This document shows, piece after piece, positions 1-64,000 of a DNA stretch of 64,000 nt. Position numbers and translations under genes: made by a program. The notes under the pieces were generated by a model, which did no database searches, was not told where the DNA came from, and saw only the letters and a program-made list of their open reading frames with translations. Positions within the stretch are counted from its first letter, which is position 1; every line of letters begins with the position of its first letter. This DNA comes from Pontixanthobacter sp. CEM42 (GTDB lineage Bacteria; Pseudomonadota; Alphaproteobacteria; Sphingomonadales; Sphingomonadaceae), in contig NZ_JADQTN010000001.1 in NCBI RefSeq assembly GCF_017812015.1, positions 2,024,501 through 2,088,500 of the forward strand, read 5' to 3'.

Positions 1-168
1 GGCTTTGCGACTGCCTTGATGCTGAAAGATTTGCGGCTTGCCATGGAAGCGGCAGACAATTCGGACAGCGCAGTTCCGCTGAGTTCGCGCGCGGCATCAC
101 TGTACGAAGATTATGATGCAGCGGGAAATGGCGGCCTGGATTTCTCTTCGATCATCAAGACGTATTAA
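1..168 (+). CDS. mmsB: 3-hydroxyisobutyrate dehydrogenase, C-terminal end (partial)
   Basis: Frame 1 is open from the first base to a TAA at 166-168 and encodes the last 55 residues of a protein whose start lies outside the window. The stretch beginning GFATALMLKDLRLA and the ending DFSSIIKTY match the C-terminal helical domain of 3-hydroxyisobutyrate dehydrogenase, the NAD-dependent enzyme of valine degradation that oxidises 3-hydroxyisobutyrate to methylmalonate semialdehyde. The lysine in MLKD corresponds to the catalytic-lysine region of the beta-hydroxyacid dehydrogenase family. The 3' end overlaps the convergent gene at 155-889 by 14 bases. The call rests on the C-terminus alone, so another member of the same dehydrogenase family is possible. 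Confidence 0.7.
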   Translation, partial: GFATALMLKDLRLAMEAADNSDSAVPLSSRAASLYEDYDAAGNGGLDFSSIIKTY

Positions 169-889
169 TAGTCGCAATAATCTGATCGAGCCACTCGCGC
201 GGTGCCTTGCGCCGTCCGATGTCGGCGACAAATTCCTGCCCGCGCGCGACGCTGCGCAGCCTGCCGCCGCGCAGCCAGCGGTCCGCTCGGTCGTGGTAGG
301 ACAGTCCGCCCTGCTTCAGCCATTCCGGGCGATTCCATAGGCTTGGCGGGCCACCTGAAACGGTCAGGCGCAAGGCCGGATCATCGGTCGCCGCGGTGGC
401 ACCGCTGCCGACATAGATAACATCATTCTTGCTATGCATACCCAGCGCGTGCGGGTGGCCCATTTCGGCGAGCTCTGCTCGGCGATTGTCCTCGCAGATA
501 CTCAGATCAACGATTTCCTCGATCATTTGATAGCCGAATATCCGGTGATGCGGCTCGCCTGTTTCTTCCTCACGGAACAGCCCGAAGAACACGAATACAT
601 CCCCGAAACCAACGCCCTGGTTACACAAATGCGTTTGCGCAGCGGCATGCTGGCCGAACAGACACATCCCATCTTCGCGAAACATTGGATCGTGGTGGCA
701 GAAGTCTTTAGCGCGCCATTTTTTGCGACTGGCGATGCTTGCCAGCTCGCCCAATCCAAGGTCGCCATAGGTAGCAGTCGAATGTCCAGCGCTCGGGATC
801 GGCAGGCTGATCGGGCGGCCATCGACAATTGGGGATGCTCCGCCACCCGCCGCGCTATCAAAGCCTTTGCGGCTGAAGATGATCTTCAT
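155..889 (-). CDS. Nmad3-type putative nucleotide-modification-associated protein
   Basis: The 244-residue product opens with MKIIFSRKGFDSAAGG followed by SPIVDGRPISLPIP. I recognise this as the start of the Nmad3 (nucleotide modification associated domain 3) family. Other conserved-looking segments are GQHAAAQTHLCNQGVGFGD (about residues 78-96), FVFFGLFRE, the HPHALG segment near residue 145 and the C-terminal GREF-like core. The family was defined by comparative genomics around DNA-base hypermodification systems; no enzymatic activity is established for this protein. It starts 9 bases after the stop of the TPR gene (899-1855), so the two are probably cotranscribed. No restriction, methylase or phage gene lies nearby, which makes a classical base-modification role here uncertain. 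Confidence 0.68.
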   Translation of the reverse strand: MKIIFSRKGFDSAAGGGASPIVDGRPISLPIPSAGHSTATYGDLGLGELASIASRKKWRAKDFCHHDPMFREDGMCLFGQHAAAQTHLCNQGVGFGDVFVFFGLFREEETGEPHHRIFGYQMIEEIVDLSICEDNRRAELAEMGHPHALGMHSKNDVIYVGSGATAATDDPALRLTVSGGPPSLWNRPEWLKQGGLSYHDRADRWLRGGRLRSVARGQEFVADIGRRKAPREWLDQIIATINTS

Positions 890-898
890 AATGGAGCG

Positions 899-1855
899 CT
901 ATTCGATACCAAGCGCCGCTGCTTCCTTGCGCAGCCGGTCGGCATCACCGGGATTGCCGGCAATCGCATCTTTGAGTGCTTGGCTGGCTTTGTCGGGCTC
1001 GCCCAAAGTCATCCGGCTGCGCATCAGCATTACCCATCCATCCGGATTGGCCGGATTATCGCGCAGCTTCGCATCGAGGCTTTCGACCATGCTCACCGCC
1101 ATGTCGCGCTGCTCCCCTGGAGCAATCGCACCAGCAGCGGCAATCTGCTCCCTGCTCGGACCGGGAATCGCATTGCCCGCCGTTAGTGCCTGTGCAGGAG
1201 GAGCGGCTGGACGCTGCGTATTCGCCGCTGCAATGCGAGCATCGACCTCAATATTGTTGATTTTACCGACTTGTTCAATTGTCTGGCGGAGGTTGTTCTC
1301 CCATGGGGCACCGGGCGGTGTATCTTCGAGCAGCGCCAGCCAATCGGCAATCGCGCCCTCGTGATCCTTCGCCAGATCCTTCTTCACCGCTAGGAAGTAA
1401 CGTGCCCGCGCGTCGGTTGGATCAAGTTCCAGTGCTTTCTCAAATGCACTCACCGCATTGGTTGGCATCTCCACCGAGTCGCTGGCCATCAACCGCGCCT
1501 CACCCAGCGATGACCATAAGACGGCATTGCCCCGGTCGCCTTCGATGGCTTGGCGATAGGCGCGCGCAGCCTCTCCATATTGCTCGGTCTGATAATAGGC
1601 GAAACCCAGTTCCTGCCATGGCCCTGGATTCAGCGGATCAGCCTCGGCAGCGGTTTTCAACGCCTCGATCGTCGGCGGTAATTCGGCCTCCGCAACCACC
1701 GGCGCGGCTTCGTTCGTACCATCAGTAACCGCTCGATAGATTACGGCCCCTCCTGCCAACACAAGCGCTGCGATCAAGACAGCAATGCTCGTCCGCGACA
1801 TGCCCCGCCCGCTGTTTGTTTTGATCGATGTATCGGAATCGGTTTTGTCTGCCAT
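899..1855 (-). CDS. Membrane-anchored TPR protein, CcmI/CycH-like
   Basis: The 318-residue product has a charged cytoplasmic N-terminus, one transmembrane helix at about residues 24-43 and a long periplasmic part. That part holds tetratricopeptide-like repeats at about residues 70-190 (for example WQELGFAYYQTEQYGEAARAYRQ) and another pair near the C-terminus (GWVMLMRSRMTLGEPDKA). TPR proteins of this form resemble the CcmI/NrfG-type factors that present apocytochrome c for haem attachment. Because the neighbouring genes encode 25 c-haem motifs, a dedicated maturation or assembly role is an attractive inference. It is divergent from the oxidoreductase gene at 1983 and leads the gene at 155-889. 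It lacks the second N-terminal TM helix of full CcmI, so a generic TPR scaffold is the alternative. Confidence 0.7.
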   Translation of the reverse strand: MADKTDSDTSIKTNSGRGMSRTSIAVLIAALVLAGGAVIYRAVTDGTNEAAPVVAEAELPPTIEALKTAAEADPLNPGPWQELGFAYYQTEQYGEAARAYRQAIEGDRGNAVLWSSLGEARLMASDSVEMPTNAVSAFEKALELDPTDARARYFLAVKKDLAKDHEGAIADWLALLEDTPPGAPWENNLRQTIEQVGKINNIEVDARIAAANTQRPAAPPAQALTAGNAIPGPSREQIAAAGAIAPGEQRDMAVSMVESLDAKLRDNPANPDGWVMLMRSRMTLGEPDKASQALKDAIAGNPGDADRLRKEAAALGIE

Positions 1856-1982
1856 GACGGATGGCTAGCAGCGCTGAAATTCGTCGGCAATTGATACTGC
1901 CAATTCATACTGGTGATTTGTCGTGATTTGCCTATTATCAACCGAGGACGATGATAGGGTCGCACCATCATCGGGGGGATGG

Positions 1983-4436
1983 ATGTCGGAGCACTACCGC
2001 GTAGCGATTGTCGGGTCGGGGCCAGCGGGCCTCTCGGCTGCTGCGCATGCGGCAGAGCTGGGCATGCCGCATATCCTGATCGAAAAGACCGATCACCTCT
2101 CTGACACGATTTTCAAATACCAGAAGGGCAAGCATGTCATGGCGACGCCCAGCAATCTGGTGCTGCGCAGCGATATCGATTTCGACGCCGGCAAGCGTGA
2201 GTTCATTCTCGACACGTGGGACACCCAAATTGAGGAGCACAAAGTCAATGTGCGGCTGAATTCGGAAGTCACCGCGATAACTGGTGAAACCGGCAACTTC
2301 AAAATCGAGTTGAAAGGCGGCGACACCATACAGGCCGAAGCAGTGGTTATGGCCATTGGCACGCAGGGCAATCCGAACAAGCTTCGTTGTCCCGGCTCTG
2401 ACTTGCCACTGATCCAATATCAGCTGGACGATCCGGGCGAGTATTTTGACGAGCACATAACGGTGGTCGGTTCGGGCGATGCAGGAATTGAGAACGCATT
2501 GGGTCTCGCGGCTGACCCGGCGCAGCGTAATGTTGTCTCAATCCTCAACCGACGCGCAGAATTTGCCCGTGCCAAGCCCGCTAACGTGGCGCTGCTGGAA
2601 GAGGCAGAGCGCGAAGGGCGCATTTCTGTCCGGCGCGAAACCAATCCCAGCGAAGTGCGCGACGCTGAGTTGGTATTGGAAACGCGCGATGGCGCCGAAA
2701 CTATTCCCTGCGACCGGATTATCGCACGGACTGGTTCCCAGCCTCCGCGTGGTTTCGTCGAAGGCTGCGGGATTGAGTTCACGAGCGAGGAACGCAGCGC
2801 CTTTCCCAAGCTGACGCCTAGCTTTGAAACAACCAAATCAGGCATTCATGTCATCGGCGCATTGGCCGGCTATCCGCTGATCAAGCACTGCATGAACCAA
2901 GGCTATGATGTGATCGAGTTCCTTAATGGGAACCACGATCTGAAGCCTGCGGACGAGCCGATCCTTGCAGAAAAATTCGCCGCCCTGCCTGGCAATCGCA
3001 GCGTCGACGAATGGCTCGAAATTTTCCGCAACAATATCGTCATCCTGAACGAATTGTCGCCGCTGCAAATGCGCGAATTGATGCTCGATAGTGATGTCGC
3101 GGCGTTCGATAGCCACGACATGATTTTCGTGCGCAATGACCCGGGATCGTCGATGTTCTGCATCGCCGAAGGATCGGTACTGGTCGAGGTCAATCCGGAT
3201 GACAGTTCGATTACAGTCCCCATCGAACAAGGCTCTATCTTCGGCGAAGTTGGCCTGATTTCTGGCCGTCGCCGCGGCTCGACGATCCGCGCTGCCGAAC
3301 CGGCAGTTACGCTGGAACTCTCCCGTACCGCCGCACTCAAACTTATTGCAACCGTCCCCAGCGCTGGCCGCGCGGTCAACCGCATCACGATTGAACGACA
3401 ATTGCTGCAAATGTTTGGCTCGGGCCTGACGAAGGAAGACGTCGCTGAGCTGGTTGAAGCCGCCGAAGTTGTCGAAATCCGCGCGGGCCAGAATGTCGTG
3501 GAAGAAGGCGGCGATGACAAAGACATCTTCGTCATCCAGCAAGGCTCAATGATCGTCGAGAAGAACCTCGGCGGCAAACCTATCTTCCTCTCCTATCTCC
3601 CGGCAGGCTCCTATTTCGGCGAAATGGCTGTGATCGACGGCAGCAAGCGTACCGCCACCGTCAAAGCCGCGATCAAATCCGAAGTCGTGAAGTTCCCGGG
3701 CGACGCATTCCTCAGACTGATGGAAAAGAACCCGGCGCTGCGCGAGCGAGCTCTGAACGACATGGCATCGCGACGGCAGGTCAATTCCTTCGTGGAAGAG
3801 CGCAAAGAGAGCTTCAGCGGCGCGGTCGACATGTATTCGGAAACCGCCAAATTCCTGATCGACAACGGGATCGGCGAAGCCACCGATGTGTTGCTGATCG
3901 ACGAAACGCTTTGTGTCGGCTGCGACAATTGCGAGAAAGCCTGCGCCGACAGCCATGAAGGCCTGAGCCGCCTCGACCGCGAGGCAGGCCGGACCTATGC
4001 ACATCTTCACGTTCCGACATCCTGCCGCCATTGCGAACACCCGCATTGCATGGCCGATTGCCCACCTAACGCAATTAAACGTGGCCCCGATGGCGAAGTG
4101 TTCATCGATGAAACCTGCATCGGCTGCGGCAATTGTCAGCGCAATTGTCCCTATGGCGTGATCCGGATGGATCCCAAACCGCCTAAGAAACCGTCGCTGC
4201 TGTCGTGGCTGCTATTCGGCGCAGGCCCCGGCCCCGGCGAAGCAAGCTATAGCTGGCGCAAAAAAACCGCGGAGAAGAAAGGACTTGAGCAGGCTAAGCA
4301 AGCGATCAAATGCGATATGTGCGCCGGAATTGATGGCGGTCCAGCATGTGTGCGTGCTTGCCCGACTGGTGCCGCAATCCGCGTGGCACCCGAGAAGTTC
4401 CTGACCTTCACCAAGCTGGTGGAGGATGTCGACTGA
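1983..4436 (+). CDS. FAD/NAD(P) oxidoreductase - two cNMP-binding domains - four [4Fe-4S] motif fusion
   Basis: The 817-residue cytoplasmic protein has three parts. Residues 1-330 form a pyridine nucleotide-disulfide-oxidoreductase-like module with two dinucleotide-binding loops (VGSGPAGLSAAAHA near residue 10 and VVGSGDAGIENA near 160). Residues about 365-620 hold two cyclic-nucleotide-binding domains. Each has a phosphate-binding cassette with the FGE motif (FGEVGL near 420, FGEMAV near 546) followed by an arginine. From about residue 644 come 16 cysteines in four clusters: CVGCDNCEKAC, CRHCEHPHCMADC, CIGCGNCQRNC and a CDMC...CVRAC pair. This matches the four-cluster ferredoxin subunits of membrane oxidoreductases. 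I infer NAD(P)H oxidation passing electrons to Fe-S centres under cyclic-nucleotide control. The start at 1983 follows a strong GGGGGGA ribosome site; an in-frame upstream extension lacks one. The stop overlaps the next start by one base. Confidence 0.88.
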   Translation: MSEHYRVAIVGSGPAGLSAAAHAAELGMPHILIEKTDHLSDTIFKYQKGKHVMATPSNLVLRSDIDFDAGKREFILDTWDTQIEEHKVNVRLNSEVTAITGETGNFKIELKGGDTIQAEAVVMAIGTQGNPNKLRCPGSDLPLIQYQLDDPGEYFDEHITVVGSGDAGIENALGLAADPAQRNVVSILNRRAEFARAKPANVALLEEAEREGRISVRRETNPSEVRDAELVLETRDGAETIPCDRIIARTGSQPPRGFVEGCGIEFTSEERSAFPKLTPSFETTKSGIHVIGALAGYPLIKHCMNQGYDVIEFLNGNHDLKPADEPILAEKFAALPGNRSVDEWLEIFRNNIVILNELSPLQMRELMLDSDVAAFDSHDMIFVRNDPGSSMFCIAEGSVLVEVNPDDSSITVPIEQGSIFGEVGLISGRRRGSTIRAAEPAVTLELSRTAALKLIATVPSAGRAVNRITIERQLLQMFGSGLTKEDVAELVEAAEVVEIRAGQNVVEEGGDDKDIFVIQQGSMIVEKNLGGKPIFLSYLPAGSYFGEMAVIDGSKRTATVKAAIKSEVVKFPGDAFLRLMEKNPALRERALNDMASRRQVNSFVEERKESFSGAVDMYSETAKFLIDNGIGEATDVLLIDETLCVGCDNCEKACADSHEGLSRLDREAGRTYAHLHVPTSCRHCEHPHCMADCPPNAIKRGPDGEVFIDETCIGCGNCQRNCPYGVIRMDPKPPKKPSLLSWLLFGAGPGPGEASYSWRKKTAEKKGLEQAKQAIKCDMCAGIDGGPACVRACPTGAAIRVAPEKFLTFTKLVEDVD

Positions 4437-5314
4437 TGGCCTCCTCAGCAAAAAATTCAGGCAGTGCCAACTTTGAACGCGCCGAGAAGCGCCGCGATAC
4501 CGATCATGAGAGTTTCCTCAGTCACAAGCGGATGCGCTGGCTGAAAGTGTCGGTCGCATTGTGTCTGATCGTTATCGTGTCCTACTTCCTCGTCGATGTA
4601 GAGCCGCGCCACAATGGCGGTACTTGGTACGGTTATACGCTCGGAACAATTGGGGCTCTCCTGATTGTCTGGCTCTCCCTGCTCGGCATCCGCAAACGCA
4701 ATATGAGCCCCGGCCGGTGGAGCCTGAAAGCGTGGACCAGCGCGCATGTCTATCTTGGCCTTGCGCTGATTGTGATCGGGACGATGCACACCGGCTTCCA
4801 GCTTGGCTGGAATGTCCACACGCTCGCTTGGGCGCTGATGATGCTGGTGGTTATATCGGGCATTTACGGCATTTCAGCCTATGCCACGCTACCCCGCTCA
4901 CTCAGCAATAACGCGCGCGAGATGACCCGTGGGCAGATGGTGGAAGCGCTTGCCGCGATTGATCGCCAACTCGAAACCGCCGCCCAACCACTCGATCGGG
5001 GAGAGGCGGACGCAGTGATTGCCGCGTTGGGTCAGGACGTTTTCAAAGCCGGTTTCTTGGCACGCCTCACTGGCACCTATCCGCGCTGCGCAACTGCGCG
5101 CGCGCAAAATTCTTTCCCTGCCGGCTCGATCAACAAGGCAGAGGAGAAAGTCTCTGCGTTGCTCGGTCGCCGCAAGGCTCAACTTGGCCAAATCCGCCGC
5201 CACATGCGCTACCGTGCGCTGCTCGAAGTGTGGCTGTTCATCCATGTTCCCGCAACCATTGCGCTGATCGCGGCCCTCGCCGCGCATATCATCAGCGTGT
5301 TCTATTATTGGTGA
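4436..5314 (+). CDS. Predicted di-heme b-type cytochrome membrane protein
   Basis: The 292-residue protein has about five transmembrane helices (near residues 36-54, 64-83, 101-121, 128-148 and 266-290) and a soluble loop of about 110 residues before the last. Two helices each carry a histidine pair spaced exactly 14 residues apart: H104/H118 (in AHVYLGLALIVIGTMH) and H270/H284 (in HVPATIALIAALAAH). That spacing is the signature of two b haems stacked across a membrane between paired helices, as in cytochrome b. I infer that it takes electrons from the Fe-S protein encoded immediately upstream (TGATG overlap) and hands them to the decaheme cytochrome encoded 10 bases downstream. I could not assign it to a named family. 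Confidence 0.72.
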   Translation: MASSAKNSGSANFERAEKRRDTDHESFLSHKRMRWLKVSVALCLIVIVSYFLVDVEPRHNGGTWYGYTLGTIGALLIVWLSLLGIRKRNMSPGRWSLKAWTSAHVYLGLALIVIGTMHTGFQLGWNVHTLAWALMMLVVISGIYGISAYATLPRSLSNNAREMTRGQMVEALAAIDRQLETAAQPLDRGEADAVIAALGQDVFKAGFLARLTGTYPRCATARAQNSFPAGSINKAEEKVSALLGRRKAQLGQIRRHMRYRALLEVWLFIHVPATIALIAALAAHIISVFYYW

Positions 5315-5324
5315 GGGGCGGCAC

Positions 5325-7088
5325 ATGACTTTCCTTATCCGCACCATCGATTTCACCGCCAGCGGACGCGAAATTGTCCGCGACCGCGAAGTCGAGCAGA
5401 GCAGCCTGACTATCGGGCGTGCTTCCGAAAGCGATATCCATCTGCCGGACCTCGCGGTCGAACAGCAACATGCCACTCTGACCAGCAATGATGATGGCAC
5501 TATACTTGCTGAGGCGGTCGGCACGCTTGGTTTTACGCATGATGGCAAGACCACCACCTCCACCAGCTTCGATCCGGCCAAGGGCGCGGAACTTGGTTTC
5601 GGCGGTTACCGACTGGCCTTCTCACGCGATCCTGACGCGCCTGCGTCCATTACGATCAGCAAGACGGCAGAGCATGGCGAGGACGTTGACGACGTCAAGG
5701 GCTTCGCGCTTGGATCTGCCCTGCCCAGCAAGCGTGTGATGGCGTGGATCGGGCTTGGCGTCATCTTATTCGCCTTCCTTATCGTGCCGATTTACACGCA
5801 TCTGAACCGTGATCCCGCAGAACCCGACTATGACCGCACCGGCCACACTATGATGGATGCGAGTTGGAGCACTGGCGCGCTCAGCCTGGCCCATCACGGG
5901 CTGGAGGACAATTGTGAGGCATGCCACGTCAAACCATTTGAATCGGTTCGCGACGAGACCTGCCTGACTTGCCACGAAGCGATTGGTGACCATGCCGAAA
6001 TTGACCGGCAACTGACCGGACGCGGGCCAATGTCAGCGGGCGACGAGTTCCAGTGGAAAGTCGCTGGCATGTTCGGCAAAGAAGGCCCCGGCTCTTGCAC
6101 CACTTGCCATACCGAGCATGAAGGCGCGGGCCGGATGGAGCCGACCGCCCAGCAATTTTGCAGCGAGTGCCATGACGGAATGGATGAGCGTCTAACCGAC
6201 ACCAAGCTGGAAAACGCGGCAGACTTTGGCGACGCACACCCGCAATTCAAAGCGATCTACCATCCGCAATTGGGTAGCGAAGAGACCGCGCGGATATCGC
6301 TGGCAGATAAACCGCAAGAACAGCACGGCCTGAAATTCCCGCACGACATGCACATGGACAAAAGCGGCGGCGTTGCGCGGATGGCGCGCAATATCGGTGC
6401 CAAGCAAGGCTATGGCAATTCGCTCGTCTGTGCAGATTGCCACACACCGACATCGGACAAAGAAGGCTTCCTGCCGGTGAATATGGAGGAGGATTGCGAG
6501 AGCTGTCACAGCCTCGTCTATGACCGCGTTGGCACAACTTTCCGCTCGTTGCGGCATGGTGATGTCGACCAGATGCGCGCCGATCTGCGTGCGATGGACC
6601 GCGCCCCGCGCCGCTCTGCTGCTCCTGTCGGCCGCAAGCGCCCCGGCGAATATGCGCGCGGCGGGCTTTACTATCAGAACTTCGGCCGTCCTGCGCGATC
6701 CTATATCGCGATCAATCGCGCACTCGCCAGCGATGGCGTGTGCGGCGAATGCCACATCCCGACGACCAATAATGGCAAAGCCGATGTCGTGCCTGTGCAT
6801 CTGCGCGACAATTACCTGCTCAATGGCTGGTTCGACCACAAGGAACACGAACAGGAAAAATGCAGCACCTGCCATAAGGCAGAGACATCGAAGACATCCG
6901 AAGACTTGCTGCTGCCCGGCATCGCAATTTGCCGCGATTGCCACCTTGGGCAAGACGCGAAGGAAGCGGAGGTGCCATCGAGCTGCGCGATGTGCCACTC
7001 TTACCACCCGAAAGGCGCTACCTTGCCGGGCGAGGAGAAATCGCCCACAAAAGACACAGTCGCGCTGATGAGCCGGAAACCGGAGTAG
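5325..7088 (+). CDS. FHA domain - transmembrane helix - decaheme cytochrome c
   Basis: The 587-residue protein begins with a forkhead-associated domain (about residues 1-105; LTIGRASESDIHLPD followed by QQHATL). This part should be cytoplasmic. One transmembrane helix follows at about residues 137-158, then a periplasmic region from residue 197 with ten CXXCH c-haem motifs: CEACH, CLTCH, CTTCH, CSECH, CADCH, CESCH, CGECH, CSTCH, CRDCH and CAMCH. FHA domains bind phosphothreonine, so the protein could sense or be recruited by phosphorylated partners while carrying electrons outside the membrane. The usual Ser of the FHA SxxH motif is not seen (EQQH). GAGGGGCGG precedes the ATG. It lies between the b-type cytochrome and a phosphodiesterase gene and is presumably in their operon. 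Confidence 0.88.
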   Translation: MTFLIRTIDFTASGREIVRDREVEQSSLTIGRASESDIHLPDLAVEQQHATLTSNDDGTILAEAVGTLGFTHDGKTTTSTSFDPAKGAELGFGGYRLAFSRDPDAPASITISKTAEHGEDVDDVKGFALGSALPSKRVMAWIGLGVILFAFLIVPIYTHLNRDPAEPDYDRTGHTMMDASWSTGALSLAHHGLEDNCEACHVKPFESVRDETCLTCHEAIGDHAEIDRQLTGRGPMSAGDEFQWKVAGMFGKEGPGSCTTCHTEHEGAGRMEPTAQQFCSECHDGMDERLTDTKLENAADFGDAHPQFKAIYHPQLGSEETARISLADKPQEQHGLKFPHDMHMDKSGGVARMARNIGAKQGYGNSLVCADCHTPTSDKEGFLPVNMEEDCESCHSLVYDRVGTTFRSLRHGDVDQMRADLRAMDRAPRRSAAPVGRKRPGEYARGGLYYQNFGRPARSYIAINRALASDGVCGECHIPTTNNGKADVVPVHLRDNYLLNGWFDHKEHEQEKCSTCHKAETSKTSEDLLLPGIAICRDCHLGQDAKEAEVPSSCAMCHSYHPKGATLPGEEKSPTKDTVALMSRKPE

Positions 7089-7106
7089 CGTGATGGAAGG
7101 GATCAC

Positions 7107-7958
7107 ATGCTGATTGCGCAGATGACCGATATCCATATCGGCTTCGACCCGGCAGCAAAGCCGGAGGAGCTGAACCGGATTCGCTTCCGCATGACCCTCG
7201 ACCGGCTGCTAAACGGCCCCAATCAGGCGGATATGTTGGTGCTGACCGGAGATCTTACCGATCACGGTGACAAGGATAGTTTTGAGAAGACCGCTGAGTT
7301 ACTCGAGGCCTGCCCGATGCCGATCTATTCCATCGTTGGCAATCACGATACGCGCGAGGGACTGCTGCACGCTTTCCCCGACACGCCGGTCGATGCGGAT
7401 GGCTTCATTCAATACGCGGTCGAGCAAGACGGCCTGCGCATCCTGTTTCTCGACTCATTGGAAGAGGGCCGCCACGGCGGCGCATTCTGCGAAAAACGCG
7501 CGGCATGGTTAAGTGCAGAGCTTAACGCTCATCCCGAAACGCCGACGCTGATCTTTATGCATCACCCGCCGGTTGTCTCGGGTATTGGCTGGATGGACCC
7601 TGGCGCGGATGAGCCATGGATGCTCCGCTTTGCCGAAGCTATCCGAGGCCATGACCAAGTTCGCGCGATCCATTGCGGACACCTGCACCGCCAGATCAAC
7701 GCTACCGTCGAAGGCAAATTGCTGAGCGTCACCCCATCAGTCGCACCGCTGGTGGCCATGGACCTGCGTCCAATCGATCCCGAAACGCCCGACAATCGCG
7801 ATCTTATTACGACAGAATCTCCGACTTACGCCCTCCACCGCTGGGACAATGGCGAGCTCGTCACTCACTACGAACGTGTGTGGGACTGGCAGGTGCTGGC
7901 GAAGTATGACGCCAATCTTCAGGGTATGATCAAAGAGATGTTTGCCGAGCGGGAGTGA
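7107..7958 (+). CDS. Calcineurin-like phosphodiesterase, CpdA/class III cNMP PDE type
   Basis: The 283-residue protein has the complete metallophosphoesterase signature in order: MTDIH, LTGDLTDHG, GNHD, FMHHPP and CGHLH, which supply the ligands of a binuclear metal centre. The length and the H-G-G-x-F loop after LDSLEEG are those of the class III cyclic nucleotide phosphodiesterase (CpdA) and GpdQ group. The neighbours include a CNB-domain oxidoreductase and a CHASE2 cyclase, so hydrolysis of cAMP or cGMP is the most economical role. A phosphodiester-lipid activity as in GpdQ cannot be excluded. It has no signal peptide, so it should act in the cytoplasm, where the CNB domains are. It starts 18 bases after the decaheme gene. 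Confidence 0.82.
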   Translation: MLIAQMTDIHIGFDPAAKPEELNRIRFRMTLDRLLNGPNQADMLVLTGDLTDHGDKDSFEKTAELLEACPMPIYSIVGNHDTREGLLHAFPDTPVDADGFIQYAVEQDGLRILFLDSLEEGRHGGAFCEKRAAWLSAELNAHPETPTLIFMHHPPVVSGIGWMDPGADEPWMLRFAEAIRGHDQVRAIHCGHLHRQINATVEGKLLSVTPSVAPLVAMDLRPIDPETPDNRDLITTESPTYALHRWDNGELVTHYERVWDWQVLAKYDANLQGMIKEMFAERE

Positions 7959-7983
7959 GGCCAAGCACTGTACAGGAGGGCAT

Positions 7984-9231
7984 ATGGATTTCCGCGCTTG
8001 GCAGCGGGCCGCTGGCCCGGGAATAATATTCTCCGGCGCTGCAATCGGCGTGTCTCATCTCGTTCAATCCACCAGAGCCGGCGCGATGTTCGGGCTGGCG
8101 CTGGTTGGCGTGATCATCCTGATAAATTTGCTCAAATACCCAGCCTTCCGGTTCGGTATGGATTATGCGCACGCCACGCGTAAGACACTAATCGGCGGCT
8201 ATCGCGAACTTGCGCCTTGGTTGGTGTTGCTGGTTGCTGCGATGGCTTTGTCCGTTTCTCCAATCGGCCTCGCTGCGGTCAGCGCGACAACAGCAGCGAT
8301 CCTTGCGGCCCTCACTGGCGTCGAGCTGCCATTCCTCGCTCTGGTAGTGATCGTTATTGGGGCAACAATCCTGATGCTGCTCGTTGGCGGATATGGCTGG
8401 CTCGACCACCTGAGCAAATTTCTGATAGCGTTTCTTTCGCTTGCGACAGTTACGGCCGCCGCGCTCGCGTTACCCCGCGTAAACTGGGCAAGCGCGGTAA
8501 GTTTTGAATGGACGATGGACCCGCTCGCGCTGCTGTTCGTCGTTGCACTTGCCGGCTTTATGCCAAGTGCTATCGGCCAGTCGGTCGATATCTCCATTTG
8601 GACGCTCAAGTCACAAGAGGACGAGGCGGACAGTGATCGACTGCCAATGGGCACCATGCGGAATGGCTTTCTCTCCGCCTATGCGCTGACAACCTTTCTA
8701 GCGATCTGCTTTTGCATCATGGGCGCCGGCGTCATGCATTCGGGCGGCGTTACTCCGGAAAGCGGAGCCGCAGAACTCGCAACTCAGATCATCAATCTCT
8801 ACAAGGAAACTCTCGGTCCGATCCCGGCCTATCTGGCGGCGATTGCAGCATTTTGCGTTATGGTCACGACGATGGTCGCATCGTTCGACGGAGCCGCACG
8901 CGGAATTGGCGCGCTTTATCAAGAATATCAGGGCAATGTCGGTGGTAGGGCCAGCAACCGCCAATATGCTTTCTTTCTTGTACTGTTGGCAGTTCTCTGT
9001 GTCGGAGCGCTAATCGCGATGAAGGACAATTTTGCCGACTTCATCGATCTCGTCACCTCAATCTTCTTCGTTCTTACCCCCGGAACCGCGCTGCTCAACC
9101 ATCTCGTAATCACACGCTGCGAAATGCCGGAAGAGCATCGCCCCAGCAGAGCGATGCGATTGCTTAGCCTGACCGGCATAGTGGTTATGACCGCGATGTC
9201 GGTAATGTTCTTCGTGCTAAAGGCTGGTTGA
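7984..9231 (+). CDS. NRAMP-like membrane transporter lacking canonical metal motifs
   Basis: The 415-residue protein has about eleven hydrophobic helices. Its opening GPGIIFSGAAIGVSHLVQS resembles TM1 of the NRAMP divalent-metal transporters, and the rest fits the LeuT-like fold of that family. In NRAMP proteins TM1 carries DPGN and TM6 carries a Met-Pro-His motif that bind the metal. Here the TM1 position reads GAAIGVSH and TM6 reads GFMPSAIGQS, so the substrate is probably not the usual Mn2+ or Fe2+. The start follows GGAGGGCAT; a longer in-frame start at 7942 overlaps the preceding gene and has no ribosome site. It is the last gene of the plus-strand run. Confidence 0.75.
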   Translation: MDFRAWQRAAGPGIIFSGAAIGVSHLVQSTRAGAMFGLALVGVIILINLLKYPAFRFGMDYAHATRKTLIGGYRELAPWLVLLVAAMALSVSPIGLAAVSATTAAILAALTGVELPFLALVVIVIGATILMLLVGGYGWLDHLSKFLIAFLSLATVTAAALALPRVNWASAVSFEWTMDPLALLFVVALAGFMPSAIGQSVDISIWTLKSQEDEADSDRLPMGTMRNGFLSAYALTTFLAICFCIMGAGVMHSGGVTPESGAAELATQIINLYKETLGPIPAYLAAIAAFCVMVTTMVASFDGAARGIGALYQEYQGNVGGRASNRQYAFFLVLLAVLCVGALIAMKDNFADFIDLVTSIFFVLTPGTALLNHLVITRCEMPEEHRPSRAMRLLSLTGIVVMTAMSVMFFVLKAG

Positions 9232-9269
9232 ACGCATATTGCCAAAGGGTAGTCCAGCGTGAGCGAACA

Positions 9270-9557
9270 TCAGCTAGCATTGAAAACCGCAAATGCGCCG
9301 AAGCCACCGAAACAAGCATAGGCGAACCAGAAGTTAAGCCGCAGCTTTCGAAACGCGCGATCAATTTCTTTATCGGCAAGATCTCTGTAGCTCCCGCTAC
9401 GCAACATTTTCGTCAGATCAGCAAAGGGATCGTTCCATGGATTGTCCGGTGCTGGGCGTATTCCATGCCGTGAATGCAGCAAATCTCTAAGCCGGTCTTG
9501 GGTAAGCCAGAGAGAAATCGCGGCAGCCATCGGAAAAGCGAACGCTATCAAATACAC
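9270..9557 (-). CDS. Small membrane protein of unknown function
   Basis: The 95-residue product starts with GTG and has two hydrophobic segments (about residues 2-17 and 73-92) flanking a charged segment rich in Arg and Asp. It starts 10 bases after the stop of the large decaheme/LVIVD gene on the same strand and is therefore probably the last cistron of that operon. The ribosome site is weak. I recognise no family. It could be an accessory subunit or assembly factor, or a spurious frame; position and membrane topology favour a real gene. Confidence 0.45.
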   Translation of the reverse strand: MYLIAFAFPMAAAISLWLTQDRLRDLLHSRHGIRPAPDNPWNDPFADLTKMLRSGSYRDLADKEIDRAFRKLRLNFWFAYACFGGFGAFAVFNAS

Positions 9558-9566
9558 AGAGCAAAC

Positions 9567-12500
9567 CTACTGCCCCATCGCCGGTTCTTCGCGGCTGAAG
9601 CGACGTCCGATCCACGCCCGCATATCTGGCTCGTCCCTCACCTTCCACGGCGCGCCGCCGCCGGTCAGGAACAGCCGTTCCATCTCCTCGCGGGTGAATG
9701 GGCGGGAGCCTAAGCGGCCGAAGACGGCCATCTGTCCGCCGGTTTCATCCACCGCACGGTCACGGTCGAGGCCTTTGGAGAGCGATATCGCAGGCGACTT
9801 GGTCTTCGCCCATGCGACCAGTTCGGGCATCGGCGCTGGACTGAAGCCGTAGAAATTGGGCTGGCTGTCAGGCGATGTCAGTTGCAGTACTTTCATCCCG
9901 TTCACCCCGTCTGCAACATAGGCGAACAGGGACGCATTGGTTGATCCGACGATCACATCCTCGGCATCATTCAGCGTGCCGCCAAGCGTTTCCTTTTTGT
10001 AGATTTTCGGTGCCATCGGCTTGGTGATGTCAACGATCACCAGACCATCCTGTTTCGCCGCGACATAGGCGTAAGTCCGCGCGAGATAGACACGTTGGGC
10101 ATTGGCCAGCTGTACAGTGCCTTCGGGTCGCAGTACCGGATTGCGCAGATTGGTGACGTCGAAAAGCTTCACGCCCTCTGCATCGGTCACCCACAGATAG
10201 CGGAACTGGATTGCCGATGCGCGCGCATCATTCATCTCGCGAACTGCGGCAATTTGCGGGTTTTTCGGATCTGCCAGATCAACCACAACCAGCCCCCGAT
10301 CCGACGTGATATAGGCAATCTCGCCCGCCAGATGCACATGTCGCGCTCCAGTAAGAACCCCGCCTTCATTCCATGCTTTCGAGCCATCGGCGAATTGTAG
10401 GCGGCTAAGCTTGTTGTTGCGGAATTCGCCATCAGCCATGGTGTTGACGTTGACGAGGATCAGGCCCTCCACTGCGTCGGTCACCACCGCATATTCATAA
10501 ATCGGCAGGAACGGCTGTTCCTCATTCATTGCGCGCATCTGCTCGGTATTGCGCAGCGGATTGATCGGCTGATTGGTCGCGAGCGCCATGCAAGTCGCGT
10601 TGGTGCTGCTCACATGTGTGTCATGGCCAAGGCTGCTGAACGGCGCAGTGATGATCCGTTCCGAAATACCCTTATTGCCAATGGAGGCGATGTCATAGAC
10701 ACGGAAGCCGCCTTTGCCCTCTGCCACGAACATATACTCGCCGCGCATCTGCAAGCAGCCGACACGATCGCTGGTGCCCTCATGCACATTGGCGAATTCT
10801 TCGAACGGTTTGGTTTCGCCGGAAAGGTCCTCATCGAAAGCTTCCCCGCGCACCCAATCTTTTAGCTCGCGCCCATTATCGTCGACGAATTGCTTGTAAT
10901 AATCAGGATAAGCATATTTGTGCAGATAGGACCCGAGCACAGCTTGCGGTTCGTCCCATTCGGTCACGCGTACAGCCTCGAACCCGCCTTCAAGGCCAGT
11001 CCACGCATTCATCCCGACGAAGTTCACATAGTTCGTACCGAGCAGCAGCAGCTGCGACATAATCGCATTGTTATCCTCTGCCTCGGCCAAGTGACAATCG
11101 GAGCATTGCTTGGTCTCTGTCATCCGTACCGTATGCGGGAAATGCGGTGCGAAGGCTTGCGAACTGAACCCGATGGCAGAGATTGGCGGCTGCTGCACAT
11201 AGATGCGCTCACGGTTGATATTGGTCGATGACAGCACCAGCGCCGAAGTCGAACGAACCGGCGCAACCTGATTGCCTTTGGTGGTCTGGTGCTTGCCGAG
11301 TTGGAACATCTGGTCGCGCGCAACCTGCGGATTGTACGTCGCGAAATTCCGCGTCTCGCCATTCTCGTAATGGTGATCCTCAGTCTTCCAGTTGGCTTCA
11401 ATTGGCAAGTGACAGCCGCCACAACTGGTCGTCCAGCTCAGGTGGCAAGTGAAGCAGGCCATCTCCTCATCTTCGTGGGCGCGGTCACCTACCGTGATAC
11501 CTGTGCCAAATTCAAACTTGCCTGTTTCCGCGCCCGCTTTCGACATCAGCTTTGCGCGCGCCGATTTGGCATTGAAGTGGGGTGACGTGTTGTCGACGCT
11601 GTCTTTGGTCAGGCTGACTTTCCATTCGAGCGACGGATCGACGATGGAACGCTGTGTCAATGTGCGTTGGCCCAAATTATCATAAGTCCATTCGAAACGG
11701 CGCTTGCCATCGGGGTTTCGGAGCAGCGACAGATCGCTGCCCTTTGGCGGCGCAGCAGGGCCGCTGGTGCGGAGCGTTGGATAAGCGTCTGCCGTGCCAT
11801 GGCAGTCCTTACAGCCGATCTCGATGGCGTTTGCGACCTCGCCATAGATCATGCCGTTGCCATGACTGTCCTGCGCGTAGTGACAATCGGCGCATTGCAT
11901 TCCGACCTCGGCGTGAATGCTCATCAAATGCACAGCCTTGCCTGGGTTCACACCAGGTTCGACGAACTTGCCTTCGCCTTCCTTACGCCATTTCTCCGGA
12001 TCGTCATTGGCAACAATATTGCCGTCTTTGTCGAGCAGATTGCCCTCGCGGTCGCGCTTGAAGATGCCACGGAAATTCCACCCGTGGCCATGATAGTCGG
12101 CGAATTGCGTGTCTTTCAGATCCTTGTTCAGATCATACAGGTTACGCGTGAAATCGAGATCAGCCCATTTGCCTTTGGGAGACGCTCCCTCGGGATTGCG
12201 TTCCAAAACTTTGTGCACTTCCTCGGCGGTCGGATATTTCTGCTTCTCCGGCCACATCGCTGGCGCGTCGGATTCGTAATCCCACATCGTGTAGCCGAGA
12301 TAGGAATTCAGGAAGATATTGGGCTGGTGCATGTGGCAATTCATGCACTGCGCTGTTGGGATGGAGCGCGTGAAGACATGCTGGAGAGGGTGCCCCTTCT
12401 CTTTCACCGGCGGTTTCTCTTTATGACTATCGCCCGGCTGTTTTACGCCAGCATGGCCATCGTCTTTACCGCCATGACCATACTCGTCGTGCCCGGGTTC

Positions 12501-13634
12501 CATCTTGTTCGCAATGGTCGGATCGACGGTAATTGTCTGCCCGTCGCGCCCGTATTTAGCGTAGATCGAGCTGTGACGCGGTTCGCGGTCATTGGCGTAA
12601 ACCACATGGCATGATGCGCAGCCTGAATGGCGGTAGTCGCCAGGTTGATCGTTAGTGCCCATGAACCACATAAACGGATCGTTGAGGCGCGTTTTGTGGA
12701 TGTTGAGCACCGGAATTGCCACGCGCAGGCCAGTGCCCATGCCGCGATTGGACTGCTTCAGATCAGGCCGTCCGGGCTCTTCGAGGCGCTGGATAGAGCC
12801 TGTCGGGTTGGGCAAGCCAATCTCGGGGAATTGCGAGTTGATCGTGCGCCCGCCGCGTTCGAACACCCGGAACACATCACCCGGCGGGATCACTTGCCAT
12901 GTCGGCAGAGGGTAGAGTTCGGCGAGCGCACCGCGCTTCTTCTGGTTCTCAGTCAGAGTACCCGGAGGCGCGCCGGGTGAAACCAGTTTCGCTGGCTTAC
13001 CATCGCGGGTGAACGCCTCTCCAAAGATGTAGTTCTTATAAGGTGCGATACCATTATTATAGGACGCCCCGCCCCACAGCATTGCGCCAGTTGCCATGAG
13101 CGAACGCTCGCCTGCCTCAATCACATCCAAGTGACACGAACCGCACGCTTCGCGCGCCACGCGGTAATCGCTGGGGTTCACGAATTTGACGAACTCGGGC
13201 GATTCCTTGTTGAGCAGCGTATATGTGCGCTTCGGGTTGGCCGATGACGGATAGTGCCAGCTGCTGGGGTATTTCGGTAGGACATGCGCTTTTTCGCGCG
13301 CCGCTACGTAAGCCGGATCGTCATGGTCCAGCTCGCTATTACCTTGCACTTTCGGGTTGCCCCCATGGCAATCGACACAGCCAAGCCGAACCGCAGGAGT
13401 GGTGTGCATTGTGGGGGCGTCAGTCTGCGTATGGCAGGAATAGCAACCATCCGACTTCGCCATCATCTCTTCGAGCGTCTGCTGCGCGGGTGCAGGCGCG
13501 GCAAGCACTGCGCTATAGTCACGATTGACCGGCTTCTCGCCCGATGCCGCCTGCGTTTGATTGCCGCCAAACAGCATCGCAATCCCGGCCATCAGGAAAG
13601 CGGACATCAAGGTCAAAAGGCGGATCATACGCAT
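9567..13634 (-). CDS. Giant decaheme cytochrome c with C-terminal LVIVD repeats
   Basis: The 1355-residue secreted protein has a signal peptide (residues 1-30). The haem part carries ten CXXCH motifs with first cysteines at about residues 64, 86, 164, 339, 430, 581, 608, 727, 738 and 844. From about residue 960 to 1250 there are six repeats of the LVIVD type (for example GGFRVYDIAS, RGLVVVDLADPKNPQ, DGLVIVDITKPMAPK), which form a beta-propeller-like surface domain. Between residues 380 and 415 is a His/Gly/Lys-rich linker. The ATG overlaps the stop of the outer-membrane barrel gene upstream (ATGA). I infer a cell-surface or periplasmic multihaem electron carrier partnered with that barrel. 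A multihaem oxidoreductase with a catalytic haem is an alternative that motif counting cannot settle. Confidence 0.85.
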   Translation of the reverse strand: MRMIRLLTLMSAFLMAGIAMLFGGNQTQAASGEKPVNRDYSAVLAAPAPAQQTLEEMMAKSDGCYSCHTQTDAPTMHTTPAVRLGCVDCHGGNPKVQGNSELDHDDPAYVAAREKAHVLPKYPSSWHYPSSANPKRTYTLLNKESPEFVKFVNPSDYRVAREACGSCHLDVIEAGERSLMATGAMLWGGASYNNGIAPYKNYIFGEAFTRDGKPAKLVSPGAPPGTLTENQKKRGALAELYPLPTWQVIPPGDVFRVFERGGRTINSQFPEIGLPNPTGSIQRLEEPGRPDLKQSNRGMGTGLRVAIPVLNIHKTRLNDPFMWFMGTNDQPGDYRHSGCASCHVVYANDREPRHSSIYAKYGRDGQTITVDPTIANKMEPGHDEYGHGGKDDGHAGVKQPGDSHKEKPPVKEKGHPLQHVFTRSIPTAQCMNCHMHQPNIFLNSYLGYTMWDYESDAPAMWPEKQKYPTAEEVHKVLERNPEGASPKGKWADLDFTRNLYDLNKDLKDTQFADYHGHGWNFRGIFKRDREGNLLDKDGNIVANDDPEKWRKEGEGKFVEPGVNPGKAVHLMSIHAEVGMQCADCHYAQDSHGNGMIYGEVANAIEIGCKDCHGTADAYPTLRTSGPAAPPKGSDLSLLRNPDGKRRFEWTYDNLGQRTLTQRSIVDPSLEWKVSLTKDSVDNTSPHFNAKSARAKLMSKAGAETGKFEFGTGITVGDRAHEDEEMACFTCHLSWTTSCGGCHLPIEANWKTEDHHYENGETRNFATYNPQVARDQMFQLGKHQTTKGNQVAPVRSTSALVLSSTNINRERIYVQQPPISAIGFSSQAFAPHFPHTVRMTETKQCSDCHLAEAEDNNAIMSQLLLLGTNYVNFVGMNAWTGLEGGFEAVRVTEWDEPQAVLGSYLHKYAYPDYYKQFVDDNGRELKDWVRGEAFDEDLSGETKPFEEFANVHEGTSDRVGCLQMRGEYMFVAEGKGGFRVYDIASIGNKGISERIITAPFSSLGHDTHVSSTNATCMALATNQPINPLRNTEQMRAMNEEQPFLPIYEYAVVTDAVEGLILVNVNTMADGEFRNNKLSRLQFADGSKAWNEGGVLTGARHVHLAGEIAYITSDRGLVVVDLADPKNPQIAAVREMNDARASAIQFRYLWVTDAEGVKLFDVTNLRNPVLRPEGTVQLANAQRVYLARTYAYVAAKQDGLVIVDITKPMAPKIYKKETLGGTLNDAEDVIVGSTNASLFAYVADGVNGMKVLQLTSPDSQPNFYGFSPAPMPELVAWAKTKSPAISLSKGLDRDRAVDETGGQMAVFGRLGSRPFTREEMERLFLTGGGAPWKVRDEPDMRAWIGRRFSREEPAMGQ

Positions 13635-15658
13635 CAGTAAGTCAGGATCACATTTGCGAGCACAGAATAGTACGTTCCCGTATTGCCCAGATTGTCGAAC
13701 AGATCATCGAAGCCCTTGCCGGACACCAGCGCCGCACCGGAGAGGCGGAACACAACGTTCTGAATTGCACTGGGCCTCCAGATTGCAGCGGCAGAAAGGT
13801 CGAAACCAATCTCTTTGGGGATGCTGCCTTCGTTGCGTAGCGCTTCCAGCGAAGAGGTATTCTCGAACCATAAATGATTGGCGTTAGCGGAAAGGCGAAA
13901 CTCTGGCGTCAGATCAAAATCCGCACCGGCACCGACCAGCATCAGGCCCGGATTGTTGAAGTTTGATTGGCCCTGCTCTTTCGAGGGGCGCAGCGAATTC
14001 AGAAGACCATTACGATTGTTGACAGACACCGCGCGTCCGCCCCCGGCAAACGGGATGGTTTGACGTATCCAATAGGACGTATCAGCACCCGCGAAGATCG
14101 GGTTTTCGAACACCGCATCGTAGCCGCCCTCGACATCATCATAAGGATCGTCATCGCCGCTGGCATAGGCTCCCGACAGGCGGAAGCGTGCCCAGTCGCG
14201 GTCATAGCTCAGCTCTGCTGCAGCGAAAAAGGCCCGGATGTCGGCAGGGCGATCCGTGAAAAAGCTGTTCCGATCTTCGCCAAACACACCGTAAGCGCTC
14301 GCGGTGATGTTGATCCGGCCCACTCGCCCGTCGGCGTTATAGCCGACATAGAACGCATCATATTCGCGCCCTCGCAAATTGCCGAGCAAAGCGGGACGGA
14401 CCGGAAAACCATTATCGTCGATCTGGATATCGTCAGCTTCACGGTTGCGGTTGTAAGCGACGGTAATCTGGCTGGTCAGCGCCGGTATCAGGAAATCCTG
14501 CCGGTATGCGTTGGCGATAAACAGGAAGTCGTTACGCGGGGTCTGGGTAACGGCATTCAGGCCGCTATTGGTGTCTTTCTCCAATCGCCAGAAGGCCGCG
14601 ACATTATATTGGAAGCGGTTATTGTCGCGCGTACCAAAGAAGCGCAGACCCAGCTGCTGATCCTGAAACAGGAAACCGCGAAAATCGGCCTGAAACGGTT
14701 GGATGCCGATCCGGAAGCTGTCGAAATCATAGCGGTCGGATGTGTTGCGGATGTGATAGTCGAAAAACAGTTCCTGCACGCCGACGAAATAGTCAGTCCG
14801 GCTGCTGCCCTTGCTTGGTTCTACAAACAGCACGCGCTTCTCGGGCACATCGACATGGTTCACGTTGAACGCGAGCGTCGCGCGGTATTCCACGTCTGGA
14901 GGCTTATAAGCGGTGTTGCCTTTGAGCAGCGCAAAGCCGGTCAGGAAAGTCTGCGACAGGACCAAGCTGCCTTCATTGCCAAAAACATCGAGGCGATCCG
15001 GGTCTTCGGTAGTCTGCACGCCGACCGGGATCGGGAACGTGCGCGGTTCAACCACCGTATCGCTGATCACATTGGCGACGAAGAACCAGTCATCGCCATT
15101 AATCGGCAGCCATGGAACCTTCTCGCGATTAATCGGGCGATCACCTTTATAAGTGTTCTGGTTGTACGGGTCCCACCACTTCTCCTTCACCAGCCCGAGC
15201 GACTCAATCAGCCGCCAGCGGTCGGGGATCGGAAGTTGGTCGGTCGGGAACGCTTCGGGAGGCGGCGTGCGAAACGCGCCCTCATTGGTCTGATCGATCT
15301 TGTCGGGCAACTCGCCGGTCACACCGGGACGCCGCCGTCCATCGATCGATTCATTATCAACCGCCGGAGGTGCGGGCGGTTCGACCTCAATTTCGGGCTC
15401 TTCGACTGAATCAGGTCCTGTCTTGTGCGGAACTTGGCGTGTTTCAGCAGGCTGCGTTTGCATGCCAAGCGACAGTGTGCGGGCGCTCAGAGAACCAAAA
15501 GCTTCTGCGAAGCTCTTAGGGCGAACAGAAGTCATATCCGCTTTTTGAGTTACCGGAGCGAGATCGGAAAACACCTCGGCGAAGTCAGCCTGACTCGCAG
15601 GTTCCTCCGCAGGACCGGTTGCCTGCAAAATCAAAGGAAGAACGAAAGCGACGCTCAC
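13634..15658 (-). CDS. Outer-membrane beta-barrel protein
   Basis: The 674-residue product starts with GTG directly after the stop of the preceding gene. A short hydrophobic leader (residues 1-14) is followed by a Pro/Glu-rich segment of about 120 residues. The rest is dominated by alternating beta strands and aromatic girdle residues, and the chain ends in VLANVILTY, a terminal-aromatic strand typical of Bam-assembled barrels. I do not recognise a named porin family. The N-terminal CXXC found in MtrB-type barrels is absent. Being immediately upstream of and overlapping the giant decaheme gene, it is a candidate sheath or anchor for that cytochrome in the outer membrane, by analogy with porin-cytochrome conduits. 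The analogy is contextual, not sequence-based. Confidence 0.75.
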   Translation of the reverse strand: MSVAFVLPLILQATGPAEEPASQADFAEVFSDLAPVTQKADMTSVRPKSFAEAFGSLSARTLSLGMQTQPAETRQVPHKTGPDSVEEPEIEVEPPAPPAVDNESIDGRRRPGVTGELPDKIDQTNEGAFRTPPPEAFPTDQLPIPDRWRLIESLGLVKEKWWDPYNQNTYKGDRPINREKVPWLPINGDDWFFVANVISDTVVEPRTFPIPVGVQTTEDPDRLDVFGNEGSLVLSQTFLTGFALLKGNTAYKPPDVEYRATLAFNVNHVDVPEKRVLFVEPSKGSSRTDYFVGVQELFFDYHIRNTSDRYDFDSFRIGIQPFQADFRGFLFQDQQLGLRFFGTRDNNRFQYNVAAFWRLEKDTNSGLNAVTQTPRNDFLFIANAYRQDFLIPALTSQITVAYNRNREADDIQIDDNGFPVRPALLGNLRGREYDAFYVGYNADGRVGRINITASAYGVFGEDRNSFFTDRPADIRAFFAAAELSYDRDWARFRLSGAYASGDDDPYDDVEGGYDAVFENPIFAGADTSYWIRQTIPFAGGGRAVSVNNRNGLLNSLRPSKEQGQSNFNNPGLMLVGAGADFDLTPEFRLSANANHLWFENTSSLEALRNEGSIPKEIGFDLSAAAIWRPSAIQNVVFRLSGAALVSGKGFDDLFDNLGNTGTYYSVLANVILTY

Positions 15659-17653
15659 TTATAGACCCTCGCAGACATTCTGAGCGGGATCATCGAGGAA
15701 CGGCGCGAAGGGACAATTGACGTAGCGCAACCGGACCGATCCACCATTGATGTTCACCACAATCCGGTCTGCGCGAATGGCTGCCGGTGCATTGCTGATC
15801 CCGCCGACGCGCTGGCCAGCATTGTGCAGGCCAAGGAAGCTGACCATGTCATCCTGATCAATGCCATCACCCGAAACGCCGATCCCGCCGACCAGCTGAT
15901 TGCCGCGATAGACGGGCACCGATCCAGGGAATATCTGGATGCCATTGGCGATACGCTTCTGTCCGCCCGGGCCGTCCGGCACAAAGGTGCACTCATTGGC
16001 TGTATCGGGATTTGCGCCCTGCACGAAGCCGAGGTGCTGAACGATATTCACGGCGATCAAATCCGTTTGCAAGCCTACCGCAAAGGGGCTGAATGTGTTC
16101 GGGTCTTCTACCGAGAGCGGTCCCGCTATCGGGCCAACTTCACCATCAGGGAAATAAGGCCGCGACAGGTTCCCGCCTGAGCGATCCGCAAAAGCAAACG
16201 TGCCCGTAAGCGCATTGGCGTCATTCAGGAAATTGCGCACGCGCGGCACATAGGCAGGAACGTCCGCAACGCCCGGGAATATTGTCGTACCGAGCAATTG
16301 CTGCGCGGCCACGGCATTGGAGAAGAACGCAGCCGTGCGTGCTTTCTGCAGCGATACATCGGTTCCGAAAATCGGGCCATCGGGCGAGCGGACAATGCCC
16401 AGCACCTGCCCGTGCGTATCGACCAGACTAACAGTCGCCTGCATCCGGCTATCGAGCGGGCGGCGGATTTGCGCCCGAGAGCGGGAAAGCACCGCAAAGG
16501 CCTCTTCCAAAATCGCGCGCGATTCAGCGGCGCTGAGCGGCTGGGCCACGCTTGCCCCGTCAGTACCTGCACGGATCGGGAAACGTCCCGCGCCTGCCCC
16601 ATTGGTCAGGACATAGGCGTCTTGATTGGTGAATTCAGCGGCTGTGCTTTGCCGAATACCGGATGCTTCGGTGCCATAGGCAACGCCTTGCTGGATCATG
16701 CCATTGCTATAACCGGTCACAGCTACCAAGCCGCCAGCCGGTCCATTAATCGCACCAAAGCTGGTTTGTAACGGCGACAAGTCGCCAACCGCTACATCGG
16801 TGAAGCGCAGGCTGGTACCGTCTACAGTTATGCGGTCAGCGGCGATCTCTACCGGTGGAGCAAAGCCCTGAATACCTGCAAGCGCAATCGCCTCTTCGGC
16901 ATCCGCGTCACGGTCCAGAATATTACTGTCGAATCCGTAATCGCCATCACCGGCAATACCTATACCGCCAACGACGACGCCGTTCTTGTAAATTGGGAAG
17001 CCGCCCGGATCGGCAGCTAGACCAAGTGGCGAACGCTTTGGTCCGATGAATGCGCCCGCACCACCACCGCCAGTGAAGCGCGCATTGAGGTCCGAACATG
17101 GCAATTGACTGAACTGCACGCCGAACAATGGTCCGCTTTCCAAACCAACCGTGGTCGGCGCAGGTGGGAAGTGCTGCTGCACAATCTGGCTGGCAGTTCG
17201 GGTCGAGAAGGCATTGCCTCCACTAGAGAGATACGCGCCCGTAATCGCTTTTGCGATGGCTGCTGTGGTCGATGGGACATCTGCGCCTTGTAGACCGATG
17301 GGCATGGCCGTCGTGCCGCCAATTGTCTCGCTGCTGAGCGTCGTTACCGTCGGCGCGCCAGTCATTTGGAATACCCCAAGGACGTTTCCAACCCGGTCGG
17401 TCACTGCAATCGTTGAGGCGAGACCTCTTGCTTGCGCCTCTCCAACGGCCTGCGCCATGATCTGCTGGACTTCGCCCACGGCAAGAAACTCGGCAGCGGG
17501 ATCGGCGAACAAGCGCCCTTGCGGCGGAGGTGTGGGCGATGGCGCGGGTGTGCCACCGGTTGGCGGCGCGTTCTGGCCGCTATCACCGCCTCCACAAGCT
17601 GCGAGTGCAAGCGCACCAGCCAAACACCAATAGGTGCCGATCCTGCGCGCCAT
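15659..17653 (-). CDS. Lipoprotein with two HbpS/GlcG-like domains
   Basis: The 664-residue product has a lipoprotein signal (LALAAC, Cys at residue 20) followed by a Gly/Pro/Thr-rich linker. Two HbpS/GlcG-type units follow (about residues 55-290 and 385-640). Each has an alpha start (QIMAQAVGEAQARG and AILEEAFAVLSRSR), a strand pair of the form VTDRVGNVLGVF or LVDTHGQVLGIV, a KA-TAA-like helix and a final glycine motif (VVGGIGIAGDG, LVGGIGVSGDG). HbpS of Streptomyces binds haem and relatives bind small ligands. Within a multihaem cytochrome operon a haem-handling or redox-sensing role on the membrane is plausible. The ATG overlaps the upstream TAA by one base. Confidence 0.72.
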   Translation of the reverse strand: MARRIGTYWCLAGALALAACGGGDSGQNAPPTGGTPAPSPTPPPQGRLFADPAAEFLAVGEVQQIMAQAVGEAQARGLASTIAVTDRVGNVLGVFQMTGAPTVTTLSSETIGGTTAMPIGLQGADVPSTTAAIAKAITGAYLSSGGNAFSTRTASQIVQQHFPPAPTTVGLESGPLFGVQFSQLPCSDLNARFTGGGGAGAFIGPKRSPLGLAADPGGFPIYKNGVVVGGIGIAGDGDYGFDSNILDRDADAEEAIALAGIQGFAPPVEIAADRITVDGTSLRFTDVAVGDLSPLQTSFGAINGPAGGLVAVTGYSNGMIQQGVAYGTEASGIRQSTAAEFTNQDAYVLTNGAGAGRFPIRAGTDGASVAQPLSAAESRAILEEAFAVLSRSRAQIRRPLDSRMQATVSLVDTHGQVLGIVRSPDGPIFGTDVSLQKARTAAFFSNAVAAQQLLGTTIFPGVADVPAYVPRVRNFLNDANALTGTFAFADRSGGNLSRPYFPDGEVGPIAGPLSVEDPNTFSPFAVGLQTDLIAVNIVQHLGFVQGANPDTANECTFVPDGPGGQKRIANGIQIFPGSVPVYRGNQLVGGIGVSGDGIDQDDMVSFLGLHNAGQRVGGISNAPAAIRADRIVVNINGGSVRLRYVNCPFAPFLDDPAQNVCEGL

Positions 17654-19029
17654 TACCGCAACGCTCCTATCGCGCGCGTCGCTTGCCCGAGAGCATCGCG
17701 GAATTGCGCTGGCTTGTAAGTACCGGGGCTGCGCACAGCGCTGTAAGCCCGGTTGATATTGGCACGAATACCCGCCGCAGCACCGGTCGTGATCCGTCCG
17801 TCGCGAACCATAGCGTTGAGCAACGTGTCGACCGCCATCACCGCCTGCGCTGATCCGGCATAGTCAGTGAAACGCGGGCTTGTAGTGCGGTCCGAAATTG
17901 CCTGTACGACCGTGAAGGCGTCATTACCTGAATAGCCGCGTCCAGCGAGGCTATTCGACAAAGCTGCCGCTTCTCCGCGAAGCACCTGCGCGGCCTGCAC
18001 TGCGGCACCGCGTCCTTTGCCCATCGCACGGTGGAAGTCCTTGCTTGCCTTATCGAATGCAGCGGCGCGGCCTGGTGCCAATGCACGCGATACTGCGGAC
18101 AGCATGATAATATTCTCATCATTATAAGGCGCCATACCGAACGGGATCGGGCGGCCCGGATTGGTTTCAAAGGTCAGCTTGCGCTGCGGACCATCGGTGA
18201 TCGCGCGGTGGCAAGAATGGCAGTCATAGAAGTAATATTCAGGGAATACGCCTTCGGTGCCAAATTCTTCGCGCGCGAACAGATCAGTGGAACGGCGAAC
18301 CGCCTCTGCCTGACCAACCGCCCATAGGCGGACGCTGTCGGTCTTACCCTTGCGGTCTATATAATCCGCATCTTCGTCATGATGCTGTTGCAATGCAGAA
18401 AACAGGTCGAGCTCGAACGCCACACGCGGGTGGCCGGCAGCCATCATCGTATGGCTGACAAACTGGTTTCCATCTGCACTACCGAAGTGACAATCGAGGC
18501 AAACCCGCGCACGCGTTTGCGGACGCTCCAGCGGCGTCAGGCCAGCCGCGACGTTCGATTGATGCGTTGCTGGCGCAGCATAGTGGACCGCGAGCCAGCT
18601 TGATGATGCACCATGGCACGTTTCGCACCCGACACCGTCGGACACTTGAAAACGCGCACCTTGCTGTGATTTGGGGACATAAGTCGCGTGGCAGCCGAGG
18701 CATTGCGGGGCAGAGGTCGCAGGACCGATACCCATACTTGCTGCAATCTGGCGACCGCGCGGAGACGCCAATGCAGCATAAGCGCGGCTATGCGCGCCGG
18801 TCGAAGATGAGGGTTCTTGCCAACTGGCAATTTCATCTTGGCGGACGACTTCGCCATTGCCTTCGGCGCGGCCATGGCAGGTCGATCCAGCGCAAGTCGC
18901 CACGCCTTCATATTGGCCATTACCAGGGGTTTGTGCATCGGTGGGAGAACTACCCGCAGAGAGGAATGCCGCAGCGGCCAACAATGGCGCGCCAGCTATC
19001 GCAATAAATTTTCCCCGGATTCGCGTCAC
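17653..19029 (-). CDS. Periplasmic pentaheme cytochrome c (c554-like)
   Basis: The 458-residue secreted protein (signal peptide residues 1-32) has five haem-binding motifs. The first is an unusual CX4CH (CAGSTCH, cysteines 46 and 51). Four are canonical: CLGCH at 110, CETCH at 135, CLDCH at 177 and CHSCH at 270. The layout and spacing resemble the cytochrome c554/c-prime family. The final 180 residues are helical, alanine-rich and haem-free. It starts with GTG preceded by a strong AGGGGAGG ribosome site. As a soluble multihaem protein placed before the barrel and giant cytochrome genes, it could ferry electrons across the periplasm. Confidence 0.8.
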   Translation of the reverse strand: MTRIRGKFIAIAGAPLLAAAAFLSAGSSPTDAQTPGNGQYEGVATCAGSTCHGRAEGNGEVVRQDEIASWQEPSSSTGAHSRAYAALASPRGRQIAASMGIGPATSAPQCLGCHATYVPKSQQGARFQVSDGVGCETCHGASSSWLAVHYAAPATHQSNVAAGLTPLERPQTRARVCLDCHFGSADGNQFVSHTMMAAGHPRVAFELDLFSALQQHHDEDADYIDRKGKTDSVRLWAVGQAEAVRRSTDLFAREEFGTEGVFPEYYFYDCHSCHRAITDGPQRKLTFETNPGRPIPFGMAPYNDENIIMLSAVSRALAPGRAAAFDKASKDFHRAMGKGRGAAVQAAQVLRGEAAALSNSLAGRGYSGNDAFTVVQAISDRTTSPRFTDYAGSAQAVMAVDTLLNAMVRDGRITTGAAAGIRANINRAYSAVRSPGTYKPAQFRDALGQATRAIGALR

Positions 19030-19107
19030 GAACCACCTCCCCTAAGACGGCACCCTAAGACATCAACTCTGTCCTGCAAGCGGGAATTCTCATCCCCCAC
19101 TAGCCGA

Positions 19108-19827
19108 TCACATCAAAGTGGTCGCGAGAAGATCGACTTGAGTGGTGCAGCCTTTGCCGAGCAGAGCCACTGTCAGATCGTCCAAATCCTCAGGTACTGC
19201 GTCCATTTGGGTGAATTTTATCATTGCGGGAGCTCCGCCGCTCGGGCCGGTAATCGAATAGGTCGAACCCTCTGCCAGTGGCAGGCGTTTGCTGTCCCAC
19301 GCGGTTACCATCTCGTCCTCGAGGAAAGTCACGTGGACATGCTCGGCAGACTCGGCACTCGCAATGACATAGGTTGATGCCTGATCACGCCCGGGACGCC
19401 ACATTTGCACGGCGGACATGTCCGCGACGCACATCGTGCCGGATTTTGAAACATCGACCCACCACAAATTGGGGCTAGTCAGCGATGCTGGCGGCGGATC
19501 GCCGCGTGTTGCCCCGGTGCGTACTTGTCCGGCGGCACGGCGACGAGTCAACGCCGCGATGGCTGTGCGGTTGCTTTTGCCGCGTTCGGCAACGCGGTGG
19601 GTACCTGCGCCGCTAATCACACGCGTTCCGCCATTGGCAAGAATGGTCACCGAGTCACCCGTCTGCAAAGTAATCCGGCCACTATCACTCAGCTTCATCC
19701 CAACAGGATATTTGCTAGCTGATGGGCCGCTGGACTTGATGACAACACCTGCTTGGGCAGCAATAGGTGCCACAACAGCAGCGCATCCCAGCGCGGCGGA
19801 GATCATTAGCGGTTTAACCGAGAACAT
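19108..19827 (-). CDS. Exported protein of unknown function, weakly FecR-like
   Basis: The 239-residue product has a clear signal peptide (cleavage near AQA-GVVIKSSG, residue 26). An N-terminal beta-rich part of the form SGRITLQTGDSVTILANGG resembles FecR-type sensor domains, though this is a weak resemblance. A basic linker and a C-terminal domain with three Cys follow. The gene starts with GAGGAGGGAG before ATG and overlaps the cyclase stop by 14 bases, so it is translationally tied to the CHASE2 cyclase. A role as a periplasmic partner or ligand presenter for the CHASE2 sensor is inferred from that linkage alone. Confidence 0.6.
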   Translation of the reverse strand: MFSVKPLMISAALGCAAVVAPIAAQAGVVIKSSGPSASKYPVGMKLSDSGRITLQTGDSVTILANGGTRVISGAGTHRVAERGKSNRTAIAALTRRRAAGQVRTGATRGDPPPASLTSPNLWWVDVSKSGTMCVADMSAVQMWRPGRDQASTYVIASAESAEHVHVTFLEDEMVTAWDSKRLPLAEGSTYSITGPSGGAPAMIKFTQMDAVPEDLDDLTVALLGKGCTTQVDLLATTLM

Positions 19828-21892
19828 AGGCTCCCTCCTCGTTCAAATTCTTAATCCGGTGTAGCAGATTTTCCAGCGCAGTGTCATCTGGATGGCTTCG
19901 GATAAGGCTCTCTACCACGCTGGCTGCGCCGGTCTTGTTAGTTTCCGACATTGTGAGAGCTTCGTGCATCTTTGCCCGATCTGCCTCAGGGAACTCCGGA
20001 GAGGGCTCCAGAATGTCGACCGGCTGCGCCCTTCCGCGCAGCACCACGCGGCCCATCGGACGCCACCAATCGAGGCCCGAACGTTCGGCAAATTCGCGGC
20101 TAGCCATCACGCTGGACTCGAGCGCTTTGTTCGCTGCTTCCAGCCTGGCGGCGGTATTCATGCTGTCACCCAGTGCGGTATATTGAATCCGCGTATCCCC
20201 GCCGAAATTGCCGACAACTGCCTCGCCGTAATGCAAGCCGACGCGGGTCTTGCCGATTTTCGGGAGGTCAGGATCCATAGCAGCGACTTCCGCACGAAAG
20301 GCTTCGCCAGCTTGCCAGATCGCATAGCCAGCCTTGGCCGCACGCTCTGCATCATCAGGCTTGGCAATCGGTGCGCCCCAAAAAGCAACCACCGCATCGC
20401 CAACAAATTTGTCGATCACGCCGCCATGGTCGAGCACAACTTGGCTTAGCATTTCTAGATAGCGGTTGAGCAGTTTCGCGACCATTTCGGGAGAGACCGC
20501 ATGGCTCATCTTGGTGAAGCCCTCCAGATCGCTGAAAAGGACATAAATCTCCTTCTTCTCGCCATGCAACGCGAGAAGTTCAGGGTTCTCGATAATCTCG
20601 GCAGCCATCTCTTGCGGGAGATATTTGCCAAGCGCCCCTTGTGCAAAATTACGCTGCACCGCCCCTGCGGCCCGTGCGGTCGAGGTCACCGCCATAAACG
20701 CGATCGCCCAGCCTGCCAGCCACCCGACTGCGGGCAGGCCATAGGTATCAGCGCCTTGAAAGTGCATCACAAAGGGAGCACCCAGCATAATCATGAACTG
20801 CAACCCCAGCAGCGCATAAATTTGCCAACTGCCCCATTCGAGCAAGCCGGTCAGCACCGCCATTGCGATAACCAAAATCGCCAGCGCCCAAAGCGTTGCT
20901 GGCAGCGGCTTGGAGAGGCTTGCCCCGTCGAGCATCTGCGCCATCATTTCGGCGTGGACTTGCAACCCCGGAGGATCGAAGCCGGTTCCGTCCGACACGC
21001 TGGTCGGCACGCGGTCGAAATCCACAAGATCGCCGCCAATCAGGATGTATCGGCCTTCGAACAGAGGTCGATATTCATCGATCACTGCTGGAATTGCGAA
21101 GACTTCCTCGTCTGCAAGGGAGTCGATGGGAATGATCGGGAACAGCGTTTCCGCAATGGCCTCCTGACCACCTTCGATCGCATCGTTCTGACCATCGCGC
21201 GCCGACAGGCGGTAGCGGATCGCTCCCGCATATCCCGGCAACGATTTTTCGGCCTCGTCCGCTCCCAACAGCATTGAGCGCGTAAGAGTTGGCGGCAAGC
21301 GATCGTCGGGCTGAGGCCACCGGCGCGTAACGTCAAAAGCATTATCGAGCTGGATACTTGCAGGGACCGCGTTGCTGCCTTGCAGCCGGTCCAGAAACTC
21401 TTCGAGATAGAGCTGCTGCTCATATTCGATGTCGCCTTCATTTGCCTCTTGCAGCACATAGGCAACCGAGACTGGGGTCTGCATATTGCGCAGCGTTTCG
21501 ATCAGCTCTTCATCTTCATCCTGAGGCTGGTCGAACAAAATATCGATACCGATGGATTTTACGCCCAGCTTGTCGAGATTGCGCAAAGCCGCGGCCAGCA
21601 TCCCGCGATCGAGCGGCGAACGTTTTTGTGCCTTGATCAGCGTCTGCTCGTCATAGACGACCATGATGATACGCGGATCCTGCTCGACATCCTGCATGCT
21701 GGCAGTCTGATAAGCGCGGAAATCATACATCCCCGTCTCGGCCTGATTGATAATTGGCACCGCCCAGCCAAATCGCGCGACAATCAGCGCGAGCACAACC
21801 AATAGGATCGTGAGGCCCAGCCGCCTCGGGCCAGCCTCGCGCACATTGCGCCAGCCGCGTTGGATGAAATTTACTGAACGCGCAGACGCCAT
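19814..21892 (-). CDS. CHASE2-domain class III adenylate/guanylate cyclase
   Basis: The 692-residue membrane protein has an N-terminal TM (about residues 24-42), a periplasmic CHASE2 sensor domain (about 45-330, including DPRIIMVVYDEQTL and GVKSIGIDILFDQPQDED), three TM helices (about 335-410) and a class III cyclase domain (about 440-640). The two catalytic metal-binding aspartates are visible in VLFSDLEGFTKM and KFVGDAVVAFWG, and the adenine-side region reads ALGDSMNTAARLE. It should make cAMP or cGMP in response to a periplasmic cue. The start is placed at ATG 21892, 5 bases after GGGGAGG; a GTG one codon upstream is too close to that site. It heads the minus-strand cytochrome operon. Confidence 0.9.
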   Translation of the reverse strand: MASARSVNFIQRGWRNVREAGPRRLGLTILLVVLALIVARFGWAVPIINQAETGMYDFRAYQTASMQDVEQDPRIIMVVYDEQTLIKAQKRSPLDRGMLAAALRNLDKLGVKSIGIDILFDQPQDEDEELIETLRNMQTPVSVAYVLQEANEGDIEYEQQLYLEEFLDRLQGSNAVPASIQLDNAFDVTRRWPQPDDRLPPTLTRSMLLGADEAEKSLPGYAGAIRYRLSARDGQNDAIEGGQEAIAETLFPIIPIDSLADEEVFAIPAVIDEYRPLFEGRYILIGGDLVDFDRVPTSVSDGTGFDPPGLQVHAEMMAQMLDGASLSKPLPATLWALAILVIAMAVLTGLLEWGSWQIYALLGLQFMIMLGAPFVMHFQGADTYGLPAVGWLAGWAIAFMAVTSTARAAGAVQRNFAQGALGKYLPQEMAAEIIENPELLALHGEKKEIYVLFSDLEGFTKMSHAVSPEMVAKLLNRYLEMLSQVVLDHGGVIDKFVGDAVVAFWGAPIAKPDDAERAAKAGYAIWQAGEAFRAEVAAMDPDLPKIGKTRVGLHYGEAVVGNFGGDTRIQYTALGDSMNTAARLEAANKALESSVMASREFAERSGLDWWRPMGRVVLRGRAQPVDILEPSPEFPEADRAKMHEALTMSETNKTGAASVVESLIRSHPDDTALENLLHRIKNLNEEGAYVLG

Positions 21893-21912
21893 CACGTCCT
21901 CCCCTAAATTCA

Positions 21913-21934
21913 GGAAAGACGCTCAAGCGTTTCC
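21913..21934 (-). terminator. Possible hairpin between gcvPB and the cyclase gene
   Basis: Between the gcvPB stop and the cyclase start, the minus strand can fold GGAAACGC/GCGTCTTTCC with a four-base loop and a two-base bulge, followed by a short T-poor tail. It may end the gcv transcript. The tail is weak, so read-through is possible. Confidence 0.3.
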
Positions 21935-21949
21935 GGTCAAGTCTAGGCG

Positions 21950-23536
21950 TTACTCGGGATCGGTATAAGCGAGCAGCGGTTTGCGCGCCGCTTGCGTCTC
22001 GTCCATCCTGCTACGCGGGGCATAGTGCGGCGCAGTGGCAAGCGTTTGATCGCCTGCTTTGGCCCGCTCAACGACGCTGCGGAAAGCCGTTATAAACTGA
22101 TCGATAGTCGCTTTGCTTTCGGTCTCGGTCGGTTCGACCAGCATCGCGCCATGGACCACCAGCGGGAAATACATCGTCATCGGGTGGTACCCCTCGTCGA
22201 TCATTCCCTTGGCCAGATCCATGGTCGAGAGACCATCGGCAAAATCCTTATCGCCAAACAACGCTTCGTGCATACACGGCCCGCTTGGTGCGTACGGCGC
22301 GTAAAGCACGTCCTCCATCGAGCGTAGGATGTAATTTGCGTTGAGCACGGCATCTTCGGCAACTTGCTTAAGCCCGTCAGCGCCATGGCTAAGCATGTAG
22401 GTCAGGGCGCGGGTGAACATGCCCATCTGGCCATGGAATGCGGTCATCCGCCCGAAATGGCTAAGCGGCCCACCGAAATGCTCTTTGGCGAACGCGTCTG
22501 CGCCCTCTTCCTCTACCAAGTGCACGACGCCGTCTTTAGTACGCGCAGTATATGGCAGCGGGCCGAAGGGACTGAGTGCTTCAGACAGCACAACCGGACC
22601 GCTACCCGGTCCGCCACCGCCATGCGGGGTAGAGAAAGTCTTGTGCAGATTGATATGCATCGCATCGACGCCAAGATCACCCGGGCGCACTCGCCCAACG
22701 ATCGCGTTGAAGTTCGCCCCATCACAATAGACGAAGCCGCCTGCTGCGTGGACCGCATCGGATATCGCGCGCATATCCGGTTCGAACAATCCGCACGTGT
22801 TCGGGTTGGTGATCATCACCGCCGCAACATCGGGTCCAAGGCGTGCTTTCAATGCCTCGAGGTCGACACGGCCATCCGCGTTAGCGGGGATGCCCTCAAC
22901 GCGGTATCCGGCAAAGGCGGCCGTCGCGGGATTGGTGCCGTGGGCACTTTCGGGCACCAGTACGACTTCGCGCGCATCGCCGCGCGCTTCCAAAGCCGCA
23001 CGGATACACAGGATACCGCATAGCTCACCATGTGCGCCCGCTTTGGGGCTCATCGCCACACCGTGCATCCCGGTCAGCTTAATCAGCCAATGCGCCAGCT
23101 CGTTGATCACGCCGAGCGCACCGCGCACCGTATCAACCGGCTGCAAAGGGTGAACGTCTGCAAAGCCAGGCATCCGGGCAACTTTTTCATTGAGGCGCGG
23201 GTTGTGCTTCATAGTGCAGGAACCAAGCGGGAAGAAACCCAAATCAATTCCGTAATTCTGACGGCTGAGGCGGGTATAGTGCCGTATCGCTTCAGGCTCT
23301 GCCAAACCGGGCAGGCCGATATCCGCATCACGCGCCATTCCGCCGAGGCGAGTGGTTGCAGACGTATCCACTTCGGGCAGATCGACGCCGGTGGTTTGAT
23401 TGTCCGCGATCTCGAAGATCAACGGCTCTTCCAGCATCAGCGCCTTATTGCCGGTGGTGGTTGCGGGACCGCCAAATTTGCCCTCGCCGGCTGCAGGTGT
23501 CGTGGGCTTCCAGCCGCTCTGATTGGGCGCGTTCAT
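21950..23536 (-). CDS. gcvPB: Glycine dehydrogenase (decarboxylating) subunit 2
   Basis: The 528-residue PLP-containing half of the two-subunit P protein decarboxylates glycine and passes the aminomethyl group to lipoyl-GcvH. The PLP lysine lies in [16 protein letters not shown], and the SCTMKHNPR segment and [11 protein letters not shown] are characteristic. Its ATG overlaps the gcvPA stop by four bases (ATGA), consistent with coupled translation of the two subunits. It is the last gene of the glycine cleavage operon. Confidence 0.97.
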
Positions 23537-24894
23537 GCCAATTTCTCCTTCAGCGCGGAACAGAGGGTTTCGATATCCTCCTCGGTCGTGGTTTCGGTAA
23601 CCGCAACCAGTAATCCGCCGGAAAACGCATCGACGTCCGGATACAGCCTGCCAAGCGATACGCCCGCCAAAATCTTGTCTTCGGCCAAATCGCGCACGAT
23701 CTGCCGCGCGTCCGCATCGAACATGATTGTAAACTCGTTGAAGAAGCTGTCGTTCAGAACCGTCACACCGGGAACCGCCGCCAGTTTGTCTGCCGCAATA
23801 CAGCTAAGGCGGTGGTTCTCTGCCGCCAATTGCCGCAACCCTTTCTCGCCCAGCAGCGTCATATGCACACTGAACGCCAGCGCGCAGAGTCCGCTATTGG
23901 TGCAGATGTTGGACGTCGCTTTCTCGCGCCGGATATGTTGCTCACGTGTCGAAAGCGTCAGCACAAAACCGCGCTTGCCATCGGCATCGACGGTCTCACC
24001 GCAAAGCCGCCCGGGCATCTGGCGGACATGCTTCTTGTCGCGCACAGCAAACAGGCCGAGATAGGGTCCGCCAAATTGCAGACCAACGCCAATCGACTGA
24101 CCTTCACCCACGACGATATCCGCGCCCAGCTCACCGGGTGACTTGATCGCACCCAACGCCACTGGTTCGGTGTTTACGGCGATCAGCAGCGCACCTTTGG
24201 CATGCGCTGCTTCGGCAATCTCTTCCAAATCCGGCAGGCGGCCCAAAATGTCGGGATATTGGACCACAACGCAGGATGTATTGTCGTCGATCCGTGCAAT
24301 CAGACCCGCATTGTCGGGCTGCGCACTGATCGCGGGCTTCGCACCGGCGATATCGTCATCGGTAAACTTGGCCATCGTGCGAACGACTTCAGCATAGTGG
24401 GGGTGCAGCGCGCCGGAGAGAACCACTCGCTTGCGCTTGGTTACGCGATGCGCCATCGCCACCGCTTCCCAGCATGCGGTCGAGCCATCATACATCGATG
24501 CATTGGCTACTGCGCAGCCATAGAGGCGCGCAACCTGGCTCTGGAATTCGAACAGCATTTGCAGCGTGCCCTGCGCGATTTCGGGCTGGTACGGTGTGTA
24601 GGCCGTCAGAAATTCGCCGCGCTGGATGATATGATCGACCGAAGCCGGAACATGATGGCGATAAGCCCCGGCGCCGAGGAAAAACGCCGCATCTGCCGCC
24701 GCCAGATTCTGCTTCGACAGCGTGCGCATATGTTTCTCGACCGCCATCTCGCCGGCATGCATTGGCAAATCGCGGATCGGTCCATCAAGCCGCGCCACTT
24801 CGGGCACATCGATAAACAGATCATCGACAGAGGAAGCGCCGATAGTGTCGAGCATCGCCGAGCGGTCGGTATCGGTGAGGGGTAGGTAACGCAT
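23533..24894 (-). CDS. gcvPA: Glycine dehydrogenase (decarboxylating) subunit 1
   Basis: The 453-residue N-terminal-half subunit of the P protein partners with GcvPB. The sequence from [15 protein letters not shown] through [16 protein letters not shown] and [16 protein letters not shown] is diagnostic. The start is set at 24894 because MRYLPLT is the family's usual beginning; the six-codon upstream extension runs into the palindromic repeat at 24907-24987. The ribosome site is weak, and the gene sits about 100 bases after gcvH, separated by that repeat. Confidence 0.96.
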
Positions 24895-24906
24895 TCTATC
24901 AATTCC

Positions 24907-24987
24907 CGTCATCCCAGCGAAGGCTGGGATCGCTGTCCGCTAGGTCGGACGATGTTGAAAAAGATCCCGGCCTGCGCTGGGATGACG
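24907..24987. repeat. REP-like palindromic intergenic element
   Basis: Two perfect 13-base inverted arms, CGTCATCCCAGCG at 24907-24919 and its reverse complement at 24975-24987, enclose imperfectly complementary sequence including a second inner GCTGGGAT/GATCCCGG pair. Elements beginning CGTCATCCCAGCG are common intergenic palindromes in alphaproteobacterial genomes. It sits inside the gcv operon, between gcvH and gcvPA, and as RNA would form a long hairpin that could tune the expression of the downstream genes or stabilise the gcvTH part. Confidence 0.75.
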
Positions 24988-24994
24988 TCGGTAA

Positions 24995-25366
24995 TTACAA
25001 GCTGGCGACAAACGCCTCGTAAGCCTTGGCGTCCATCAGGCCTTCAAGTTCGTCCTTGTCACCGATGGTCATTTTGAAGAACCAACCGTCTTCTTCAGGA
25101 GACGTGTTCACCAGCGCGGGGTCTTCTTCCAAGGCGGCATTGCCTTCGACAACTTCGCCGGTGATCGGCGCGTAGACGTCGCTTGCTGCTTTGACTGATT
25201 CCACGACAGCCGCATCGCCGCCCTTATCGACCATCGATCCCACTTCGGGCGTTTCGACAAACACAATGTCGCCCAATTGCTCTTGCGCGTAGTCAGTGAT
25301 GCCGACGGTTGCGGTATCGCCTTCTACGTCGATCCATTCATGTTCATCGGTGAAGTAACGGGCCAT
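24995..25366 (-). CDS. gcvH: Glycine cleavage system H protein
   Basis: The 123-residue lipoyl carrier shuttles the aminomethyl group between the P, T and L proteins. The lipoylated lysine is in [17 protein letters not shown], and the N-terminus [12 protein letters not shown] is standard. The start is set at 25366 with GAGGAG eight bases upstream; an in-frame extension into gcvT is not needed. Four bases separate it from the gcvT stop. Confidence 0.97.
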
Positions 25367-25370
25367 CGGT

Positions 25371-26525
25371 TCAGTCTCCTCGGTAGTAATTATTCGGTAC
25401 GAAGGGCATCGGCGTAACGGTTGCATCGAGCCGCTTGTTCCGGACCTCAATCTGCAATTGAGTATCTTTCTTGGCGTAGTCGGATGCGACGTAAGCCATC
25501 GCGATCGGATAACCGAGCGTAGGCGAGAAACCGCCGCTGGTCACACGGCCGATCTGTTCGTCTCCGGAGAATACCAATGCGCCTTCACGCGCAGGCATCC
25601 GGCCGTCGACTTTAAGGCCAACACGCTTGGTCGGCGATCCTTCATCCAGCATCTTGGCGCATGTCGCATGGCCCATCCAGCCACCCGTTTCACGGCGGCT
25701 TTTGGCGAGGCCAAACAAGAGGCGCGCCGACACAGGATCGGTCTCCGTATCAAGATCATGCCCATAAAGCGGAAGGCCAGCTTCCAGACGCAGCGAATCC
25801 CGTGCACCCAAGCCAATCGGTTGCACCTCAGGTTCATTGCACAGCAGCGTCGCAATCTTCTCTGCATCCTTGGCCGGGAGCGAGATTTCAAACCCGTCTT
25901 CACCGGTATAGCCGGAGCGGCTGATGCTCATCCCGACGCCATCAATTTCGAAATGTCCGAACTTCATAAAGACCAACGATGACAGAGGAAATTTTCCTGT
26001 CGCATGGCGGTCTAGTGCCACAAACGCTTCCGGGCCCTGCAATGCCAGCAGAGCACGGTCTTCGAGGTGGTTGAGCGTGACATCGTCGGGCAGATGCTCG
26101 CGCAGATGGGCGATATCTTCCCATTTGGTCGCACCGTTCACCACGAGGTAGAACTCGTTCGGCCAGCGTGAAACCATCAGATCATCGAGTACCCCGCCTT
26201 CCTCGTTGAGCAGCAGAGAATAGCGCTGCATGCCCAATTCCAGCGTAGACAGATCGATCGGTAGCAGCGCCTCAAGTGCAGCAGCAGCGCCTTCGCCGGA
26301 AATCAGCAATTGCCCCATATGGCTGACATCGAACAGGCCTGCATGGGTGCGGGTCCAATTGTGTTCAGCCACGATTCCACCATGCTCTCCGGCATATTGA
26401 ATCGGCATCTGATAACCGGCAAATTCGACCATCCGCCCGCCCATTTTGCGGTGCCATGCGTCCAACGGGAGCATTTGCTCCTCCGGCATATCGTCTGGGT
26501 GGGTATCAGATGTATCGTCGCTCAT
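25371..26525 (-). CDS. gcvT: Glycine cleavage system T protein (aminomethyltransferase)
   Basis: The 384-residue enzyme transfers the methylene group from lipoyl-bound aminomethyl to tetrahydrofolate, releasing ammonia. Recognisable segments are [45 protein letters not shown] and [20 protein letters not shown]. The chosen ATG at 26525 has GGGGAC upstream; initiation a few codons further upstream is possible. It is the first gene behind the glycine riboswitch. Confidence 0.96.
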
Positions 26526-26834
26526 AACAGTCCCCGGCAAAGTGCACACGCGCCATTACGGCCCGCCAATTCTGCACCCCCTCTGTCGGGTAACCTGAGA
26601 GTTTTAACGTGCCGCCCGTTACCGGATCTTGCACGCTTACCCCTTCGGTGGCCCGTCTTGCGAAGGGCGCTTTCCAGAGTGTCTGCCAATGCGCGGTCCG
26701 TTATACCTGAGAGTTTCCGGGGCGGTTGCTCCTTCGGTGCCACAGCTCCTGCAAGCTATGATCTCTCCCGCGCATCGGCCAAAGAATCACTTCCTTGGCG
26801 ACGGATATTTCACTGCGCGAATAGCGCGCCTCGG
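26526..26834. other. Intergenic region between metH and gcvT
   Basis: This gap of about 310 bases holds the tandem glycine riboswitch (26577-26770) and, toward metH, a short GC hairpin (GCGCG/CGCGC near 26815-26832). The hairpin may help end the metH transcript. The promoter of the gcv operon must lie within 26770-26834 or inside metH. I see no convincing coding sequence here. Confidence 0.6.
26577..26770 (-). promoter_or_regulatory. Tandem glycine riboswitch
   Basis: Read on the minus strand, the leader contains two copies of the glycine aptamer core. The first runs from GGGAGAG through CACCGAAGGAGCAA to AAACTCTCAGGTAT (about 26703-26769). The second runs from ACACTCTGGAAAG through CACCGAAGGGGTAAGC to AAACTCTCAGGTTACC with the closing GACAGAGGGG (about 26577-26682). 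A short linker joins them. Glycine binding switches on glycine cleavage genes in known examples. The element ends about 50 bases before the gcvT start, which suits control of gcvT-gcvH-gcvPA-gcvPB. Confidence 0.95.
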
Positions 26835-29474
26835 TCAATCAAGATTGGGCCTCAGCCAGCGTTCGGCGGTGGATAGATCGACACCGCGGCGCTGCGCATA
26901 GTCTTCCAACTGATCGCGGCCAATGCGCGCGACGCCGAAATACTGGCTTTCCGGATGCCCAAAATAGAACCCGCTCACCGCGGCCGTAGGGAACATCGCG
27001 AAGCTCTCTGTGAGCTCCAGTCCGACGTTTTTCTCCGCTTCGAGCAATTCGAACAGGATCGGCTTAAGGCTGTGATCGGGACAGGCAGGATAGCCCGGCG
27101 CAGGGCGGATGCCGCGATATTGTTCTTTGATCAGCGCCTGATTGGTCAACTGCTCACCGGGAGCATAGCCCCACAGATCGGTGCGTGTGTGCTGATGCAA
27201 TCGCTCGGCGAAGGCCTCTGCAAAACGGTCTGCCAAGGCTTTCAGCAGGATGTCCGAATAATCATCCTTGTCAGCTTGGAAACGCGCACTGTGCGAGTCG
27301 ATACCGTGGATGCCGACCGCGAAACCGCCAATCCAGTCGCCCGCCGGGTCGATGAAGTCAGCGAGGCACATATTCGCGCGGTCGCGGCTTTTCTTCACTT
27401 GCTGACGCAGGAACGGGAGCACGACATGCTCCTCGCGATTGACCCGGTGGATGGTCACATCGTCACCATCCCGTGCGCAGGGCCAGAAGCCGCACACACC
27501 GCGCGCGGTCAGCCATTTTTCCTCGACAATCTGATCGAGCATCGCCTGCGCATCTTCAAACAGAGGCCGCGCGGCTTCTCCGACGACATCGTCTTCCAAA
27601 ATCGCGGGGTAATTGCCGTGCAATTCCCATGCGCGGAAGAACGGCGTCCAGTCGATATACTCGCGCAGATCGGCCAGATCCCAATCGTCGAAAACATGCA
27701 CACCCGGTTTGTCCGGCGGCGCTGCTTTGTCGCTGAGATAGGCGTCGTAATAATTGGCCCGCGCTTCGTCCAAAGTTAGCAATGCGCTCTGTGCTTTACC
27801 TGCGCGGACGTCGCGGACATGCGCGTAGTCACCGGCAACTTCTTGCACGAAATCATCGCGCAAAGTGTCGGACAAGAGCTTACTCGCCACGCCTACGGCA
27901 CGGCTCGCGTCGAGCACATGGATCACCGGCCCGTCATAGGCCTCGTCGATCCTCAGCGCGGTGTGAACTTTGCTGGTCGTCGCACCACCAATCAGCAGCG
28001 GCATAGTCATATTCGCGCGCTGCATTTCCTCGGCAACGGTCACCATTTCATCGAGCGAAGGCGTAATCAGACCTGACAGCCCGATCATGTCGACGTCCTC
28101 TTCTTTGGCGACTTCGAGGATTTTGGACCACGGCACCATCACGCCCAGATCAATCACTTCATAGCCGTTACATTGCAGAACCACGCCGACGATATTCTTG
28201 CCAATATCGTGCACATCGCCCTTCACGGTGGCCATGATAATCTTGCCCTTGGAGGCCTGATCTTCGGGTGCCATGCCTGCCTTCTCTGCCTCGATAAACG
28301 GGATCAGGTGGGCGACGGCCTTCTTCATCACGCGGGCAGATTTGACCACTTGCGGCAGAAACATTTTGCCGCTGCCGAACAGATCGCCGACGACATTCAT
28401 GCCGTCCATCAGCGGGCCCTCGATCACTTCGATGGGTCGGCCACCGCGTTCTTCAGTGGCGGCGCGCATTTCTTCAGTGTCCGAGACAATATCCGCGTCG
28501 ATGCCTTTGACCAACGCATGCTCAAGCCGCTTTTCAACGGCCCAACCGCGCCATTCCTCAGCTTCCTTTTCGGCCTTCGCGTCCTTGCCTTTGTAGCTTT
28601 CGGCAAGGTTGATCAATCGCTCGGTCGCGGTCTCTTCACCCTCGACAGGGCGCATCAGGATCACATCTTCGCAGGCATCGCGCAACGTGGGATCAATAGT
28701 GTCATAGACATCAAGCTGGCCCGCATTGACAATAGCCATATCGAGGCCCGCCGGGATAGCATGATAGAGAAACACCGAATGCATCGCGCGGCGCACAGTC
28801 TCGTTACCGCGAAAGCTGAAACTCAGATTGGATAGTCCGCCTGATGTCTTGGCATGCGGGCAATTTGCCTTGATCTCGCGCACCGCCTCAATGAAATCGA
28901 GGCCGTAGCGATCATGCTCCTCAATACCGGTCGCAACAGCAAAGATATTGGGATCAAAGATGATGTCCTCAGGCGGGAAGCCGATGCCGGTCAGCAATTC
29001 ATAGGCGCGCGAACAGATCTCGATCTTGCGCTCTTTGGTGTCAGCCTGACCCGTTTCGTCAAACGCCATCACGACCACGGCCGCGCCGTAATCCATGCAT
29101 TTGCGCGCTTGCTCTAGGAATTGCTCTTCGCCCTCTTTCATTGAGATCGAGTTGACAATGGGCTTGCCCGAAACGCATTTCAGACCCGCTTCGATCACTT
29201 CCCATTTGGAAGAGTCGATCATCAACGGAACGCGCGCGATATCAGGTTCCGCCGCAATCAATTTCAGGAACGTCGTCATTGCGTGAACTGCGTCGAGCAG
29301 CCCTTCATCCATGTTGACGTCGATCACCTGCGCACCGTTTTCGACCTGCTGACGAGCAACCTCGACAGCCGTGTCATAGTCATCCGCCATGATCAGCTTT
29401 TTAAACCGGGCAGAGCCGGTCACATTGGTACGCTCGCCAATATTGACGAATTGGGCGGTTTGGGGCTGTGTCAT
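26835..29474 (-). CDS. metH: Methionine synthase, pterin-, cobalamin- and activation-domain part
   Basis: The 879-residue product carries the folate-binding domain (residues 1-270, [11 protein letters not shown] near 11), the cobalamin cap, the B12-binding Rossmann domain with the axial-ligand motif DVHDIGKN near residue 420, and the C-terminal SAM-dependent reactivation domain ([23 protein letters not shown]). It transfers methyl from methyl-THF via cob(I)alamin to homocysteine bound by the separate N-terminal subunit encoded just upstream. The start overlaps that gene's stop by one base. Splitting of MetH at this boundary is common in alphaproteobacteria and is not a frameshift artefact here, since both ends are clean. 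Confidence 0.97.
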
Positions 29475-30532
29475 TATGCTGCGATCGTGAAAGGTTCGAG
29501 GCCGGCAAGGCGCATTTGCGTGTCGCGTTGCGGCAATTTGCGCGGAGCAAGCCCTTCAACCGCACCCGCGATCGCCGCGATATGTTCAGGGCTGGAGCCG
29601 CAACACCCGCCGAGGATATTCACTTGTCCGTTCTCCGCCCATTCGCGGACCAGTGACGCAGTGGTAGCAGGCAGTTCGTCATATTCGCCGAGTTCGTTGG
29701 GCAGTCCCGCATTCGGGTAAGCCATCAGCTGCGTATCGGCGATCTTGCTGAGCATTTGGACATGCGGGCGCAATTGCTCCGCGCCGAACGAACAGTTCAG
29801 CCCGACAGTAATCGGATTGGCGTGGCGCACGGCATACCAGAACGCTTCGACCGTATGGCCAGAAAGATTCCGGCCCGACAGATCGGTCAGCGTCATCGAC
29901 AGCATGATAGGGACATCGCGGCCCAGCTCACGCTCCAACTGCTTGACCGCCATCACGCCTGCTTTAGCGTTGAGCGTATCGAAGATCGTCTCGATCAGAA
30001 TAAAATCGCAGCCGCCTTCAATCAGTGCAGCTGCTTGCTCGTGATAGACGGACGTCAGATAGTCGAAATCGATTTCACGAAAGCCCGGGTCTTCGACATC
30101 AGGCGATAACGACAGCGTCTTGTTAGTCGGACCGATAGCACCTGCAACGAAGCGCGGGCGGCCATCCATCTCTTCGAATTCATCGGCCAGTTTGCGCGCA
30201 ATCTTGCCCGATTCAACATTGATATCGCGCACCAATGCCTCTGCCGCATAGTCGGCCTGGCTGATGACATTGGCAGAGAATGTGTTGGTCGCGATCACAT
30301 CCGAACCGGCATCCAAGTAAGCGCGGGTAATGTCTTCGATCACATCGGGCCGTGTCAGCGCAAGAATGTCATTATTGCCCTTTTGGTCGGCTTTCAAACC
30401 CAGATCACCGGCGTAGTCCTCTTCAGACAATTTGCGGTTCTGAATCTGCGTACCGAATGCGCCATCGGAAATCAGAACGCGCTTGGCGGCTTCTGCGTTG
30501 AGTTTCTCACGCGCGGTCGAGAGGGGTGTCAT
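29474..30532 (-). CDS. metH: Methionine synthase, homocysteine-binding part
   Basis: The 352-residue product is the betaine/homocysteine S-methyltransferase-type barrel of MetH. Zinc ligands are visible in [11 protein letters not shown] and in [10 protein letters not shown]. The segment [10 protein letters not shown] near the N-terminus is the usual MetH opening. It supplies the activated homocysteine thiolate to the cobalamin part encoded by the next gene, with which it must assemble. It follows metF with a four-base overlap. Confidence 0.96.
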
Positions 30533-31458
30533 TGGGCATCACCTTTGGGACGCATCCCGAGCATATGGCAAATCGCATAAGCGAGGTCCGCGCGGTTCAA
30601 TGTGTAGAAATGGAAATCGCGCACACCGCCGGCATAGAGGCGGCGGCACAATTCGGCAGCTACAGTAGCCGCAACCAATTGGCGCGAAGCAGGCCGCTCG
30701 TCCAAACCATCGAACAAGCCGTCCATCCAAGCCGGTATTTCAGCGCCGCAAGCACCCGCGAATTTGCGGGCCTGGGCAACGTTGGTCACGGGCAAAATAC
30801 CAGGGAGCAGCGGAGCAGTGATACCCTTCGCCGCCGCTGCATCTTGAAAGCGGAAGAATTTGTCAGCGGAGAAGAAGAACTGGCTGATCGCGCGCGTGGC
30901 ACCGGCATCCAGCTTGCGCTTCAGATTATCCAAATCGCTTTGCGGGCAATCGGCATCGGGGTGCGTTTCAGGATAGGCCGCGACCGATATTTCAAAGTCG
31001 GCGATCTCTTTCAAACCTGAAACCAGTTCGGCAGCGTTTGCATAACCATCGGGATGCGGCACAAACGGCGCGCCCGGCTCGCCCATATCTCCGCGCAGAG
31101 CGACAATGTGGCGGACGCCTGCTTCCCAATAGTGCTCCGCGACTTCGCGGATTTCTGCCTTGCTGGCATCGACGCATGTCAGGTGCGCCGCGGCAGGCAT
31201 CTGCGCTTCTTTGATGATCCGCGCGACCGTGTTGTGCGTGCGTTCGCGCGTGGAACCGCCTGCACCATAAGTAACCGAGACAAAGCTTGGATCGAGCGGT
31301 TTCAATTCCTGCACCGCATCCCATAGCTTCGCTTCCATCTTCTCCGTTTTGGGAGGGAAGAATTCGAAGGACGCATTGATATCGCCCGGCAAGCCGGAGA
31401 AGAGCGGCGTGTCGACAGCGGTTTGCGCTTCGCGTTTCGGGTCTAGCTCATTGGTCAT
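30529..31458 (-). CDS. metF: 5,10-methylenetetrahydrofolate reductase
   Basis: The 309-residue flavoenzyme makes 5-methyl-THF for MetH. Characteristic segments are SFEFFPPKTE, FVSVTYGAGGSTRERT and ITQFFF-like SQFFFSADKFF. The start at 31458 forms an ATGA overlap with the regulator gene upstream; a longer in-frame version would lie inside that gene. It belongs to the run regulator-metF-metH, all overlapping, so one mRNA is likely. Confidence 0.96.
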   Translation of the reverse strand: MTNELDPKREAQTAVDTPLFSGLPGDINASFEFFPPKTEKMEAKLWDAVQELKPLDPSFVSVTYGAGGSTRERTHNTVARIIKEAQMPAAAHLTCVDASKAEIREVAEHYWEAGVRHIVALRGDMGEPGAPFVPHPDGYANAAELVSGLKEIADFEISVAAYPETHPDADCPQSDLDNLKRKLDAGATRAISQFFFSADKFFRFQDAAAAKGITAPLLPGILPVTNVAQARKFAGACGAEIPAWMDGLFDGLDERPASRQLVAATVAAELCRRLYAGGVRDFHFYTLNRADLAYAICHMLGMRPKGDAQ

Positions 31459-32453
31459 CGGACTGCCTCTTTCTGATCGGTAGAGGCGGGAACACCGATG
31501 CGGGTCCCAAGCCATATTTTCACAGTCAATTCGCCTTCATCAAGCGCAATGGGCTTAGCCGGCTGATAGCCCGCCTCGCGCAGCAGATCGCGGATCGCTT
31601 TATCGGTAAAGCCCAGCCGGACATGCGCATGGCGATCGCGCAATTCTTCGTGATCATGCGCGGCAAAATCGACAATCGCGATGCGACCGGCAGGCCGTGT
31701 GACGCGTGCCGCTTCAGTCAGTGCCGCTGCTGGATCCTGCGCGAAGTGCAGAACTTGGTGCAGCAGCACGGTGTCGAAACGGTGCGCTTGAAATGGCAAC
31801 GCAACAAAGTCGCCCTGGACCAACTCAATGCCGTCGCTCGGGAGGTTCTGCAGCTTGGCGCGCGCAACGCGGAGCATGTCGAGGCTTTTATCGAGCGCGA
31901 CGATATGATCCGCTTGCGGGGCGAACAATTCAGCCATCCGGCCGCTGCCGGTACCGATATCGAGCAACTGGCCAAGCGGCTCCTCACCCAATGCCTGGAA
32001 CAAACGTTCTTCGACCTGCTGATCGGGGCTGTGTAGTTGGCGCAGCTCATCCCACTCGTCGGCATGGCGTGCGAAGTAAGATGCTGCGTTTTCCTCGCGC
32101 GCGCCGCGGATATTCTTCAACTGCCGCCGGTCGTCGGCGCACATCGTGGCAAAAGCGTCATCCTCGCGCTCTGCTGTCGCGAGCAGGCGCGACACCGCTT
32201 CACCTACCGGATTGCCGCGCTCATTGCCGACGGAAGCGCGCAGAAACACCCAGCTTCCTTCGCGGTGACGCTCTGCCAAACCCGCATCGCACAAGATCGC
32301 TACATGGCGTGAAACACGCGGCTGGCTTTGCCCGAGAACCTGCGCCAATTCGCCCACCGCCAGTTCCATCGCTGACAGCAGCCGCATAATGCGGAGACGC
32401 GTAGGATCCGCCAGTGCGCGCATGGTGGTTTCAATCTTCATGTCGGAGGGCAT
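31455..32453 (-). CDS. ArsR-family regulator fused to SAM-dependent methyltransferase domain
   Basis: The 332-residue protein has an N-terminal ArsR winged-helix domain (about residues 6-90, including LADPTRLRIMRLLS and GQSQPRVSRHVAILCDAGL). A class I methyltransferase-like domain follows (about 130-320; LLDIGTGSGRMAELF and VALDKSLDML). The methyltransferase fold could sense SAM or SAH as ligand rather than catalyse. As first gene of the metF-metH operon it is probably its regulator, reading the methylation state of the cell. No ribosome site precedes the ATG at 32453; an internal ATG at 32441 has none either, so a leaderless mRNA is possible. Confidence 0.85.
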   Translation of the reverse strand: MPSDMKIETTMRALADPTRLRIMRLLSAMELAVGELAQVLGQSQPRVSRHVAILCDAGLAERHREGSWVFLRASVGNERGNPVGEAVSRLLATAEREDDAFATMCADDRRQLKNIRGAREENAASYFARHADEWDELRQLHSPDQQVEERLFQALGEEPLGQLLDIGTGSGRMAELFAPQADHIVALDKSLDMLRVARAKLQNLPSDGIELVQGDFVALPFQAHRFDTVLLHQVLHFAQDPAAALTEAARVTRPAGRIAIVDFAAHDHEELRDRHAHVRLGFTDKAIRDLLREAGYQPAKPIALDEGELTVKIWLGTRIGVPASTDQKEAVR

Positions 32454-32457
32454 ATAA

Positions 32458-32473
32458 AGATATCGTTATATCT
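32458..32473. promoter_or_regulatory. Candidate operator of the met operon
   Basis: The palindrome AGATAT-CGTT-ATATCT lies 5 bases before the regulator's ATG. AT-rich inverted repeats of this size are typical ArsR-family operators. Its position at or just before the start codon would let bound repressor block initiation. It is also compatible with a -10 element. Confidence 0.45.
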
Positions 32474-32553
32474 GCAAGTGGATACGGAACTTTCCTACTC
32501 CGCAAACGGCCGATAGGATGTGTTTCATCAACTAACCCCCGTGAAAGTGCGTC

Positions 32554-33579
32554 ATGAAATATACCAAATTCGGCAATACCGGCCTGACCGTCTCGCGATT
32601 GTGCCTCGGATGCATGAGCTTCGGCGATGCCGCGGCAGACGGCCATGATTGGGCGATGGACGAAGACGCTTCGCGCCCGATGATCCGGCAAGCGCTGGAA
32701 GCGGGGATCAACTTCTTCGATATCGCCAATTCCTATTCCGGCGGAACCTCCGAGGGAATCACCGGCAAACTGCTGAAAGAAATGTCGCGGCGCGATGAGG
32801 TTGTGATCGCGACCAAGGCATTCTTTCCGTGGCGGCGAGCACCCAACACCGGTGGTCTCTCTGCCAAAGCACTAATGCATGCGGTGGATGACAGTTTGCG
32901 TCGTCTCGGCACCGATTACATCGATCTCTACCAAGTCCACCGTCTTGATCTGGATACACCGATGGAGGAAATCCTTGAGACGCTCGATGCGATCGTTCGC
33001 TCTGGCAAAGTCCGCTACATCGGCGCGTCGTCTATGTACGCATGGCAGCTGATGAAGATGCTGCATATCTCCGAGATAAAGGGCCTGAAACGCTTCATCT
33101 CGATGCAGAATTACGTCAATCTGCTTTACCGCGAGGAAGAGCGCGAGATGCTGCCGCTGTGCGCCGATCAAGGTGTCGCGGTGATGCCGTGGAGTCCAAT
33201 GGCTCGTGGGAAATTGACGCGACCTTGGGATGTTGAGACGGATCGTTCGCAAACTGATCTGGTCGGCAAAGCACTCTATTCGCGGGCTGATGCGAATGAC
33301 CGTGCAGTTGTCGATGCCGTGGCAGCGCTGGCCGAAAAACGCGGGTTACCAATGGCGCAAATCGCGCTGGCTTGGGTACTCCACCAAACTGCAGTGACTT
33401 CACCCATCATTGGTGCGACCAAACCGAAGCATATCGAAGATGCTGTGGCAGCGCTTGATGTCGAATTGTCGCGAGATGAGATCAAGGCGCTCGAGGCACC
33501 TTACGTCCCGCATTCGGTTTCAGGAATTTTCGGGATGCCGAAGCATGATCTGGAAGTCAGCGTTCTCGGCGAGGGCTAA
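32554..33579 (+). CDS. Aldo/keto reductase
   Basis: The 341-residue NADPH-dependent oxidoreductase has a TIM-barrel fold. The catalytic tetrad residues are visible as Asp and Tyr in FFDIANSYSGG, Lys in VIATKAFF and His in LYQVHRLD. The C-terminal cofactor motif reads PIIGATKPKHIEDAV. It resembles the YajO/Tas-like group; the physiological substrate is unknown. The ATG follows CCCCCGTGAAAGTGCGTC, a weak ribosome site. The 3' end overlaps the convergent LacI-type regulator by four bases. Confidence 0.92.
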   Translation: MKYTKFGNTGLTVSRLCLGCMSFGDAAADGHDWAMDEDASRPMIRQALEAGINFFDIANSYSGGTSEGITGKLLKEMSRRDEVVIATKAFFPWRRAPNTGGLSAKALMHAVDDSLRRLGTDYIDLYQVHRLDLDTPMEEILETLDAIVRSGKVRYIGASSMYAWQLMKMLHISEIKGLKRFISMQNYVNLLYREEEREMLPLCADQGVAVMPWSPMARGKLTRPWDVETDRSQTDLVGKALYSRADANDRAVVDAVAALAEKRGLPMAQIALAWVLHQTAVTSPIIGATKPKHIEDAVAALDVELSRDEIKALEAPYVPHSVSGIFGMPKHDLEVSVLGEG

Positions 33580-34601
33580 CGCCGCTTCACACTGCGCCGG
33601 TGAAGCAGGCACACCGGAACTCGTCGCTCGGTCGCTTCTTCACCGCCCAATGCAGCGCGCACCAGTAAAGCGCCCGCGACATCAATGTCCGGCTCTATCG
33701 TGGTCAAAGGCGGGTTCGAATATTGGCCTGCTCGAAGCCCGTCAAAACCGATCATCGAGCAATCCTCGGGAACCGAAATACCTTCAGCGTTGAATACTTC
33801 CAGCACACCCAATGCAATCGTGTCCGTGCTGACAAACAAACCATCGAATGGCTTGCCGGAAGCGATCAATTCCCGGGCGGCTTTGCGGCCTTGTTCTTCG
33901 CGATCAAGACTCTCATCGACCGTAAACAATACCGGCTTCAGACCGCGATCTGTGATCGCTTTGGCATAGCCATCATTGCGTTCGCCGAATTGCTTCTGCG
34001 GCGAGTCCGCCGACCCGATATGAACAACATGCTTACACCCGGCATCAAGCAATTCAGTCGTTGCCAAAATGCCGCCTTCATAATTGTCCGAGCGAACCCA
34101 TTCCAGCTCATCAAACGGAGAGCTCCAATAGGCCACCGACCGTCCATCACCGCTCAATTCACGAAAGTAATCCCACGCTGCGTTATTCACGCCGGTGCCG
34201 ATCACGATCATTGCATCTGCCTGGCCGCGCTCTTCATATTTGCCGAAAAACCGACCTTCCTCAGATTGGAAGGACACTAGCGTTTCGTAACCCTGCTTCG
34301 CTCCAGCCGCGCAAACGCTGCCAAGCAAAGAGAAGTGGAACGGGTTCAGACCACTGGCCGATTCATCAGGGCGGCCAATCACGACAACAGCCAGAGTACC
34401 TGTCTTACCTCGCCGCAACCGTGCAGCGCGCTCGTCCACAACGTAGCCCAGTTCTTCCGCGGCCTTCATCACTTTGGCACGCGTCGGCTCGGTTATCGCA
34501 GTTGAGCCAGCGAGCGCACGCGATACGGTCGATTGACTGACTCCGGCACGCTCGGCGACGTCGAACGACGTGACCCGGTAGCGCGCTTTGCGCTCTGTCA
34601 T
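33576..34601 (-). CDS. LacI/GalR-family transcriptional regulator
   Basis: The 341-residue protein has an N-terminal helix-turn-helix and hinge (TSFDVAERAGVSQSTVSRAL, about residues 11-30) followed by a periplasmic-binding-protein-like effector domain ending with MIGFDGLRAGQYSNPPLTTI. Proteins of this family bind sugars or nucleosides. The effector is not predictable here and no sugar transport or catabolic gene is adjacent. The start at 34601 has GAGAGGGA upstream, better than the ATG five codons earlier. It is convergent with the aldo/keto reductase gene. Confidence 0.9.
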   Translation of the reverse strand: MTERKARYRVTSFDVAERAGVSQSTVSRALAGSTAITEPTRAKVMKAAEELGYVVDERAARLRRGKTGTLAVVVIGRPDESASGLNPFHFSLLGSVCAAGAKQGYETLVSFQSEEGRFFGKYEERGQADAMIVIGTGVNNAAWDYFRELSGDGRSVAYWSSPFDELEWVRSDNYEGGILATTELLDAGCKHVVHIGSADSPQKQFGERNDGYAKAITDRGLKPVLFTVDESLDREEQGRKAARELIASGKPFDGLFVSTDTIALGVLEVFNAEGISVPEDCSMIGFDGLRAGQYSNPPLTTIEPDIDVAGALLVRAALGGEEATERRVPVCLLHRRSVKRR

Positions 34602-34691
34602 AGTTTCCCTCTCCATATTCTGTGCATACCTATCCCAAGAATGCGAGCGTTGGGCAAGTGGCCCGTAACCACACTCGGGGACCAGATGTGA

Positions 34692-35954
34692 TTAAGGCCG
34701 GATCTGACCAGAGCCATGCACCAGATATTTGAAGCTGGTGAGTTGCTCTAAGCCGACAGGACCGCGCGCATGCATCTTGCCAGTGGCGATACCGATTTCC
34801 GCACCCATCCCGAACTCGCCGCCATCGGCAAATTGGGTCGAGGCATTGTGCATCACAATCGCGCTGTCGATTGCAGTCATGAACTGGCGCGCAGCGTCAT
34901 CGTTTTCAGTGACTATTGCATCGGTGTGGCCGGAAGAATGCTCTGCCACGAAGGTTACCGCCTCATTCAATCCATCGACTAGCTTGACCGAGGCAACCGC
35001 ATCCAAGAATTCAGTGCCGAAGTCGTCATCGTTTGCCAGCCTCAAACGACTATCAATCGCCACCGAATCCGGATCACCGCGCAGTTCGCAATCGGGCATC
35101 GCATCAGCCAACATTGGCACGAAACGCTCGGCTACCACTCGATCAACTACAATGCTTTCGGTCGCCCCGCACACACCTGTCCGGCGCAGTTTGGCGTTGC
35201 GGACAATTGAGACTGCCTTTTCGAGATCGGCGTCAGCGTGAACATAACTGTGACAATTGCCGTCCAAATGCAGCAATGTCGGTACCTTTGCTTGATCGCG
35301 CACCAACTCAACCAGTCCGCGGCCACCGCGTGGGATCACCAGATCGACATAATCCACCGCGCAAAGCAAATCGGAAACGGCATTGCGATCGGTTGTGCCA
35401 ACGGTTTGCACAGCATCTTCGGGCAAGCCCGCAACCCGCAGACCAGCTTGCATACAGGCGACGATCTCTCGTGTGGAATGCTGGCTTTCAGATCCTCCAC
35501 GCAGGATTATCGCATTACCTGATTTGACGCACAATGCGCTCGCATCAGCACCGACATTCGGGCGGGATTCGTAGATCATCCCGATCACACCAATGGGCAC
35601 CGCGACGCGCTCAATCTTCAAACCGTTGGGGCGGTCGAACTCGGCCAGTTTCCGCCCGACCGGGTCAGGCAATTCTGCAATGTTCTCAAGCGCCGCAGCC
35701 ATGCCTTCGATACGGTCCGCAGTGAGAAGCAAACGGTCGATGAAGGATTCGGGCTTGGTAGCCCGAACGCTCTCAACGTCTTGCTGGTTCGCTTCGAGCA
35801 GCGTCGATGTCGCCGCTCGCAAGGCGTCGGCAGCAGCTGCTAGCGCATGATTCTTCGCTTCGGTGTTCGCTGCAGCCAATCCGCGCGCGGCCACTTTGGC
35901 TCGCTTACCAAGCGTAGCGATAGTGAAAACAGAATTGGCCGCTGAGCAGTCCAT
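34692..35954 (-). CDS. proA: Gamma-glutamyl phosphate reductase
   Basis: The 420-residue enzyme converts glutamyl 5-phosphate to glutamate semialdehyde in proline synthesis. The catalytic cysteine is in [26 protein letters not shown] and ILRGGSES are family hallmarks. The length is normal. proB is not adjacent in this window; the gene stands alone between the LacI-type regulator and the glycan cluster. Confidence 0.96.
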
Positions 35955-36025
35955 AGCTTCGTATTAGCACAAACGTGCAAACGGCGAAGTTGAGAAAAGC
36001 TTGGCTATACTAAAGCCCGCGCACC

Positions 36026-37153
36026 TCAGCCTAAGCCAGCTATCCTCAAATGATCGGTAACAGATGCTTCGACCGAATATTCTTCTGCTATTGCGCGCAT
36101 CGCAGATGGCGTTGCGCTATTCTGCATCGCGCCGGCAATAGCATCCGCAAGTGCTACTTCGTTCTCTACCGGAACCGCTGGACGACCCAATGCCGCAAAC
36201 ATCTCCGTCAACCCATCGGAGCAATCCGTCGTTACGACATCGCAACCAGCGGCCATCGCTTCCAAAGGTGCGGCAGGCAAGCCTTCCCAGCGTGATGACA
36301 GCACCATGATATCACTGGTCGCATAGGCTGAAGTTGGATCGTCAACAAAGCCGGCGAATTCAACCCGGTCCGCCACCCCCAATTGGTCGACCAGAGCTTT
36401 CAGTTCCGCCTCCAGTGAACCATCACCAAGGATACGCATCTGCCACGGCAAGCCCTTGATTCGCGCCAGCGCTTTGATGAGATTAGCGTGATCCTTCTGA
36501 TATTCGAGACGTCCGACCGAGAGTAGCTTGCACTGCTCGCCTTTCGCACGTGCACGAGCGCGCCCACCGAGTGCGAGCATTGCTTCAGTTACGTAAGCGT
36601 TTTTGACCGCGCGGAATTTGCGTCCAACCGATGGCATCAATTGCGCATAGGCCTTTGCATCGGCCTCGCTCAGCGTAAGACAGATATTGCCGCGCGCCAC
36701 CGTCTGCTTGAAACGTGCCGTGCGGATGGCAGTGACAAAACCGCTCATGCCGGGACGCGAGATCGGGTTCGTAATCTTCTGGATGATCTTGGTGGTCGTC
36801 GCCCCCGCGATTTTGCGTGCGACGGCTATCGTGAGATTGCTCTGATTACCTGCCGAAAAAATCGCGGCGGGTTGATGCTGTTTGATCATCCGGGAGAGCG
36901 ACGGGATCTGTTGAACCAGCTTCAACCCGCGACCGCCAAACGGAACCGAGGGCACAATCCGAACAGTAACCTTATGCGAGATCAATGAGGCGAGTGGCCC
37001 CTCACGCTTAGTCAGCCAAAGCTCGCTATTCAGGCCGCGCTCAGCCATGCCGTTTGCCAGCAGGATCGCAACCCGGTCCAGGCCACCATTGCCTGGCTCG
37101 AACAGGAAGTGGACGACGGGTCTACTATGATTGGATGCAGCCTCACCGGCCAT
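36026..37153 (-). CDS. Glycosyltransferase family 4
   Basis: The 375-residue GT-B enzyme has an N-terminal acceptor-side glycine motif (FEPGNGGLDRVAILLANG) and a C-terminal GT4 donor site (LLSVGRLEYQKDHANLIKA, then SSRWEGLPAAPLEAMAAG with the E-x7-E glutamates). It transfers a sugar to a lipid-linked or growing glycan at the cytoplasmic membrane face. It overlaps the end of the nucleotidyltransferase gene by 11 bases and is last of a three-gene operon. Confidence 0.9.
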   Translation of the reverse strand: MAGEAASNHSRPVVHFLFEPGNGGLDRVAILLANGMAERGLNSELWLTKREGPLASLISHKVTVRIVPSVPFGGRGLKLVQQIPSLSRMIKQHQPAAIFSAGNQSNLTIAVARKIAGATTTKIIQKITNPISRPGMSGFVTAIRTARFKQTVARGNICLTLSEADAKAYAQLMPSVGRKFRAVKNAYVTEAMLALGGRARARAKGEQCKLLSVGRLEYQKDHANLIKALARIKGLPWQMRILGDGSLEAELKALVDQLGVADRVEFAGFVDDPTSAYATSDIMVLSSRWEGLPAAPLEAMAAGCDVVTTDCSDGLTEMFAALGRPAVPVENEVALADAIAGAMQNSATPSAMRAIAEEYSVEASVTDHLRIAGLG

Positions 37154-37937
37154 TGGTCAGAATTTCCTCAGCCAACACCAAATCCTCCGGCTTATCGACA
37201 TCAATCACTGCTTCCGGCTGCGACAACACCACTGGTTTCACGGCAACACCCAGCCGCTGCCCGGCACGGCGAAGTGCTTCCGGAAATGCAATTGTCCGCG
37301 TCAAAGCGCGCAGCAGTAAGATAGGCCCGAAGCGCGACATGATCGACAGGCTCTTTTTCCGATCCTGCTCAACGCCAGACCACAGTTCGAGCGCCGCAGC
37401 CACATTCGCATTGCGCAAGGCGAACAGGTTTGCGCCTGAATAATGCCCATCGGAAAATTTCAGCCACGTTCGTTTGGTCTCGGGATATGCCGCTTCGACA
37501 ATCTTCCGCTCTCCGACACCGACCGCTAGGTCAACATCACCTACGCCGCATAGAAATTCCTCAACCATCGCGCTCGTCAGCAAGGCATGATCAGCGGTTG
37601 TTATCAGCACAGGCCAAGGGGCAGAATTTGAACCAGCGATCGCGGCAATGCTCGATGCAATTCCCGAGCCGCTGGATGCAAGACCAACTTTTGGATTGTC
37701 AGCCAATTCCGCCGTATCGCCGGCAAGCAAAAGCTCCGGCTCCTGCGCCAGAATGACAACCCTAGCGATGCGTGAGCTGACCAACAAAGTGGCGCATACA
37801 CGCGAGAGCATTGATTGCCCGCAAACCGGAATCAACGCCTTATACTTCTGACCGCTTGCTTCAGCCATCGGGTCGACACCCGGGCGTTGACCAGCCAGCA
37901 CAATCGCTGTCCAACCGTCAGGCTGCCCTTCACTCAC
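37143..37937 (-). CDS. Nucleotidyltransferase-like protein (MobA/NTP-transferase fold)
   Basis: The 264-residue product starts TAIVLAGQRPGVDPMAE, a variant of the nucleotide-binding LAGGxxxR loop, with KALIPVCGQSML providing the conserved lysine and TTADHALL the metal-binding aspartate. This is the fold of sugar-nucleotide and MobA-type transferases. Within a glycan operon it most likely activates a sugar, polyol or phosphoryl-alcohol with an NTP. It starts with GTG overlapping the upstream stop by eight bases. Confidence 0.72.
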   Translation of the reverse strand: MSEGQPDGWTAIVLAGQRPGVDPMAEASGQKYKALIPVCGQSMLSRVCATLLVSSRIARVVILAQEPELLLAGDTAELADNPKVGLASSGSGIASSIAAIAGSNSAPWPVLITTADHALLTSAMVEEFLCGVGDVDLAVGVGERKIVEAAYPETKRTWLKFSDGHYSGANLFALRNANVAAALELWSGVEQDRKKSLSIMSRFGPILLLRALTRTIAFPEALRRAGQRLGVAVKPVVLSQPEAVIDVDKPEDLVLAEEILTNGR

Positions 37938-39096
37938 GTCCCAGAAACTCCGCTATCGCCATTGCCGCCCGATCAGCGGAACTCCGGATCGGGTCAAGGT
38001 CAAAGGTCTGGCGTAACGCCTTTTCCTGCTCCTTGCGGTAGTGATCTTGCAGCGGAACGGCTTGCTCCAACGCTTCGCCCAAACCGTCCGCGTCATCAAC
38101 GACCGGCCCGAACTTCCAAAAGGCATAGTTTGGACTATCCCGCCAATCGGCATCGTGTGAATTAAGGAATATCGCCGGACGCGGCTGCGCGATAAATTCA
38201 TATACTTGGCTGCTGACATCGCCAATATAGACGTCCCCCATCCGCGTATATGTCATGTCGACGCTGTTCGGACTGCCTTCGTCGATATGGATATGGTCTA
38301 GCCGTTTGAAACGCTCCGGTACCGTCTGTCGCCAGCGTAACACACGATGCTCGACCGAGGCCAACAGCTTCCGGCGGAACAGCATCACATGCGGGGCAAC
38401 CACCAGATTGTACTGTGTCTGTCCGGCAAAATACTCAAGCAGCGGTATTCCAAAATCATACCATGACGATAGTCTGGGATCGAAATGCGGGTTGTAGAAC
38501 ACGACCGGCCGATCATTTGCGAATATCGGCTGCTCACTCGCGCGGACTCGCGAGTCAAACTTGGGGTAGCCGACCACTGCCGAGGCATCGCTGCGGATCA
38601 ATCCAGCCTCGAGCATCCTACCTCGCGTTTTCTCACCTGGCAGCATAACAAAGTCAAAATGTGCATAGTCAGGCGAGAAGCCGATTGAGCGATCACCCGC
38701 GCCATGGGGAAACATAATCAGCTTTGTATCGGTGAGGCCGAACTTTGTTTTCAGCATTGTCGATGTTGTTTCGGGCACAACCAGCGCATCGTAACTGCGA
38801 AGTAAGTCCAAATTTGCGGCAAGGAACCCGACCCGCCCCAACGGAGCTGCTCCGCCGATCATATTCTCGGCCAAGCCTAACGCCTTGCTTGGCTTAAGCG
38901 AGTGAATGGTTGGCGCATCAAGATCCGGGTCGAGGTGCCGTTTCACAACTTCGCTCTGCGCATCGCTAGAGGATAGAACATCGACGATCATCGACGGACA
39001 TTGCTTGCGCAGCGCAGAGATAATCGGTGCAGTATGCGCGATTTGATGCAACTCGTCATGGTTGAACAAGAAGCCCACTTTCAGGCGGTTTTGCAT
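37930..39096 (-). CDS. CDP-glycerol:glycerophosphotransferase-like protein
   Basis: The 388-residue product has the C-terminal signature of the CDP-glycerol/polyol glycerophosphotransferase family: YIGDVSSQVYEFIAQPRPAIF (SD-SS type motif) and a histidine-containing VVAPHVMLFRRKL. An N-terminal Rossmann-like half reads LKVGFLFNHDELHQIAHT. The family adds polyol phosphates in teichoic-acid-like and capsule polymers. In a Gram-negative cell this suggests a phosphodiester-containing surface glycan. The start is at ATG 39096; an upstream TTG extension has no ribosome site. Confidence 0.72.
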   Translation of the reverse strand: MQNRLKVGFLFNHDELHQIAHTAPIISALRKQCPSMIVDVLSSSDAQSEVVKRHLDPDLDAPTIHSLKPSKALGLAENMIGGAAPLGRVGFLAANLDLLRSYDALVVPETTSTMLKTKFGLTDTKLIMFPHGAGDRSIGFSPDYAHFDFVMLPGEKTRGRMLEAGLIRSDASAVVGYPKFDSRVRASEQPIFANDRPVVFYNPHFDPRLSSWYDFGIPLLEYFAGQTQYNLVVAPHVMLFRRKLLASVEHRVLRWRQTVPERFKRLDHIHIDEGSPNSVDMTYTRMGDVYIGDVSSQVYEFIAQPRPAIFLNSHDADWRDSPNYAFWKFGPVVDDADGLGEALEQAVPLQDHYRKEQEKALRQTFDLDPIRSSADRAAMAIAEFLGRE

Positions 39097-39254
39097 TGGA
39101 TTTCGCTTGCTCAAGATGGGGGCCAATGGACTAAGACTCGCGTATAGCTACCGCCTAACGCAAAGTCACTTGTATCACCGTATTTGAAAAACCGCAGAAA
39201 CCGTTATAGTCGGGTTATCGAGTGCCCAACCCAACCCCGTGAAAGACCGCAACC

Positions 39255-40640
39255 ATGAGCGCCGACACCCACCCGATCGCGGGTGAAAAGCGTGACTTGC
39301 GCAAGGGCGCGTGGCAAATCCTCAGTGGGTTTGGTGTGCGGATGGCCGCGCGTATTCTGCTGATTGTATTCGTCGCGCGGATGTACGGGATCGAGGATTT
39401 CGGTCGACTGGGCGAAATCGTAGCAGTGGTAGAATTGCTCGCAACCTTTGCAACCTTCGGTTTGGCGAAGGTCCTACTCGGTAGGCTGAGCGAAGACGGA
39501 CAAGAGCATCAGGCAGCTTCGCGGATCGCCGAGGCTGCCGGGCTCGTTGCCATCCTGTCATTCTCGATGACTGCAATTTTGTGGGCGGCATGGCCACTTC
39601 TGGCTTCGCAATCGATGGCTGGGTCGGAGTTCGTGCTGTTCGGTATTCCACTGATCGCATTGTCCGAGATTGCGACCACCGCAACGCGCCATTTCCGCAC
39701 CGCATTCTGGGATACTTTAGTCAAAGCACTGGTGAAGCCGTGGAGCTTCCTCATTCTCGCGGTCGCGGCCTATTATTGGCTTGCAGGCACAACGCTGCCT
39801 TCGGGCAAAGTGATTTCGTCCGAGCAAGCTTTGCTCGGAGCTTATATTGGATCGCTGGCCCTAACCGCCTGCGCGGCATTGTTCGCAACCACCATATCAT
39901 TCGGTCGCGGCTTCTTCGCAGGCGCATCGCGGCCAACCCTTGGCGGAATTTTCGATCTCGCCAAACGCAGCTTCCCAATCGCGCTTAATGATACCAGCGT
40001 GTATGCCTTCCGCCGGATCGACATCATTATTCTCGCGGTGGTAGCAGGCCCCAAGGCAACCGGGATTTACTACCTCGCACAGCAAATCGCGACGGTCGTC
40101 GAGAAGGTCCGCTATCTATTTGAGCCAGTGCTCGCACCAATTGTCGCGCAGAGCAAATCGCTCGACACGATCGGCGAGCATTTGAGACGCTTGGGCTGGT
40201 TTATCTTCGCGGCTCAGACGGCCATTATCGTCCTGTTCGCGATCTTCGGTGAGCCTTTACTCACATGGTTTGGTTCCGGCTTTGCGTTCGGACTCTTCGT
40301 GGTCCTGGCGATTCTGGTCGGCGAATTGCTGGATGGAAGCTTCGGCTTGTGTGAACTACCAATGGTCTATCGCCACCCGGTCTGGCCTCCAAGAATGGCG
40401 CTCGCTGCCCTAGCAATCGAAGTGGTCCTCGTTTGGATTCTAGCGACCCAATTTGGCGCGCTCGGCGCAGCCATCGGCTTTGCCACAGCAATGCTGATAC
40501 TCGCTGCAATGCGGATCATTGCTGTCAGATCGCTCTACGGATTTAGAGTGCTAAGCTGGAGGCAACCAGCCGTAGCAACGCTAGCCATCGGAATTGTACT
40601 GGCCACAAACACTGCCCTGATACCGACTGTCTTTAGCTAG
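39255..40640 (+). CDS. Wzx-like polysaccharide flippase (MOP superfamily)
   Basis: The 461-residue protein has 12-14 predicted TM helices with the MOP-type start (LRKGAWQILSGFGVRMAARILLIVFVARMYGIEDFGRL). It should move lipid-linked oligosaccharide across the inner membrane. It is divergent from the three glycan genes at 36026-39096, with 158 bases between that must hold both promoters. No polymerase is recognisable nearby. Confidence 0.85.
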   Translation: MSADTHPIAGEKRDLRKGAWQILSGFGVRMAARILLIVFVARMYGIEDFGRLGEIVAVVELLATFATFGLAKVLLGRLSEDGQEHQAASRIAEAAGLVAILSFSMTAILWAAWPLLASQSMAGSEFVLFGIPLIALSEIATTATRHFRTAFWDTLVKALVKPWSFLILAVAAYYWLAGTTLPSGKVISSEQALLGAYIGSLALTACAALFATTISFGRGFFAGASRPTLGGIFDLAKRSFPIALNDTSVYAFRRIDIIILAVVAGPKATGIYYLAQQIATVVEKVRYLFEPVLAPIVAQSKSLDTIGEHLRRLGWFIFAAQTAIIVLFAIFGEPLLTWFGSGFAFGLFVVLAILVGELLDGSFGLCELPMVYRHPVWPPRMALAALAIEVVLVWILATQFGALGAAIGFATAMLILAAMRIIAVRSLYGFRVLSWRQPAVATLAIGIVLATNTALIPTVFS

Positions 40641-40647
40641 AATGCAA

Positions 40648-40723
40648 TGGTGCCGCTTAGAGGATTCGAACCTCTGACCCCATCATTACGAATGATGTGC
40701 TCTACCACCTGAGCTAAAGCGGC
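40648..40723 (-). tRNA. tRNA-Thr(CGT)
   Basis: The minus strand folds a full cloverleaf. The acceptor GCCGCTT pairs with AAGCGGC, the anticodon arm is CATCA-TTCGTAA-TGATG, and the T arm is AGAGG-TTCGAAT-CCTCT. CGT reads the ACG codon. The discriminator A is followed by an encoded CCA (40648-40650). Confidence 0.97.
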
Positions 40724-40791
40724 GTTTTGCAGATCGGCTTGCATTGCAGTGGTGTTGCAATCCGCGATCGGCAAATATTTGCCCAAGACTA

Positions 40792-40865
40792 TGGAGGCCC
40801 GAGCCGGAATCGAACCGGCGTGCACGGTTTTGCAAACCGCTGCGTCACCACTCCGCCATCGGGCC
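40792..40865 (-). tRNA. tRNA-Cys(GCA)
   Basis: The minus strand forms a cloverleaf with acceptor GGCCCGA/TCGGGCC, anticodon loop TTGCAAA between GCGGT and ACCGT, and T arm GCCGG-TTCGATT-CCGGC. The discriminator is U, as usual for cysteine tRNA, and CCA is encoded at 40792-40794. It lies 68 bases before tRNA-Thr on the same strand. Confidence 0.97.
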
Positions 40866-40981
40866 TCACCCCTTGCGGAGAGGCGCAACTAGCGACTTAA
40901 TTTCGCGAGTGCAATCCTAGGTTTTCACCCAATCGCCTATTGGGCTGGCCAGCGGCAAAAGTTTCGCTATGAAACTTGCCC

Positions 40982-41761
40982 ATGAGTGTGAGTGATTTGA
41001 TCCAGCCCATCAGTGCTGATGATGGTGCAGTAACCCTTCCCAATGCCAAGACATGGATGCAAGGCCGCACACTATATGGCGGTGCTTCTGCGCTACTGGC
41101 CTATACCCACGCGATCCGTAAGTTTACCGATTTGCCGCCATTCCGTGCGGCGCAGGTCGGGTTTGTCGCGCCGATTGGAGAGACATTTGAGCTCACGAGT
41201 GAGATCATAAGGCAGGGGCGGAATGTAGCGCAGTTAAGAACCGAGATCATTTGCGATGGCAAAGTTGCGCTGACCGCGTTCTGGTTGTTCGGAACCGGCC
41301 GTGAGGCCAACGCACTTCACCCTGCCGCCGCCGTGCAACCGCCAGCAGGCAGACCGGAAGATTCCAGCGCGGTCGATGCACCCTATGCACCGGAATTTCT
41401 GAAAAACAACTACGATGTCCATTATACGCCAGAGCGACGAGCCAGCGAAGAGCCAGTGATCCGCAGATGGACACGGCTGAAGGAACCTTCTGGTATCGAT
41501 CCGGTCTCTGAACTGATCCTTATGGGTGACACCTTGCCGCCCTCAGCCGCCAGAATTATGCAACGCCGCGGCCCTATCAGTTCGGTCAATTGGTCCTTCA
41601 ACCTGCTCGATCCTGAACCCGTCACACGCGATGGTTGGTGGCTTGCCGAAACGGCAAGCGATCACGCGGATCAAGGCTATTCGAGCGAGCGGCTCAGGCT
41701 TTGGAACGCCGATGGCAAGCAAATGCTATCGGGCATCCAATTGGTCGCGATATTCGGTTAG
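40982..41761 (+). CDS. Acyl-CoA thioesterase family protein (double hotdog)
   Basis: The 259-residue protein has two hotdog units. The first contains TWMQGRTLYGGASALLAYTHA, the LYGG helix start seen in TesB-like and PaaI-like thioesterases, and the second contains WLAETASDHADQGYSSERL. It probably hydrolyses acyl-CoA thioesters in the cytoplasm. ATG 40982 is taken as the start because the alternative TTG two codons upstream has no better ribosome site. It is convergent with the enoyl-CoA hydratase gene, which fits shared acyl-CoA metabolism. Confidence 0.78.
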   Translation: MSVSDLIQPISADDGAVTLPNAKTWMQGRTLYGGASALLAYTHAIRKFTDLPPFRAAQVGFVAPIGETFELTSEIIRQGRNVAQLRTEIICDGKVALTAFWLFGTGREANALHPAAAVQPPAGRPEDSSAVDAPYAPEFLKNNYDVHYTPERRASEEPVIRRWTRLKEPSGIDPVSELILMGDTLPPSAARIMQRRGPISSVNWSFNLLDPEPVTRDGWWLAETASDHADQGYSSERLRLWNADGKQMLSGIQLVAIFG

Positions 41762-41788
41762 CCGAGCAAGACGCGCGGCTCCGAACGA

Positions 41789-42595
41789 TCAAACGTCTTC
41801 GAAATTAGGTGTGCGTTTGGCCATGCCCGCCATCACTGCTTCAATCTGGTTCTTTGTCCGCATGATGCTGTGCTGCTCTAGGCTTTCTTCCATCAGAATC
41901 GCATCGCCATCGAAGTCGGCCATTTTGTTCGACAAGCGCTTGGCACCGCGGACAGCATGCGGATTGCGATTTGCAATCTCGGTCGCAATTGCGGTGGCGC
42001 GCGAAAGCGGATCTGTGTCCACGAAGGTTGCCAAACCATACTCAAGCGCTTCCTCGCCGCTAAACTGGCGATTGGTATAGATCAATTCGCGCAGCACATC
42101 ATCGCGCACCAAATTGCGCCACAGATCGAAGCCGCCCATATCTGGGACGAGTCCCCATTTCATCTCCATAATCGCCATGCGCGCGTCGGGTGCGACCACA
42201 CGAATGTCAGCGCCGCTGGCAATCTGCATCCCGCCGCCGAAGCACACGCCATGAACCGCGGCAATCACCGGCACTGGAAGCTTGCGCCACTGCGTTGCGA
42301 CCTGCTGAAACTTGTTCGAATTGCCGTAGGTGCGCTCGGTTAGTGGTGGCGTATCGGAAGAAGGTTCGGCACCGAAGTTAGACGTATCGAGGCCAGCACA
42401 GAAACTTGGGCCTTGGCCAGAAAGAACAACCGCACGCAGCCCCTTCATATCATGCAATGCCTGCCCGGCCTGAATGATCCGTTCGAACATTTCAGGATCG
42501 AGTGCATTCATCTTGTCGGGTCGCGTCAAGCGTACCTGCGCGACACCATCGTCACCAAGCTCAATTGCGACGCGATTGTTTTCCTGAAATTGCAT
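41789..42595 (-). CDS. Enoyl-CoA hydratase/isomerase family protein
   Basis: The 268-residue crotonase-fold enzyme has the oxyanion-hole segments (SFCAGLDTSNF and VHGVCFGGGMQIA). The region after GVCFGGG lacks the second typical catalytic glutamate position in an obvious form (KWGLVPDMGG), so hydratase versus isomerase activity is uncertain. ATG 42595 begins MQFQEN; a GTG three codons upstream is the alternative. Confidence 0.9.
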   Translation of the reverse strand: MQFQENNRVAIELGDDGVAQVRLTRPDKMNALDPEMFERIIQAGQALHDMKGLRAVVLSGQGPSFCAGLDTSNFGAEPSSDTPPLTERTYGNSNKFQQVATQWRKLPVPVIAAVHGVCFGGGMQIASGADIRVVAPDARMAIMEMKWGLVPDMGGFDLWRNLVRDDVLRELIYTNRQFSGEEALEYGLATFVDTDPLSRATAIATEIANRNPHAVRGAKRLSNKMADFDGDAILMEESLEQHSIMRTKNQIEAVMAGMAKRTPNFEDV

Positions 42596-42677
42596 ATGCC
42601 TCACTCAATGTTGCTGATGCGCTGTTTCTGCTTCTTATCCGCTGGTAGCGATCAAGAAGGCGGCTGTCATCCGTACT

Positions 42678-43070
42678 CTATGGTGCGAGCTGAATCGCTG
42701 TAGGACCGGAATCTATCGTCAAAAAATAGCCACCGGACTGGCCAGTCGCAACCATCCACGACAGTCTAAATGGATGTAGCTTGGATCTGATACGAGATAT
42801 GTTGACCTCGACCCGATTGGTCTCCGGGTCGTGGCCGAGGCGCCAGACATCTTTGAGGAGGCGCATCCGCGAAACAACAATATTTGGCGTTTCGGCCAGG
42901 CGCCAAAGGACTTCAAATTCACGCGGATGGAAGCCGATCCAGCTCCCGCCAATCAGCCCGTCGCGATGGAATAAATCCAATTGAATGTCACCCGCTTGCA
43001 GAAAACGCGGGAGCGTTTCATGTGGGCCGACAACGTCATGTTCTGGTTCAGAAGCAGTCGGCGATGTCAC
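42678..43070 (-). CDS. Stand-alone winged-helix (OmpR/PhoB-type) protein
   Basis: The 130-residue product consists of one OmpR-type DNA-binding domain (about residues 45-115; LTPREFEVL-like FHPREFEVLWRLAE and VEVNISRIRSKL), with no receiver domain and no membrane segment. Its start is a GTG and the ribosome site is poor. It lies downstream of radC on the same strand, about 60 bases away. The missing receiver suggests either constitutive DNA binding or control by a partner protein. Confidence 0.7.
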   Translation of the reverse strand: MTSPTASEPEHDVVGPHETLPRFLQAGDIQLDLFHRDGLIGGSWIGFHPREFEVLWRLAETPNIVVSRMRLLKDVWRLGHDPETNRVEVNISRIRSKLHPFRLSWMVATGQSGGYFLTIDSGPTAIQLAP

Positions 43071-43132
43071 TGCCTGAAACGCGCTATTATTGGGCTACAT
43101 CCTTGGCTCGGCATACGAAACACGCCTCATGC

Positions 43133-43717
43133 TTAGAACTTGCCGCCAGCCCGCATACTATAGGCTTTCTCGCGCGTGACGATAAGATGATCGACCACTT
43201 CAACGCCGAGCACATACCCAGCTTCAGCGAGTTTTCGTGTAGCCATTATATCATCATCGCTCGGCTGACAGCTGCCCGAAGGATGATTGTGAGCCAGCAC
43301 AAGCGAGGAAGCGTCGACGGCAAGCGCACGGCGGAACAGATGTGTTACATCCAATCGGACATTGTGCGCGCTGCCCCAGCCCATCTTCTCGTCAATGAGA
43401 TACTTGCCCTCATTGTCGCAGAAAATAACCAGCAAGTTCTCGCCTGAACTACGGCAAAGGCGTGACCGCAAATAGGCCAAAAATTCGGGGTCGCGCGGAT
43501 TTATAATCGTGCTTTGCAGTTTCTCATGCCTCGCCGCATCGACCAGATCGCGTGCGGCAAAGATCAGATCGCATACCTGACCATAGCCGTCTTCGATCTG
43601 ACGCCATTGCGACCGCGGCGCAGACAAGGCTTGAGCTAAGGAGCCGAACTGGCTGCGCAACTGCGACGCTAGCTTTGGGGCCGCTGGTCCCGCGAAGGGG
43701 GCGAGGAGGTCCGCCAT
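43133..43717 (-). CDS. radC: RadC/JAB-domain protein
   Basis: The 194-residue product carries the JAMM-type metal motif HNHPSGSCQPSDDD and the EVVDHLIV segment of the RadC family. The upstream helical part lacks the full N-terminal helix-hairpin-helix seen in longer RadC proteins. The start is set at 43717 (MADLLAPFAG); a longer in-frame version would be translated through the upstream membrane gene. The function of RadC remains uncertain in general; it is not a proven DNA repair enzyme. Confidence 0.88.
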   Translation of the reverse strand: MADLLAPFAGPAAPKLASQLRSQFGSLAQALSAPRSQWRQIEDGYGQVCDLIFAARDLVDAARHEKLQSTIINPRDPEFLAYLRSRLCRSSGENLLVIFCDNEGKYLIDEKMGWGSAHNVRLDVTHLFRRALAVDASSLVLAHNHPSGSCQPSDDDIMATRKLAEAGYVLGVEVVDHLIVTREKAYSMRAGGKF

Positions 43718-44247
43718 GACCTGTAATTGCCGTGGCGTTTCACCCGCCTGTGATGGAACCAGATCCCGAACGCCAGGATGATGGTCTGAAAATAGGACGG
43801 TCCGACCATCATCACCGCATAGGCGATGGGAGATATCCCATCCGCCACGCCGCGCGCGAGATGTGCGAGAATCGCCAGAATTTGAAAACCTGCCAACCAT
43901 AATGTGTACATCCGGTTTGCCCGCAGGGCGATCCAGATCAGCATCGCGCCTACCGACAAGTCGATCAAAAAGAAAACAGTATCCGTAGTTTGAAGAGAGG
44001 CGCTGCCTCCGACCAACCAAAAATACAATCTGGTCGATACTGCCATCCAAAGAATGGTATAACTGGCCCATCTTTCTGGCCCTGCTCCATATCGCAGCGC
44101 TGCCAAAACAAGCGCTATTCGCGATAGAAACTGAATCAGTGAGCGATAGTCATTCCAGAACTCCAGTACCGTCAGCTCTAATCCTCTCTCAAGCAATCTC
44201 TTCCAGAGTTGGCGCAGAGGCCGACTGTATTGCAGCTGCGGGAACAT
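43669..44247 (-). CDS. Predicted membrane protein of unknown function
   Basis: The product of about 192 residues has four to five hydrophobic helices (for example FLIDLSVGAMLIWIALRA and AYAVMMVGPSYFQTIILAFG). It ends in a basic tail that overlaps the radC start by 49 bases. The start is uncertain: ATG 44247 has GGGGA nine bases upstream but overlaps the previous gene by 59 bases, so a later start is possible. It follows the membrane-anchored HTH gene and a small gene in what looks like one operon. Confidence 0.62.
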   Translation of the reverse strand: MFPQLQYSRPLRQLWKRLLERGLELTVLEFWNDYRSLIQFLSRIALVLAALRYGAGPERWASYTILWMAVSTRLYFWLVGGSASLQTTDTVFFLIDLSVGAMLIWIALRANRMYTLWLAGFQILAILAHLARGVADGISPIAYAVMMVGPSYFQTIILAFGIWFHHRRVKRHGNYRSWRTSSPPSRDQRPQS

Positions 44248-44533
44248 CAGTAGGAATCCCCGCATCATCCACTGCATGCACGCGCGCTACCTTGCTCAAT
44301 TCGTCATGGACACGCAACAAGTTCGTGGACATCGACATTGCTTGCTGCTCTGCTTGCGTGAGGCGCAAAATCGCACGTTGACCGGTATCTACAGGAACAT
44401 CCGGGTTTTGGCGGGCCTTGAGCATGGCCTGCTTCAGCTTTGCACAGGCGAGCATTGCTTCGTCAGAGAGAGCTTCCGCTTCACGGACCAATTTTTTCAG
44501 TTTCAAAGCATCAGTGTAGATCATGCTACTCAT
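44189..44533 (-). CDS. Small coiled-coil protein of unknown function
   Basis: The 114-residue soluble, helix-rich product has a heptad-like N-terminal half (LKKLVREAEALSDEAMLACA) and no cysteine pattern or signal. GGAGACACC precedes its ATG. It starts 41 bases after the HTH-TM regulator gene and overlaps the membrane protein gene, so the three are probably cotranscribed and functionally linked. I recognise no family. Confidence 0.6.
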   Translation of the reverse strand: MSSMIYTDALKLKKLVREAEALSDEAMLACAKLKQAMLKARQNPDVPVDTGQRAILRLTQAEQQAMSMSTNLLRVHDELSKVARVHAVDDAGIPTDVPAAAIQSASAPTLEEIA

Positions 44534-44574
44534 TGTGGTGTCTCCAGCGGCTCAAGGCCCGCGAAGAAACTTCG

Positions 44575-45126
44575 TTATGAGCCCTGCATATCGGTTCGTA
44601 TCTCGGCTGTACCATCGAGTACTTCACTCACCGTCAGAGCTGCAGAAACAGTCAAAATCACTGCAGCAGCAATGCCAGCGGCGATGCCAAGCATCGCTAT
44701 AGAGCGGTACAAGACGGCTTGTTCGCCATCGAGTTTGGATGGGACGACCACTGGTTCCCGGGATCCTGTCCAAGGCGCATCGATGAGGACGTGATGCGAA
44801 TCAGAAAGGACGATCTCACCAGGGTCGACCCGGCTCTGCTGATCGGAGAAAACCGGCTCTTTGGCAGCCTGAGGAAAACTGTATTTAGGTTTCCTTAAGG
44901 GGCCTTCAGGTGCGTCTGTGTAGTCGGAAGACAGGCGATATTGTTCCACTAGAGCGTTGAGATTTTCGACCCCGAAACGATCCTTAAGTGTGCGAATATG
45001 CTGGTTAATACGGGTTTCAGATACACCCATTTCGTCCGCGATTACTGCAATCGGGACGCGGCGATCTATGCGCTCCATCACGGCGCGTTGTTTTTCAGTC
45101 AGCGGCTTCTTGGCTGCCCCCGCCAT
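44575..45126 (-). CDS. Membrane-anchored HTH regulator (LuxR-type DNA-binding domain plus C-terminal TM)
   Basis: The 183-residue product has an N-terminal LuxR/sigma-region-4-like helix-turn-helix (about residues 9-60; LTEKQRAVMERIDRR, then MGVSETRINQHIRTLKDRFGV). A disordered acidic middle follows, then one C-terminal transmembrane helix (about 150-172). The chain would place the DNA-binding domain in the cytoplasm and about ten residues outside. The start at 45126 has AGGAGA six bases upstream. Tethering of a regulator by its C-terminus suggests control by membrane state or by the two membrane/coiled-coil products encoded next. Confidence 0.75.
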   Translation of the reverse strand: MAGAAKKPLTEKQRAVMERIDRRVPIAVIADEMGVSETRINQHIRTLKDRFGVENLNALVEQYRLSSDYTDAPEGPLRKPKYSFPQAAKEPVFSDQQSRVDPGEIVLSDSHHVLIDAPWTGSREPVVVPSKLDGEQAVLYRSIAMLGIAAGIAAAVILTVSAALTVSEVLDGTAEIRTDMQGS

Positions 45127-45234
45127 TGTATTCTCCTGAGCCTCATCAAGGTGCACAGTAAGTTATTGTGCGCTGCGAATCAACGAATCTGGGGGCAAAT
45201 AGGTCCTAATTGAACCAAACTGGGGCGATTCGCG

Positions 45235-46428
45235 TCAACTGCCGTTGACGCCGAGCGATGCAAGGTAGCGTTTCACGTTGCGCGCAGCTTGGCGAATGCG
45301 CTGCTCATTCTCAACCATAGCAATGCGAACGTAACCTTCGCCCAGCTCACCATATCCAACACCGGGTGCCACGGCGACCTCGGCATGAGTCAGGAGCTGC
45401 TTGGAGAATTCCAGGCTACCCATATCTTTCAACGCAGGCGGCAAAGGCGCCCATGCAAACATTGAAGCAGGCGGCGGCGGGATATCCCAGCCAGTGCGAG
45501 AGAATGCATCGACCATGACATCACGGCGCTTTTGGTAAAGCTGGCGGTTGGTTTCCACGATATCCTGTGGCCCATTCAGAGCGGCACAGGCGGCGGCTTG
45601 GATGGGTGTGAACGCACCGTAATCGAGATAGGACTTCACGCGCGTCATTGCCGCGATCAATTCCTTATTGCCAACCGCAAAACCCATCCGCCAACCGGCC
45701 ATGGAGTATGTTTTAGACATGGAGGTAAACTCGACCGCGACATCTTTGGCCCCCGGAACCTGAATAATCGACGGTGTTGGATTGCCGTCATAATAAAGCT
45801 CGGAATAGGCAAGGTCGGAAAGTATCCAGACTTCGTTTTCCTTCGCCCACGCGACCAGCCGCTCATAAAACGCCAGATCGACCACTTCCGCGGTTGGGTT
45901 CGATGGATAGTTGACCACCAACACGCTTGGCCGCGGTACAGTGAACGCCATCGCATTCTCTAGCGCGCGCCAATATTCTTCATCGGGCGTTGTCGGCACA
46001 GCACGAATAGTCGCGCCGGCGATAATGAAGCCGAATGTATGGATCGGATAGGATGGATTGGGTGCAAGGATAACGTCGCCCGGTGCGGTGATCGCATTGG
46101 CGAGGCTGGCAAGCCCTTCCTTCGACCCCATGGTCACGACGATCTCTGTTTCAGGATCAAGATCGACGCCGAAGCGCCGCTCGTAATAATTCGCCTTGGC
46201 CTTGCGCAGCCCAGGAATTCCCTTTGACTGCGAATAGCCATGCGCATTCGGCTTCTGCGCCACTTCGCACAGCTTATCGATCACATGCTGCGGAGGCGGC
46301 TGATCAGGATTGCCCATCCCCAGATCGATAATGTCGCGCCCCTCCTGTCGCGCGGCCGCGCGCATCGCATTCACTTCTGCAATCACATAAGGCGGCAGTC
46401 GTTTCATGCGGTAGAAGTCGGTGTTCAT
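45235..46428 (-). CDS. PLP-dependent aminotransferase, AlaC-like
   Basis: The 397-residue class I aminotransferase has the PLP lysine in TSMSKTYSMAGWRMGF and the conserved VVNYPSNPTAEV segment. The overall sequence, from NTDFYRMKRLPPYVIAEVN, closely resembles AlaC/YfdZ, which makes alanine from pyruvate using glutamate. It stands alone, with a promoter in the 135-base gap shared with the divergent phaC. Confidence 0.9.
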   Translation of the reverse strand: MNTDFYRMKRLPPYVIAEVNAMRAAARQEGRDIIDLGMGNPDQPPPQHVIDKLCEVAQKPNAHGYSQSKGIPGLRKAKANYYERRFGVDLDPETEIVVTMGSKEGLASLANAITAPGDVILAPNPSYPIHTFGFIIAGATIRAVPTTPDEEYWRALENAMAFTVPRPSVLVVNYPSNPTAEVVDLAFYERLVAWAKENEVWILSDLAYSELYYDGNPTPSIIQVPGAKDVAVEFTSMSKTYSMAGWRMGFAVGNKELIAAMTRVKSYLDYGAFTPIQAAACAALNGPQDIVETNRQLYQKRRDVMVDAFSRTGWDIPPPPASMFAWAPLPPALKDMGSLEFSKQLLTHAEVAVAPGVGYGELGEGYVRIAMVENEQRIRQAARNVKRYLASLGVNGS

Positions 46429-46509
46429 TATCTATCCTGAGAAATTCGAATTCAGTTGGACCCTTTCATTGTTGTGACGCATTCGGGAGTCAGGTGCAAT
46501 CATGCATCC

Positions 46510-46527
46510 ACTTCATTATAGTGAAGT
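46510..46527. promoter_or_regulatory. Small inverted repeat upstream of phaC
   Basis: ACTTCA and TGAAGT arms flank a TTATAG centre 37 bases before the phaC start. This could be an operator or part of a -10 region. No functional motif is certain. Confidence 0.25.
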
Positions 46528-46563
46528 TGCAGTATCGCCCCCTTCTCGAGCTACAGGACCATC

Positions 46564-48501
46564 ATGGCTGACAAAAGCGACCCCGCCGATCTCTTTCAGG
46601 ACGCTATCGGCAAGCAGACAGAGATGTTACAGAAATTATTCGGTGGTTTCCTGTCAGGCGACCAAGCGCAAACGCCGCCGACGATGACAGGCATGATGCC
46701 ACCAATGTTCGATCCGTCCGCCTTTGCCGGATTGTCGGCAGCGCAGAATATACCGCAAACCATGCAGGGCTGGACTGAGGTCAGCAGCAAGCTGCAGAAG
46801 ATGTGGCTCGACTTTCAAAACGAGCAGAAAATGTCAGATGAACCACCGATAGCGGTTGTCGATCCCATGCAATGGGCTGGCGTTATGCAAGATTGGTTTG
46901 GGCAGATGCCGTTGACCGAGCCCGAGAAGCAAAAGGAGCTTTGGGAAGAGAGCCTGCAATTGTGGCAGACGGTGCTGGGTAGATACGGGATTGGCCCTGA
47001 AGCCATGAACGAGGCCGAGGCCGATCTACCGCGCAAGGATCGCCGCTTCAAAGATCGTCGATGGAGTGATCAACCCGCCTTCGCTTTGATCCACCAAACC
47101 TATCTGCTCGTAGCCGAACGTTTGAATGCGATGGTTGATGACGTGCAGGGCTTGGATGACGCGAAACGCGAACAGCTCCGCTTCGCAACACGGGCGATGA
47201 TTGAAGCCAGCAGTCCCGCAAACTTCGCCGCGACCAACCCGATCGTGCTTGAGCGCACGATGGAGGCGAAGGGCGAAAATCTGATCAAGGGAATGGAGCA
47301 CCTGATCACTGATCTCAAGAAAGGTCAGCTGACGCATACCGATCCCGACGCCTTCACTCTAGGCGAGAACATCGCCGCGACACCGGGCAAGGTGGTGCAC
47401 GAAACACCGATGTACCAGCTTATCCAATATAGTCCGACGACGGATGACGTGCTGGAAACGCCGCTGGTGATCTTCCCGCCATGGATCAACCGCTTCTATA
47501 TTCTCGACCTCAACCCTAAAAACAGCTTCATCCGCTGGGCGGTCGAACAGGGCGTCACCACTTTCGTAGTCAGCTGGAAGTCCGCCGATGAAAGCATGGC
47601 TGACGTGGTGTGGGACGATTACATCCTCGCGCAGATCGATGCGATCGATCACATTCGCGAGCGGCTCAAAGTGCCGTCAGTCCATACAATCGGATATTGT
47701 GTGGCCGGGACGACACTCGCTGCGACGCTCGCGATCCTCCATCGCCGCAAAGGAGAACAGAAGGTCAAAAGTGCCACCTTCTTTACCGCACAGATCGACT
47801 TTTCCAAAGCGGGCGAGTTGCTCCACTTCATTGATGACCAACAACTCGCCAGTCTCGAAACACTAACGCCGAAGGGCTATCTTGATGGCCGTTATATGGC
47901 CGCGGCGTTTAATCTGCTGCGCGGTGAAGGCCTGATCTGGAACTATTGGGTCAACAACTACCTGCTGGGTCAGGATTATCCCGCTTTCGATCTGCTGCAT
48001 TGGAATGGCGACGTCACCAACCTACCGGCGAAATGGCATCAGGATTATTTGAAAGACCTCTACCGCGACAATAAGCTGGTGCAGCCTGATGCGATGGCCG
48101 CGGACAATACGCCGATTGATCTCACCAAAGTGAAGACGCCAACCTATGTTCAGGCTGGCAAGGAAGATCACATCGCGCCGGCCGAAAGCGTTTGGCACAT
48201 TACCGACCATTTCAAAGGCCCGCTACGCTTTGTGCTCGCGGGGTCGGGCCATATTGCTGGCGTGGTCAATCCACCATCCTCGGGCAAATACCAGTATTGG
48301 ACCAATGAGGATAAGGTCTCGTCGCTCGAAGAGTTCAAAGCGGGTGCGGTCGAGACACCAGGCAGCTGGTGGCCTGATTGGATTGAGTGGCTAGAGGTTC
48401 AAGACAGCACCAAAATCCCCGCAAATGGCAAAAGAAAGCCGGGCGGACACGGAGATAAAGTGATCGAAGATGCTCCTGGAAGCTATGTAAAAACGCGCTA
48501 A
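46564..48501 (+). CDS. phaC: Class I poly(3-hydroxyalkanoate) synthase
   Basis: The 645-residue enzyme polymerises hydroxyacyl-CoA into storage polyester on granule surfaces. It has the lipase-box-like GYCVAG, in which Cys replaces Ser as nucleophile. The Asp of AGKEDHIAPAESV and the His of LAGSGHIAGV complete the catalytic triad. The length and the WxxDxNP-like segments fit class I. CAGGACC precedes the ATG. The phasin gene follows 125 bases later behind its own promoter. Confidence 0.95.
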   Translation: MADKSDPADLFQDAIGKQTEMLQKLFGGFLSGDQAQTPPTMTGMMPPMFDPSAFAGLSAAQNIPQTMQGWTEVSSKLQKMWLDFQNEQKMSDEPPIAVVDPMQWAGVMQDWFGQMPLTEPEKQKELWEESLQLWQTVLGRYGIGPEAMNEAEADLPRKDRRFKDRRWSDQPAFALIHQTYLLVAERLNAMVDDVQGLDDAKREQLRFATRAMIEASSPANFAATNPIVLERTMEAKGENLIKGMEHLITDLKKGQLTHTDPDAFTLGENIAATPGKVVHETPMYQLIQYSPTTDDVLETPLVIFPPWINRFYILDLNPKNSFIRWAVEQGVTTFVVSWKSADESMADVVWDDYILAQIDAIDHIRERLKVPSVHTIGYCVAGTTLAATLAILHRRKGEQKVKSATFFTAQIDFSKAGELLHFIDDQQLASLETLTPKGYLDGRYMAAAFNLLRGEGLIWNYWVNNYLLGQDYPAFDLLHWNGDVTNLPAKWHQDYLKDLYRDNKLVQPDAMAADNTPIDLTKVKTPTYVQAGKEDHIAPAESVWHITDHFKGPLRFVLAGSGHIAGVVNPPSSGKYQYWTNEDKVSSLEEFKAGAVETPGSWWPDWIEWLEVQDSTKIPANGKRKPGGHGDKVIEDAPGSYVKTR

Positions 48502-48521
48502 ACCAAGCGCTTATCAACTTA

Positions 48522-48536
48522 TTGTGCACTGCACAA
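48522..48536. promoter_or_regulatory. PhaR-type operator candidate, upstream copy
   Basis: TTGTGCA-C-TGCACAA is a perfect 7-1-7 inverted repeat just upstream of the phasin -35 box. TGCA-centred palindromes are the kind of site bound by the PHA regulator PhaR in alphaproteobacteria. Confidence 0.6.
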
Positions 48537-48543
48537 AAAACTC

Positions 48544-48571
48544 TTGACTTCGCAGCTGCAATGCCTATTTT
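48544..48571 (+). promoter_or_regulatory. Phasin gene promoter
   Basis: TTGACT (48544-48549) and TATTTT (48566-48571) are spaced 16 bases apart and fit a housekeeping-sigma promoter 55 bases before the phasin start. Confidence 0.55.
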
Positions 48572-48584
48572 GTGCAGTGCAACA
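48570..48584. promoter_or_regulatory. PhaR-type operator candidate, downstream copy
   Basis: TTGTGCA-G-TGCAACA repeats the TGCA-n-TGCA core of the upstream site and overlaps the -10 element and predicted transcription start, a repressing position. Confidence 0.6.
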
Positions 48585-48626
48585 TAAAGAGCCATCCGCT
48601 CTCACGAAGCAAAGAGGTTTATTATC

Positions 48627-49439
48627 ATGGCAACCAACGCCAGCAAAATCGATGTCGCTGCAGAAAAGGCTTATGCCGAAGCTGCTGCCAAGAAGGCTGA
48701 AACGAAATCGGACGACGCCAAAAACGACGTAAGCGTCGCTGCAATCGCCAAAGCAGTTGATGCAGAAAAGCCTGCTCCTGCGAAGAAGGCTAAGAAAGTA
48801 CCGGCCAAGAAGAAGCCTGCCGCACGCAAAACTGCCGCGAAGAGGGTTCCTGCCAAAAAGAAGGTAGCGGCGAAGAAAGCTGCTCCTGCGAAAAAAGCTA
48901 CTGCCAAGAAGGCTGCGGCGAAAAAGGCTCCTGCCAAGCGCAAGCCAGCCGCGACCAAAACAACCAAGAAATCTACTGCAAAGGACACTGTAATGACCAA
49001 AGCACAAGACAAAGCCGCTGATTACACCGCACAAGTCAAGGAAAGCTTCGCTGACCTGCAGGGTCGCGCTAAGACTGCCTACGACAAAGGCACAGAGCTC
49101 GCCTCTGAAATGGGTGAATTCACCAAGGGCAACGTTGAAGCCGTTGTTGAATCGGGCAAGATCCTCGCCGCTGGCGTTCAGGACATGGGCAAAGTCTATG
49201 TTGAAGACGTAAAAGGCGCTGTCGAAACGATGACTGCCGACGTTAAGGAAGTTGCTGCTGTTAAGTCGCCAACTGACTTCGTTCAGTTGCAGGGCCAAAT
49301 CGCTCGTCGCAATGTCGACGCAACTGTTGCTGCAGTTTCGAAGAACACCGAAGCATGGGTTAAGCTTGCTAACGACGCTTTCGCACCGCTTTCGAGCCGT
49401 GCCAGCGTTGCAATGGACAAAGTCCGCAAGGCTGCCTGA
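48627..49439 (+). CDS. Phasin with N-terminal histone-H1-like Lys/Ala/Pro repeats
   Basis: The 270-residue product has a long basic N-terminal region (about residues 50-120) of AKK/PAKK/AAKK repeats resembling the DNA-binding tails of PhaF or AlgP. A C-terminal phasin domain follows (about 125-268; FADLQGRAKTAYDKGTELA and NTEAWVKLANDAFAPLSSR). It should coat PHA granules and could bind DNA, linking granules to the nucleoid. AGAGG precedes the ATG. In PhaF the DNA-binding repeats are at the C-terminus; here the order is reversed. The gene is isolated by a strong terminator at 49538. Confidence 0.88.
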   Translation: MATNASKIDVAAEKAYAEAAAKKAETKSDDAKNDVSVAAIAKAVDAEKPAPAKKAKKVPAKKKPAARKTAAKRVPAKKKVAAKKAAPAKKATAKKAAAKKAPAKRKPAATKTTKKSTAKDTVMTKAQDKAADYTAQVKESFADLQGRAKTAYDKGTELASEMGEFTKGNVEAVVESGKILAAGVQDMGKVYVEDVKGAVETMTADVKEVAAVKSPTDFVQLQGQIARRNVDATVAAVSKNTEAWVKLANDAFAPLSSRASVAMDKVRKAA

Positions 49440-49537
49440 AGTTAAAGGCTCATCGGGCGCAAGCGTTCATGCGTAGGCGTTCAATGAGCTGAAGAGTTCA
49501 CCGGAAATCTCCCTCCCTTTCCCGGTGAAACACATAA

Positions 49538-49575
49538 ACGGGTCGGACGGCATCCCCGTCCGGCCCGTTTTTTGT
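49538..49575 (+). terminator. Rho-independent terminator after the phasin gene
   Basis: A 13-base stem (ACGGGTCGGACGG pairing with CCGTCCGGCCCGT, one G-T pair) with a five-base loop is followed by TTTTTT. Confidence 0.9.
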
Positions 49576-49708
49576 TGTCTCGGTGCTATCACAAAGCCAG
49601 TGCAAGAGTCCGTTAATCGCACGCCGCTACAATCTCTCGAACAATTCTGGCGCTGCATCGATAATCTGCCCTTGCGAATGCCGCGCGCCTTCCGATATTA
49701 GAGCTTCA

Positions 49709-50101
49709 ATGATTTCGACACTCCCTCTCGCTCATGACACCTCAATCGCAATTCGCGCTGCCGGTGACGGCAAGCCTGATGATGGCGATAGCAGCGGTGG
49801 CGGCGACAGCGATGTGGGCGTCGTCACCAAGACACAGGCCAAAACCAAGAAACCGAGCCAGTACAAAGTGCTGCTGCTGAACGATGATTACACACCGATG
49901 GAATTCGTGGTGATCATCCTCAAGCGGTTTTTCCGGATGGATATGGAGCAAGCAACACGCGTCATGCTGCATGTTCACCAAAAGGGCGTCGGCGTGTGCG
50001 GCATCTATTCCTACGAAGTCGCCGAAACTAAGGTCAATCAGGTGATGGATTTCGCCAAAGAAAACCAGCACCCACTACAATGCACTCTTGAGAAAGCCTG
50101 A
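49709..50101 (+). CDS. clpS: ATP-dependent Clp protease adaptor
   Basis: The 130-residue ClpS adaptor delivers N-degron substrates to ClpAP. The binding-pocket segments [12 protein letters not shown] and [24 protein letters not shown] are intact, including the acidic pair after the Asn and the Met gatekeeper. The N-terminal 35 residues form a Gly/Asp/Ser-rich flexible tail. The start at 49709 gives a normal length; further upstream in-frame starts would add an unrelated extension. clpA is not in the window. Confidence 0.93.
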
Positions 50102-50218
50102 GCAGTCCCAAACAACGCAGCACCGCTTTGATTGTATTACAAAACGGGGCATGACCGCAGTCACTTTTCGCGCTAGAGCGATCCGAACATCCACTGAAGC
50201 GAGTCAGGCCGCGTAAGC

Positions 50219-51445
50219 GTGTTCAATTTCATTCCAGCCATAGACCGCTATATTTTCCGGCTCGTGATCGTGCCGATGCTCGGCGTGTTTGCGCTGGCGG
50301 CATCGCTGCTACTTTTGGAAAAAATGCTGCGGTTGTTTGACTTTGTCGCGACCGAAGGCGGTCCGGTGGGCATTGTCTTCAAGATGCTGCTGAGCGTTTT
50401 TCCCGAATATGCCAGCTTGGCGATCCCGCTAGGGCTGTTGCTGGGTATCTTGCTCGCATTCCGAAAGCTCGCGACCTCGAGCGAGCTCGACGTATTTCGC
50501 GCCGTGGGCCTCGGCTACGGCCGCTTGCTGCGGGTTCCGTTCATTTTGGCGGGTATCTTGATGGCGGTAAATGTCGCGCTGGTGTTCTATGTACAGCCAG
50601 TGGCCCGCTACACCTACGCTCAGCTTGAGTATCAATTGCGCTCGGGTGCATTGGGAGCATCGATCAAGGTTGGCGAGTTTACCACGTTAAAAGACCGGAT
50701 GGCGCTGCGGATCGAGGAAAGCGAAGATCAGGGCCGTCAGCTCAAGGGAATTTTCGCCAGAGTTGCGAATACCAAAGGTCAAGTTCTCTCGATTTCCGCC
50801 CGCGAAGGAAACTTCCTCGCGACCAGCGATAGCCCCGATACCATCATCTTGCGCCTCACCGATGGCACTATTGTCCAAGATACCGGAGCTGGCGATAAAA
50901 CGCCGCGCGTGCTCAGCTTTACCCGGCATGATTTGCCAATCGATCTGCCGCAGATCGAGGAGTTCCGTGATCGGGGCGATGCTGAGCGCGAATATATACT
51001 GCCCGAATTGCTGCGCATCGGTTGGTCTGCAGATGAGACTGATGCCAAACGCGATGCCAGCCAAGCGAGCTTCAATTACCGTCTGGTCGAGGTGGTGATG
51101 ATGGCTTTGATGCCGCTATTGGCAGTCGCGCTCGCAATACCGCCCAAACGATCGACTTCCGCGCTCGGAGTGTTTGTCGCCATCGTAATGGTGGTGTCCT
51201 ATCACAAGGTGAATCAATATGGAGAGGACGTGGCCGCACTGGGCCGCGTCGATCCGACGTTGGCATTATGGGGACCATTCGTGATCTTCGCCGCGCTGAT
51301 ATTATGGATGTTCTACCGCGTTGCTTATGTGCCAGGCGGTCAGGCGATTGGCGCTCTCGAAACAGCAATGTCAAAAATTGGCAAAGGCGTGGGCAAGCTG
51401 TTCGGGAAGAAAAAACGCGCGCCCGAATTGGCGCCGGCGGAATAG
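50219..51445 (+). CDS. lptF: LPS export ABC permease LptF
   Basis: The 408-residue inner-membrane permease is one half of the LptB2FG extractor that pulls lipopolysaccharide into the Lpt bridge. It has three N-terminal TM helices, a periplasmic jellyroll domain (about residues 130-270) and three C-terminal TM helices, starting MFNFIPAIDRYIFRLVIVPMLG. It starts with GTG. lptG follows 15 bases later. The basic C-terminal tail (KLFGKKKRAPE) is extra-long. Confidence 0.92.
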   Translation: MFNFIPAIDRYIFRLVIVPMLGVFALAASLLLLEKMLRLFDFVATEGGPVGIVFKMLLSVFPEYASLAIPLGLLLGILLAFRKLATSSELDVFRAVGLGYGRLLRVPFILAGILMAVNVALVFYVQPVARYTYAQLEYQLRSGALGASIKVGEFTTLKDRMALRIEESEDQGRQLKGIFARVANTKGQVLSISAREGNFLATSDSPDTIILRLTDGTIVQDTGAGDKTPRVLSFTRHDLPIDLPQIEEFRDRGDAEREYILPELLRIGWSADETDAKRDASQASFNYRLVEVVMMALMPLLAVALAIPPKRSTSALGVFVAIVMVVSYHKVNQYGEDVAALGRVDPTLALWGPFVIFAALILWMFYRVAYVPGGQAIGALETAMSKIGKGVGKLFGKKKRAPELAPAE

Positions 51446-51460
51446 GGCTACGGTACAAAT

Positions 51461-52558
51461 ATGCAGCTCGATTTCTTCCCCTCGCGGTCACTGACGCTTT
51501 ATCTGGCGAAAATGTTCATCGCCCGCATCATCGCGATGCTGGCAGTGCTGGTTCTGGTCTTAATGGCGCTCGACCTGCTCAGCCGTACGGGCGATATTCT
51601 GGCCGCGCCTAGCAACGGGCAAAGCGAGCTACTCACCTATATAGGGCTACGTGTACCGCAATTGATCGCGCGCTTCTTACCGTACTCAGTCCTACTCGCG
51701 ACGCTGATTACATTGGTCACACTTAACCAGAATAGCGAAGTGGTGGCGATGAAAGCTGCCGGCCTTTCGGCGCATCAGGTTCTCGCGCCGTTACTGCTGA
51801 CGGCCGCCCTTGTCTCCGCCGTGAACTTTGCTTTCAATGAGCGCGTTGTGACACGCGCGACAGCAACGCTGAAAGCATGGGAGAACAATGATTACGGGCC
51901 TGTGCCAGAGGATTCCGGCATACGGACCAATGTCTACCTGACCGACGGTGCGAATATTCTGACCGCCAACACGCTAACCGGCACCGGCGATGAAACGCTG
52001 ATGGAAGAGGTCACGTGGTACAGCCGCGATCCGCAGGGAATGCTGTCCGAACAGCTGCGCGCTGACCGGGCGACTTATGCAGCGCCGGGTTGGAAGCTGG
52101 AGAATGTCGAGCGCTTTGATGTCTCTGCCGCCGACACCAGTACCAGCGATACCGTCATCATCGGGGAAGGACTGACAACGGCACAGATCGAGCTGGAGAG
52201 TGTCGATCCGGAAGGACAGAGCTTCTTCGAACTTTGGCGATCTATCGAGGCCTATGAAGCTGCGGGCCGCAGGACGACCGAACTGCGCGCAAAATGGTGG
52301 CACAAGATCAGCGGCCCGCTATCCGCATTCCTGATGCCTCTGCTTGGCGCAGTTGCTGCCTTTGGTCTTGCGCGATCAGGCCAACTTTTCGTGCGCGCGA
52401 TAATCGGAATGGCGCTGGGCTTCGCCTATTTCGTCGTCGACAATGCCGCGCTCGCGATGGGGAGTTTTGGCGGATATCCGCCATTCCTAGCCGCATGGGC
52501 GCCATTCTTCCTGTTCCTGCTCATCGGTGAGACCGTCCTGATACGGACGGAGGAATGA
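51461..52558 (+). CDS. lptG: LPS export ABC permease LptG
   Basis: The 365-residue partner of LptF has the same architecture (three TM, periplasmic domain, three TM), with SLTLYLAKMFIARIIAMLAVLVL at the start and the C-terminal AFGLARSGQLFVRAIIGMALGFAYF. It overlaps the downstream GNAT gene by four bases (ATGA). Confidence 0.92.
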   Translation: MQLDFFPSRSLTLYLAKMFIARIIAMLAVLVLVLMALDLLSRTGDILAAPSNGQSELLTYIGLRVPQLIARFLPYSVLLATLITLVTLNQNSEVVAMKAAGLSAHQVLAPLLLTAALVSAVNFAFNERVVTRATATLKAWENNDYGPVPEDSGIRTNVYLTDGANILTANTLTGTGDETLMEEVTWYSRDPQGMLSEQLRADRATYAAPGWKLENVERFDVSAADTSTSDTVIIGEGLTTAQIELESVDPEGQSFFELWRSIEAYEAAGRRTTELRAKWWHKISGPLSAFLMPLLGAVAAFGLARSGQLFVRAIIGMALGFAYFVVDNAALAMGSFGGYPPFLAAWAPFFLFLLIGETVLIRTEE

Positions 52559-53073
52559 GCGATTGGTCGCTACGGCTCGCCAAACCCGACGATGCCAAAT
52601 ATTTGCCAGAAATCGAACAAGCAGCTGGCGCGCTGTTTGCCGACGATCCAGACTTGGCCAATCTCGATTTCAGCGATGGTTGGAGCGAAGAGGAATTCGC
52701 CGGCTTGATCCGCAAGGGCCATTCTCTGATTGCCGAGATTAGGGGCGAAATCGTCGGCTTTCTCGTTACTCAACCCTATAAGCGTGAACTGCATATCTGG
52801 GAAATGGACGTGCATCCTTCGGCTCAGAAGCAAGGTATCGGCGCGGGCTTGCTCCGCGCTTGCATGATCGACGCACGCAATTGCGGCTTTTCTGCGCTCA
52901 CACTGACAACCTTCAGCGACCTTGCATGGAATGGTCCGTTCTACCGGGCATTAGGTTTTACCGAGATCAGCGACCCGGCAGCGCATCCGCGACTGACAGC
53001 TGAACTCAAAGAAGAAGCCGAAAGCGGCCTTCCCGAGGAACGGCGGTGCGCTATGATCCATTTTTTGGAGTAG
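52555..53073 (+). CDS. GNAT-family N-acetyltransferase
   Basis: The 172-residue product has the acetyl-CoA-binding loop QKQGIGAGLL and the FYRALGF C-terminal motif, following IWEMDVHPS. It resembles small-molecule acetyltransferases. The substrate is unknown. The four-base overlap with lptG suggests shared translation, though a functional tie to LPS export is not shown. Confidence 0.88.
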   Translation: MSDWSLRLAKPDDAKYLPEIEQAAGALFADDPDLANLDFSDGWSEEEFAGLIRKGHSLIAEIRGEIVGFLVTQPYKRELHIWEMDVHPSAQKQGIGAGLLRACMIDARNCGFSALTLTTFSDLAWNGPFYRALGFTEISDPAAHPRLTAELKEEAESGLPEERRCAMIHFLE

Positions 53074-53084
53074 TCGTGTAGCGC

Positions 53085-54173
53085 CTAACGGGCCCGCATT
53101 GTGCTCTTGGCGATACGGCCCACCAAATGCCACATGCCCGGATGGTCTGCACCGTCAATGGTCGAACCCTCACCCAGCGCCCCGCGCAAACGGCGATGCG
53201 CCTCAGGCAGCGAGTGATACGGAACCGAAGGTAGTAGATGGTGCAGTGCATGATAGCGCAAGCCAACAGGCGCCCAGATCTCCGCCATCAAGCCCGGCGG
53301 CGGAACATTGACCGAATCCAGATATTGCGCAGTCACTGTCATCGGCTCACCATCATTCTCCCACAGATGCGCCACCAATGTGCGCAATTGGTTGATGGTG
53401 GCGGTCAGCGAGAACACCGCAAGCGCGACCAGTATGGGCTTCCACCCGAACGCGAAAATGCTGCCAATCAGGCACCAAGCCCAGACCATCCCGAGTGCCT
53501 CTTGCCACCGAACGCGGTTCACTAACTCGTTCTTGGGCGCTGGTCGGCGGAAGTCCGGATTGATCGAGAGTGCAGAAACGCGTTCCCACACCAGCTTGCG
53601 TACTGGCGGGATGATCACGCCCAGTGGCACCAATACCCCAAACCGTAGTAATAGCGCAGGCGGTGCAAGCAGCGCGATCAGGACAAACAATGGCAGCGAC
53701 CACGGCTTCATCAGCGCCAAGGGCAGATATTCGGGATCCTCAACCGTGCCATATTGCGTGCGTTTGTGATGCAGCGTGTGGACGCCCTCATACATAAAGG
53801 AAGGGGTCAGCATCGGAACGCCGATAATCAGATTCCACGCTGTACGGAAACCTGGCAGCGCATTCTTGTGGATATGCGAGAGTTCATGGATAAACAGTAG
53901 CGCGCGGTAGAGCAGCAATGCGGCGGCTAGCCCCAGCACTACCGCTAGCGGAACGCTCTCAACCAATATCGCGCCAGCTAGCGCCGAATAGCCTAGCGCC
54001 GCACAGAGCAGCATATCGGTCCAGAAAATGCGCGGATTCGCCTCGGCAATATCCTTCGTCAGATCGCGCGCGGCGCGCAGCATATCCATGTCATCCCGGA
54101 TCGCCTGTAGCTTGCCCGGTTCAGTGCCGGAAGCCTGCTGTGCAGCGGGGTCAATTGTGCGTTGCATATTCAT
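53085..54173 (-). CDS. Membrane fatty acid desaturase
   Basis: The 362-residue di-iron membrane enzyme has three histidine boxes (HELSHIHK, HTLHHKR and HALHHLLP) and four or more TM helices. It introduces a double bond into a membrane-bound acyl or lipid chain. ATG 54173 has CGGA nine bases upstream. It is divergent from the acyltransferase-like gene at 54302 and may act on the same lipid. Confidence 0.9.
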   Translation of the reverse strand: MNMQRTIDPAAQQASGTEPGKLQAIRDDMDMLRAARDLTKDIAEANPRIFWTDMLLCAALGYSALAGAILVESVPLAVVLGLAAALLLYRALLFIHELSHIHKNALPGFRTAWNLIIGVPMLTPSFMYEGVHTLHHKRTQYGTVEDPEYLPLALMKPWSLPLFVLIALLAPPALLLRFGVLVPLGVIIPPVRKLVWERVSALSINPDFRRPAPKNELVNRVRWQEALGMVWAWCLIGSIFAFGWKPILVALAVFSLTATINQLRTLVAHLWENDGEPMTVTAQYLDSVNVPPPGLMAEIWAPVGLRYHALHHLLPSVPYHSLPEAHRRLRGALGEGSTIDGADHPGMWHLVGRIAKSTMRAR

Positions 54174-54301
54174 AATCGTAATTCCGAACGAGCCCTTACC
54201 GCAGAAATGCCGCGGGCGACAGTCCTGTACACAATGCATTGCAGTTGCGCGCGGTTCCTTGACAAATATGCATGACCGCACACAGGGCTAATGCAGCCTG
54301 A

Positions 54302-55486
54302 ATGGCCATAGCAAAGCGGGGCCGAATTGTGACCGACAGTCAAATAGTGATCACTCCTGTAACCAGCAAGGCCGACCGGAAGGCTTTTGTTGATCTGGGG
54401 CAGCGCTTTGCCGCTGCAACACCGCATAGCGTCCGGCAACTACGCAGCGAGATGTTGGAGCTGATCGATCCGGACAAGAACCCGTTCTTCGAGCATGCCC
54501 GCGTCCGCTTGATGATCGCCTATCGAAACGGTCGCCCAGTGGGCCGGATATCAGGCCATATCGACGAGCTAGCGCTCGAACTCCCACCCAAACAAGGCAT
54601 GGGTCCGGGAACCGGTATGTTCGGCTATTTCGATGCCGAAGACGAAGAAGTTGGCCAAGCGCTGCTAGCCGCAGCAGAGGATTGGCTGCGCGGGCAAGGC
54701 ATGACCCGCGTCATTGGCCCTATTTCTCTTTCGGTTTGGGAAGAACCCGGTCTACTCACGTTTGGCCATGATCATGCGCCAACCATTATGATGGGGCATC
54801 ACCCGGCACAGTATCAAGACTGGATCGAGAGCTACAACTATACAGCAGCCAAGAAACTGCTGACCTATGATCTGGACGCGACGAAGGAATTCTCCCCCCT
54901 CATCCAGCGGATCGTGAAGTCCTGCGAGCGTAATCCAAAAATCGTGATGCGCGGCGCAGATAAGGGCAGGTTTGCCGATGAAGTCCGCACGATTCTAACG
55001 ATCCTGAACGATGCGTGGTCGGACAATTGGGGCTTCATCCCCTTCACCGACTCAGAGATCGCCTATGCTGCGAAGAAACTCAAACCGCTTATCCATCCCG
55101 AGATCGTGCGGATCGTTGAATTGGATGGCCGACCGGTCGCCTTCATGATCACCCTTCCCGACGCAAACAAGGTACTCAAAGAGATCGACGGCAAGATGCT
55201 GCCCTTTGGTTGGTGGAAGCTGTGGCGTTGGTCGAAGAACCCCGCCGAAAGCGACATGCGTGTGCCCTTGATGGGCGTACTCAAGGAGTTTCACAATTCG
55301 AGGCTTGCCAGCCAGCTGGCGTTTATGATGATCGACGGAATCCGCCACGATGCGCATGCAAAATTCAATACGCAGCGGGCAGAGGTCGGCTGGATATTGG
55401 ATGACAATCAGGGGATGATCGCCATTGCCGATGCTATCGGCGGCAAAATAAACCGCGAATATCTGATCTACGAGAAGTCGCTTTAG
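54302..55486 (+). CDS. GNAT-fold N-acyltransferase-like protein
   Basis: The 394-residue cytoplasmic protein has an N-terminal segment with RVRLMIAYRNGRPVGRIS, the substrate-independent core strands of a GNAT fold, and a C-terminal unit with FMITLPDANKVLKEIDGK and the QRAEVGWILDDNQ motif. It resembles a conserved bacterial family found near lipid genes whose substrate I cannot name. The divergent desaturase neighbour hints at lipid modification. Confidence 0.65.
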   Translation: MAIAKRGRIVTDSQIVITPVTSKADRKAFVDLGQRFAAATPHSVRQLRSEMLELIDPDKNPFFEHARVRLMIAYRNGRPVGRISGHIDELALELPPKQGMGPGTGMFGYFDAEDEEVGQALLAAAEDWLRGQGMTRVIGPISLSVWEEPGLLTFGHDHAPTIMMGHHPAQYQDWIESYNYTAAKKLLTYDLDATKEFSPLIQRIVKSCERNPKIVMRGADKGRFADEVRTILTILNDAWSDNWGFIPFTDSEIAYAAKKLKPLIHPEIVRIVELDGRPVAFMITLPDANKVLKEIDGKMLPFGWWKLWRWSKNPAESDMRVPLMGVLKEFHNSRLASQLAFMMIDGIRHDAHAKFNTQRAEVGWILDDNQGMIAIADAIGGKINREYLIYEKSL

Positions 55487-55526
55487 ACGCAGCGCGCAGC
55501 CTGTCTAAAAGGTCGTCACAATTAGA

Positions 55527-55557
55527 AAGGCCTCCGCTCCATTGGAGCGAAGGCCTC
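55527..55557. terminator. Hairpin after the acyltransferase-like gene
   Basis: AGGCCTCCGCTCC pairs with GGAGCGAAGGCCT (one mismatch) around a three-base loop about 40 bases after the stop. No T-run follows, so it may be a processing or stability element. Confidence 0.45.
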
Positions 55558-55786
55558 TCGGGATCATATCACCTGCCGCTTGGACGGGAGGGGGGGGTCT
55601 GCGGCGATGATATAAGGAAAATGCTCGACCTGAAAAGCAGTTCCCACGAGCTACACAAAAAACTGCACCTTTTTTCGTATTGCACTGTTTTATATGAATT
55701 TTAATTTGATATCGGACTGTATCGAAGCTTTGACCTAGTCGTTCCGCGCGCATATACAGCCTGATCTATTCCCAAGGCGCCCTACT

Positions 55787-55811
55787 GGAACTTTTCGGGT
55801 TTCACCGCGTT
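55787..55811 (+). promoter_or_regulatory. EcfG-type (general stress response) promoter of phyR
   Basis: GGAAC (55787-55791) and CGTT (55808-55811) are spaced by 16 bases, an exact match to the alphaproteobacterial stress sigma consensus, 30 bases before the phyR start. Confidence 0.85.
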
Positions 55812-55841
55812 GTATGGGCTTGCTAATCAGGAGCTGAATTG

Positions 55842-56639
55842 ATGTCTCTCGGACAAAAAGTCGCTGAAAATTTGCCTTTTCTGCGCCGTTACGCGCGCGC
55901 GCTGACCGGCTCACAAGCGACAGGGGACGCATTTGTTCGGGCGACGCTCGAGGCGGCTCTGGCAGACGAAGCGACCAAGCGATCTCTCGACGATGGCCGC
56001 GTGCCGTTATACCAAGCTTTCAATAAAGTCTGGGCTAGTGCCTATCTCGAAGTCGACGGCACTAAAGGCGGCGAAACCCAGCACGAAGCGGCCGCACAGA
56101 GCAAGCTGCGCCGCGTCACGCCATTTAATCGTCAAGCCCTGTTGCTGACCACGCTCGAAGGCTTCAGCGTGACCGACGCCGCGACGATCATGGATATTCC
56201 AGGTGCCGATGTTGAACAGTTGGTACAGGAAGCGATCACCGAGATCGATAAAGAGTCGTCCACTAGCGTTCTGATTATTGAAGACGAACCACTGATTTCG
56301 ATGCAGCTTGAAGATCTTGTTTCGTCACTGGGTCATGACATTTGCGGGACCGCGGCAACCCGAACGCAGGCTCAGCAAGTGATCGCAGAGAATACACCCG
56401 GACTGGTTTTGGCAGATATCCAACTGGCTGATGGTTCGTCAGGTCTCGATGCAGTCGACGATATTCTCAAAGCCATGGGCAGCGTTCCGGTGATCTTTAT
56501 CACGGCATACCCCGAACGACTGCTCACCGGCGATCGCCCCGAACCGACTTATCTGGTGACGAAACCTTTCCAAGAGAGCACCGTTCGTACTGCAATCAGT
56601 CAGGCACTGTTCTTCGATTCCAGCGAACCGCTTGCCTAA
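55842..56639 (+). CDS. phyR: General stress response regulator PhyR
   Basis: The 265-residue anti-anti-sigma factor has an N-terminal EcfG-like sigma domain (about residues 1-125; FLRRYARALTGSQATGDAFV and LLTTLEGFSVTDAATIM) and a C-terminal receiver (about 135-255; LIIEDEPLISMQLEDLV, phosphoacceptor Asp in VLADIQLADGSSG, VTKPF). When phosphorylated it sequesters NepR and frees EcfG. The start is at 55842 with AGGAG eight bases upstream. It is convergent with the kinase gene and has its own EcfG promoter, giving positive feedback. Confidence 0.96.
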   Translation: MSLGQKVAENLPFLRRYARALTGSQATGDAFVRATLEAALADEATKRSLDDGRVPLYQAFNKVWASAYLEVDGTKGGETQHEAAAQSKLRRVTPFNRQALLLTTLEGFSVTDAATIMDIPGADVEQLVQEAITEIDKESSTSVLIIEDEPLISMQLEDLVSSLGHDICGTAATRTQAQQVIAENTPGLVLADIQLADGSSGLDAVDDILKAMGSVPVIFITAYPERLLTGDRPEPTYLVTKPFQESTVRTAISQALFFDSSEPLA

Positions 56640-56648
56640 GCAGCAGGC

Positions 56649-58322
56649 CTAGCGCCCTGCACGAATTGCAAAATCGCTTGGTTTCCTAAGCGGTACAACC
56701 ATCGTGCAGCTAACACCATCTGGGTGGAAATTCAGCTTGACCGGATTGCGCAATTCATGCGCGACGATCTTCTCGATCAAGTTCGTTCCAAATCCTGCTG
56801 ACCGCTCTTGTGGAACCGCCGGACCACCCTCTTCACACCAGCGGATCTCAGCCAGTTCCTCGCTGAGCGTTGACCAGCATATGCTAACTTTCCCGCCCGC
56901 TTCGCTGAGCGCGCCATATTTGGCCGCATTGGTCGCAAGTTCATGGATCGCCAGCCCCAGAGACAATGCATCGTTCGGGGCTAGCTCCACATCCGGGCCG
57001 TCCATAACCAGGATGCCTTCTGCATTCTTGGCATAGGGTGCGAGCTCTGCCTCGACCAAGGAACGGATTGGCGTGGCGCCCCATTCGGACTGGGTAAGCA
57101 AATCATGCGTCGCTGATAGAGCACGGATACGCCCGTCCAGCCCGTCGGCGAAGCCATCCAGTGTCTCCGCGCGGCGGCGCGTCAGGGAGATAATCGACAA
57201 GACATTGGCTAAGGTATTCTTGACCCGGTGATTGAGTTCACGCGTGAGCACATTGCGGATCGAACTTTGTTCCTCAAGCCATGCAAGCGAGGCACGATCT
57301 TCCAGCGCTTGCCGCGTCAGCAACCGCGCCACGACAATCAGCAAAGCCGCGACCAGTATGCCGAATAGCAAGGTCAACATTGACAGTTTCGACAATGAAT
57401 TCCCTCGTGCGGATTCAACCACCAGAACAAACTCGTGATTCGCCACGGTCACCGGCTCTGAAACGGTCATGCCGGTGGCCGCGGCTGGTTCGATTTCGGC
57501 CAAGAGGCGCTCAGGCGCGATATCTCGGTCGTAAAGCCTCAGACCCTTCTCTCCGCGAGTCTCCAGCTCCAGTGCGGATGACAAAAACTCTGACGCATTG
57601 AACGGACTATAAATAAAGCCCTTCAAGCGGCGCGGTGACCGGCCATCTTGGAACACAGGCATATACATGATGAAACCGGGCGCCGATCCGACGCCCTCTT
57701 GCTGCAAGACCAGCATACCTGTCGCGATTGGGCCCGACACGCGCACAGACTCGTCCATCGCGGCGCGGCGGACGGGATCGGAATACATATCGAACCCGAT
57801 AGCCCGGCGGTTCCTCTCATTGTCAGGACGTAGGAAAGTGACTGGCACTATCTGGGACTGGTCATCAGCCGCTGCTGGGAACACCTCAATTGTACCGCCG
57901 CTTGCTTGCTCAAAATTGGTTTGAAATTCCGCGATCTCGCTCGGCCGCAATCGTGCGGCCCAGCCAATGCCTTCCGAGCCACGATAGTCAGAATCCACTC
58001 GCAGATTGCTAACAAACCGGTCAAACTCTGGCCGAGTTACAAATGGCACAGAGCTGAAAAACGCGGCGCCCGCACGCAAATAGGATGCAGTTGTTCCGCC
58101 GCGGCGCTCCAAAGCCGAAGCTACGGCCTGCGCGCGCTCGCGCAGTTCAGCACGTTCGCGTTGCTGTTCGCCGTTCTCGATTGCGAATACGCTGAGGCCG
58201 GTAATAGCCGCGATCAGCAGGAAAATAGCGACCGGTACTGCGCGCGGATAATCCATCAACAGTCGGCGTGCACGGCGTTCGCGAGGCGCTTCCTGTACCA
58301 AGATGTTTTCCTTGCCGGTCAA
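56649..58322 (-). CDS. CHASE-domain HWE/HisKA2 sensor histidine kinase (PhyK-like)
   Basis: The membrane kinase of up to 557 residues has an N-terminal TM (about 30-48), a periplasmic CHASE domain (about 75-300), a second TM (about 315-335) and a HisKA2/HWE kinase core with the phosphoacceptor His in TRELNHRVKNTLANVLS. The ATP-binding part has HELATNAAKYGALS and SAGFGTNLIEK. It probably phosphorylates PhyR. The 5' start is uncertain: TTG 58322 and TTG 58301 (with AAGGA upstream) are both possible. It is divergent from nepR-ecfG. Confidence 0.93.
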   Translation of the reverse strand: MTGKENILVQEAPRERRARRLLMDYPRAVPVAIFLLIAAITGLSVFAIENGEQQRERAELRERAQAVASALERRGGTTASYLRAGAAFFSSVPFVTRPEFDRFVSNLRVDSDYRGSEGIGWAARLRPSEIAEFQTNFEQASGGTIEVFPAAADDQSQIVPVTFLRPDNERNRRAIGFDMYSDPVRRAAMDESVRVSGPIATGMLVLQQEGVGSAPGFIMYMPVFQDGRSPRRLKGFIYSPFNASEFLSSALELETRGEKGLRLYDRDIAPERLLAEIEPAAATGMTVSEPVTVANHEFVLVVESARGNSLSKLSMLTLLFGILVAALLIVVARLLTRQALEDRASLAWLEEQSSIRNVLTRELNHRVKNTLANVLSIISLTRRRAETLDGFADGLDGRIRALSATHDLLTQSEWGATPIRSLVEAELAPYAKNAEGILVMDGPDVELAPNDALSLGLAIHELATNAAKYGALSEAGGKVSICWSTLSEELAEIRWCEEGGPAVPQERSAGFGTNLIEKIVAHELRNPVKLNFHPDGVSCTMVVPLRKPSDFAIRAGR

Positions 58323-58416
58323 AAATCAATTGCACCAATCCCGCGCGCTGCGGGGACGAACAGCCAATGCTTTCGCCCGGCCCGATTGCGCCAAGCAACT
58401 ACATCGCATGAGTCAG

Positions 58417-58441
58417 GGAACCAAAGAGCCCGCGCTTCGTT
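58417..58441 (+). promoter_or_regulatory. EcfG-type promoter of nepR-ecfG
   Basis: GGAAC (58417-58421) and CGTT (58438-58441) are 16 bases apart, 74 bases before the nepR start. The spacing and bases match the phyR promoter exactly. Confidence 0.85.
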
Positions 58442-58514
58442 CCCGTTTTCAAGCCCTGCGAATGCAGCTATAGGGCAATCAAGCATCATATCTCTTAGAG
58501 GCCAAATCACTTTT

Positions 58515-58694
58515 ATGACATCCGGTAAGACTTCCCGACAACAGGGTGCCGCGAGCGGAAGCGCTCCAGCACAAAAGCGGAAAGCCAAGCCGGAATGGGC
58601 TGATGGTTTGCGCCAAATCTATGATTCAGTGCTCGATGAACCGCTGCCGGACAGCTTTAACGACTTGCTCGCGAAGCTGGACGATCCTTCCTAA
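58515..58694 (+). CDS. nepR: Anti-sigma factor NepR
   Basis: The 59-residue protein has a disordered Ser/Lys-rich start and a helix with WADGLRQIYDSVLDEPLPDSF, the diagnostic NepR segment that binds EcfG or PhyR. The start at 58515 gives the usual length; a longer in-frame reading from 57906 overlaps the kinase gene on the opposite strand and is not credible. Its TAA overlaps the ecfG ATG by one base. Confidence 0.95.
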   Translation: MTSGKTSRQQGAASGSAPAQKRKAKPEWADGLRQIYDSVLDEPLPDSFNDLLAKLDDPS

Positions 58695-59302
58695 TGGCGA
58701 AGGAAGAGCGCACGGCTGCCGAAAAAGCCGACTTCAAACGCGAATTGACCGAGGTCGTCCCGCATCTGCGTGCATTTGCACGCGGCCTTTGCGGTCGCCC
58801 GGATATGGCCGACGATCTAGTGCAGGAGACCATGCTCAAGGCATGGGCGGCACAGGCCCGGTTTGAGCCGGGCACTTCGATGCGTGCTTGGACCTTTGTG
58901 ATACTACGCAATGCCTATCTCACCGATATGCGCCGCAACCGGTTCCGCGGCGAGTATGATGAAGGCGTGGCCGAACGCATCCTGACTGCGCCCGCAGGGC
59001 AGGAGGAGCCGCTGCATCTGTCTGATATGCACCGTGCGTTGCTGACTCTGCCACCAGAGCGGCGTGAAGCATTGCTACTGGTGGGTGCGGGCGGGTTTTC
59101 CTACGAAGAAGCGGCAAGCATTTGCGGCTGCGCCGTGGGCACTATCAAAAGCCGCGTTGGCCGCGCACGTGCTGCGCTCAATTCTATGCTCGAAGATGGC
59201 GATATTCCGCAGCGTTCGGTCGATGATCAACGCGCCCACCGCGCTATCCTCGAAGAACTGGACGACGTAGCCGCTGGCAAGGGAATTGCCGCAAAAGCAT
59301 AG
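58694..59302 (+). CDS. ecfG: ECF sigma factor EcfG (general stress response)
   Basis: The 202-residue sigma factor has region 2 (LRAFARGLCGRPDMADDLVQ, then MLKAWAAQARF) and region 4 (LPPERREALLLVGAGGFSYE, then GTIKSRVGRARAAL). It directs stress genes with GGAAC-N16-CGTT promoters such as the two in this locus. It is translationally coupled to nepR. The C-terminal tail is longer than the minimal ECF sigma. Confidence 0.96.
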   Translation: MAKEERTAAEKADFKRELTEVVPHLRAFARGLCGRPDMADDLVQETMLKAWAAQARFEPGTSMRAWTFVILRNAYLTDMRRNRFRGEYDEGVAERILTAPAGQEEPLHLSDMHRALLTLPPERREALLLVGAGGFSYEEAASICGCAVGTIKSRVGRARAALNSMLEDGDIPQRSVDDQRAHRAILEELDDVAAGKGIAAKA

Positions 59303-59367
59303 AGTTACGCCGATTAAGCAGTGAAGTCGCTTGCTCAATCGAACAATTCGCACCACATAGGAGCGCG

Positions 59368-60555
59368 ATGAGCGGGGAAACACCAAATCAGCAAGCCAGT
59401 TCAGGCGGCAACCGGCCACGGTCGAGCCGCCGTATGGCGTTTGCCCAGCAAGAATTGCGGCTGATATCGGCGCTCGTTCTGCTGCTCGGCTTTGGTCTGT
59501 TTTTGGCCCTTCCTTTCGTTCTGTCTATTGGTTCGGTTGTATTTCTGCCGCTCACCACGGCGATCATTCTTACAATCATTCTGTCACCGCTGGCGGACAA
59601 ACTGGCAGGATGGGGTGTGCCCAACATTCTTGCATCGCTGATTGCCTTGCTGACATTTTTCGCCGTCCTATTGCTGGCACTGGCATTGATCCTGCAGCCT
59701 GCTGTCGCTTTGTTCGATAGCGTACCCGCTATGGCCAATACCGTCGCCGAGCGGTTCTCCGAATTGCAAGATGAGTTCGCATGGATGGCGATGGCCAATG
59801 AGCAACTCTCCGCGCTGATGGGCCAATCCGGCGCGCGCGAAGTGGTCCTCGCCAGCCCTTCAGTAATCCAGCAATTGGCTTTCGCAACGCCAAGCTTGCT
59901 GCTCGAGACGCTGCTGACGTTGTTGATGACATTCTTTATGATCGAGGCGCGTGTTCGTCTGCGCCGGCACTTACTGTTCGATCGCGCTTCCTATGGCACC
60001 AGCATCAAGGCAGCACGCGTGATGCGCGAAATTCAGGACAGGGTCGCGGCCTACATTCTCACAGTCGCATGGATTAACGGCTGCGTTGGTATCGTCGTCG
60101 CATTCGGCGCGTGGATGCTAGGCGTAGAGGCGCCGGTGATGTGGGGCGGACTTGCCGCGCTCCTCAATTTCCTGCCCTATATCGGCCCGCTGATCATGAC
60201 CGCCGTGTTGACTTTGTTCGGCATCGGCACCGCGGAAACTTTGGTGCTCGGCTTCATTCCAGCCGCCGCATATCTGGCGCTCCATACAATCGAGTCGAAC
60301 GTGCTGACTCCATCTATTCTGGGCGCTCGTTTCACCATGAACCCGGTAATGATCCTGATCGCGCTCAGCTATTTCTCTTGGATCTGGGGCGTATTCGGCG
60401 CGCTACTCTCTGTGCCAATCTTGCTGATGTTGACCGCATTCTTCGATCATGTCGGGAAGCCCAATCTGGTCGGCTTCATTTTCGGCGAGCCGCTATTCGC
60501 GACTAATTTGATGGCGCTCGGCTTGGACGAGAACGCCACCGACCACGCCGCGTAA
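59368..60555 (+). CDS. AI-2E family (PerM/TqsA-like) transporter
   Basis: The 395-residue protein has eight predicted TM helices with a cytoplasmic loop after the third, a C-terminal ESNVLTPSILGARFTMNPVM segment and WGVFGALLSVPILLM. This is the AI-2E transporter family signature. Substrates vary (autoinducer-2, Na+/H+, others) and none can be assigned. It lies 65 bases after ecfG and could be read from its promoter. Confidence 0.88.
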   Translation: MSGETPNQQASSGGNRPRSSRRMAFAQQELRLISALVLLLGFGLFLALPFVLSIGSVVFLPLTTAIILTIILSPLADKLAGWGVPNILASLIALLTFFAVLLLALALILQPAVALFDSVPAMANTVAERFSELQDEFAWMAMANEQLSALMGQSGAREVVLASPSVIQQLAFATPSLLLETLLTLLMTFFMIEARVRLRRHLLFDRASYGTSIKAARVMREIQDRVAAYILTVAWINGCVGIVVAFGAWMLGVEAPVMWGGLAALLNFLPYIGPLIMTAVLTLFGIGTAETLVLGFIPAAAYLALHTIESNVLTPSILGARFTMNPVMILIALSYFSWIWGVFGALLSVPILLMLTAFFDHVGKPNLVGFIFGEPLFATNLMALGLDENATDHAA

Positions 60556-60561
60556 AGCACA

Positions 60562-60600
60562 CAAAAAAGCCCGCCCTGCATAATCGCAGAGCGGGCTCTT
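60562..60600 (-). terminator. Bidirectional-type terminator between the AI-2E gene and sodB
   Basis: AGCCCGC and GCGGGCT pair around a loop containing a second CTGC/GCAG stem. The AAAAAA on the left becomes a T-run on the minus strand, so it is a good sodB terminator; it also lies just after the convergent transporter gene. Confidence 0.82.
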
Positions 60601-60618
60601 CCGATTGTTGGTTAGAAC

Positions 60619-61233
60619 TTACGCGTCAGCGAACTTCCATGTCGTGCCGCGCGCCAGATTTTCCGAAGCGAAGGCAAGGTTCAATTTGCCGTTGATTACC
60701 GCATCGAGATAGGCAGGCCGCTTGTTCTGGTGATCCAGATAATAGGCATGCTCCCACACATCGATGGTCAGCAGCGGGTTGAAATCGCTATCGGCCAGCG
60801 TGTCACCATCATGGGTTTCCTCGATGGAAAGCTTGCCGTCTTTTTCGGCGAGCCACACCCAACCGCTGGCGAAGTGGCCAAGGCCGCGCGCCGCGAGTTC
60901 TTCCTTGAACGCATCCATCGAACCGAAAGCTGCGTCAATTTTTGCAGCGAGATCGTCAGATGCAGCAGTGTTTTCTGCCGACATTGAGTGCCAGTAGAAC
61001 GCGTGGTTCCAGGTTTGCGCTGCATTGTTGAGCAGCCCTTGGTTTGAACCGCGCGCGGCAGCGACAACATCTTCGAGAGCCGCGTTGTCGTGATCGGTGC
61101 CGGCAATCGCGGCATTCATTTTGTCGACATAGGCCTGGTGGTGTTTGCCGTGGTGGAAGGACAATGTTTCAGCAGAAACTGCAGGGTCCAATGCGGTGTC
61201 TGCATAAGGCAGTGCGGGTAGTGAAAAAGCCAT
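60619..61233 (-). CDS. sodB: Superoxide dismutase, Fe/Mn family (Fe-type likely)
   Basis: The 204-residue enzyme removes superoxide. The metal ligands are the His in ETLSFHHGKHH, the His in NHAFYWHS and the Asp and His in TIDVWEHAYYLDH. The WxDxWEHAYY region, with a Gln-containing AAQTWNH segment rather than the Mn-type pattern, favours iron. The length is standard. AGAGGGAAA precedes the ATG. Confidence 0.95.
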   Translation of the reverse strand: MAFSLPALPYADTALDPAVSAETLSFHHGKHHQAYVDKMNAAIAGTDHDNAALEDVVAAARGSNQGLLNNAAQTWNHAFYWHSMSAENTAASDDLAAKIDAAFGSMDAFKEELAARGLGHFASGWVWLAEKDGKLSIEETHDGDTLADSDFNPLLTIDVWEHAYYLDHQNKRPAYLDAVINGKLNLAFASENLARGTTWKFADA

Positions 61234-61328
61234 GATATTTCCCTCTGTTCAGTATCAGGTTTGGTTGGTTGATGATGTAACGCATGGAAAGCGAAAGGGT
61301 TGCAGAAAATTCACCAAAGCGTGATGGA

Positions 61329-62582
61329 CTACTCGCTTTCGCCGCGATCGACCGTCGCGGTTACCGCGACATTCATCGTCACATTGGCCAGCGTTCGCAT
61401 AATATCGGGCAGCATTTCGACTGCAACAAGCAAAGCCAGCGGCTCGACCGGGACGCCCATTGCGTAGGCAATTGGGCCAATCGAAACGACGAAGCTGATC
61501 GAACCGGGGAGGCTGACCGACCCGACGCTTATGATGAACGCGACTGCAATACCGGCGATCAAAATCGCTGGTGAGAGCGGTACTCCTGCCAAAGTCGCAA
61601 CATAGATTACCACCGCGATATTCATCGCCGGGCTGGTCGCGCGAAAAATCGCCACGGCAAGTGGCAGTACGAAGTCTGCGGTCGCATCACGAATGCCGAG
61701 CCGCTTAGCACTGGCAAGCATTGCCGGAAGGCTCGCCAGTGAACTCTGTGTCGATATCGCGACTGCCTGAGACGGGATCATCTCACGAGCGAATTTGACT
61801 GGCGACATCCGTCCACCGATCATCGCCAGAAGATAAGCACCGACGAGCACAAATGCCCCCATCGCCGAAACCGCCAGAATGTAGTGCGCCAAAGTCGTAA
61901 ATGCTCCGCCGCCGCTCCGCGCTGCCACCCCGACCGCAAGCCCGAATACACCGATAGGCGCTAGCCACAGAACCCAGCCAATAATGGTCAGCATCGCATT
62001 GGCAAGCGCATGAAAGAACCCGATCAGGGTCGCTTTCTGCGCCTCAGGCAAACGCGCTATCGCAATCGCAAACAACGCGAAGAACAGCGTCAGCGGCAAC
62101 ATTGCCGTTTCTGCGGCTGCCGCGATCAGATTGGGTGCGATCAGCGATTCAAGGAATTGCCATATCTCCGGCACTTGCTGCTTCTCGACCTGATCCGCAA
62201 CCAGCATCGCTGAGGCAGCTTCGGGTATCGGGAACGCCGCAAGCAGCATCGGCATAAATATCGCTGTCACCAGCCCACTCAGGAGCAACACGCCAAAGAT
62301 CAACAGCATCATCCGCCGTGCAGTCGCGCCAGCCCGCGCGGCCTGCGCCATTTGCGAAATGCCCAGCACCAGCAAAGCAGCGACGAGCGGAATAATCGTC
62401 ATCTGCAAACCGCGCAGCCACAGCGTGCCTACCAGATTAACCGGCTTCGCGACCGATTCGAGAAACTCGCTGCCGGCGAGCAGCAAGCCGGCGGTCAAAC
62501 CGGCGATCAATCCGCCAAGGGTCCACCACACTGGAAGCTTGATCGAGACCAATTCCAGCGGTTCGTGTGTCGTGTCGTTCAA
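61329..62582 (-). CDS. Dicarboxylate/amino acid:cation symporter (DAACS family)
   Basis: The 417-residue sodium- or proton-coupled transporter has the family motifs MIPSQAVAISTQSSLASLP (serine-rich hairpin) and RATSPAMNIAVV (TM7/8 region); LPGSISFVVSIGPIAYAMG completes the fold. The substrates are probably C4-dicarboxylates or Glu/Asp. The start is set at TTG 62582 because GAGGGG lies seven bases upstream; a GTG start at 62624 would add 14 residues without a good site. Confidence 0.88.
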   Translation of the reverse strand: MNDTTHEPLELVSIKLPVWWTLGGLIAGLTAGLLLAGSEFLESVAKPVNLVGTLWLRGLQMTIIPLVAALLVLGISQMAQAARAGATARRMMLLIFGVLLLSGLVTAIFMPMLLAAFPIPEAASAMLVADQVEKQQVPEIWQFLESLIAPNLIAAAAETAMLPLTLFFALFAIAIARLPEAQKATLIGFFHALANAMLTIIGWVLWLAPIGVFGLAVGVAARSGGGAFTTLAHYILAVSAMGAFVLVGAYLLAMIGGRMSPVKFAREMIPSQAVAISTQSSLASLPAMLASAKRLGIRDATADFVLPLAVAIFRATSPAMNIAVVIYVATLAGVPLSPAILIAGIAVAFIISVGSVSLPGSISFVVSIGPIAYAMGVPVEPLALLVAVEMLPDIMRTLANVTMNVAVTATVDRGESE

Positions 62583-62681
62583 ATGATTGCCCCTCTTGGC
62601 TCGTTTTCTGTTCAAGCCCTTCACATTCGGGCGTAATAGCGCCAGAAGCCTGTGGCAAATCTATGGGGCTAGAATCACGCT

Positions 62682-64000
62682 ATGGCACGCAAATTTTTCG
62701 GTACTGACGGCATTCGCGGACGCACCAATACGGGTGTGATGACGGCGGAGATCGCCATGCGCGTGGGACAGGCTGCGGGCCGTCATTTCATGCGGGGCGA
62801 CCACCGGCACCGGGTGGTGATCGGCAAGGACACACGTCTGTCCGGCTATATGATGGAAAGCGCGCTTGTGGCCGGATTTACCAGCGTCGGCATGGATGTG
62901 ATTATGACCGGCCCGCTACCAACGCCCGCGATTGCGTTGCTGACCAGAGAAATGCGCGCCGATATGGGCGTGATGATTTCTGCGAGCCACAATCTCTACG
63001 AAGATAACGGCATCAAGCTGTTCGGGCCTGACGGTTTTAAGCTGTCAGACGAAGACGAGCTAGCCATTGAAGCTGCGATTATGGGTGAGCAAGAACTTGC
63101 CCCTGCCCCGCGGATCGGCCGCGCGCGCCGTATCGACGATGCGCAGGGCCGTTACATTCACGCTGTCAAACAATCCGTCTCTGACGAAACCCGCTTCGAC
63201 GATTTGAAGGTCGTGGTCGATTGCGCAAATGGCGCAGCCTATCAGGTAGCGCCATCGGCGATCTGGGAACTGGGCGCGGAAGTGATCGCAATCGGCGTCA
63301 ATCCAAACGGCACCAATATCAATGACGGCGTCGGCTCGACATCGCTTGATGCTCTCAAAGCCAAGGTCGTCGAAGAAGGTGCCGACATCGGGATCGCGCT
63401 GGATGGCGATGCAGACCGGCTAATTGTTGTCGACGAAAAGGGCCAAACTGTCGACGGCGACCAGCTGATGGCGCTGATCGCGACACGTATGGCGGAAAAG
63501 GGCGAACTGACCGGCGGCGGTTTGGTCGCAACGGTAATGTCAAACCTCGGCCTTGAACGCTATATGGAATCGCAGGGTTTGAAGCTGGAACGCGCCAAGG
63601 TGGGCGACCGCCATGTGCTGGAGAAGATGCGTGAAGGCGGGTTCAATGTCGGCGGCGAGCAATCGGGCCACGTAATCTTGCTCGATTATGCAACGACCGG
63701 TGATGGAACAACGGCTGCGCTGCGCATCTTGGCCAGTCTGGTCCGCTCGGGCAAGAAAGCCAGCGAGCTGATGCATTTGTTCGATCCTGTGCCGCAATTA
63801 CTCAAGAACGTCCGCTACGAAGGCGGCGCGCCGCTGGAAAACGAGACCGTCAAAGCAGTGATCGTCGAAGCAGAGGCAGAACTAGAAGGCACTGGTCGTC
63901 TGGTCATCCGTCCATCGGGCACAGAGCCCGTCATCCGTGTTATGGCGGAGGGCGATGACGAGGCTCAAGTCGTGCGGGTAGTGGACCGTATTTGTGACGC
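62682..64000 (+). CDS. glmM: Phosphoglucosamine mutase (3' end cut by the window)
   Basis: The frame from ATG 62682 is open to the last base and encodes at least 439 residues. It has the active-site phosphoserine in MISASHN, the metal-binding DGDADRL and the substrate-binding NVGGEQSGH. The enzyme converts glucosamine-6-P to glucosamine-1-P for cell-wall and LPS precursors. Usual family length is about 445, so only a few residues and the stop are missing. Confidence 0.96.

Follow-up and report, generated by a model that had tools for sequence, protein, structure and literature searches.

Two convergent gene runs in the genome of Pontixanthobacter sp. CEM42 raise the question of whether the flavin, haem and cyclic-nucleotide proteins that they encode form a single system and, if so, where that system would take its electrons. 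They lie in a stretch of 64,000 nt that was analysed as a whole and is termed the window here (assembly GCF_017812015.1, contig NZ_JADQTN010000001.1, positions 2,024,501-2,088,500 of the forward strand). About eight genes conserved in Sphingomonas relatives appear to lead from NAD(P)H through the inner membrane to outer haem proteins, a path that is probably cAMP-switched. All of the parts that the initial annotation had named in the two runs were found where it had placed them by Pfam searches and motif counts, but its parts list lacked an HbpS-type lipoprotein belonging to the conserved core. The features, in window positions, are as follows.

899..1855, minus strand: CcmI/CycH-like TPR protein of the cytochrome c maturation type, a conserved neighbour (TPR_CcmH_CycH, 1.4e-17)
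1983..4436, plus strand: predicted cytoplasmic electron-input protein with an NAD(P)H-FAD (Pyr_redox) domain, tandem CNB domains and 16 Cys for four [4Fe-4S] clusters (Pfam, alignment)
4436..5314, plus strand: di-haem b inner-membrane protein of the IMP type of the putative porin-cytochrome clusters PCC3 and PCC4 (He et al. 2017, PMC5566968) (motifs, hydropathy, profile match)
5325..7088, plus strand: periplasmic decahaem cytochrome c with an FHA domain and one TM segment (CXXCH count, Pfam)
7107..7958, plus strand: CpdA-like class III cyclic-nucleotide phosphodiesterase (Metallophos, 4.8e-17)
about 7984-9231: Nramp-like gene, not a system part
9567..13634, minus strand: decahaem cytochrome with C-terminal LVIVD repeats (10 CXXCH; LVIVD, 3.3e-14)
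13634..15658, minus strand: outer-membrane beta barrel, predicted 18 strands (AlphaFold2 model, Foldseek)
15659..17653, minus strand: lipoprotein with HbpS/DUF336-like domains (HbpS-like, 1.9e-17; lipobox by eye)
17653..19029, minus strand: pentahaem cytochrome of the c554 family (4 CXXCH and 1 CX4CH; Cytochrome_C554, 5.1e-12)
19108..19827, minus strand: FecR-like secreted protein, accessory (by eye, without a Pfam match)
19814..21895, minus strand: CHASE2 sensor with a class III adenylate-type cyclase, accessory (CHASE2, 9e-24; cyclase, 1.7e-14)

The LVIVD protein is common, with at least 594 stretches, not necessarily distinct loci, in the genome collection scanned encoding a relative, and 80 of these, many of them cut by contig ends, were compared by tblastn at E 1e-6. 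The CNB gene was present within the flanks at 56 of the 80, and matches were obtained to the HbpS lipoprotein at 68, the phosphodiesterase at 60 and the CcmI/CycH-like protein at 52. Treatment of 1983-21892 as one locus thus holds for the core parts but not for the Nramp-like gene, matched at none of the 80 loci, nor for the cyclase and FecR-like genes, which were matched at 28 and 21 and were set aside as core parts.

Joint presence of the CNB-FAD-FeS, FHA-decahaem and LVIVD-decahaem proteins, proposed as a check in the initial annotation, was searched for in two samples and the proteins were found to co-occur. Among 60 relatives in the family sample they were present in 17, 17 and 18 genomes, respectively, and in the same genomes except for one that is 67% complete and holds the LVIVD protein only (G029). 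In the phylum sample of 398 genomes, all 11 with the LVIVD protein fell within the 15 with a full-length CNB protein (hypergeometric 1.6e-18, a value that ignores kinship). Taken together, 25 of 26 LVIVD-bearing genomes also carry the CNB protein, the sole miss being the incomplete genome, and CNB proteins without an LVIVD match were observed in G060, G093, G211 and G212. The distance correlation was r 0.81 over 55 sets, confounded, like the co-occurrence values, by species kinship. Both halves are retained though unlinked or on separate contigs in G008, G027, G030, G272 and G450, whereas in G423 and G431 they make up a single run on one strand; a single-run arrangement of both halves occurs in another class. 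Twelve Sphingobium plasmid records carry both the LVIVD and CNB proteins, and Sphingopyxis plasmid pMC4 the LVIVD half only. Joint presence, conserved order and one collinear run in other taxa indicate that the parts belong to one system, and gene content bears out its description as a multihaem electron-transfer locus.

The CNB-FAD-FeS protein matched Pyr_redox_3 (9.7e-32), cNMP_binding over two stretches (5.3e-30) and Fer4 domains, and its 16 Fe-S cysteines are invariant in 62/62 aligned homologues. Assignment as YpdA (125.4 bits against a cut-off of 339.9) or as a thioredoxin reductase (TRX_reduct, 49.3 bits against 343.45; FAD domain without CXXC) was rejected. Canonical CNB domains have a Glu and an Arg in their phosphate-binding cassette; these are present in all 62 aligned homologues for CNB1, and in 61 (Glu) and 62 (Arg) for CNB2, so that both domains fit the canonical cassette. 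This gene, which contains an Fe-S domain (PF13247, 1.2e-10), ends at the start of the gene for the b protein. In the latter, the HX13H motif occurs twice, with all four His kept in 65/65 aligned sequences, and the WX3H Trp residues are kept in 64/65 and 65/65; SGXXG is present in 54/65, with Thr replacing Ser in 11. Four helices exceeded the hydropathy threshold and the third helix was assigned from its motif. Judged by these motifs, the b protein carries the PCC3/PCC4 IMP signature of five helices, two WX3HX13H and SGXXG. Comparison with solved structures in the PDB gave no convincing match, the best (E 0.15) being to an unrelated protein.

A link to cyclic nucleotides is credible, given the retained CNB motifs and the position of cyclase genes in other genomes. 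The phosphodiesterase gene starts 18 bases after the FHA-decahaem gene and its product scored 145 bits for SpdA and 89.7 bits for CpdA, both below curated cut-offs, with the core metal-ligand residues kept in 64/64 sequences. In rows with letters at these positions, the cyclase retains the FSD Asp, the DKFVGD Lys and Asp and the AAR Arg in 29/29 and the Asn in 28/29; the DKFVGD Lys is presumably the adenine-specific residue of class III cyclases. With its metal Asp pair, Lys, Asn and Arg, the protein is by sequence a predicted class III adenylate cyclase. All three extra-family LVIVD genomes of the phylum sample have a class III cyclase no more than about 10 kb away from the system, a limit that was picked after data inspection (G423, G317 and G431, with 1, 2 and 3 such cyclases per genome). 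In G093, G211 and G212 (8, 6 and 2 cyclases each) and in the PCC4-type genomes G338, G085 and G190 (8, 8 and 6 each), none of the cyclases comes as close as 10 kb to the CNB gene. One cyclase in G085 lies some 29 kb from the CNB gene. The cyclase was unmatched at 52 of the 80 loci, contig ends included, and the phosphodiesterase is absent from the G423 and G431 runs. Because CpdA and the cyclase were unseen at many loci, cyclic-nucleotide gating may not be universal; CNB domains can also bind other ligands or none.

The FHA-decahaem protein contains 10 CXXCH motifs, whereas 500 shuffles of its residues gave 0.034 on average, ruling out a chance origin, and all 64 complete homologues have 10. 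A single hydrophobic segment (residues 138-156) follows the N-terminal FHA domain (FHA, 1.5e-4; Yop-YscD_cpl, 2.5e-7). Behind this segment are ten non-motif His residues, each at least 98% conserved across 65 aligned sequences. As ten haems are matched by ten conserved spare His, the haems are more probably of the bis-His wire type than open and catalytic. The FHA domain lacks a mark of the phosphothreonine-binding type, as the SxxH Ser is not kept (Glu in 46, Asp in 7, Ala in 5 and Thr in 3 of 65 rows, with four rows unlisted). A PHROGs search with the decahaem protein produced nothing informative. The soluble cytochrome was earlier described as pentahaem, and this count is correct because the CX4CH motif is kept beside the four CXXCH in 72/72 complete homologues; its profile matched cytochrome c554 in the PDB (1.8e-6). 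The LVIVD protein has 10 CXXCH in 82 of 83 complete homologues and 8 in the remaining one, an N-terminal hydrophobic segment read by eye as a signal peptide, and 66-97% identity to 15 family-sample homologues. Its haem part gave no usable structure model (mean pLDDT 34.8) and a probability of 26% in a profile comparison with a PCC4-type decahaem protein, and the LVIVD profile found no match in the PDB at E 0.01.

The barrel was modelled by AlphaFold2 with 18 strands at moderate confidence (mean pLDDT 59.6), against 25 candidate segments in a scripted count of amphipathic strands, and its C-terminal residue is Y or F in 76/77 homologues. The best Foldseek matches were AlgE followed by OprD/Occ porins, and none of the 50 matches listed was to an MtrB-type structure. 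Since the model is AlgE/OprD-like and does not resemble a conduit sheath, an outer-membrane wire or route to the cell surface via this barrel remains putative. In the adjoining lipoprotein, the HbpS-like match covers three stretches.

On balance, it is somewhat more likely than not that these proteins make up a trans-envelope electron-export chain with NAD(P)H as its source of electrons and cAMP as its gate. This reading is based on observed domain content, ligand conservation, gene cohesion and homology to PCC4-type inner parts. In the carrier order that we infer, FAD of the cytoplasmic flavoprotein would accept hydride from NAD(P)H, and four [4Fe-4S] clusters would hand the electrons on singly to the membrane protein with its two stacked b haems. 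These haems would deliver electrons to the periplasmic face, as in the membrane domains of ferric reductases and NADPH oxidases, where the FHA-anchored decahaem protein would receive them. The pentahaem c554-type cytochrome and the LVIVD protein, the latter presumably periplasmic or further out, would relay them towards the outer membrane, and the lipoprotein and barrel may organise the outer end, at which an acceptor would be reduced. The CHASE2 cyclase would make cAMP, the presumed ligand, and the CpdA-like enzyme would remove it, binding to the tandem CNB domains opening or closing the input. An outward direction is favoured because NAD(P)H is strongly reducing and electron flow out of the cytoplasm is aided by the membrane potential.

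A less likely but serious possibility is that the locus encodes a reductase, sited in the periplasm or outer membrane, that acts on a soluble substrate such as tellurite, selenite or Fe(III)/haem iron, in which case the barrel would be the substrate porin and the inner parts the electron supply. The barrel model does resemble substrate porins and exporters, and HbpS domains bind haem or iron. The best NCBIfam match of the LVIVD protein was to ExtM, of a selenite/tellurite cluster; membership was rejected because the score of 60.8 bits is far under the cut-off of 800, and the barrel gave no Ext-family match. The logic would be that of Geobacter extHIJKLMNOPQS, where porin-like ExtI is needed for normal selenite and tellurite reduction and is encoded together with a cytochrome b and several cytochromes of the multihaem type (PMC5877670). 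The tellurite-reducing aerobic phototroph Erythromonas has an NADH-dependent membrane-associated tellurite reductase, but this enzyme (62 + 55 kDa) matched no part of the locus, its nearest mass-spectrometry match being GroEL (PMC5488091). The number of conserved spare His, in suggesting wire haems, also speaks against a reductase of this kind.

An inward chain, oxidising Fe(II) or Mn(II) at the surface and passing electrons to the quinone pool or NAD(P)+, is considered improbable. This direction was hypothesised for PCC3 and PCC4, and a Mn(II)-oxidising Erythrobacter sp. is among the named PCC3 carriers (PMC5566968). The b protein fits the signature of these clusters, but the input is an NAD(P)H-flavin/polyferredoxin protein, and electrons bound for NAD(P)+ would have to move uphill in potential as well as against the membrane potential. 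Many of the named carriers are heterotrophs not known for metal oxidation. That two unrelated operons are neighbours by chance can practically be dismissed, since the separation of the halves in several genomes and the lone LVIVD half of pMC4 are outweighed by co-occurrence that persists even when unlinked and by the single run in distant taxa.

If cAMP-controlled export from NAD(P)H is what the locus encodes, it would constitute a large redox outlet that has gone unrecognised, and one of few cases in which a second messenger directly gates an electron chain. The named carriers are mostly regarded as plain aerobic heterotrophs or phototrophs. It is tentatively proposed, as a possibility held with some doubt, that the present variant and PCC4-type clusters share a conduit family whose NAD(P)H input is switched directly by cAMP bound to the electron donor itself, giving post-translational gating of a possibly extracellular electron export in aerobes not counted as electroactive.

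Among known systems, MtrCAB, MtoAB and PioAB likewise combine a barrel and decahaem cytochromes in one locus. Their barrel sheath has about 26 strands, in contrast to the smaller porin-like model obtained here, and the FHA-decahaem protein scored 18.6 bits to the DmsE/MtrA model TIGR03508 (cut-off 192.2). The Geobacter ext cluster shares a porin-like protein, multihaem cytochromes, a cytochrome b and the weak ExtM similarity, and has a Rieske protein and a rhodanese where the present locus has the NAD(P)H-CNB-FeS protein (PMC5877670). NADPH oxidases and ferric reductases, with which the IMP is also compared in PMC5566968, resemble the b protein and its partner in that a cytosolic flavin donor using NAD(P)H serves two HX13H haem pairs, whereas here the donor would be routed via [4Fe-4S] clusters.

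The closest relationship is to PCC3 and PCC4, and the earlier statement that no described system combines these parts was too strong, because the locus has the IMP signature of these clusters and four parts homologous to those of loci that fit PCC4. As described, PCC4 has an IMP gene preceded by an Fe-S (pfam13247) gene and cytochromes with 4, 5 and 10 haems, and PCC3 cytochromes have median haem numbers of 34 (extracellular) and 21 (periplasmic) (PMC5566968). Three loci were assigned by gene content to PCC4 (L192, L194 and L195) and one to PCC3 (L193). Matches to the PCC4-type loci were found for the CNB-FeS protein (E 1.3e-49), IMP (8.2e-18), decahaem protein (2.7e-16) and c554-type protein (1.1e-18). 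With PCC4 the locus thus shares the IMP with its two WX3HX13H and SGXXG motifs, the upstream PF13247 protein, decahaem and c554-type cytochromes and a barrel, and both CNB-FeS proteins scanned (L192 and L195) contain CNB domains. In L192, an NAD(P)H-FAD-[2Fe-2S] reductase is encoded by a gene of its own, which belongs to the run and stands two genes ahead of CNB-FeS; L194 and L195 have frames of similar size and place that may be its counterparts. In the present locus, the flavin/NAD(P)H domain and CNB-FeS are fused in one protein. The locus differs further in its FHA-anchored decahaem protein, in a haem set of 10, 5 and 10 with LVIVD, in the added LVIVD decahaem protein, HbpS lipoprotein, CpdA and cyclase, and in a barrel that is not homologous (hhalign probability 0.2% to the porin-like proteins of L192 and L195). 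In the PCC3-like L193, an FAD-FeS protein shares 30% identity with the present FAD part across 270 residues, with no CNB among its 25 best Pfam families; its IMP is 25% identical with the signature seen by eye, CcmF/CcmI adjoin, and two long frames hold 24 and 27 CXXCH against 10 and 10 here. The present locus connects the published PCC3 and PCC4, both of putative function, via one fused input protein. In the main text of PMC5566968, the terms 'cyclic nucleotide', 'FAD' and 'LVIVD' are absent, and set against that description the locus looks, by its gene content, like a new and larger variant, linked to cyclic nucleotides, of a kind of system that has hardly been studied.

The locus comprised a plus-strand run beginning with the NAD(P)H-FAD/CNB/Fe-S input protein (CNB protein) and a convergent minus-strand run ending in a decahaem cytochrome with C-terminal LVIVD repeats (LVIVD protein), in a host genome of 3.08 Mb:

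1983-4436, plus strand, NAD(P)H-FAD/CNB/Fe-S protein
4436-5314, plus strand, b-type membrane protein (b protein)
5325-7088, plus strand, FHA-TM-decahaem cytochrome
7107-7958, plus strand, CpdA-like phosphodiesterase
7984-9231, plus strand, weak Nramp-like transporter (24.5 bits vs a Pfam cut-off of 29.8), directly behind the CpdA gene
13634-9567, minus strand, LVIVD decahaem cytochrome
15658-13634, minus strand, barrel
17653-15659, minus strand, HbpS lipoprotein
19029-17653, minus strand, pentahaem cytochrome
between the pentahaem and cyclase genes, minus strand, FecR-like protein
21895-19814, minus strand, CHASE2 cyclase

The genes, domains and haem motifs named by the initial annotation were confirmed, with 10, 10 and 4 CXXCH motifs observed in the three cytochromes; shuffling their residues 500 times gave averages of 0.034, 0.01 and 0.01, so the observed counts exceed chance. 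The Nramp-like gene had no match at 80 related loci. Two genes ahead of the locus lies an Nmad3 protein (nucleotide modification associated domain 3, 1e-69; 155-889, minus strand).

Excluding truncated copies, proteins from related loci carried 10 CXXCH in 64/64 complete FHA-decahaem cytochromes, 10 in 82 of 83 LVIVD proteins (8 in the remaining one) and four plus one CX4CH in 72/72 complete pentahaem cytochromes. Additional histidines were conserved in each: ten C-terminal of the TM in the FHA-decahaem protein (at least 98%), 17 in the haem part and one in the repeats of the LVIVD protein (at least 90%), and seven in the pentahaem protein (at least 90%), sufficient in number for bis-His ligation to be possible throughout the three cytochromes. 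In the CNB protein, 16 cysteines fitting four [4Fe-4S] clusters were invariant in 62/62, and the phosphate-binding Glu and Arg were present in 62/62 and 62/62 first and in 61/62 and 62/62 second CNB domains. The four haem-b histidines of the b protein (65/65) and the core metal ligands of the phosphodiesterase (64/64) were likewise retained. The SxxH serine of the FHA domain was absent in at least 61 of 65 proteins, suggesting that this domain is probably a structural YscD-like anchor and not a phosphothreonine reader.

The initial annotation had proposed joint presence of these parts as a test, and the sampled genomes bore it out. Among 60 relatives (36 from the window's family) the LVIVD, CNB and FHA-decahaem proteins were found in 18, 17 and 17 genomes, identical sets except for G029 (67% complete), with all carriers in the window's family. 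In an evenly drawn phylum sample of 398 genomes the LVIVD protein was present in 11, all of them among the 15 carrying the CNB protein. Hypergeometric probabilities for joint presence were 2e-9 and 1.6e-18, respectively, both ignoring kinship. Of the four CNB carriers lacking an LVIVD match, two have runs that reach a contig end: after the CNB, b protein, decahaem, HbpS and barrel genes in G212, and after the first three of these in G060. A second copy of the CNB gene in G060 had no b protein visible beside it. In G093 and G211 the CNB-FeS and b proteins are fused in a single 1,118-1,123 aa frame (L187:9850-13206, L189:3052-6423) followed by a nine-haem FHA cytochrome. No barrel match was found genome-wide in G060, G093 or G211. 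The CNB-run and LVIVD-run halves lie far apart or on separate contigs in G008, G027, G030, G272 and G450, yet both are still present.

Eighty named loci (76 Sphingomonadales, four named only to class or phylum) were fetched from a scan with at least 594 confirmed stretches. Matches, lowered in number by contig ends, were to LVIVD (80), barrel (75), HbpS (68), pentahaem (66), CpdA (60), FHA-decahaem (60), b (57), CNB (56) and CcmI-like (52) proteins. G423, from another class, and G431, from another family of the same class, each have the parts on one strand in a single run; in G317 they make up two runs with phosphodiesterase and cyclase between them. The whole set is present on Sphingobium herbicidovorans plasmid pMSHV and the LVIVD half only on Sphingopyxis indica pMC4. 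In a tree built by a quick method the window's LVIVD protein was nearest, among the rows compared, to Pontixanthobacter; the tree is broadly taxonomic within Sphingomonadales, yet G317 groups with G027, which suggests some transfer of the LVIVD gene.

Several neighbours recurred upstream of the pentahaem gene. Repeat-rich frames of one shared family, 279 to 1,687 aa long and often truncated at the locus edge, were seen at 12/66 loci (named loci such as L050, L059, L063, L067 and L068) and at L145:518-8671. At the same site in pMSHV a 6.3 kb hypothetical gene comes after a ShlB/FhaC-type gene, raising the possibility that a two-partner secretion system is also housed here. By eye, acetolactate-synthase-like (13/66), aldehyde dehydrogenase (12) and glutamate dehydrogenase (8) frames also recurred (L133:1280-5921; named loci such as L070, L073 and L074); such frames also lie between the two runs of G317, and gdhA is annotated at this site in pMC4. 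In G423 the same-strand run extends further (L131:2416-9031): first come genes for a TPR protein and a FecR protein (9.9e-15), then one for a 1,352 aa protein bearing cadherin-like and DUF5122 repeats, followed by the cyclase. In G027 and G317 (L138, L142) CcmF adjoins the CNB operon, as it does the PCC3-like locus L193; CcmI-like genes occur in L193 and L142, and no such gene was seen by eye in the 15 kb ahead of the window.

Class III cyclases matching that of the window (E <= 1e-5) numbered five in the window's genome, one in G423, two in G317 and three in G431. In G317 a cyclase is 0.5 kb away from the LVIVD gene, and in G431 the distance to that gene is approximately 10 kb; in G423 a cyclase is 8-9 kb away from the pentahaem gene. 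These three placements are expected together by chance about five times in a million (hand arithmetic from counts and genome sizes, the 10 kb limit being set post hoc). In G060, one of five cyclases is found 2-4 kb away from the second CNB gene. No cyclase was found within 10 kb of the CNB gene in G093 (n=8), G211 (6) or G212 (2), nor in the PCC4-type genomes G338 (8), G085 (8) and G190 (6). Cyclase matches occurred at 28/80 named loci, 20 with 57-78% identity and eight with 28-34%. A cyclic-nucleotide link to the locus is credible, with the CNB domains making a stronger case than the cyclase and phosphodiesterase enzymes.

Modelling of the barrel from 23 sequences gave 18 strands, at a mean pLDDT of 59.6 overall and mostly below 50 over residues 1-175. 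Foldseek gave AlgE as top match (E 2e-15) with OprD/Occ porins next, and no MtrB-type protein among the best 50 of 260 matches (E <= 0.001). This result makes an Mtr-like wire less likely and a substrate porin more likely. For the haem part of the LVIVD protein, structure prediction yielded no model fit for use. Judged by protein family, NAD(P)H would be the electron donor, the haem b pair would span the membrane and the cytochromes would act as bis-His wires; more tentatively, cAMP might gate the chain and the LVIVD protein might lie on the outer side. Outward electron flow is preferred over inward, since NAD(P)H is the sole evident cytoplasmic partner and membrane potential would aid outward-moving electrons.

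A literature search, with most subscription papers outside its scope, listed no paper on this gene combination; the related paper it brought up (He et al. 2017; PMC5566968) describes the putative porin-cytochrome clusters PCC3 and PCC4, for which no demonstrated function was found. The inner-membrane protein described there has five helices, the third and fifth carrying WX3HX13H and the fourth SGXXG, and these motifs are also present in the window's b protein; the main text of that paper makes no mention of CNB domains. A b-protein profile matched 20/398 phylum genomes: all 15 that carry the CNB protein, plus five weak matches, in G338 (L192), G085 (L194), G190 (L195), G205 (L193) and G258 (L196). 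In L192, L194 and L195 the b protein gene, by eye encoding the same motifs, lies between CNB-FeS and decahaem genes, and c554-type genes have 4, 3 and 4 CXXCH, respectively. L192 and L194 also have a pentahaem gene; by eye, L192 (no Pfam match) and L195 have a porin-like gene, and L192 has a separate NAD(P)H-FAD-[2Fe-2S] reductase. By gene content these three loci fit PCC4 subgroup II, an assignment made in this analysis. Profile matches linked them to the window for CNB-FeS (E 1.3e-49), b (E 8.2e-18), decahaem (E 2.7e-16) and c554-type (E 1.1e-18) proteins; their porin had no profile match to the window's barrel. In the PCC3-like L193, the FAD-FeS protein shares 30% identity with the FAD domain of the window's input protein; this locus also encodes CcmI, CcmF, b protein and two frames with 24 and 27 CXXCH. 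The window's input protein thus looks like a fusion of a PCC3-like flavin module and a PCC4-like CNB-FeS module. These data demonstrate the content, conservation, cohesion and homology of the locus. The initial annotation's statement that it knew of no described system went too far: PCC3 and PCC4 are related, four parts are homologous to those of PCC4-like loci, and the locus is a variant of the PCC3/PCC4 type that is larger and cyclic-nucleotide-linked.
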